From contig JAHBMJ010005762.1 in the NCBI GenBank assembly GCA_018398765.1, forward strand, positions 1 to 45,369: a stretch of DNA of 45,369 bases, in the 5' to 3' direction. Numbering within the stretch: the first letter of the stretch is position 1; each line of letters starts with the position of its first letter. The stretch is from Chromera velia (taxonomy: Eukaryota; Sar; Chromeraceae). Below, one piece after another: positions 1-45,369 of this stretch. The position numbers were made by a program, and so were the translations under genes. Under the pieces are notes generated by a model. It made no database searches. It was given only the letters and a program-made list of their open reading frames with translations, and was not told where the DNA came from.

Positions 1-39
1 AAACAGATAAAAGGCAACCAAGAAAAGCGATGGACGGAC

Positions 40-1448
40 CTTCGGGGCAAAGACTTTCTCGAATCGTTTCTTCGACTGCTCGCGCAGAGGGCCGTCTTCA
101 AGGACACCTGCAGCGTGGAAGATGCCGATAGGCCCCTTCGCTCCCGAGGCTGCGGTCTTCAAAATAAACTCACAGCTCTCGAGATTCGAAACGTCGCCCT
201 TTACGATTTCGAGTTTCAGGTGAGCGTCAGACATCGACGCCTTCGCCAAGCGGGTGTACGCAGGTGTTGCTGCCGTCTCTGGATCAACGGAGCCTCTCCG
301 AGAGACCAGAAGGATCCGCTTTGCACCCTCATCAAGCAGCCAGTTGGCCACCACCAGCCCCAGACCTCCCAGACCCCCCGTGACGATGTACGTCGCACCT
401 TCCCTCGACACGTCCTCGGGGGCGTGTGTCTGGATGCTGCTGGGAATGGAAATCACCACCTTTCCGATGTGCTGGGCCCGCTGCATGAACCGGAACGCAG
501 CCAGACCGTTCCGCTGAGGGTCCGGCGATGCGATATCGAAAACCTCTTGTGGGAGAGGCTGCACAAGGGACTTCTCCCCGAGGGTTCGGATTCTGTCGAG
601 CATGTCTGCGAACCATTCGGGGGTCTCCTCGATCATGTGATCCACAGCAATAGTCTCGTAGTAGACGTCTGGGCGCTCCTCCTTCATCTTCTCCTTCGTC
701 CAGATACCTCGCTTGCCCAACTCCATAAAGCGACCCTTCGGACCCATCAGAGACACAGACACGTCGATGAACTTGTCGATCAGGGAGTTCAATACGACGT
801 CGATCTTTTTGCCGTCGAGGAACGCAGCCATGTCTGCTTCGAACTTCGATGCGTCACGAGAGCTGGTCACGTACTCCATGCCCAAGCTCTTCACGAACTC
901 CTTCTTCCTGTCACTGCCCACAGTGCCGTACATGATCGCCCCGACTCTCTTGCAGTACTGAATGGCAGCAATTCCGACACCACCGGAGGCAGCGTGGATC
1001 AGCACGCGATCTCCCTTCTTCACCTTCGCAAGGTCATGGAAGGCATACTCGACCGTACCGAACACCACAGGCAGCGCTGACGCCTGTTCAAAGGTCATGT
1101 TCTTCGGCTTTCGGCCGATCATGTGCTGGTCGGTGAGTGCGAAGGTCTTGAGGCACCCCGGAGCAACACCATAGACCTCCTCTCCCACCGTCACGCGAGA
1201 GACCCCAGGTCCAACACGGACAACAGTTCCGGAGAAGTCACCACCAGGAGGGCCTGCGGTCAGTCAGTCAGTAAGGGAGTGAGTGAGTCAGTAAATCAAG
1301 AAGGACACCGGATGGAAAACCTGGTGAAATGGAGGCAGCCAGCAGGCGGGGGAAAGAAGCGAAAAGGCAAAAGACTTCACGTACACCGCAACATGTTTTT
1401 GGATCTAGCAGCAAAGAAATTGAAAGTAGCGAAGAAAAGGCGAGCAAG

Positions 1449-1490
<42 letters not shown>

Positions 1491-4400
1491 CGCACCAACA
1501 CACACACACTCGCACCGACACACACACTCACACACAAAGCACTTCTTCACAACGACCGACCAGGGTCTCCCGGGTAGAGTCCCATCACGTTGAGGACGTC
1601 ACGGAAGTTGAGTCCGATTGCTCTCACTCGCACCTCAACCGCACCCTCTGGCACCTCAGCCCTCGCTCCCTCGGCATCCACCAATGACTGCGGTCGGAGC
1701 TTCAAATTTGAAATCGCGCCCCTGTCTCTCATGTGTAGCTCCACAGGACCCTTGCAGACCGTAGAGCTCTTTGCCAGACGGGGTGCAAAGACGCGGTCAC
1801 CTCTGACAGCCAACTCAAAATCAACCGGGTTCACTGCCTCACAGAGCTTGAGGGCTGCCTTTAGGCCTTCTGCGGGTTGCTTCGACGGGTCAATGTCGAG
1901 AGAGCCCACAGGCACTCGGGCACCAAAGACACCTTGCAGGTCTAAGCGCGCTGCTCTGACCAGGCCTGCCAGCCCTGCCTGAACAGGGGGGGAAGCAGTA
2001 GGCGTCTCTGCAGTGCCACTTCCCTCTCCAGACGACAGCGGAAGCTGCTGGCACCCCCTAGTCACAACCCGCACTGCCGGTCTCTTCTTCCCTTTCGGCC
2101 AGTCCTCGGAGCCAAGAGCTTGGAGAACTGCCGCAGCCTCCCACGCAATACTGACAGCAGCCTCTGGATCAGAGGACCCCTTTCCGATACCCCCCAAGTA
2201 GACGACTTCCTTCCACTCCTTCTCGGAGAGAAGTGCAATCAGGGCAGCCCCAGATGGCACCGATCCTGCTTGCTTGACTACTGCAGGGGAAGAGCCAGTG
2301 GTGCGTGCAAAGGCATCTGCAGCAGTGGGGGGCACAGCGAGGAGAAGGGTGGACGCGCTCTCCTGCGGCAAAAGAACAGAGACAGGGGTGCCTTTCCCTT
2401 CGCCGGCGACCCCTTCTGTAGACTTGGATGAAATTTCCTGAGGCCGCCAGACGACAGACCAAAGAAGTTCTCTCGGGATATCAGCGGGTCTCGAAAGCTC
2501 CATCTGTCTCAGAGACACACCGAAGAACTCAACCACAGTGGTGCCATCTGAGTTGAAAATGCGCACGTCAATCGAGGCACTCGTGGCGCTCTTCGACACA
2601 GTCTTCACGTGAGCCCAAAGCGGATGACGCTGCTCCTGGTTCTTCACCTCAATCCGACCCAACACCGCTCGCTCCACACCCACAGGGACGAGAGCATTTT
2701 TCGGTTTTTCTTCGGCAAGGAGAACCGCAGAGGACTGCAGTGCTCCGTCCAGCACCGCCGGGTGGACTCGGAAAGCACTATCGACTTCAAAAAAGTACGC
2801 ATTGAGACCGGACTCCTCCTCGCGAGGGGGGGCGACTGCGAGACGTGCAAGAGCCTCGTCCTTCCTCTGCCCTAGGCCCCGGAACAGAGACTTGACTGTC
2901 TGGAAACGTCGACCATACTGAAGTCCCAACTCCCCGACGCCTGCGTAGAAGCGAGACACGTCAACCGCCTCCCCTCCCTCGCTAAAAGCTTTCTGGAGCG
3001 CCTCCAAGTCTTCGGAGGGCTTCTCGAAATTTCCGGCAAGAGTCACGCTGCATCTTGCGTGGATCTCATTGGCGTCGTCGCCCACCGCATTCAGATTGCT
3101 GGAAGACAGAGTGACGTCACTAGACCCCCCACCTGGAGGTTGGGAGATCGTGACTGTCATTCGACGGGCGTTCCGATCGGACACAGAGTCCAGTCCTGCC
3201 GAAGCAGGAAGAAGCAAAGGACGCTCAATCTCCAAGTCCGTCAGTGCAATGGGGGGCGACTTCCCTTGAACGGTCGAGACTTCCCAACGGTCCCGCTCGG
3301 CCTCTGCACACGCCGCCATGGTCTCAATGAATGCCGCTCCCGGGACCACGACTCTCTTCAACACCCTGTGATCGTCGATGAGACGGTGAACGTCCTTTCT
3401 GATCACCGTCTCGTAACTCGCACCGCCTCCCTCCTCCTCGCGTCTCCGTCCAACCATTGGGTGACTGATGATTGAAAACGGGAAAGTCTGGTGTCTCCAT
3501 GAGACAGCGTCAGCGTCTGCAGCGCTCTGCACGATCCTCAGAGCCTTGCCGAACTCATCCTCGTCCGTCACTCCGGTGGCAGATGCGATCCAAGTCACCT
3601 TGGGAGGTCGTCCCTTGGTGTCCTGTTGCGCTGCACCAATGCATGTTTTTCCCAAATTCGACAGAGTCGCCGTGGGGCCTAGCTCAACCACCATACGGCA
3701 CTCCAGGGTTTCCACGACCGTACGAATTGCTTCAACAAAACGCACAGGGCTGACAATTTGAGAAGCCCAGTGGGAGGGGTCGACAGCAGCGGAGCCGTCA
3801 AGGACGTCACCTGTTCGCGTGGACACAAAAACAGTTTCCGTCGAGGCCTGTTGGAAAGGCGACGCTGCTACTATGCCCTGGAAGGTTTCGACCATGGAAG
3901 ACATCAGAGGAGAGTGGAAGGCATGAGATACCGTCAGCAGCTTGAAGCGGTCAGGGGTTCCGAGCTGAGCAAACACGGCCTCGACACCCTTTCGAGGACC
4001 TGACACGACCACAGACTTGGGGCCGTTGATTGCAGCCACTGCCACCTTTGACATCAACTCTGCTGCCGTCCCCCCTGACTTCTGCACAGCGGCAATAGCC
4101 TCCAACACTTGATCCTCGCTCAACCGACATGCGGCCATCACACCGTCATTTGCAGGCGTGTCCTGCATCAGCTGCGCCCTTCTGGCGACCAACTGCAGCC
4201 CGTCCTCGAGGGACATCACTCCACAGGCAGTCGCAGCAGCGTACTCGCCAAGAGAGTGTCCCATGACGACATCCGGCTCAACGCCCTTCGACTTCCACAG
4301 CTCAAGGAGCGCAACTTCCACACAGTAAAGGGTCAGCTGGGAGTAGAATGTCTGGTTGATAAGAACTTTTGCCTCTGCCTCCTCTTCCTTCTCTGAAGGG

Positions 4401-7400
4401 TACAAAAGCTTCGCCAACGGCATGCGGGAAAGACGGCGCTCTGCCACCAGTGCATCGCACCGATCGATCACCTTGCGGAAGACTGGTTCTTCTTTGTACA
4501 GGCGCACGCACATGTTCACGTACTGAGACCCTTGTCCTGTGAAGATGAAGGCAGTCTTCTGTTTGCGGCTCCGAGGAGATTCGCTGGTGACAGGAATAAT
4601 GGCGTCGCCCTCCTGCACGATGACGTGCGCGTTGGCGCCGCCAAAACCGAACGAAGAAACTGCACCCACAAGCTTTCTGCGCTTCTTCGCACCCCCGATC
4701 TCCGTCGGCTCTGTCGGGAAGACCACGGGGAAACCCTCGATGTCGATGTGCGGGTTCAGCTCCTTGAAGTGCAGGTTCGGTGGTGCAGTGCGCTGCTGCA
4801 AGACCAGGACCAGTTTCAAGAAACCGGCAATACCTGCAGCCCCTTCCAAATGGCCGAAGTTCGTCTTCACCGTACCGAGGACCACGGGGTTTTCTGGGTC
4901 TCTTCCAGGTCCGTACACCGCCTTCAGGGCACCCACCTCGATCGGGTCACCCAGCGCCGTGCCCGTGCCGTGCGCCTCAATGTAGCACACGTCGGAGGGC
5001 TTCAATCCGCCAGCGCGAAGAGCTGAGCGAATCACCTCCTGCTGCGAGGGCCCGTTGGGTGCCGTGAGGGATGCGGAGCGGCCGTCGTGGTTGACTGCCG
5101 AGCCGCGAATGAGGGCGAAGACCGACTCCTTCTGAGCGCGGGCCGCCGATTCAGGTCGAAGAATCACGACACCAACTCCCTCTCCACGGGCGTAGCCATT
5201 CGCGGCGGCATCGAATGTCTTGCACCTGCAGTCGGGTGAAAGCATCCGGGCCTTGGAAAGCACAATGAGCGTCTGCGGAGCGAGGATGATGTTCACTCCT
5301 CCCGCAATTGCCAAGCCCGACACTCCTGCTTTCAGCTTTTCCACGGCACCATCCATGGCAACGAGGGAGGAAGAGCACGCGGTGTCGATGGTCATCGAGG
5401 GACCTTTCAACCCGTAAACATATGAAATACGGTTCGAAATAATCGACAAGGAGCCGCCTGTGCCGGAAAGGGGACCGGAGCTTTTGGAAACTGCGGACAG
5501 AATATTCCAGTCAGTCGTGCAGCATCCAATGTACACTGCAGAGTCGGAATTCTGCAAGTCAGCCTGCTCAATGCGTGCGTGCGTCAGGGCTTCCTGTGTC
5601 ACTTCAAGGAGATGACGTTGTTGCGGGTCCATGTATTTCACCTCACTGGCCGAGACCGAGAAGAAAGCGTTGTCGAACTCCTCGAGCCGATCGATGCACG
5701 CTATTTCACGCACGTATGTTGCCCCCTGTGCATCCGGATCGGCTTCGAAGATCCCTTCGTTGCCCCAACGAGAGAGAGGAATCTCAGTGAAGCAATCAGT
5801 CCGCCTCATGAGCATTTCCCAGAGAGATCTGGGACCTCGGCTCCTTCCGGGCAGGCGACAGGAGAGACCGATCACAGCTACCGACTCGACACGATCCCCT
5901 CCAACACGTGCCTTTGGTACTGCGGTCTTTGCAGCGTCTTTGTTGCTTCCCTGAATTTGCCCGACAATGAAGCCAATGATCGCGTTGATCGTCGGGTAGT
6001 CAAAGAGGGTCGTTGCAGGGAGCCGCACGCCCAATTTGGAGGACAGAGCATTTCGGAATTCGACTGCCCCCAGAGAATCGATCCCCAATTCTTGCAGAGG
6101 GGCATCCATGGAGGGGAGATCTGAAGTGTCGAGAACCTGCGCAGCTGCCTCGAGGACTGTCGCTTTGACGAACTCTTGAAGCTCGTCTGTGTTCATTGAC
6201 CGAAGCTTCAGTTGAAGATCTCGAGAAACAGACGCAGAGCTTCCTGTTTCAATCTTGCTAAAGAAGGGAGGGACCTTTTCATATCGTTGGAGGAACACCT
6301 TCCACTTCAACTCCTGGCAGCCCACCACGGTTGGAGGGGGGAGGGAAGGCTTGGTGTTCTTCTTCTCGGCCTCCGCGTCCGTTCCCGGTTCAGCCGCCCG
6401 CAGAGAGAGACGCATGAGGTCACCCAGGACCCGCAGGCCCAGATCATTCGAGATGCCTCCCATCCCGACCTTCTCGAGGTACTGGGTGAAGTCCTTTGCC
6501 ATCCCCTGCTCCACCCAGGGACCCCACTGGATGCTCAGGGCCGGCATATTCTTCTCCCTGCGGTACACGGCAAGAGCGTCCAGACAGGCATTCGCGGCAG
6601 CGTAGTTGCTCTGTCCGAAGTTGCCCAGAAGGGCGGAGGCGGAGGAGAAGAGAACGAAGTTATCCAGATCCAGGCCGAGCTCGACACTCAGTTCATGAAG
6701 GTGCCAGGCTCCATCAACCTGCATCAGGGCAGAAGGACGTGATAGATGAAAGAAAAGGCACATGCCACACAAGGGGGGGGAGAAACAATGAGCACACGTG
6801 CATGCCAGGATACTTCGGCTGGTTTGCGACCCTTTCTGCATCGGTTGAAAGGGTATGCGGCTCGAAAAACTCTTGCTTTTCGTAAAGGCAGAAAGGGTGA
6901 CTCACAAGAGAGTGGACACATTCATTCGTCTGTATTGCAGCCTTCCTTCATTCGTTTGCTTTGCTTCGATTCCCGGCAATTCAGCTGCATCCTGCTGACC
7001 TTTGCCTGATAGACGGGGAAGATTTTGTCGATGCCCTGGTTGCCAATCGCAGCGTCTGCAAGGACACCTGCAGCGTGAATGATGCCCGTCAGCCTGTTGT
7101 TGTGAGAGAGCTGAACAGCCTTCGTCAGCATCTCCTGACAGGCTGCCTTGTTGGAGACATCGCAGGAAATGAGAATCGTCTCAACCCCTGCCGCCTTTGC
7201 GCTCTGAAGACGCTGCCAGAGTGGATGAGTCTGCGTATCTGCAGGAACGGAACCTCTCCGAGAGACCAGAAGGATCCGCTTTGCACCCTCATCAAGCAGC
7301 CAGTTGGCCACCACCAGCCCCAGACCTCCCAGACCCCCCGTGACGAGGTACGTCGCACCTTCCCTCGACACGTCCTCGGGGGCGTGTGTCTGGATGCTGC

Positions 7401-10400
7401 TGGGAATGGAAATCACCACCTTTCCGATGTGCTGGGCCCGCTGCATGAACCGGAACGCAGCCAGACCGTTCCGAGACGCGTCAGTCGCGGTCATATCAAA
7501 GATCGACAGTGGAAGGGACTGAATCGTTGACGCTTCCGCAAGAGACGACACTCGTCTCATCAAAGCTCCAAACCACTTAGGATCGTCCTCGAGAAGGTGG
7601 TCGAGAGCGATGGTCTCGTAGTAGACGTCTGGGCGCTCCTCCTTCATCTTCTCCTTCGACCAGATACCTCGCTTGCCCAACTCCATAAAGCGACCCTTCG
7701 GACCCATCAGAGACACAGACACGTCGATGAACTTGTCGATCAGGGAGTTCAATACGACGTCGATCTTTTTGCCGTCGAGGAACGCAGCCATGTCTGCTTC
7801 GAACTTCGATGCGTCACGAGAGCTGGTCACGTACTCCATGCCCATGCTCTTCACGAACTCCTTCTTCCTGTCACTGCCCACAGTGCCGTACATGATCGCC
7901 CCGACTCTCTTGCAGTACTGAATGGCAGCAATTCCGACACCACCGGAGGCAGCGTGCATCAGCACGCGATCTCCCTTCTTCACCTTCGCAAGGTCATGGA
8001 AGGCATACTCGACCGTACCGAACACCACAGGCAGCGCTGACGCCTGTTCAAAGGTCATGTTCTTCGGTTTCTTCGCGAGGAGTCTGGAGTCGGTCACGAC
8101 GAACGACTTCAGGGACCCGGGAGCCACCCCCATCACGCTGTCTCCAATGCTGAACCCCTCAACCCTCTTCCCCACAGCGGTGATGATTCCAGCGCAGTCA
8201 CCACCAGGAGGCCCTGCAAGCAGAGGTCGAGTAAGAGAGAGAGAGAAAAGACGGGGTTGAGGCACCCACTTGACACAGATCAGGGCTTTGTTTCGGCCTG
8301 TTCGAGTGACAACACTAAGCGACATGTTGACGATCTTTTTTTCTCCACCCAAAACGAATAACGACGTTCTCAGAACAGCTCAGATCGAGACTTAAAGCAA
8401 AAAGAAATACCAAGCCCATCTCAGACACCGGCTCCAGAGTCCACAGCACACACAAAAAAGGAAAGTGAGCCTGCATACACTCACACACAGAGCACTTCTC
8501 CACAACGACCGACCAGGGTCTCCCGGGTAGAGTCCCATCACGTTGAGGACGTCACGGAAGTTGAGCCCAATTGCTCTCACTCGCACCTCGACCGCACCCT
8601 CTGGCACCTGCGTCCTCTGTTCCTGGAGATTCTGAGGTCGAAGCTTCAAATTTGAAATCGCGCCTCTCTCTGTCATCCGGAGCTCGACTGCACCCGCACA
8701 GGTGGTCGAACTCTTCTGCAGTCTGCTCACGTACACAGCCTCGTCTCGAATGGCCAGTTCAGGCTCGTACTGCCCGCTTGCCCCTTTTCCCCGAATCCAT
8801 CGGAGGAATACGTCAAGCTGGGGAGCTGCAGCCGTGTCTGCCTGGAGGTCCACGCAACCAAACTGAACCTCAGATCCTGCGGCATTCGACAATTCCAGAC
8901 GGGCAGTCCGTGCAAAGCCCCAGACACCAGCGTGCTTAGGTTTCTCATTCAGTCCGTCGGCGTCAGTCACCTTCCGACACCCGCGAGTGAAAACCCAAAC
9001 CGCAGGCGGCTTGCTTCCCGCCGATGCAATTTTGCCGACGGTTTTGGCGACCTGCAGAAAGAGTCGAAGGAGAGAAAAGAAAGAAAAGCGTCCAGAAGAA
9101 TCTTCATGAAAAAATGTTAAACGACAGAGAGAACGAAAGACCGACATCCGGAAAAGAAAAATTCCCTTTTCACCATCCTGACTGAGACAGAGAGCGCAAG
9201 TGACGAGAGAAACCCACTTTTCAATGCAAGTGACCCCTTCAAACCCCCACCGTCTTCCTTCCCTTTCTGTCAACCCAACCACAGACAGACCTGGACAAGC
9301 TCAGCGATGGCGTCAACAACGTCGTCCTCCTCAGAGGAGGCTGCGCGCATACAGATGATTGCCTCGCAACTCGGCTGCTTGCCCAAAAGAGTTGTCAGCT
9401 GCTCTCCACGGGGAGATGCCGGAGAGATCTCGGGGACGTACGTATTCGTCCTTCCCCATGCCTGCTCGACATCCAACTGGAGTTCTGCCGGGATGGCACA
9501 AAGGAGGAGATCCGATGCATGTTCCCGAGGTTCGACTGCCGGGGTCACAGGTTCGCTCCCGGCTCTTCCCTCTGGCACGGCCTCTCCCCCAGCCCTCTCC
9601 CACACGGTCTCCCAGAGCAGATCTCTCGGGATTTCTGCGGGAACAGACAGTTCCATCTGTCGCAGAGAGACGTTCTCGAGATGGCATGCAACTCGACCGC
9701 TGTCAGTCAACAGGGAAACGTCAATGCTTGCTGCCGTTGCTCCACGGGACCTGAGGCGAACATGAGCCCAAACCTCCTCTGTAGCCATGCACGTGCCCAT
9801 TAGTGCCTCCTCAACTTGCACAGGCACCATTGGCTTCCTGGACCCCCTTCCTCCCTCCTCGAGAAGAACGACTGCCGACTGGAAGGCACCGTCGAGCAGG
9901 GCTGGGTGGACGCGGAAGAAAGGATCACAGTCAGACACACAGGACAGCTCGAGGCGAACCATGAGCTCATCCTGCCCCCGGAAGGCCTGCCTGATAGTCT
10001 GGAATCGGGGACCGTAGTCCAGCCCTACAGATCGGAGACCTTCATAGATCTTCGAACCTGCGACTTCATCAGGACACCGCTTTCGAATGGTTGCCACGTC
10101 AACAGGCTCCATCGCCTCATCGACGCCTGAAAGCGCACCCGCTCTCTTCGGTCTGTGAGTGGCAGAGCAATGGAAGTCCTCTGTCTCCCCCCCTCCAGAG
10201 TTTGAGAGCACTGACATTTGACCGTCAGGGGTGATCTCGACTGTCACACGGACTCGAGAGTCGGCTCCAGCAGCTGTGTTTTCCGGAATCATCAGCGGTC
10301 TCTCGATGCTGATCTCTTCGAGTACCACCACCTCACCTTCACCACCAGGCTTCTCGCCCTCACCACTGCTCAGAGAAGCCGCGCAGGCACCCAGAAGCTC

Positions 10401-13400
10401 CACAAAAGCAGCCCCAGGGAGCACAGCCTTCTTGAGCACAACGTGGTCCTCCATCAGCTCGGACACATCCTTGCGAAGGAGGAAAGAGAATCTCTCTCCC
10501 CCATCATCCGAAGTCCCTCTCCGTCCCTTCATGGGATGCGAAGGCTTTGTCCAGGGGTATCGTTTCTGCATGAGGTCCATCCCTGACGCAGGCGTAGAGC
10601 TGCGGGCAACACTCGTGGTGAGCTTCTCCAGCACAGCAGCAAACGTCTCCGAAGAGTTTCTCTCGTAGTCCATCGAGGCCAGCCTGCAGTCAGTCAGTCA
10701 GTCATAAACGGGGGGGGAAAAGTGAAAAAGTCAAATAATGCACTTATCTGGGAGAAATAGAGATCGAGCCGGACATCTGCTAGGGTGAAGAGGACACGAA
10801 AAGCTCAATGCCAGAGTCAGCTGAGGGCAGACGAAAAGAAAAAAGTCAATTCGCGCAAGGGAATCCATCCCCCTGGTTGACTCACCAGACGATATTTGGC
10901 GCATTCACGCACTGTTTGCCCAGAGCAAGCAGCAGAGGTCGCGGGCCGATCTCGAGGACCAGCCGGCAGCCAAGGCGTGCCACGTGCTGAATGCCGTCAG
11001 CAAATCGTACCGGCTGGACGATATGCTTCGCCCAGTAGCTCGCCTCCGTCACCTCCTGCTCGACCTCTCCACCCGTAACTGTGGAGATGAATCGGATGTG
11101 GTTTCTTGGGGGTTGGAGCGCGATCTGCTGGACCACCCTGCTGTAAGGTTCCTCTGTGGCTGCCATAAGAGGAGAATGGAAGGCATGAGACACCGCAAGG
11201 AATTTGGCACGTGTGTGCACGTCGAGTCTCTTCAAAACCCTTTCGACGGCTGGTCTCGGACCCGACACGACGACACTCTTGGGCCCGTTGATAGCGGCCA
11301 CTGCGACAAGCGGAAGCAGCGCGTCGTCAGGATCCTCCTTCTGGAGGGCCCGCACAGCGGAGAGAACCTGCTCTTCTGTCGAACGAATAGCAGCCATCAC
11401 GCCATCACGAGAGGGGGTGTCGTGCATCAGCCGGGCTCTCCGAGCTACCAGCGTGAGAGCGTCAGCGAAGGACATCACGCCAGCCGCGACTGCAGCGACA
11501 TACTCTCCAAGAGAGTGCCCCATGACGACATCCGGCTGGACACCCTTCGACTTCCACAGTTCCGTCAGAGCGTACTCAATGCAGAACAACACCGGCTGGC
11601 TGATCAGGGTCTCGTTGATCAAGTCCTCCATCTCCCCTCTGTTCTCAGGCGACGGGTAGAGAATCTCTTGGAGGCTGAATGGCAACAGCTTCCTTTCGGA
11701 GAGAATCTCAGCGCACCTGCGGGCGGGCATGTACACAATTCAGCAAATTGGAAGGTACCTCAACTCAATTCAGCATATTGGAAGGCACGTAGCTCAACTG
11801 ACACTTTTCTGACAGAGCCCCAAAACAGCGGTGCATGCCCCCAAGAACACTTCAAGAGAAATTTGAAACCTGTTTCGTATCTTTCGGACGAAGGGCCGAC
11901 AACCAAAAAGGAAAGCTTGAGATCATTATGACACGTCAGGCTGCAGCTACGAAGCACGAGAAAAAAATCCACTCCCCTTTTTTCACGCACCCCATCTCAC
12001 TAGCTCACTGACCTATCGATGCTTGCCCGAAAGACCGGTTGGGACTGGTAGAGCTCTTTCCCCATGCCAACATACTGGGACCCCTGTCCAGTGAAGACAA
12101 AAGCCACCCGCACCTTTCCGGGTCCGCTTGGACAGATGGACATAGTCCGGGGAGTGGTTTCCTTTGGCAATTCCGTTTCGGACTCTGCCGCCTCCACAAC
12201 AACGTGGGCGTTGGCGCCGCCAAAACCGAACGAGGACACGGCACCGAGGAGACGGCGCCTTCGCTGCCCCCCGATTTTCGTGGGTTCTGTTGGGAACACG
12301 ACAGGGAAGTCCTCGATGTCAATGTGGGGGTTCAGAGACTGGAAGTGAAGATTGGGGGGGGAACACCGGGCTTGCAGGACCAGCACCAACTTGATAAACC
12401 CTGCAATCCCCGCTGCTCCCTCCAAATGTCCGATGTTGGTCTTCAGGCACCCGATCACGAGAGGGTCCTGGGCGTCGCGCCCTTGAGCGTACACAGCCTT
12501 GAGAGCGCCCATTTCAATTGGGTCGCCCAGACTCGTTCCTGTGCCGTGAGCCTCAACATAGCAGACCTCTGAGGGTTTCACGGAAGCTTTTGACAGAGCC
12601 AGGCGCACAACTTCCTGCTGTGCGGGACCGTTCGGAGCGGTGAGGGAAGCCGAACGACCATCGTGATTCACACCTGTGCCACGAACAGTTGCAAGCACCC
12701 GCGCTCCCTCCTTCTCTGCTTCGTGGGCTCGCATCAAAACCACAGCTCCAGCTCCCTCCCCCCTTCCGTAACCATCCGCACCAGCGTCAAAGGTCTTGCA
12801 TCGGCAGTCGGGAGAGAGCATGCGAGCCTTCGCAAACGCAATGAAGGCATGAGGGGTGAGCATCAAGTGAACCCCCCCCACAAGAGCAAACGAAAGACCT
12901 TCTGCCCTCATTTTCTCAAACCCGACATCCATCGCGACAAGCGAAGACGAGCAGGCTGTATCAACAGTCAGCGACGCACCCTTGAGGCCGAACACGTACG
13001 AGATTCGGTTCGACAAAATCGATGCTGAGTTTCCTGTCCCTGAGAAAGCCGACGACTGGGTGTTCTCGAGGAAGCTCCAGTCATGATTCCCGCACCCCAC
13101 GAAGCACCCCATATCGACCCCGTTCAGGCCCTCCCGAGAGAACCCCGCATTCTCCAAAGCGAGCCATGACACTGTCATCAGCAGGCGCTGCTGAGGGTCC
13201 ATGAACTTCACCTCTGTGGGGGAGATGTTGAAGAACGAACAGTCGAAGAGATCTGCGTCAACAATAAACCCCCCGTCTCGAGCGTACGTAAATCCGGGTG
13301 CGTCAGGGTCCGGGTCGTACACCTCGTCCAGGCACCAACGGTCGAGCGGGACCTCTCGCATGCAGTCCGTTTTTGTCATCATCATCTGCCAGAAGGCGCC

Positions 13401-16400
13401 CAGTGTCGGACCGCGAGGAAATCGACACGCAGCTCCCACAACTGCCGCCCCACCCCAATCGGAAGCAACAGACGCCCCGAAAAGCGATTTTGCCCCCTTT
13501 CGTGCCTGAACAGCCTTCGCGCTGGTTCCGCTGATCTGCGAGACGATGAAGTTGATGATGGCTCGGATTGTCGGGTAGTCAAACAGGGTCGTTGCAGGGA
13601 GCCGCACACCCAATTTGGAGGACAGAGCGTTTCGGAATTCGACTGCCCCCAGAGAATCGATCCCCAATTCCTGTAGGGGAGCATCCAGATCCGGAGGTTC
13701 GTTGGGGTCCCTCCCCAGAACCTGGGAGGCGGTCTCAACCACCGACTTCTGGACGTACGCACTGAGCTCCTCAGGAGACATTCCTCTGAGCATCTCCTGC
13801 AGTGCTGCAGAAGCCCCACCTCGAGATCCCTGTGAGACCTCTTGGAAGAGGGGAGGGGCCGCCTCACCTCTCTGCAACAGTTTGTGCCACTTGATCTGCT
13901 GGCATGCGAAGACAACTGGAGGCTCCTGCTGCGCGGGTGCTTCTTTCTCCTTCTCTTGTGACTGCGACTGCAGTGCTGCTGCTGCTGCTGCTGCCGTCTC
14001 CTTGCCCTTGGCCTTTGATGACGCCGGAGACGGCGCAGCGTGTACGAGACGGAAAGCCTCGTGGAGGACTCGCAAACCGAGCTCGTTGGAGAAGCCGGAG
14101 ATGCCAAACTTGTCCATGATCTCACGATGCTCGACTGCCATGCCCTGCTCCGCCCAAGCACCCCACTGTACGCTGACAGCCTTCAAATTGCGACTACGCA
14201 AAGCCTCGGCGAAGCCGTCAAGTGAGGCGTTGGCAGCAGTGTAGTTGCTTTGACGGAAGTTTCCGAGCAATCCTGCGATGGAGGAGAAAAAAACGTATGC
14301 GCCGACTGGAATCTTCTCGGCCTCCGAGACCTCATACAGGGACAACGCACCCTGCACCTTCGGACGGAAAACCGCGGAAAGACTTTCCGGGGTCACCTCA
14401 CCTAGGGGCATGTCCTGCAGCACCCCTGCAGCGTGAACAATACCGTCGACTGCACCCCTGGCGTTGCACCTCGACGCATCCCGCATCAGTCGCTTGCACG
14501 CTGACGGATCTGTGACGTCACACGCAACGACCTCAACGCGGACCCCCCCGGATTTTGCTTCTTCGAGACGGGTCCATAGTGGGTTGGCACCAATCTCGGG
14601 GGTGATCGTGCCAGATCTCGAACACAAGAAAAGCGCCCGTGCACCCTCGTCAAGCATCCAGTTGGCGACTGTCAGTCCGAGCGCGCCAAGACCGCCGGTG
14701 ATGATGAAAGTAGGTCGGTCGACGGAAACACGCGGGGTGATGCTGCTTGGGATAGAGATGACAACCTTGCCGATGTGCTGAGCCCTCTGCATGAATCTGA
14801 AAGCCGCGATTGCATCCTTCGCAGATTCCTTCGACATCATATCGTACTTTTCCACGTGCAGTGCTCGCACCGCCCCGGCCTCTGCCTTTGCCGCAACAGC
14901 CTGGAGCTTCCCTTGGAACCACTCAGGGCTCTCTTCCATCATGTCGTCGAGTGCGATCGTCTCGTAGTAGACGTCCGGTCGCAGGGCGGTCATCTTCTCC
15001 TTGCTCCAGATTCCCCTTTTTCCAAGCTCCATGAACCTTCCATTCTTGTCAAGGAACCCGACCGAGAGGTCGATGAAATCCTCAACCAGACAATTGAGCA
15101 CAACATCCACCTTCTCTCCCTTCAAGAAGACCTTCATGTCTGCCTCAAAGGTTCGGGGGTCTCGGGAACTTGTGACGAACTCCACACCCAAAGACCGTAC
15201 ATACTCCTTCTTCCGCTCATTGCCCACTGTCCCGAATACAGTCGCACCGACTGCCTGGCAGTACTGAATTGCTGCCAAGCCCACGCCTCCGGAAACTGCG
15301 TGCACCAGCACCTTGTCTCCCCGACGAACCTTTGCGAAGTCCCCGAAGGCGACCTCCACAGTGGCAAAAACAGCAGGGAGCGACGCAGCGTCCTCGAAAG
15401 ACATCGTCTTCGGCTTTCTACCGACAAGAAGACTATCTGTCAGCGTGTACGTTTGGAGACATCCGGGGGCGATCCCAAACACTTCATCCCCAAGGGAAAG
15501 GTGCTTGACGTCGGGGGCGACGCGTGTCACGATACCCGAGCAATCAAAGCCAGGAGGGCCTGCATGCATGCACAGAAACGAAACGGGGACAGGGGAGGTG
15601 AGAGAGGAGCATGCGGGGACACCAATATTATTAGCAAGAACTACACCAAAACGAAATCGACGGCGGCGCCTCTTCCACATTCTTCTATTATCCCCTTACC
15701 AGCTTGAGTGGACTAAAGTGCCAAACAACAGTTCGGATCCCGGACCCTTGTCCTTTCCCTTCCTTCCCCCCCCCCCTCCCCTCCCTTCCTTTGACTGACC
15801 GATTTCTCCGGGATAGAGTCCCATCACGTTCAGAACGTCTCGGAAGTTCAGCCCGACTGCCCTCACACGAATCTCACACCCCCCCGGAGGAAGGTCCTTC
15901 GCCCTTTCCTGCAGGGCCTGAGGTCGCACACGCAGGTTTGATATTGCTCCCCTCTCTGACAGATGGAGCTCAACCGGGCCTCTCACAGAGACGTTGTGTG
16001 CCTGTCTCAGACGCGAGACAAAAGCCTTCCCCCCTCTCCATGCAACCTCGGTCTCATGCTTGAGGAAGCCAGAGAGACCGACCAGCGACTCTGCTACCTG
16101 CTCTGCCGTCGAAGGGGCACCACTTTCTGGGTCAACATCGAAGCAGCGCAGCTTGGCAGATGAACCAAGACTCTCCAACTCAAGTTGCGCAGAACGGCAG
16201 AAACCCAACACGCCTGCGTTCACGCCCATGTGAGAGGGACAGTCGCCAGGACGCACTCGAAGGGCCCCGGCAGTGAAGGCGCAGATGGACGTAAGAGATT
16301 GTGCCGGGGCCCCCCCGGCACCGCCGCCCTTCTTTTCCCTCTCTGACGATTTCTCTGCAGCGAGGGCTTTGGTCAACTTCAGAAGGCCCCCGAAGGCCTG

Positions 16401-17194
16401 AAGACTCTTCTCGTAGTCAACACCCTCCAGCAGACCCCCGAACAGAACAGAGTCCCAAGCGGTCCCGGCGGAGCTCTGCTGACGGAGGGCCCGCTCCATG
16501 CTGTCCTTGGAGCTGCTTGCACTCGAGCACTGCACAGAGAGAGAAAGGGAGACACGTACACGCTCGGCTTTGGAGAGTGACCAGACATACAGACTGACTC
16601 CACGCCTGCATCCCCTCTCTGCCTTCGGTGAGGGAAGTCAGGTTGACGTAGACAAAGAAAAGAGATATCCGCGAGCCTGAAGTACTGCACAGGTTGAAGT
16701 AGAAAAGGACCTCTCCGACGAAAAAAAGACACAGCGGATAAAGCATGCGTCACAGAGACGGGAAAAAAGAAAAAAACGAAGCCTATCACAAAAAAAGCAG
16801 AAGCCTGAAAGCGGACCTGCAGAGCCAGGCCCCGTTGCTGCAGTGCAACTTCCACACTCTCAGCAAACCCCTGGGGAAAGTCGACGAAAAGGCACTTGAG
16901 CCCACCGCTCTCTCCTCGTCGAGCCCCCTCCTCAGGACCTTCGAGGGGGGCCCATTCGACATGCCAGATCAGGTCTCTTGGGATTTCCGCTTGCCGGGCC
17001 CTCTCCATCTTCCTCACTCTCAGATTGAGCAACTCCACCAGAATGGCACCCTCACCGTCAAAGACCTCCACGTCAATGCTTGCAGTGTCAGCAGTGCGAC
17101 TCAAAAGATGAACATGCGCAAATATCTGCATGCACACAAACATACACACAGCAGAAGCTGAATCCCTCTGAAAAATGCAGGGGCAGAGGCAGAG

Positions 17195-17258
<64 letters not shown>

Positions 17259-20200
17259 AAGAGGACAGACGGAAGCGTTCGGCCGTACAGATTGATGAAG
17301 ACCCAACCTATTCGGTGATTGATGATTCAACGGATGCAAATCCAAGGGAGTGAAAGAAAGACGGTTCTTTCTTTCCTTCGTGTGACTTTTGACTGACTCA
17401 CCGGCACGTCCAACGGAATGATGCCGAGCCTCGCCTTCTCGACGGACGACGGCACCATTGCCTTTTCAACCTTCACCCCTTCGCTCTCACCCCCCAAGAG
17501 GGCAGCTGCCGTCTGCATCGCCCCGTCCAGGATCGCGGGGTGCGCTCTGAAGCCGAGATCGTGAACGGACGGGGGTCCCGCCAGGCCGATTTCCGCAAAA
17601 GCTTCGCTGTCCTCAGGATTGCGCCAGAGCTCCTTCACAGTTTGAAAACGCTGACCGTACTGCAACCCGACCTGTGCCAGCTGGGTGTAGAAGGCCTTCA
17701 CGTCGACAGTCGAGGTGCACCTCTGACGAATTTCAGACAGCTTTTGCGCCTTGTCTTCGGCAGACTTCGTCTTGGCAGATCCGGCTGCGGGTCCAGTGCG
17801 GAAACTTGCCTGGGCGTGCGTCATGAACCCCTCCTCCGTTTCGTCCAGAGGCATCGACTCGGCAAACACCTGCAGGAAAAAGACGTGTAGGAGCACGGAA
17901 GTGTTTTGCACGCAAATAAATAAATACCGAGAGAGAGAATGAACGAGAAAGCGTCTTTCTTTCAGGGGGAAAGCAGGGGGTTCCTGAGCTGTAACTTCCC
18001 TTCAGCTCTCCTGGATGACACAACTGTTATTGATACACAGTCCTTCCTCTCCATCAGTGCGTTTTTCTTTTGCACTGTCTTTCTCTCTTTGGCCTGATCG
18101 GCTGCTTCTCTCTCTTCCTCCCCCCACCCTCCCGACTGACTGATCGAATCACTTGCACACTGACTGACAGACGGACCTGTTGGCCACTGCTGATGGCGAC
18201 TCGGAAGTTCACACGTGCTGTCTCGGACGCGTGCTGCAGAACGAGTGGACGCTCGAAGGCCAGGTCCTCAAGGCTCACTGTAGAGGGCCCCACCTTGGCT
18301 CCCCCCCTTGCGACTGCGTTGGAGCCTGTCGCAGGTCCCCCCTCTGCCTCATCCTCCAAATGCTCTGCTACTCCCGCAGAGAGCATTTCCATCAAACATG
18401 CTGCAGGTGCTATGGCAGTGTCCAGAACGACGTGGTCCTTCAGAAGGCCAACCACGTCCTTTCGGAGTAAGGCTGCGTAGGCTGAATGCAACTCTTCTTT
18501 CTCCTCAGAACCGAAGAGAGTTTCTCTTCTGCCAATCAGAGGGTGGGCAGCAGTCGTCCACGCATACCTCTGATGGTCCCACACTACCTTGTCAGACACG
18601 CAGGCCGAAATAGGGGTCTCCCCACTCTCCACCACCACGTGAACATTCGCACCTCCAAACCCGAACGAAGAGACCCCTCCTCTCACCGGCTCTCCTCCAT
18701 CCCGCCCGACACCCAGGGGGACAGTCTCTTTCGGGAATACCACAGGGAATCCCTCAACATCGATGTGAGGGTTCAACTCCCTGAAGTGGACCAGTGGAGG
18801 CATCGCACGGTGCTGCAGCGAAAGGACCAACTTGATGAACCCAGCTATCCCTGCTGCACCCTCGAGATGCCCGAAATTTGTTTTCAAAGCTCCCAGGACA
18901 AGGGGCACAGTGGGATCGCGCCCAGGAGAGAACACCGCCTTCAGAGCCCCGACCTCGATCGGATCCCCGAGAGCAGTCCCGGTTCCGTGGCTTTCGATGC
19001 AGTCGATGTCGTGAGTTTTCAGCCCAGCGACATGCAGAGCAGTACGCACGCAGGCCTGCTGGGATGGTCCGTTGGGGGCCGTGAGAGAAGCAGATCTTCC
19101 GTCGTGATTCACCGCAGCTCCCCTGACGATGGCGTAGATCTTTGCTCCCTCCGTCTGTGCAATGTCGTGTCTCTTGAGCACGACAGACCCGAACCCTTCT
19201 CCTCTCGCGAATCCGTTCGCAGAGGCATCGAATGTGCGACAGCGGTTGTCAGGAGAGAGCATGCGGGCGGAGCTGAAGCCAACGAAGGGGTGGGGAGTGA
19301 GCATGATTTGTGAACCCCCGACCAGCACCACGTTGGCCCCGTACATTCGAATCTTCTCGCACGCGGCGTCCATAGCAACCAGGGAAGAAGAGCAGGCCGT
19401 GTCAATCGTCATGGAAGGTCCCTTCAGACCAAACACGTACCCGATGCGGTTGGAGATGATGGATGCCGCCTGTCCTGTGGAGGCGTAGGAGGATCCTCTC
19501 TTCACAGGAAGGTCCATGTTCGCCCAATCGTAGTTACACACCCCCACGTACGTTCCGATGAATTCTCCTGTGAGGGAAGCTTTTGTATACCCAGCGTCAT
19601 GGAATGCTTCGAAAGCCACCTCCAGCATCAGGCGCTGCTGGGGGTCCATGCACTTGGCCTCGGTCGGGGAAATTTTGAAGAACGCGGCATCGAACAACTC
19701 GGCCTTCTCGATAAACGATCCCTCTCGGGCGTAGCTTGTCGCACCCTTCTCGGGATCTGCAGCGAAGTAGCGGTCTATAGCGAAACGATCCAGAGGCACC
19801 TCTCCGATGCAGTCCCGCCTTGCCACCAGGGCATCCCACATCTTTGAAGGAGACACAATTCCCTGGGGGAACCTGCAACTCAGACCGCAGACTGCAATAC
19901 GACTGTCGGCCGCTTGACCTGCTGTGCCGTCCAACTTCCCCCCCTTGGGTGAGAGACCCACCGCACCGGCTGTCGGGCCCTCTCCGCCTGTGGCTGCCGT
20001 GTTTGCAACCTCCTCGGCAAGGTGATCGACGATGGCCGCGAGAGTGGGAAAGTCGAACATGACCGTGGAAGAGAGCTTGATGCCGACCTGAAAACAGATG
20101 GATGGACAAGGGGGGGGGGAACAGAATACAAAACAGGAAAAAAACAAAAGACTTTTCTTGAAATGAACAGTCTGGAGAAAAATCTAGGAGGGGGTATTGG

Positions 20201-23200
20201 AGGAGGGCAGGAAAGACAAACGACAGCACAATGTTCTCGAAGTCAAGAAAACACCCATTCACCCTTTTCTTCGTGCACTGCCCTTCTCCCCCCTCCATCA
20301 CTGACCCGCTCCTGTAGAGTTCGGCGGAACTCCACAGCACCTAAAGAGTCGATCCCCATCTCTTGAAGGGGCGAGTCAAGAGGGGGTGCCGAGGAGGTCC
20401 CAAGAATCTCACAAGCTGCCTGGTTGACAATCTCGAGAACGGCACTCTTCCGTTCCACAGGAGAAAGAGCCTGGAGACGCCCAAGCTCACTGCCTGCGCC
20501 CCCAACCCCTTCCTCTCTTGACTTCCTTCTCTTCTTCACTACCACATACGGAGCCACATACTTTTGAGCTCGAACGATGGGGGACGCCACGGGACCTCTT
20601 GAGATCGACTCCAGCAGGGACTCTACCTGATCCCGCTCTTCTCTGCAGATCTCAGCCGAAACCTCCCAGTGGATCAAAGCAGTGGCCGAACCAGACACAG
20701 ACCGCGTTCTCTCTTCTACTGCCGAGTGAAGGGCCTCGAGACCGACGTTCGACCCCACGCTGCTTCCAGGATCCGTCACAAGCCCCAGAACAACCGGTCG
20801 GTCCTTCACTCCCCCACGCCCATCTCCCGACTGCTTCTGAAGGAGACCCAACATCGCAGCGGCGTCGGACGGACCTGTCAGGTTTGTTGTCAGGAAAATC
20901 GCACTGGAGGCTGCACCGGCCGAGAGCAAACCTGAGAGGCACTCGGGCAGCTCTGCAACTTCCTTTTTCTCCTCACCCTCTCCTGTCTCAACAGAAATCT
21001 CTCCTCCCACTCTCCCAACAAAATCGTCAACCTCCTCCCACCCCTCCGAAACCGCCCCATCGCGACTCAGTTTTGTCAGACGGACTCTCCTCACCCCCCT
21101 TCTGATCTGGTGTTGCAACTGGGCCAGAGCCATCCAAGGGAGCTCACTCGCAATGAATGCCATCGCGATCGGCCGACCTCCTGGAGCGACCCCTGTGGCC
21201 AAACACCTTGGTGGAAGAGGGGCATTCTCGGTCACTGCCCGTGCGACCATCACACACTGCCCCCGCAGAACCCCATCGCATGGTGTGGCATACTCCAGCC
21301 TGAATCCGCTCTGTGCGAGGGCCCCTCTCCAAGCGTCTACAGGCAGCAAGGGCCCGTCATGACGCAACCCGACATCTGTGAATCTCCACCATCCGTCCAG
21401 CAGTCCAAAGGTCAGACGGAGGAAAAGGACTTGTTGGGTCAACTCGTTGATCACCAACACGCCGTTCGGTCTCAGAAGCTTCCGGGTGTTCCGGAGAGAG
21501 ACGACTAGGTCCTGAGTTGCATGGAGAACGTTGGCAGCAATTGCAAGATCGAACTGTCCGAGGGCAATGCCGTTCGCTCTCGGATCGTTTTCGACATTCA
21601 GCAGCCCGTATTGGACGTTCTTCGTCGTCTCAAACCTCCGAGACGCGGCGCGAAGGAACCCCTCACCGATATCCGTGAAAAGATAACGACACCGAGTCAT
21701 GTCAAGACGGGGCAGGACCCGAGAGGCAGTTCCTCCTGTTCCGGCTCCAATCTCCACAAGGTGGATCCTCGGCCTGTCTGTTACTGTCTCAGTCAGAGTC
21801 CGAACAGCACTTGCAACAACCGCGTTGCATACAACGGACGGCGCTGTGTCCTCATACACATGACGAGCGAGGTCCATTGATCCCCCTGGGAAGACAAATT
21901 CGAGAGGGTGACGACTTCCATTGAAGACCGCGGTCAGATTGGGACCACAGGACTCGACAAGGTTCAACTCGTGCTCGACTTCTTTGTGATTCGCTCGCAG
22001 ATCTGCGAGGGTGGCCTGTTCGTCATCTGCACATGGCGCACTCTTGGTGATGGTCTGCAGCTGGGCGTACAGCTTCTGATTCCACGGATTCGCAACCTCG
22101 TCTGGGCTCACTGCTTCCAGAGCTTTCTTTGCCCAGAGACAGCAGAGCGCTTCGAGCTTCTCAATTCCCTCCAACCACCTGCGCTCTCTCTCGGAATCTC
22201 TAGTTTCCTCCACAAACACTTCCTGAAGCTGTCGACTCAAAGAAGCCGTCCTAAGGTCACCCTCTGCATCTGTCCGGCCAGACTCTTGCTGAGATCCAAC
22301 CGAGAGAACCACACGCGCCTTTCCATCTTTCGACTCCCACACCGCCTCTGCAGCCCTCTCCGTCTCTGCTTCCCAGTCAAAGACCTTCACAGCTGAAGCG
22401 GCAGAACATGCCTTGCTGGCAGCTGCCGCAGCAGTCGAAGAAGTTCTTCGCAGCTGCACCATTAGAGACTCGGAGTCCGTCTGCAGTGCCTTCAGGACGT
22501 CAACGTGATCTTTCAAGTCCGTGCGGGCAGCGCATGCCAACGCAGAAGGGTACACACACGCCCGCTCAGACGATAGCCCAGCAGGAGCAAAGAGAAGGTG
22601 CGCAACCGGAACAACCACCCTTCGTGACCCGCACCCCGCGTACAGGCCGCACACTGCGTCTCCCACCCGGGGAACCGCCTCGCCCCCCTTTTTCTCTTTC
22701 TCCTGTCTGGAACTTGAACTCTCCTCTCCCACTGGTCCAACAGCACTCACGATCCCCGCATACTCAAACAGAGAAGGCATCTCGCTGGACACCCCCCCAT
22801 CTTCCTGTGGTTTCGGCACCGCAACTGCCTGCACATCCACAAGAGCATAGCCGGGCTCCAGAAGACCGTCAGGAGCCGGGAGGTCCCGCAAAGCCGATAT
22901 GGCGAGTGTCATTCGATCTCGGCCTGGCTGCTGATGCCACCCGATCGATGTGTGGGTGGATGGAAGGGAAAGAAGGCGACACGGACGTTGAACCAGGAGA
23001 TCTCCGTCCTTGAGAGCCACCAGCGGTTCCACACTTGCAGCCGCACCGCCGTCAACGCACACGAAGAGCTGAAGGGTCAGCGCTTTCAAGAGCGACTCCA
23101 CCACAGTGTCCGACATCTGCGCCCCCTCCTCCCCCTCCTTGCTGGCATCGACGTACAAGGCTTGCGCGGCAACCTGGTTGCTCAGCGTCTGTCTGATGGA

Positions 23201-26200
23201 ATCGACAACTGATAAAGGAGCCTGTGCAAACAGTCCCTCTTCGACAATAACAGACAGAAGGATAGGAGTGGAGGCCTCAGATCTTCCGCAAAGTTCCGTC
23301 ATTGCTTCCACAAGCCTCTCTGCCTCAGCCGAGTCGCTGCATCCGAAGACGACGACACCAACGTGCAGCTCCTCAGTGATCCATTTCCTAACCGTCTCCG
23401 TGGTGGTTGCTGAGAGAGATGCCGACGGACTTCGTACAAAAGACCCCGGCCGGAGGGATCGAGTGCACGCTGCCATCATGGCCTCGGAGGGAGACACGAA
23501 CAGCCACCTGGTCTGACGGTCATCCCCAGCAGCCTGCACTGGAAGCTTCACCCACTCGACGGACGACAGAGACAGCTCTGCACGCACTTCCTCCTCCCGT
23601 GCATGCATGCCGTCTCCAGAGAAGTTAGTGAAGAACGAAGGGGTCTCATCGTAGCGACGGAGGAACTTAGAGACCTCCAGTGGTTGACAGCACACAACCG
23701 AGAGGTCGCTGTCCGCCCCTCGGAGGGCATCGCCTAGAGCCCTCAGACCGATCTCGTTGGTGATCCCCCCGAATCCTACCTTGAACAGCTGGTCCTTCAA
23801 TGCCGCAGCCTTGCCCTGCTCGATCCAGGTTCCCCACTGGATAGAAGAACCCGGCATCCCACACGCTCTTCTGTAGAGGGCAAAAGAGTCAAGGAACGTG
23901 TTCGCAGCCGAGTGGTTGGTCTGTCCGAAGTTACCGAAGAAACCAGCGACGGAGGAAAACAGAGTGAAGAAATCTAACGGGTCCTGTCTCTCTAGTGTGG
24001 CAAAGTGCAGATTCAATGTTGCCTGCACCTTCGAATCGAAAACTTTCTGGTAGTCCTCCGAAGTCAACGAGAGGAGAGCACCGTCGGAGAGGACACCAGC
24101 AGACTGAATCACCCCCCCCACAGGTCCCACCTCTCTCGCCACCGATGCAAGCAACACATCGCACTGTGAGCGGACGGATGGATCGCACTTACGAGTGACG
24201 ACCTTGATACATGAGCTCAACTGGGAGCCAGTGAGACGTGCGACAAATTCGCCATCCTTCACGTCCTCTGCAAAATTTCCCGAACGTGAGACCAGGACAA
24301 TCTTCTTCACTCCGTGATCAATCAACCAGTTGGACACCACAACTCCTACCCCACCCAGACCACCAATGACTACCACAGCCTTTTCGGGAGACACAGGAAC
24401 GGGAGAGGGAACGGAGACGACAACCTTCCCGATATGCTGAGCCCGCTGCATATGTCTAAAAGCTGCGAGTGCGTCTTTTTGTGCATCTGAGGAGTGGAGG
24501 TCGAAGAGGTCCATCGGGAGAGGGCGAATCTCTCTCCTCTCTGCTCTCTTCACGATTCGTTCGAGCATCTCCCCGAGCCACTGCGGCTTGTCCTTGATCA
24601 TCTGGTCGACTTCAATCACCTCATACTGAACGTCGGGTCGGGCAGATCGCATACGCTCGTACGTCCAGATACCTCGATCAGCCTTTCCGAGTTCCATAAA
24701 TCGGCCTTCTGGGGCCAGCAACTCGACTGAGTAGTCGATGTACTTATTGATCAAGCAGTTCAGAACCACATCGACTTTCTCACCCTTCAGGTAGGCCTTC
24801 GCGTCCGAGAGGAATTTGTCAGGATCGCGAGAACTGGTCACAAACTCGACACCCAGGCTCTTCACGAAATCCTTCTTCCTCTCGCTCCCCACAGTGCCCA
24901 GGGGAATTGCACCCACACGCTGACAATACTGGATCGCCGCAATTCCAACACCGCCGGATGCTGCATGGATCAGCACTCGGTCCCCCTTCCTGATTTTGGC
25001 CAGGTCGACGAGGGCATGCTCCACAGTCGCAAAGACGATCGGGAGTGCTGCTGCTTCTTCAAAGCTCATGTTGCGTGGCTTTGCACAAAGCAGCTGGGCG
25101 TTCGTCGTCACATACGTCTTCAGGCACCCCGCAGCGACACCGAACACGTCGTCACCAACCCGGAAGTCCGACACACCGGGTCCGATGGCGACTACGGTAC
25201 CCGCGCAGTCGCCCCCTGGTGGCAGATCTGAAGGAGGGAAAGAGAAAAAGGGGGGACATTTCAGCATTGGCAAGGCCCTAAGTCAGACTACTCAAACGTA
25301 CGCGTGAAGGATGCGCTGAGCGACCCAGGACAGAATCGGCCATCCAGGGAGGCGTGAATTGAGGAAGGAAGTCACGTAAGGAAACAAAGAAAAGAAGACT
25401 CCCATCAAAAAAGGAACAGAACGGCCGCAGTCAGTAAGTCAGTCAGTGTGTCAGACGATGATTCAGTCCCACCACCCACTGACCAGTCTCAAGCAACCCC
25501 ATGACGTTGAGAACGTCTCGAAAGTTCAACCCGATGCCGCGAATACGAACTTCCACCTGTCCTGTTCCAGGCGCTGTGCGTTCAGTCGACGTCTGAGGTC
25601 GCACAGAGAGGTTCGACAACGAGCCTTTCGAGCTCAAATGAAGGAAGAGATCGCCTTGAAGATCCCCCCCCCCAGATGCTTTCGCGAGTCGGCACCCGAA
25701 CGCACGCCCTTGACGCAGCCCGATCTGGGCCTCGCCCTTCAGACTCTTTTCCTTCTTCGATGCTGATGATCCTTCACTTTCGGTCACCAGCAGCTGAGCA
25801 ATTTGGGAGGCGAGCCGCGCTGCAGCACCCCCAGAATCCGGCAGATCACACACGCGCACAGCCGTCATGCCGGAAGCCTCCAAGGCAGCTGACCGAGCAA
25901 ACCCCCAAAGAACGGCTGAATGGGGACACGACGTCACCCGATCAGATGGAATCACGATTTGCGTCGACTCGGTGAACAGCCAGAAGGCTGCAGGGGCACG
26001 GTCGAGTTGCCCAGCCTGTTTGCAGAATCGCATCACCGCTTGCAACGTGCACAGTGCCTTTGTGGCAACTTCCAAGGCATCAGCCCCCTCGACCAATCCG
26101 TGAAGGAAGATTACTGCCTTTGTCTTTGCCTGACCGAGAACCTCCTCGAGATGGGTATCATCCGGGCCGACATCCTCCACGTGCGCACACCCTGCACTGC

Positions 26201-29200
26201 CCGAAAGAACCTCTAGGAGGGGACCAGCCACTTCCCACGGCCCGACCACAACGTACCGCCCCTCCGCACGGCCTCTGGAAAGAGGAAGGAGAGGACGGAG
26301 AGGTACCCACTCAGTCTGCCACAGAGACGCATCGGGAGCGATCTCAGGGGATGCACCCTGAAGGGCCTCTTTCTTCAGCTGTCGCAGCCGCAGCCCCTTC
26401 ACAGAGGCGACAAGCTTCCCCTCCCCAGCAAACACCCGCACGTCGACCGTCACAGTCACAGACGACCCTGTCTGTTTCAAAGGTTCTGCCACCTTCGCGT
26501 GTGCCCACACTGTCGTCTGCTTGTCGACCTGAGAAAGCTGTACCTCCTCAATCGCGAAGGGCACCAACGCACTTCCATCGGTGACCACGACTGCACAGGC
26601 AGAAGTCTGAAAGCAGCCGTCGAGGACTGCCGGGTGAAGGGAGAAGAACCGATCTTGATCGAGGTGGAGGGCTTGACCGTCAAGTCGGGCAAGCGCCTCC
26701 CCGTCTCCCTTCCAAGCCTCCTTGACGGTCTGAAACCGAGGTCCGTACTGGAGACCCGCGGCCCTCAGCTGACCGTAGAGAAGTTCAAGAGAGACAAGGG
26801 CGTTGCACCTCTCCTTGGCGTCTCTCAATTCAGCGGCGTCCTCCACACCGACCCCCATCTGCACCCCTGCCCTGACGGTACCCGACACATGCACTCTTCT
26901 GGCCTGGAGACTGCCGTTCTGTCGGGGTTGGGACGCGACTTCGAAGGCCCCGCTTTCGGGATCGACGCGGACGCTCAGCAAGGGTCTCTCGTCAACAGGA
27001 AGCTCCCTCTGGAGAATCAACGGAGCTTCGAAGCCCACGTTTCGGCACACCACGGGGCGCCTGTGCTGACTCGCCCAGAAGTTCTCGTTTTCTTTCAGCT
27101 GGACATACCGCGCGCTCGCAGCAGCAGCTTCCAAATATCCGGTTGCAGGCCACACGATGCGGTCGGCAATCTGGTGGTCCTCGAAGATCTCCGCAATGTT
27201 GTCAGTGATGGGCGTCTCAAAGAGGCGATTGTTGCCCTCAAAAGGCGAAATCTCACGAACTGCCAGAGGGTGTCTCAGCTCGGCCCAGGGGAAGCTCCGG
27301 ACAGGGCCCCTATTTGGCAGAAGGCCCGTCCCCCGGAAGGTCCGCTCACCGGCCTCCTCTCCCTGCGAACGGTTCGCCCCAATGTTTTCCAACGCAGCGG
27401 ACACTTTACCGAAGTGAGCTGCCTGCCCATCAACCTTGTCACTCGCGATGCATGCCAGCCAAGTCAGCTCACTCTCTCCCGGTGACACCACACACTGCTT
27501 GCCCATCGAGGAAAGCACGGCCTTTGGACCCACCTCCACAAACGTTGTCACTCCTTCTGCCTGAGCTGCCTTCACGGCCTGGTCAAACAAAACCCCCCGC
27601 GTGATGTGATCTGCCCAGTAGCGGGGGTCTGTAAGCTCTGTTGAGGCCTCAGCTCCGAGGACAGTGGAGACGAAAGTGATGTCTCTGCGGGGGGCAGCAA
27701 GGGGCACTGTGGAGACCGTCTTTGCGAGTGGGTCGACGGCGGGTTCCATCAGTTTGGAGTGGAAACCGTGGGAGACAGCCAGCTGGCGTGAGGACGACAG
27801 AGAAACCCCCAGCTTGTCAAGGACACGGTGGACTGCAGGCTTGGCTCCTGACAAAACGACGCTGCGGGGACCGTTGGCTGCTGCGACCGACGCGGGTCCT
27901 TCCAACTCTCCCGAGGCCTCCAGGGCTCGGATGGCTGAATCTGCCTCGTCAAAGGACTTGCGACAGGCAATCATCACACCCTCCCCAGCAGGACACGCGT
28001 CCATCAGTTTGGCACGTTCGATGATCACGCGCATGCCGTCGAGAGGAGACATCACCCCGGAGACACACGCTGCGACGTACTCTCCAAGAGAATGGCCAGC
28101 AACGACATCGGGTGTCACCCCCTTCGACTTCAGGAGAGACGCGAGAGCCCACTCCACAGCGAAAATACTGGGTTGCGCAAACACCGTCTGATCGATGGAT
28201 TTGCCAGACTCCTTCACTGCCGTGTTCGCGGGCGTTCCTCCGTCATACCCGAGGAGGGTCAGCAAAGAAACCCCCAGTCCGTGTTTCGCAACCTCGTCGC
28301 ATTGGAGGAACGCCTCGCGATAGGCAGGCTCGGTCTCAAACAACTCCTTCCCCATCGCAACGTACTGAGACCCCTGTCCAGTGAACAGGAAGGCCACCTT
28401 CTCCCTCTCTGCAGTGGCCGCCGTCGCCGCAGCCTCGTCATTCTCTTCGTCCACCCCCTCCACTTCCCCTGAGACACAGAGAGGACTGCCGTCTCTGTCG
28501 AGCGCCTCCTGCACGATGACGTGCGAGTTCGTCCCCCCAAACCCAAAGGATGAGACACCTGCCACCAGGGCCTTACCAGAGGGGTTGAAGAGATCTAGAG
28601 GTCTGCCAACTGCAGGAAAAACCAGGCCGTCCTCAAATCCAGAGAGGTCGATGAAGCTGTTCAAGGACTTGAAGTGAACCAACGGTGGCGCTTGTCGATG
28701 AGACACAGCCATGACTGCACGAATGAGCCCCGCAATCCCCGCTGCTCCCTCCAGATGTCCTATGTGCGTCTTCACAGAGGACATCACGATCGGGTTATCT
28801 TTTCCCCTTTGTGTGTTTCTGAAAGCCTCTTTGATAGCATGGACCTCAATCGGGTCCCCCAGTGCTGTCCCTGTGCCGTGAGCCTCAATGTAGTTCACAT
28901 CTCCAGGGCCCAACCCTGAGTCCTCCAGAGCCCTCAGGATCACCTCCGTCTGGCGGGGCCCACTCGGGGCCGTGAGGGAAGCGGAACGGCCGTCCTGATT
29001 CACTGCAGAGCCAAGGAGACGTGCGAACATCTTCTCACCATCCCCCTCAGAAGAGGAAGAACCTGGGGAAGCGAGCTTGATCACAATCGCGCCAACCCCT
29101 TCTCCCCTTGTATACCCACTCGCAGCGTTGTCGAAAGTGGCGCACCTTCCCTCTTCTGAGAGCATCCCTGCTTTGCAGAAGACGACAAAGGGAAGAGGAG

Positions 29201-32200
29201 ACAGCAAAAGCTGGACACCGCCAACCAATGCCGTTTGGCACTTTCCTGCCCGCAGGTGATTAAGTGCCACGTCCGTAGCCACCAGAGAGGATGAGCACGC
29301 GGTATCGATTGCAATCGACGGCCCCTGGAATCCGTACACGTACGAGATGCGGTTCGGAATAATCGACGCAGCTGTGCTCGTGCCTGAATAGACGGAGGGG
29401 GCCTTCTCCCCCCGGTTGCTGAGAATCGACCAGTCCTCAGAGCAACACCCAATGTACACGCCGACTCCTGAGATGTCAATCTCCCCTCCCATGTTGGCCT
29501 GTGCACAGCCAAGAGCCTCATTGGCGACTTCCAGCATTACCCTCTGCCGTGGGTCCATGGAAGCCGCCTCAGCAGGAGGGATGCCGAAGGTCTCGTTGCG
29601 GAAGGCGTCCACTGAATCCATAAATCCCCCGCTTCGCACATACATTTTCTGTCCTCTCACATCACGATTCATGTCGAAAAATCGGTCAACGTCCCAACGC
29701 ATGTACGGCATCTCTGAGATGCAGTCTCTTCCGGAAAGACACATCTCCCAAAACCGACGGGCGCTTGTTGACCCCCCCGGAAATCGGCACGCAATTCCCA
29801 CAACGGCCGCACTCGTCGTTTCCCCTCCTCCTTGACTCTTGACCATCGACTTTGCCCGTACCTTCTCCCCCGTCAGCTGATCCGTCACGTATCCTATCAG
29901 AGCCCCCAGCGTCGGGTAGTCAAACACAACAGTGGTCGACAAGGAAACCCCAACTTTTCGTGAGAGCGTGTTTCGAAATTCGACCGCCCCGAGTGAGTCG
30001 ATTCCCAAGTCAGTCAGAGGAACGTCGAGACGAGGAGCCTCGGCGAATCCCAGAGCTTCTTGTGCAGTCTGGAGGACGATCCGTTCAACAAAAGCTCGGG
30101 CCTCTTCTGGTGACAGGCCGCGGAGTTCCTCTCGAAGGCCGGCACTGTCTCCGCCATCTCCCTCACCAACTTGGCTCACAGAGGCAAAAAGCGGGGGAAC
30201 CTCGGGGAACTGCCGAACGAATTTGCGGAAGTCAACGGGCTGTGCCGCGATGACTGAAGTCACGTCTGGTCGGATTGCGGACTCGAGAAGCCGCAGTCCG
30301 AGGTCGTTGGAGAGACCTGTAATTCCAGCTGCCTGAAATTTCTTCAAAATCTTCGGATCCTCCACCGCCATTCCCTGGTCAACCCATGCCCCCCACTGGA
30401 TCGAGACACTCGTACCTGGAGACCCGATCGCGCGCCTGTGCGCAATCAGGGCGTCGATCGCGCAGTTGGCAGCGCAATAGTTTGCCTGCGCGAAATTTCC
30501 GAACAGGGCGGCAATTGAGGAGAAACACACAAAGAACTCCAGCGGCCATCTCTCTGTTTCGGCAGCTGCGTGAAGCTTCCATGCCCCCACAGCCTTTGCT
30601 CTCCATGCAATTTCGAGACTCTGTAGACTCTGCTCTTGGAGACGAGCGTCAGCAAGGGCACCGGCAGCGTGCACCACGCCAACAACAGGTGGCATGCCGT
30701 TGGCCCGCAAAGCATTTGCAACCACCGGAGCGACAGCCTTCCCCCCCGCTTCTTCCGCAGCGCCCAAATCAAGGGAGGCGGCCTGCACGTTGCAGGTCCC
30801 AGAACGCAGAATTTCCCAACGAGGTCTCGACGCCTCGTCAGGAGTGACACGCCGACCGCAAAGAAGAATGTGTTGCACGCCCTCCTCTGCAAGCCATTGC
30901 GCTACCACAAGGCCGAGAGCCCCCAGCCCTCCAGTCACAACGACAGTCCCACCTGTGCAGGCAGGCGTGCCTACGGGGGAGGGGATCTGCACCACAACCT
31001 TCCCGATATGCTGGGCCTTCTGCATGAACCGGAAAGCCGCAATCGCATCAGTACTCGAGTCGTCTGAGGCCATATCAAAATTGCAGAGCGGCAGAGGCTG
31101 GATCTGCTTGTTGTCTGCAAGAGCTCGGATGGAATCTAAAACCCCCCCAAACCACCGTGGATCGTTTTCAACCATATGATCGAGGGCGATCGTTTCGTAG
31201 TAGACGTCTGGGCGCTCCTCCGTCATCTTCTCCTTCGTCCAGATACCTCGCTTGCCCAACTCCATAAATCGGCCGTTCGGGCCCAGCACTTCAAGCGATG
31301 CGGGGATGAAATCTTCGATCAAGCAATTCAACACCACATCGACCTGCCCACCCTCCAGAAACCGGGCCATGTCCGCGCGAAACACAGCAGCATCTCGGGA
31401 ACTGGTAACTGCGGACACCCCAACTTCTTCCCGCAGGAACGACTGCTTCTTCTCGGAGCCCGCTGTGCAGAAGGGGATCGCACCAACTCGACGACAGTAC
31501 TGCAGAGCAGCCAGCCCGACACCCCCAGTGGCTGCGTGGATGAGAACCTTGTCGCCCCTCTGCACCTTCGCCATTTGACCAAAGGCAACCTCGACTGTTG
31601 CGAATACAGAGGGTAAAGCACTGCAGTCCTCAAAGGTCCATCCACCGGCGGGCATCTTTGCAAGCAGCGATGAGGCGGTGGTCACGTGCGACCGGAGGCA
31701 ACCAGCCGCCAAGCCATACACAAAATCACCGACGCGCAATCCCTGTACCCCCGCACCGACGGCACTCACAACACCCGCGCAGTCACCTCCGGGGGCGCCT
31801 GCAGGAAAAGAAAGGAGATAGACGTTAACTTTGCTGAGTGTTGCTCCTGAAGAAGGACCGCCTCACCCGAGTGTGAACAGAGAGAGAAAAGGACCGCAGT
31901 CGTGCAGTTTGTTTTCTTATTTTTTCTCAGACAGATGCACTCGCAATTACGCCCCCTTTTTTGAAAGACAGCGAAATAGACGCACTACACCGCAGACAGA
32001 GAAAGAAAGGGGGAACGAAAACAAAAGACAGACAGACAGGAAGGCAAACAGGTGGGTGGATAGACAGGTGGATAGCGGGACAGGCGGACAGACAGACTGC
32101 ATGGTTCATACAGGCAGACACACTTCATGTTTCTTCTTTTCCCTTCTTTTCTTCATGTACAGGCAGGCAGGCAGGCAGACAGAGACAGAGACAGAGACAG

Positions 32201-32204
32201 AGAC

Positions 32205-32241
<37 letters not shown>

Positions 32242-35200
32242 AGACGATACCAGTCTTTTGCTTTCCCGTCCCTTCTATTCACGGACAGACCGTGTGGCTC
32301 TCTGTGAGTCCATCTATGCTTTTCTTTCGTGCGTCTTCTCCTTGTCTCTGTGCCTCAATTTGTTTGTTTGTCTGTTTGTTGGTCGGCCTCTTTGTGTGGA
32401 AAGGAAAGGAAAGGAAAGGTGAGACGGAAACCGAAAGCACCGTGAAGTCTTCCTTCCACACAGAGAAAAAAGAAAACAAAAAAAAATGAAGTGCATGTAT
32501 CCGTCAGACTGCCTGTCTGTCCGTTGTATGGGTGAAAAGAAAAGAGCGGGAAAAAAAGAAATACGCAGTCTGCCACCCACCCACCCACACACTCACTCAC
32601 ACACACACAGACAGAGAGAGAGNNNNNNNNNNNNNNNNNNNNNNNNNNNNNNNNNNNNNNNNNNNNNNNNNNNNNNNNNNNNNNNNNNNNNNNNNNNNNN
32701 NNNNNNNNNNNNNNNNNNNNNNNNNNNNNNNNNNNNNNNNNNNNNNNNNNNNNNNNNNNNNNNNNNNNNNNNNNNNNNNNNNNNNNNNNNNNNNNNNNNN
32801 NNNNNNNNNNNNNNNNNNNNNNNNNNNNNNNNNNNNNNNNNNNNNNNNNNNNNNNNNNNNNNNNNNNNNNNNNNNNNNNNNNNNNNNNNNNNNNNNNNNN
32901 NNNNNNNNGGGGGGGGGGGGGTGAGGGGAAAGGAAGAGAAGGAAAAATGCAGAGGGGGAGGGCGTTAGGGAGAGATTGTTCTACCGAGGGAAGAGGGGAA
33001 GGAGGCCGGGCGAGGTGCTCTTTCGTTCACACAATCGAAAAAACGAGTGAAGGAGGTGTGAACGCAGAGAACGGCACACGTGATTTGTTGCAAGGGACGC
33101 AGCAGGTGTGGGAGAAGCAAAAGAGAGAAGAAGCAAACTGACCAGGGTCACCGGGGTACAGATCCATCACGTTGAGCACATCCCGAAAATTGAGTCCAAC
33201 TGCACGGACGCGCAGTTCCACCTGTCCCTCACCTGGGGCCTCCCGTTCCTGCAGATGGAGGTGCTTCAGAGAGAGGTTCGAGATTGCACCCCGCTCGGAC
33301 ATGTGGAGCTCTAAAGGGCCCTTCACTGGCACCTTGGAAGGCGCAGCGCGTGCAAAGAAGATGCCGTCACCCCTGACTGCAATCTCTGGTTCTTCACAGG
33401 ACCGGAGGGTAGCAAGGACCCCCCAGAGCTGAGTGACCGTTTCAACATCAACTGTGCCAAACATGATGTTCCGCCCCATCTGGGCCGCCAGCTCCGTGCG
33501 AGCACTGCGGGCAAGACCCAAGAGGCCTGCATGGATGGGAGGAGAACTGAGACTGGCCACATCGTCAGGACTGATCGACAGGACGCCCGGGGTGACTACC
33601 CAGACCGCTGGGGGTGTCCAGTCACCCCTGCCCTCTCTCTCCCTTGATGCCAGAGCCTCGGCAAGACCTTGAGCAAGCTGCAGCGCCTCGTTAAGAATGG
33701 TGAGGGCTATGGTTTGAGCCTGCGCCGGGACTGTCGCGCTCCCTGCAGGGGGCGTCAGAGCACCACAGTATACCACGAGGGAATGGGAGGCCTCGCTGAG
33801 TTCTGCTGCGGAGGGAATGGACGAAGTCTGAAGCATTGGACTCCCGCCAACGGGAAGGGCCAACGTTGGATGGGGTTTCACGAAAAGAGTAGTACGTGAA
33901 GGGTCCACGGGGGCCGCTTCTTTCTCCTTCACCTCCAACGCCTCCCACTGGACTTCCCAAAAACATTCGCGGGGCACACGTGGGACGCGGGCGGCTCCCG
34001 CTCCTCTGCCCCCAATGGCACGCAGCTGCAGTCCCCGAAGCCATCCGAAAGCAGCTCCTGTCTGCTTATCGTACAGCGTCACGTCCACCCTTGCTGAGGA
34101 AGGCGCCCCCCCCTCCTTGGCTGTCTCTACGCTTGAGAGCTCAACGAGCGCAGAGAAGGAATCGTCGACAGAGGACCTCCCCACAACGAGCTGCTCAACC
34201 GAGGCGGGGATCAGAGCAGAACTGTTCCCAGCCCCAGCCGCTCCCTGCGCAGGAGTCATGTCCTTCAAAAGTGCAGCAGCTGCATGGAAGCAGCCGTCAA
34301 GAAGAGCGGGATGAACTCGGAACCCAGACTCAAAATCCTCTCCAACACCCCGGCCCCCGCTCCCTCCTCCCCCTTTGGACAGACTCACAACGCAGAACGC
34401 TGCCCGCTTTGCAGAATCGGTGTGGACGGTTTTGAGAGTGCGAAACCTCGGACCGTACTGGAGGCCGATCTTGTCCAACTCAGAGTACAGAGTTTCGACG
34501 CTCATGTCCATCGGGATGGGGCACTTCCCTTTGGCGTCTTCCACGCCCGCAGACCGCATCTGCAGCCCCACACTCATGCGTGACGCTGCCGCAGGAGCAA
34601 CCTGCTGTGCACGGACGTGAGCAACGAATTCAGCTCCGTCCGTATCTTTTTCGCTTTCCCGGACCTGGGCGGAAGACACCGCAAGAAGGCCGTCGTCTGC
34701 TGTCTCCACACGAACGAGAGTGGGGACTGCAGCTTGAGAATCGTCAGATGATGCGTCCAGCAAGAGGGGACGCTCGAATGTTACCGTTTCGAAGGCAGTG
34801 GTTGCCTCAGCGCTCTCCCCTGACAGACGGGTGCCTGCCGCGAGAAGCGCATCGAAGAACGCAGCCGCAGGGAGAAGCACAGAGCCCATAACGACGTGGT
34901 CCTTCATCAGTGCTGCGGCTTTGGTTGAAACCTTTTTCGGTAGGAAACCGGATTTGTCACTCAGCACCGGACCCAAAAGGGGGTGGGCTGCATCGACCCA
35001 CCGAAAGGGGCGGCGGGCGTAGGGGACAGGCAGGACCTCCAGCTGCTCCCTCTTGCAGGATGTGGGGGGGGACTCGAGCACTGCGTGTGAGTTTGCACCC
35101 CCAAATCCAAAAGAGGACACGCCACCCAGAAGAAGCTTCTTGGATGGTTGTTTGTCCTTTCGCTCTCCTGCCCCATCCCCCTCTCCCTCTTCATCTTCAT

Positions 35201-38200
35201 CCTCTCCCTCTGAAACTGGCAACGGCAGACAAGCCGTCGGCACAAAAGCAGCAAACGAAGAGAGATCGATGAGTGGGTTCAGTTTCTTGAAGTGAAGGTT
35301 CGGAGGACACTCTCGGTGATAGAGGACAAGCGCGGCCTTCAGAAGACCTGCCAGTCCTGCTGCCCCCTCCAGATGCCCTATGTTGGTCTTCAACGCACCC
35401 AACACAAGGGGCTGCCTGACGTTCCTGCTCCGTGCGAACACCGATTTTAGGGCCCCGACCTCGATGGGGTCTCCCAGGGACGTCCCAGTCCCGTGGCACT
35501 CGAGGAAGTCGACATCGGCAGGCCGCACCACTGCATGGGAGGTGAGGTGCAGTGAGGTGACGTCACAAGAGAGCACACAGAGGCAGGCATGCGCATGCAT
35601 GAGGAGAGCAGGAGGACGAGGAGAGAGGGCACAGTCACTCTGGCAGTCAAGGAAGCAAGCAGCACCCCTGGAAGCCACAGCAAGAACATAGAGGAACCAT
35701 GGAAAGCAGCACATATTCATACATCAAAAGACGCAAAAACGAAGTCAACCCAAGAACGAAAACAACGACCCCAGAAGAAAAAAGACGCGGACCTGCTTCG
35801 GCGAGTGCTGCATGGACGCACGCCTCCTGTGCTGGGCCTGAGGGGGCTGTCAAGCTCGCTGCCCTGCCTCCATGGTTCACCGCGCAGCCGCGAACGACCG
35901 CAATCACTCCATCTGAGTTCCTTCGGGCCTCAAGGAGTGTCTTGCAGACAGCGACTGCAACACCCTCTCCTCGCACGTACCCATTCGCACTCGCATCAAA
36001 TGTCTTGCATCTGGCGTCTGGCGCCATCATTCCTGCCCGGCAGAAGGCAGCTGTCACTTTCGGAGATAGCATCAGATTGACGCCAGCAACCACGGCGACG
36101 GGACACACGGAAGCGCGAAGGTGCGCAACCGCGACATTCATGGCAAAGAGCGAAGAGGAGCAGGCAGTGTCGATGACCATCGAAGGTCCGTGGAGTGCCA
36201 AAAGGAATGACAATCGATTGGCCAAGATTGAAGGGGCATGGGAGGTTGCAGTGAAGGAAGACAGCGAGACTGCCGGTGCGCCTCCCTGCCCTCCTTTCGG
36301 ATTTCCCTCTCCCCTCTCACCCACTACATGAGACCATTCATTCGCACAACAACCGACGTAGACTCCCACCTTCTTCCTTGTCAGCGTCTCTCGAGAAAAC
36401 CCACTTTGGTGCAATGCTTCAAATCCCACCTCGAGCAACAGACGCTGCTGCGGGTCCATTGCCTTCACTTCAGGCTCACCGAGACGAAAGAAGGCGTTGT
36501 CGAACAGGTCCCCCCCTTCAATGAACCCTCCCTCTCGTACGTACATCTTCCCTTCCACCGCCTTCTCCGGATCAGGGTCGTACCATACGTCCGCATCCCA
36601 TCGGGTCACTGGGACTTCACGGAGACCAGACCGTCCTTCACGAAGAAGGCTCCAGAACTCGGACAGAGTCTCGACACCTCCTGGGAGTTTGCACGCTGCT
36701 CCAACGATGGCGATCTTGTATCCATCACTCTCAGGATCCAACCGCAACCCCCCAAACACGTCCATGCCCATACCAGGACCTGACGGAAGCTTTCGCCCCC
36801 CCGCAGTCCCTGTACCTCCACCCGCTTCCTCGTTCTGCTGTGCACGCTCAGCCACGAGGAAATCGATCACGTCGTTCAAAGTCGGGTAGTTGAAGATGAC
36901 AGTCGGCTCCAGATTCATCTGAAGATCCTGACCCAGCATCTCTGCAAATTCGACAGCCCCGAGGGAATCCACCCCCATCTCGTGCAGAGGGGCGTCACAA
37001 TCTGGAGCGGCAGTCGCATTCAACACCTTGACAGCGTTGCGCAACACCAACTCCCTCACATACTCCCGATCAGCGGCAGTCGCCACAGAAGGGGAGGGGG
37101 CGGCTCCTGACGGCACAGCGGCGTCTGCTGTACGAGATCGGGGGAATGGGGGGCTCGGCATGCCCCGTCCACGGGGTCGGTCTGACAGACGGGGAGACAA
37201 AACCTTTCCGCCTGAGCTCCTCTCTCCCCACTGGGCAGCAGAGATACTGTCCCCCAACTCCTCACTGACAGGGGCGGCGCCACTCGATCCTCGAGGAGCC
37301 CCTCCGGCAGCCAGTTGCCCCTCCCCACCGGTAGCAGTTGATGCGGGGGCATCTGAGGGAATCGGAAGTCGGGATGCAGCCCCCGGCCCCCGATCGTCTT
37401 TTTCCCCGGGGGCCGTTTGACGCGATCGGTGGGACTGAGGTTGCGATTCGACTGTGATGGGGGGGGGGGCAGCAGGCGTCGCAATTTTGTAGGTGTGATC
37501 GAGAATCACCCCTGACAGAGTTCCCGCAAGTAAAGCCTCCTTGGCGGGATTTCGGCGGATTTTGCCTGATGTCGTCTTTGGGATGCTTTTGGGTTTGGTC
37601 AGCCATACACGGTGAAGTGCAATGCCGACCCTCTGTGACACCACTCCTCCTAGCTCGTGGGCCAGGGCAGCAACATCAATGGCAGCTTCAGGCGCTGAGG
37701 AGCCACCAAGCCAACTGAGAACTCCTTTCTGCTTCATCAACGAGGGCTGGATCTCGCAAGCTGCAGCAATTCTCTCCTCCCCCCCCCACTCATAAGAGAA
37801 CACAGCGGTGCATCCGGCTCTGAGCGCATGCTCGAAGTGTGTTTCGATGGTTTGCTCGATGTCCTGGGGGTAGTAGTTTCGTCCTCTGATGATGATGACA
37901 TCCTTAATGCGGCCAGCAACGAAGAGCTGTCCTCTGTGAAAGAAACCTGAATCTCCCGTACGCAAGTACTCAGATGGCGTAACAGTACCATCCAGGAGCA
38001 CACAGCTGTTGTAGAAGGCCTCCCGACTCTTCTCTTCCTCCCTCCAGTACCCCATCGCCCGAGAAAGAGACCAGATCCAAATCTCGCCAACCGATCCATC
38101 CTCCACCTCTCGACAACTCTCGGGATCCACTATTCGGACTGCGTGGAAGGGAGAAGGAAGGAAGGAAGGAACACAGAGATCGACAAAGAGAGCAGAAGGC

Positions 38201-41065
38201 GATGAAGATGAGAACGTCTGCGCCTTTGTCCTTCCTGTGCTATCGTGTTTCTTCTTGTCTGCTTTCTTCCCTGATCTGTCCAAGTTCATCATCTGAAGTC
38301 TCTCTCTGTGGTTTTCCTCAGTGACAGAGAGAGAAGACAATAACAAATAAAAGGCGGAAGGAACAGAGGCACTACACACTGGCGGGAAATTCAGGGCACG
38401 GAAACAGACAGGGAAAGATGGACGGCAGAGAAACAGCAGAGATTCTGTCTGCAGAAATCGAAAAACTGCAGGAAGGAAGGAAGGAAGGAAGGAAGGGAGA
38501 AGAGAAACTGACTGACTGACACACCCACCGTCGACACCCCTCTGGATGTAACCACACCCAACGAGATGAACGTTGTCATCAACTCCCGCAGCAGCACCAG
38601 ACTCTACACCCTCTGTAGCTGCCCCCCCCGAACCCGACGCTCCCCCCCTGCTTCTGTCGCTACCTCCGGGGCTTTTATCCCTCTCCCCCCCCGCATCGGA
38701 ATCAGGTTCCACCGTAACAAGCTCCGTCTCCGACCCTACTGACGGAAGACGGACCCACAGTTCCCCCCCATCTCTCTCTGACAACGCAACACCTGCAGCT
38801 GCCGCCGCTGCCGGTCCTGAGGAAGAAGACGAGGATGACGACGACGCCACTGCCCCGGGTCCCCCTGAGGCTCCTAACCTCTTCTCCTTTGTCTGACCAC
38901 TCTCGAAAGTTTCGCTCAAGACCTCCACAGTCTTCTGCAGCACACGCAATTTATTAATAAATGCAAAAACCATCATGAAACAAAATCACATCAGTGATTG
39001 CGTATTGTTACATCTCATCAGGCCGCCGGAATCTTCCACACAGACTGAGGTTGGGCGAAAAAAACGGAAGTCGGAGCACAACGGACTGAAGGGGGGGCGG
39101 GGACACATGCAGATGACACAAAAAGCCGCATTCACGCCCTCAATCCCCTACTGACAAGAAAGTAAGTAAGTACGATCAATCCCTGACTCACTCACTCTGT
39201 CCACACTCACTTACCCACCCACCCACCCGTGCTCTGAGGGCTTCCCCACTGATGGTCAAGAATAGGGGGAGCTCAAGGTCCCGTCGCGACGTCACGATCA
39301 GGGTGTTCTCTGCCAGACCGAAGGAGGGCATGAAGGCCCTCGGGTTGAGTCCCTTGGGAATGAATTTCTGCAGCCACGCAGGCAGGGGAGGGGGGAAGGA
39401 AGGATGCTTGCAGACGGACGGAGGTACGCTCGCAAAGACTCCAGAGAAATGCATAACAATAAAAACGTTTGTGAGAGGCAGACCAGGTCGGAAGCCTTTT
39501 TGTTTCCCCGTTTGAGTTGAGGGGCCATGCATGCGGGGCGGTCTCACTAAGGAGAAGAAAAAGACCTGCCTGACGAAGCATGTACACGCAAAAAGAGAGG
39601 ATCGAGGGAGGGCTGACCTTGAGGAATCTCTCGACAGTCACCTGCCGGATCGGCTCAGCCCCGCAGAGGAACCCGCAGATGTGCGACAGGTCTAGCCGTT
39701 CGTAGACTCTGTCGGGCATCTTTCTGTAAGGAACAAAGATACACCAAAAAAGACCCAAACATGAGAGCAGAAAGGGATGGCAACAAAGCTGAGCACTCAG
39801 AAGGCGTGCAGAAACGAGATTTGAAGAAAGGCGCACGGTGGGGACGACAGAAGGGGAACCAGTGTCGTTTGCGCGAAAACAAAAAAGAATCTTTCGGAAC
39901 GAGGGGGTCGCATCGTGCATGCAGAAGGTTGATGGGGGCGCATGGAAACAGTCCTCTCGGTGAGAATACCCTGACATAAGCGGATCACTGGGATTGAGAG
40001 GAGATTAGAATACGCATCGACGCACCTGCACACAAGTTCGTACGCGAAGTTGGGTGCGCAGGCCGTGGAGCAGTGATACCGGCACATTGCCTCGAGCCAC
40101 ACGTGTGGTCTTCTGATGAAATCGATGGGCGACATGTTAACCAAAGGGACTCCAAAGAACAGAGGAGCCATCATGTTACCAATCAGGCCCATGTCGTGGT
40201 AAGCCGGTAACCACGAGAACAGACGGATGTGGTGACCTCGCACTCTCCGACTGATGGCGTGACGGTCTGCCCAGAAGTCGGCGAACTGATCTATACGCAA
40301 CTTGTGGCAGGAGAGGTCTGTTGACGGATCATCGACTTCAGAGGGGAAGGCGAAGGCCATTCCGCACAGATGAATGTTGTGCACTAGGTTTTGGTGGCTA
40401 ATCATCACACCCTTCGGTGCACTGGTTGAGCCTGAGGTGAACTGAAGGAAGGCGGTGCTGTGAAGTGGGAAGGGGGGTGGGCGGAAGGAGTCTGCGCGAG
40501 AGTCCGGCATCCTTTTGATCACCTCCGACGAGACGATCCACGTGGTACTCTTCCAGTCATGATTGGAAGTTAAGAGGTTTAACCCCGTGACCACCCGCCT
40601 GTACAGCTGGTTGGTGACTGCGGTGTTGCACCCACAGGCCTCGCAGATTTGACAGAAGCGTTCCATGTCTGCTTTAGCCTTCGTGGGATCAGGCGGGTAC
40701 ACGGGAACAGCAATAATGCCATTATAGAGACAGGCAAGGAATCCGACAGTGAACTCAAGACCCGGAGGGAAGCAGAGAATCAGACGGTCTCCTGGCTTCA
40801 ACCCCAAGTCCTCTGCAAAGTAGGCAGCCAGCTTGCACGCCTTTGTGTGACATTCATGGTAACTCAGCTGGCCTGCTACCTGTCCGTCAACGTTCAGCCA
40901 GAAAATTGCAGTTTCTTGAGGACAGGTCTCACTCCACTTCTTCATCTGGTTGAAGACAGGGCTCTCTCCGTATTTTTCGGTGAGAAATTCCGAACGCACG
41001 GCGTTCGCATCGAACGGGAGCACGAGGTTCCTGTTCGACGCTTGGAGTTCTTTCATGGACGACAT
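40..41065 (-). CDS. Giant modular type I polyketide synthase (3' end outside window)
   Basis: Multimodular PKS/FAS-like enzyme that extends an acyl chain bound to successive carrier domains. Exons on the minus strand: 41065-40026, 39723-39618, 39367-39227, 38934-38529, 38138-35793, 35530-33143, 31798-25484, 25227-20306, 20087-18177, 17869-17402, 17125-16817, 16529-15800, 15559-12013, 11716-10886, 10683-9291, 9051-8514, 8213-7000, 6718-1561, 1253-40, then a donor at 39 leading out of the window. Each junction joins conserved domain sequence in phase; the total is 34,977 nt = 11,659 codons. Introns are 202-390 nt except intron 6 (1,344 nt). Domains are FAAL-ACP and five modules, described separately. 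The ATG at 41065 was chosen because it is the first one before the ligase sequence; ATG 41056 or an unseen 5' exon is possible. Known relatives by architecture are apicomplexan AL-ACP-led PKSs. Splice sites are predicted from sequence only. Confidence 0.93.
282..1107. repeat. Near-identical ER/KR block, copy in module 5
   Basis: Pairs with 7242-8067 at a constant offset of 6,960 bp. Within 661-1107 I counted three mismatches in 447 nt, and one in about 225 nt at 289-514. Between the blocks (515-645), and left of 282, the two copies diverge strongly. Similarity resumes around the ER intron donor (1527-1710 against 8479-8660). Confidence 0.9.
1452..1538. repeat. (AC)n microsatellite in intron 18
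   Basis: An almost perfect AC run to about 1483, then an interrupted CA-rich tract. It lies near the 5' end of intron 18 (1560-1254) and is not coding. Confidence 0.95.
7242..8067. repeat. Near-identical ER/KR block, copy in module 4
   Basis: Partner of 282-1107. The sharp change between near-identical and diverged blocks within one coding region suggests gene conversion or recent unequal exchange rather than uniform descent. Confidence 0.9.
11737..11796. repeat. Tandem 30-bp duplication in intron 13
   Basis: Two adjacent, imperfect copies of a unit beginning AATTCAGCA..ATTGGAAGG, with a 30-bp period, just upstream (in gene sense) of the exon 14 acceptor. Confidence 0.75.
13530..19915 (-). 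other. PKS module 3: KS-DH-psiKR-ER-KR-ACP, no AT
   Basis: KS (19910-18630) has DTACSSS, ESHGTGT and NFGHLEG. DH starts within about 40 residues of the KS end (AHPLIGRRE near 18560), so no AT fits. DH runs 18560-18177, 17869-17402 and 17125-16960; its His is in DHVVLD, with Asp in place of the motif Gly, and LDGAMQ is kept. psiKR is 16960-16817 and 16529-15960; ER is 15960-15800 and 15559-14740 with GGVGLAA. KR (14710-14090) has TGGLGALG, FSS and Tyr in QSNYTAAN. A linker with an eight-Ala run followed by Gln/Glu/Lys repeats (14010-13930) precedes ACP (LGIDSLGAVEF near 13655). Three introns inside DH and psiKR are found only in this module. Confidence 0.88.
17196..17252. repeat. (CA)n(GA)n compound microsatellite in intron 10
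   Basis: A CA run to 17226 followed by an AG run to about 17252, within intron 10 (17401-17126). Confidence 0.95.
21230..22200 (-). other. C-methyltransferase domain (cMT) in module 2
   Basis: SAM-dependent methyltransferase of the type found in highly reducing PKSs, expected to methylate the alpha carbon of the growing chain on ACP. Visible: FVFPGGSMDLARHVYED at its start, the SAM loop EIGAGTGGTASRVLP (about 21770-21725), YLFTDI, then IAANVLHATQDL (about 21550-21515), VINELTQ and FGLLDGWWRF. The His of NVLHAT and the Glu of NELT match the proposed catalytic pair of this family. In fungal highly reducing PKSs the domain sits between DH and ER; here it lies after KR and before ACP, as in many bacterial modules. 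The 200 or so residues after it (21100-20560) are not recognised, but may contain another psiKR-like piece. Confidence 0.85.
22500..23570 (-). other. Second psiKR / truncated ER-like segment inside module 2
   Basis: After the module 2 KR the sequence does not go to ACP. At about 23560 it reads VEWVKLP, like the start of the structural psiKR in the other modules (VEWAPL, TEWVPL). Near 23010-22980 comes ALKDGDLLVQRP, like the psiKR end (VRGDRVFAPRL), and from about 22920 an ER N-terminal-like stretch (EPGYALVDVQAVAVP, then FEYAGIVSAVG and VGDAVCGLYAGC). No cofactor-binding GGVG half follows. I read it as a decayed copy of a reductive half-module. Resemblance was judged by eye. Confidence 0.6.
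32158..32241. repeat. (GGCA)n(GACAGA)n(GA)n(GACA)n repeat tract
   Basis: A compound simple repeat in intron 6. Related GACA-rich sequence also occurs at about 32020-32100. Confidence 0.9.
32623..32908. other. Assembly gap (286 N)
   Basis: A run of N bordered by a CA/GA simple repeat on the left and a G homopolymer (32909-32921) on the right, inside intron 6. The gap length may be nominal. Confidence 0.99.
36830..37500 (-). other. Loading carrier protein (ACP) and disordered linker
   Basis: The phosphopantetheine attachment motif MGVDSLGAVEF lies at about 36985-36950 and is followed by the usual carrier helix ending FNYPTLNDVIDFL. It would receive the acyl group from the ligase and present it to the first ketosynthase. 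Between ligase and ACP is about 150 residues of Pro/Ser/Gly/Arg-rich sequence (37500-37080), probably a flexible tether. Ligase-ACP adjacency is the standard loading didomain. Confidence 0.9.
37500..41065 (-). other. FAAL-type acyl-AMP ligase loading domain
   Basis: Activates a fatty acid as acyl-adenylate and passes it to the adjacent ACP. Visible motifs: the phosphate-binding loop TSGSTSAPKG, the FAAL-typical SWLPAYHDMGLIG and PNFAYEL segments, GLAENTL after the 39368 junction, then VRIVDPES, LRTGDSGFF, GRIKDVIIIRGRNYYPQDIE, and SIPKTTSGKI near the end. The RGRNYYPQDIE form is characteristic of fatty acyl-AMP ligases rather than acyl-CoA ligases (family knowledge). It covers roughly residues 1-775 and is split over five exons. 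A low-complexity insertion with Ser and Ala runs, rich in Gly and acidic residues, separates the GLAENTL part from the VRIVDP part (38890-38590). The starter unit is inferred to be a fatty acid; its chain length cannot be read from the sequence. Confidence 0.9.
38471..38495. repeat. (GGAA)n repeat in intron 4
   Basis: A tetranucleotide run in intron 4 (38528-38139). A second shorter run of the same unit is at 38152-38171. Confidence 0.9.
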
Positions 41066-41955
41066 TTCACTCACGCCGGTTCGAGAATACGGACACTCAC
41101 GTACGCTCTCCGTTGAGCAGCACTGCGCCCCAACAGCACGGCAAGCAACTCAAGATCGGGGGTTGCGCTCTCTCATGCACAGGATGCCAACACCTTGCAA
41201 GCGCACCGATGTTGACACCCCAAAGATTTCTCTCTTGTGGAAGATGCAAACGGACAAAAATGGATGTCACACAGCGAGTCAGACGCTTTCAGAAAAAGGC
41301 TGAATATGAGTGCACAGCTCCACACAAGAGACTATTCGTGCAGAGACAGAGCAAAAAAGGTAAGAAGGTGAATTAACGGCATATGGGTGCGAATTGATCT
41401 TCTATGATCTTCTAGCTCGCGTAGCTATCCATCTCTATCGCTTGGCAGCAAAAATGTATCCGCCTTATCCGCTCGTGCGAGCTGTTCCGAGAAAAGCGGA
41501 CTTTAAGTGCCCCTCAAGCAGGATATCAGATCTTTCAGCTGAGTTGCTACTGAGTTCCAAGGATGCTCAGAAGTTATCATCTGGCTCGACAGACAGATAC
41601 AGACAGTGACACGCGACAGAATTTGGATGCGGAAAATCATTTTTCAGTTTCCTTGGGCCTCTACATGCCTCTATACTACACGTGTGTATCGGTACCAGTA
41701 TGTACCAGTATAACCAGTCTGGACTGTAAGTCCGAGCTAAACTGAAGGAAAGACTTCTTGAAAGATCTTGAAAGATCTATACTCAGTATTAATAACTGCA
41801 CTGATCAGTAGCGACTGCAGGGTAGCCACAGTATTCAGCTTTCACACTTCGATTCTCCCTGTCTATCCAGATCTTTCCGAACAAATATAGTGTTGAGCGA
41901 ACCTTCATCTGTCGACTTCAAATCCAAACGCCGTATGTTTTGCGAACCTGACAAC
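41066..41955. other. Divergent intergenic region between PKS and secreted-protein gene
   Basis: About 890 bp lie between two head-to-head start codons, so it should contain both promoters. I see no recognisable TATA box or other core element. Two 10-bp tandem duplications lie in the half nearer the plus-strand gene: GTACCAGTA-type at 41691-41710 and CTTGAAAGAT at 41757-41776. 5' untranslated exons of either gene could lie here. Confidence 0.6.
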
Positions 41956-43362
41956 ATGTCTCGCCTGTTACTATCTGTTGTTGTAGCTCTCTGCGTTGTG
42001 TTGCGTGCAAATTGTCTTCCTCGCAACGGCTTCCTCTCTCAGAGAATAGCATCAGAGAGTTCTGACACTCAAAGTCTCCTTGTTGATGTCCATCCTGGAA
42101 ACGAGCAGCTCGCAACTCGACTGTTCATTGATGTGATTCCAAGCAATACTACAGCTGGAGATCTGTTGTCAGCTGTAGCTGACCGGTTGAATGTTCACGC
42201 TGACTACATCGTCTTGTACAGGGCCGGAGGCATGGTTGATCAAACTGGTCTTCGTCTTAGATATCGTAGACAAAGTGACCGCATCGGCGCCCACAGTGGC
42301 TGGCCAGACCAGGAAGCTGCAAACTCCAAAACACTGTCATCTCTTGGCCTGGACCCTTCTCGCTCCTCTGTTGTCTGTTACTTGAGACCTCTTCGTGGCG
42401 ATCACATTCACTACGCAGTCAGCATTCAAGTCCACGGAAAGCTGGTGGACACTTTCTGGGATGCAGATTTTCTCGGGGCCCCCTTTTCGAGTGAGGGAAA
42501 ACGCTACCCTGTCAACTTTGCGAACCTGACTGAAGGAATGCACGACTACCATATTGCACAGACGAAGCCTCACTTCGGTATTCACTCGGGACACGCTTTC
42601 TGGTTTGGTGATGGGTTCGTGCACGAGCATCCTGGGACTTCCTGGGGATGGTTTCATGCTACCGAGGGCATGGGTGCGACTTTGAGTGCCTACCTGGAGC
42701 AGGTTGGCGTAGCCTTTCACGAAGGTAGCTCCGCCCGGTACCCTATCGGCCAGATGCACGTGCCCGGTGCGATGCTGAACGGAACTGCGATGACGTTCCC
42801 GGACACCAATGGTGGACAGCCGACAATGGTTGGGGGTGAATACGATTGTGCAGCAATTCAGGAGAATGGTGTGAAGGGTCAGAATCGAGGAGACGGGCGC
42901 ATTCCTCTTCGATCTTTTGAGAATGTCCAACACAGCCCGATGGAGCTCTCGGAGTCTGATATCCTGATTGCATCAAATGCAACACATACTTGGAGAGCAT
43001 ATTACTACAGCTACTGGAACCAGACCAAGCCGACTGAGATTCTCGAGGAGGGTATTAACGATATCTGGTTGAAGGAGAATCTGGGACTGATCACTCTTTC
43101 CTTCGAACCCCGGGAACTGCCTGAAGACTCTTCCTCCTTCCCCCGCCCTCCTGCCTGCATGATTGACGTCTTGTCCGACAAAAGAAGAAGAGACGGTCTC
43201 CCCCCCACACCTCACCAGCAATCTTCTTTCTACACCCTGGGGTTCGACAGCCTCCCTTATCCGATGCCGAATGGGGACAGTGAGCCTTACAGAGAGAACA
43301 AACCCGAATGGCTTCAGTCAGTATTGAGCAATCTGGAGGCCATCAGAAAGACCATGCTGTGA
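41956..43362 (+). CDS. Predicted secreted protein of unknown function, possible ubiquitin-like N-terminal region
   Basis: An intronless frame of 468 residues ending TGA at 43360. The ATG at 41956 puts a typical signal peptide at the very N terminus (MSRLLLSVVVALCVVLRANC); ATG 41935 would add seven residues before it and is less likely. Residues about 55-145 alternate beta-like and helix-like stretches (LFIDVIPSN, AGDLLSAVADRLNV, YIVLYRAGG, SLGLDPSRSSVVCYLRP), recalling a ubiquitin-like beta-grasp; this is judged by eye. Residues 196-234 contain eight histidines with many aromatics (HDYH, HFGIHSGHAFWFG, HEHPG, GWFH), possibly a metal or ligand site. Several N-glycosylation sequons (N64, N190, N275 and later) fit the secretory route. 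No catalytic motif or known family was recognised. It is divergent from the PKS gene, and no functional link is visible. Confidence 0.82.
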   Translation: MSRLLLSVVVALCVVLRANCLPRNGFLSQRIASESSDTQSLLVDVHPGNEQLATRLFIDVIPSNTTAGDLLSAVADRLNVHADYIVLYRAGGMVDQTGLRLRYRRQSDRIGAHSGWPDQEAANSKTLSSLGLDPSRSSVVCYLRPLRGDHIHYAVSIQVHGKLVDTFWDADFLGAPFSSEGKRYPVNFANLTEGMHDYHIAQTKPHFGIHSGHAFWFGDGFVHEHPGTSWGWFHATEGMGATLSAYLEQVGVAFHEGSSARYPIGQMHVPGAMLNGTAMTFPDTNGGQPTMVGGEYDCAAIQENGVKGQNRGDGRIPLRSFENVQHSPMELSESDILIASNATHTWRAYYYSYWNQTKPTEILEEGINDIWLKENLGLITLSFEPRELPEDSSSFPRPPACMIDVLSDKRRRDGLPPTPHQQSSFYTLGFDSLPYPMPNGDSEPYRENKPEWLQSVLSNLEAIRKTML

Positions 43363-43412
43363 GGCAAACTGACTGACTGACTGACTGTCTCTTTGTAAGG
43401 TAACCACGCTCT

Positions 43413-43500
43413 GTTTGTTTAGTTCTCTTCTCTGGTCAGTTGACGGGGCTTCGTTTGTTTAGTTCTCTCTACAATAGTAGTCCGGCCTTCGTTTGTTTGG
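43413..43500. repeat. Degenerate tandem repeat, three copies of about 39 bp
   Basis: The core TCGTTTGTTTAGTTCTCT recurs with starts of its GTTTGTTT part at 43413, 43453 and 43491; the third copy is divergent. It lies in the likely 3' untranslated region of the secreted-protein gene. Confidence 0.7.
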
Positions 43501-44110
43501 TGCTTCTCTATGGAGACTTGACCACTCTTTATTTGGTCACTCGTTGGACGCAGGAGTGTGCAGGCGCTTCCGCTGCTTCAGTCCTGAGAGAAACCATGTG
43601 AAGGCGTGTCCAACTTCCGTCGCGGAGTGTTCTTTAACTGTGACTGCATGTAGGAATGTCGAAAAGGCTTGCATCGTTTGCAATTAAGGCGTCGGGGGTT
43701 GGTTTCGGACGGCGATGCAGTGCCCTTCAGAAAAGGCAGTGGATCGCGGCCGGTCCAGGATCACCCAACATGGTTCTTGCATCATGTCAGCACTCCAAAT
43801 TTGTCAAGGAGGGGGGTCTGCTCCACCTCGTGGCTGTGTGACCCAGAATTGTGCATGTAATAACAAAGCTAAACGTTGAAACACTGACAAACTGGCCTGC
43901 AGCAGGTTAAATGTTGTGATGCTGGGCAGAAATTGATTGAAAAGGTTTGTTTTTTTTTGTAGTATAAAATCAAGAATAATTCAATAATTTAGCAAGCTAT
44001 TAGCAAACTAATCTTCTTTTAATTTGATTAAATTAGTTTTTCCTATAGAGTTTAAACTGCTAGGCATCGGCTATAAAGAAAAAAAAAATGATCGGAGGAG
44101 ATGTTTTGGG

Positions 44111-44298
44111 AACCCCCCTGCAGCGCGGTTCCTTCAAGACTGTCTGCACCTTTCACAAGAAAATTTTAAGTGTACTTTATTTTGGCCGCGCCTTCGGCGC
44201 GCTATCTTCAAGTTAAGCTGCGCCTGCGGTGCAGGCGTTTCAAGTCTGGCCGCGCCTATGGCGTGGCGTTTCAAGTTTACTGGAGTGTCAGGGGGGTT
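44111..44298. mobile_element. MITE-like element, 188 bp, with TIR and 8-bp TSD
   Basis: Perfect 10-bp terminal inverted repeats: AACCCCCCTG at 44111-44120 and CAGGGGGGTT at 44289-44298. A perfect 8-bp direct repeat GTTTTGGG flanks the element (44103-44110 and 44299-44306), as expected for a target-site duplication. It has no coding capacity, so movement would need a transposase from elsewhere. An 8-bp duplication is usual for hAT-type transposons (and possible for a few other families), but the TIR sequence does not clearly assign it. Confidence 0.75.
44184..44279. repeat. Three 32-bp hairpin-forming repeats inside the MITE
   Basis: Units start near 44185, 44217 and 44249. Each has a GC-rich imperfect palindrome of the form GCGCCTNNGGCG followed by a TCAAGT tail. 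They contrast strongly with the AT-rich surroundings and would fold into small stem-loops. Confidence 0.8.
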
Positions 44299-44502
44299 GT
44301 TTTGGGAGAACATTCAACAATGAAAATAGATGTACATTTGTAATTTGCGACTTTAAATTATTCTCTATTTTTTCTTGTTTGTGGTTTTCTATCTAATTTT
44401 CAAATTCAAAGTTTCCGAAAAGTCTTGTCTAGCTACAACTACTTTTTATCCACTTTATAATTAATTATTAATAATAATTAATTTTTATTGACCTATAGTG
44501 GA

Positions 44503-44527
44503 AGTTATGTGGAGGTTCTACATAACT
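44503..44527. repeat. Short perfect inverted repeat
   Basis: Arms AGTTATGT (44503-44510) and ACATAACT (44520-44527) with a 9-nt loop, in AT-rich non-coding sequence. Function unknown. Confidence 0.6.
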
Positions 44528-44929
44528 CTTCATGCAAAACGCCTTTCTAGATGCGTGTCAGGCTGTCAACTCAAGCACAGTCCTATTTTACGCACATGTA
44601 AAACGTCATTTTCAGTGACCTGGAAATGCTTGATTCAAATATAACATACAAATCAAACTCAGATGAAAACACTTTAAGCTCTGTCTAGGGCGTTGTGCAC
44701 TGCTGATTCAGTGCTGAATCACACTGCTGATATATTTAGAGTTTTGGTCACTGCTCGCGAGACCCAGTCACTCTATGACCGTTGTCTCTGTGTGTGAAGT
44801 CTAGAGTGTGTGCCTGATTGCAGCGGCGTGCACCCGTAAAGTTTCTACAGTACCAGCTTTTCTGAAGCCCTGCACTTTATTCATCCTTCACCATTCCCCT
44901 CTTCCCCCGCCCCCATCCCCCCCCCCACG

Positions 44930-44930
<1 letters not shown>

Positions 44931-44990
<60 letters not shown>
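44931..44990. repeat. (CT)n(GT)n compound microsatellite
   Basis: A CT run to 44958 followed by a GT run to about 44990, preceded by a C-rich stretch. Confidence 0.95.
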
Positions 44991-44991
<1 letters not shown>

Positions 44992-45290
44992 TAACTGTCC
45001 CGTCTTCGTCTGAAGGCTCTCTCTCTGTCTTCCTTGAACCTTGTCTGATGTTTGCGGGGTCGCCGTTGTCTTTCTTGAATCGATCTAGTATCTATGCTCC
45101 TTTCTGACCATGCAATCACCTGGAGCCGGCCACTAGCTGCCTTCCTTTCTTCCGGCTGAAGTCCAACCAAGTTCAATGACTCAGTACCGTCATCAGAAGG
45201 GAAAGGGCATCTTTGTGGGGTCGCAGCCTCCACACCAAGAGAGGTTCAGGTCCTGTCCCTCGTCCCGCTCCTCTCCTACATCCATCCACG

Positions 45291-45369
45291 CACACATCCA
45301 CACATGTGCCCACCCACGCATGCACTTATACACACCCACGCACACACACATACACAGAGAGGGAGGGGG
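45291..45369. repeat. CA-rich simple repeat at window end
   Basis: Degenerate (CA)n/(CCCA)n sequence ending in GA/G-rich sequence at the edge of the window. Non-coding. Confidence 0.85.

Follow-up and report, generated by a model that had tools for sequence, protein, structure and literature searches.

A recurrent ER intron in a giant polyketide synthase gene of Chromera velia: probable inheritance with duplicated modules, and exchange of ER-KR sequence in modules that lack it

Does an intron that recurs at one place in every module of a giant polyketide synthase (PKS) gene serve to shuffle the modules, or was it copied along with them? The question is raised by the first 45,369 bases (the window) of the 66,850-base contig C3834 of the Chromera velia assembly (177.8 Mb, 4,040 contigs). 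Pfam matches on the minus strand reveal one very large PKS/fatty acid synthase (FAS)-like gene, with an AMP-binding domain and an ACP followed by five modules of the order KS, (AT), DH, ER, KR and ACP; this repetition of KS, AT, DH, ER, KR and ACP in one gene identifies it as a multimodular type I PKS/FAS. The AT is missing from modules 1 and 3, and module 2 has an additional methyltransferase. The KS domains of modules 1 to 5 (W1 to W5) lie at 35073..36711, 28473..29825, 18627..19895, 12186..13448 and 4610..5884, respectively; these and all further features of the gene are on the minus strand. A rough count, which still includes unplaced introns at the 5' end, gives about 11,963 codons, and the gene is cut short by the contig end at base 1. 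The methyltransferase of module 2 (20243-25282) sits between KR and ACP, and the 681 aa from KR to methyltransferase and the 335 aa from methyltransferase to ACP show no Pfam match at E values up to 1. Upstream of the gene, a 516-aa open frame without a Pfam match lies on the opposite strand (41812-43362, plus). Genome-wide, there are 53 KS matches, each exon being counted separately, and 58 light-harvesting matches. Other contigs of the same assembly are referred to below by C-numbers.

Introns were placed by spliced protein-to-DNA alignment using paralogous open reading frames as queries (894 alignments over all contigs searched), independently of the gene model of an earlier note made from the window's sequence. 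Five ER introns are predicted in the window, each backed by 9 of 10 or 11 spanning alignments: 31799..33142 in module 1, 25228..25483 in module 2, 15560..15799 in module 3, 8214..8513 in module 4 and 1254..1560 in module 5. These are introns 6, 7, 12, 16 and 18 of the earlier note, whose limits of 1254 and 33142 correspond to the far ends of the outermost two. All five have a G|GT donor and an AG| acceptor and split the identical codon in phase 1, between ...GLYPGDP and (G)PPGGDCAG (with the variant flanks GLLET|DLPPGGDCAG in module 2), so that the claim of one shared site and phase was borne out for all five at the level of predicted splicing. Intron 6 holds a 286-base run of N (32623-32908), either an assembly gap or a withheld stretch, so its length is approximate; the run also accounts for the low GC reading there. 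Five separate insertions at one codon and in one phase are implausible, and shared descent is the natural reading. Flanking introns of a single phase (phase 1 in 5/5) are expected of exon-shuffled modules, but so is a position at a domain or module boundary, and the ER intron does not lie at one. The site is well inside the ER fold: the alignment with the CurK ER (5dp1) opens at residue 58 of CurK, at a point 26 residues ahead of the site.

The stretches from one ER intron to the next are circularly permuted modules, as the earlier note had stated. Exon 7 (25484..31798) is one module in a single exon of 6,315 nt without a stop codon, containing ER-C1, KR1, ACP1, KS2, AT2, DH2, 'psiKR'2 and ER-N2; its ER-C, KR, ACP, KS, AT and DH have Pfam matches. 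The name 'psiKR' comes from the earlier note and labels by position the stretch from DH to ER-N, where no Pfam match was found. The permuted modules were said to be exact, and this holds less firmly for the second interval: it has two more introns, near 17831-18152 and 16563-16855, that are only roughly placed, and we therefore infer its frame. These poorly placed introns, in DH (near 18 kb) and in psiKR (near 16.7 kb), were omitted from the comparisons. The frame arithmetic behind the proposal that intron recombination could add or remove modules without breaking the frame is sound. However, copying any unit that holds an intron automatically yields same-phase, circularly permuted intervals, and C819 has such cassettes at a phase-2 site. 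The pattern alone is thus no pointer to intron recombination, and we rejected the cassettes as proof of it.

To map the intron in related PKS genes had been suggested as a check. A protein search of the genome gave 36 matches, and the site was mapped in 24 ER domains, of which 12 have the intron, 10 lack it and 2 (C1216 and C1319) are unclassified. The intron-bearing domains are the five of the window, two in C3849 and one each in C2410, C2194, C1549, C3694 and C3391 (one residue off), and the intronless ones are two in C409, three in C781 (that at 40007 being classed from the protein search alone), three in C819 and one each in C727 and C2171. Weak matches in C2624, C2649, C2033, C3306 and C282 stand outside this count; the one in C2033, at 35% identity, crosses the site in one frame. 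Two degenerate ER domains in C3849 (about 310-1624 and 8033-9126) retain the phase-1 intron, the second having lost much of its ER-C, and the ER-N of C1549 is degenerate too. The same site with and without an intron in one genome provides a natural control for the shuffling hypothesis.

As a control set we used six intronless modules, C409B, C819B, C819C and C819D of one gene (X, C409 plus C819) and C781B and C727 of another (Y, C781 plus C727), each gene being joined from two contigs by inference. C409 ends and C819 starts at the same place in KR, within a codon as judged against C819B, and their KR sequences are near-identical. Because end and start coincide, the two were treated as one gene, which they probably are; it was apparently within the homogenised ER-KR repeat that the assembly broke. 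Fourfold-site identity of ER-C was 73-89% within a gene (7/7 pairs) vs 38-48% between genes (8/8 pairs), with 48% and 40% for the same-position pairs between X and Y. The values for KR were 75-87% within (4 pairs) and 47-54% between genes (6 pairs). In both ER-C and KR, copies in one gene are thus closer at synonymous sites than same-position copies in the sister gene, which does not hold for DH, nor for KS save in C819B/C819C. Unlike ER-KR, the KS and DH proteins match by position between the genes. Same-position KS proteins are 90-95% identical across X and Y (C409A-C781A, C409B-C781B, C781C-C819C and C819D-C727), and 95% in both such pairs among the six modules, as against 56-67% for different positions in one gene where compared and 59-67% for the other pairs of the six modules, C819B-C819C (89%) excepted. 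KS is almost saturated at fourfold sites (53% and 46% for the same-position pairs; C819B/C819D 46%, C819C/C819D 47%), so it is protein identity that supports its positional orthology. Judged from these sequence comparisons, the ER-C/KR pattern is the signature of concerted evolution.

The homogenised block has distinct edges. The left edge is 73 columns before the ER site, where mean DNA identity rises from 51% to 94% (12 pairs). Between subgroups, identity is 58-76% over a conserved motif 178-118 columns before the site and 34-51% just past the motif. This edge lies within ER, at the conserved VEVR...NFRDV segment from which the CurK ER aligns, and not at the domain start. The right edge lies near the KR C-terminus, 64 columns before the KR-ACP intron, where identity drops from 88% to 24% (8 pairs); one later 15-column window is at 78%. 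Between these edges the block passes straight through the intron site. The left break, about 73 nt upstream, implies that both sides of the site share one recent history. The earlier note had expected phylogenies to break at the ER intron and had named ER halves of one history as evidence against its idea. Breaks inside ER do occur, but the clearest one lies upstream of the site, and the stretch around the site in these six modules has the single history that speaks against the proposal. C819B and C819C also have similar KS (80% at fourfold sites) and psiKR patches of 92-100% DNA identity, with DH proteins only 36% identical. Exchange is therefore not confined to ER-KR.

Domain trees were built for KS, DH, ER-C and KR from the 16 modules in which KS and ER-C are both present (15 for KR). 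The gap filter removed no row. Partial matches were never given rows, namely the second ER-C of C3849, the KR pieces from C409B and from the beginning of C727 and C819, the short KS pieces of C1782 and C2194, and the KS after the C2171 module; the tree tests were run without C3849A, C3849B, C2171, C781C and C1782. Intron state changes once on the ER-C and KR trees and twice on the KS and DH trees. In the KS tree, window module 1 groups with the first modules of C409 and C781 (99/98), and window module 5 with C2194, C2410 and C1549 (98/97). A single clade of intron-bearing rows is rejected for KS (AU p 0.004) and not for DH (p 0.12), the groups having been named after the trees were viewed, which makes all these p-values optimistic. 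The ER-C tree places the intron-bearing rows together on a branch of 93/91 that is not starred; with groups named in the same way, neither W1 with C409A and C781A (p 0.33) nor W5 with C2194, C2410 and C1549 (p 0.20) is rejected there. A break of history within ER is thus likely, though not proven, for the old modules of the window.

Exchange has also affected intron-bearing modules. Fourfold identity between W4 and W5 is 87% in ER-C and 85% in KR, vs 28% in KS and 24% in DH, and the two modules have three sharp, near-identical (~99%) patches in common. The first (8478..8603 in module 4, about 1526-1650 in module 5) comprises ~90 nt at the end of the ER-N exon, where 13-15 of 15 bases match per window, and ~30-45 nt of the intron, where 14 of 15 match over the first 30 nt before identity collapses. 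Identity stays low until 150 nt past the acceptor, the first 15 nt excepted. It is then ~99% for about 450 nt in ER-C (7613..8063, about 653-1103 in module 5) and, after a break, is renewed for 227 nt covering the ER end and KR start (7246..7472, ~99% to about 286-512 in module 5). Five of the six patch edges are in exons, and one is 30-45 nt inside the ER intron. The corresponding tract of C2410 and C1549 begins 135 nt past the acceptor, their introns and ER-N being unlike, and a similar block in the two C3849 modules (A and B) takes in the ER intron. Sharp-edged mosaic tracts of the kind left by gene conversion were thus found in W4/W5, in C2410/C1549 and among C819, C409, C781 and C727; short-read assembly of near-identical repeats could distort them. 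The tracts variously cross the ER intron, stop beside it or stop shortly inside it, and none was observed with the ER intron as its junction on both sides. In a comparison of the window with itself (low-complexity filter on), there were 27 DNA matches; the longest spanned 901 bases with 89.7% identity, and the second had 68.5%. None of the 27 ran from ER intron to ER intron or ended in introns on both sides, which homology blocks of exon-shuffled modules would be expected to do.

We consider it probable that the ER intron was inherited through module duplication and that ER-KR has undergone concerted evolution independently of the intron. The intron would be old, stemming from the common ancestor of these ER domains and copied at each module duplication, a copying step suggested by the shared intron sites; the in-frame permuted cassettes would follow automatically whenever a unit with an intron is duplicated. 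As a separate process, ectopic gene conversion that does not depend on introns may swap parts of modules between modules. Conversion is favoured over repeated crossover because the near-identical patches are short and sharp and lie in otherwise diverged modules. Its main substrate would be the block from inside ER to the KR end, which is homogenised within a gene while the KS and DH proteins keep their position-specific identity. ER-KR might tolerate exchange through generic chemistry, with KS and DH tuned to the position in the chain.

The idea of the earlier note, that whole permuted modules are gained, lost or swapped when homologous ER introns recombine, draws on the five phase-1 introns that bound in-frame modules, and the W4/W5 patch that extends a little way into the intron and stops there would also suit it. 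However, the window's self-comparison lacks intron-to-intron matches, ER-KR exchange is wider in the six intronless modules than in the window, and the common break lies upstream of the site. Moreover, with the site inside the fold, every such event would yield a chimeric ER. Since related modules without the intron exchange the neighbouring stretch as well, the intron looks inherited with the copied modules and not like the cause of exchange, and we regard intron-driven shuffling as improbable; ancient intron-mediated events may nevertheless have occurred. Alternatively, the intron could act in the opposite sense, as a barrier, with its diverged sequence halting conversion tracts and thereby sparing intron-bearing modules the homogenisation that sweeps across intronless ones. 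A hint of such hindrance comes from W4/W5 and C2410/C1549, whose tracts begin only after the intron; their fourfold identity is 47% and 17%, respectively, in the first 40 codons and 100% and 99% in codons 52-200, and the uninterrupted block in the six intronless modules points the same way. But these are two pairs only, the first W4/W5 patch spans the exon-intron boundary, the C3849 block includes the intron, and the first ~40 codons past the site are the more variable part in intronless modules as well. Furthermore, C409A and C781A lack the intron and are not homogenised with their neighbours (ER-C proteins 61% and 59% identical to those of their own B modules). A barrier is therefore rather unlikely, and we are equally doubtful of its extension, in which concerted evolution acts on ER-KR as its unit and the intron insulates the 5' part of ER, helping to decide which modules diverge. 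The ER protein is better conserved than DH, and stronger purifying selection without exchange might be invoked for the similarity of ER-KR. The same contrast appears at fourfold synonymous sites, however, and the sister gene's copies at the same position are no more similar, so that selection was rejected as the cause and appears very improbable.

With inheritance by duplication and intron-independent conversion as the preferred reading, the control argues that the stretch homogenised is the block from ER to the KR end and not an intron-bounded cassette. Without a control of this kind, conserved introns in tandem modules ought not to be taken for devices of shuffling.

The literature examined, which was available in part, says little about recombination in modular PKSs of eukaryotes. 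Algal multimodular type I PKSs arising by module duplication (Shelest et al. 2015, PMC4661987) likewise form giant eukaryotic genes of repeated related modules; as far as its text was accessible, that paper does not treat introns within modules or recombination points, and its main text contains neither 'recombination' nor 'Chromera'. In the accessible text on bacterial PKS/NRPS concerted evolution (Medema et al. 2014, PMC4256081), domains are likewise homogenised inside an assembly line by internal recombination, but these are KS/AT and C/A of bacterial clusters, in contrast to ER-KR of a eukaryotic gene. The same text has KS less freely converted than AT in some families, with an argument akin to the idea of generic reduction given above. 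Exchange at stretches of high homology is also described for bacterial PKS modules (PMC10661043, partial text); the hot spots named there are in KS, in AT and in the linker that precedes ACP, whereas the present edges fall within ER and close to where KR ends. GRINS (repeats of intense nucleotide skew), according to the part of PMC10394414 available, occur in amoeba and choanoflagellate PKSs too and resemble the present tracts in that about 1 kb of near-identical DNA is common to modules of one PKS. However, the tract skews here are below 25% (GC 0.147 and TA 0.115 in the module 4 tract), and no N-free 1-kb window along the analysed stretch has both GC and TA skew above 25% (TA alone reaches 0.32), so GRINS were rejected.

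The five modules and the size of the present gene agree with chromerid type I FAS/PKS enzymes, as given in the accessible parts of two papers. The longest C. velia enzyme has five modules and over 11,000 aa (PMC4501334), Cvel_12437 is listed as a type I FAS of 11,656 aa (PMC7464705), and one multi-modular C. velia enzyme has a methyltransferase. The word 'intron' does not occur in PMC7464705, and the accessible parts of PMC4501334 have no analysis of gene structure or module exchange for these enzymes. Among the matches listed in our literature search (titles and starts of abstracts, with most subscription journals outside its range), there was no study of module-recurrent introns or of ER-KR conversion in algal PKSs.

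The ER intron is not special, as further introns likewise recur module by module. An intron in the KR-ACP linker, in phase 2, occurs five times (three in C819 and one each in C781 and C727) and is absent from C819D. Module 1 has a phase-1 intron in KS (35531..35792, spliced alignment). A phase-0 intron in KR falls in one alignment column in window module 4 (6719..6999, spliced alignment), C1549, C2194 and C3849 (twice), and its donor alone is seen in C2410 and at the end of window module 5, where the intron starts with AAG|GTCCGT and runs off the contig (1..39).
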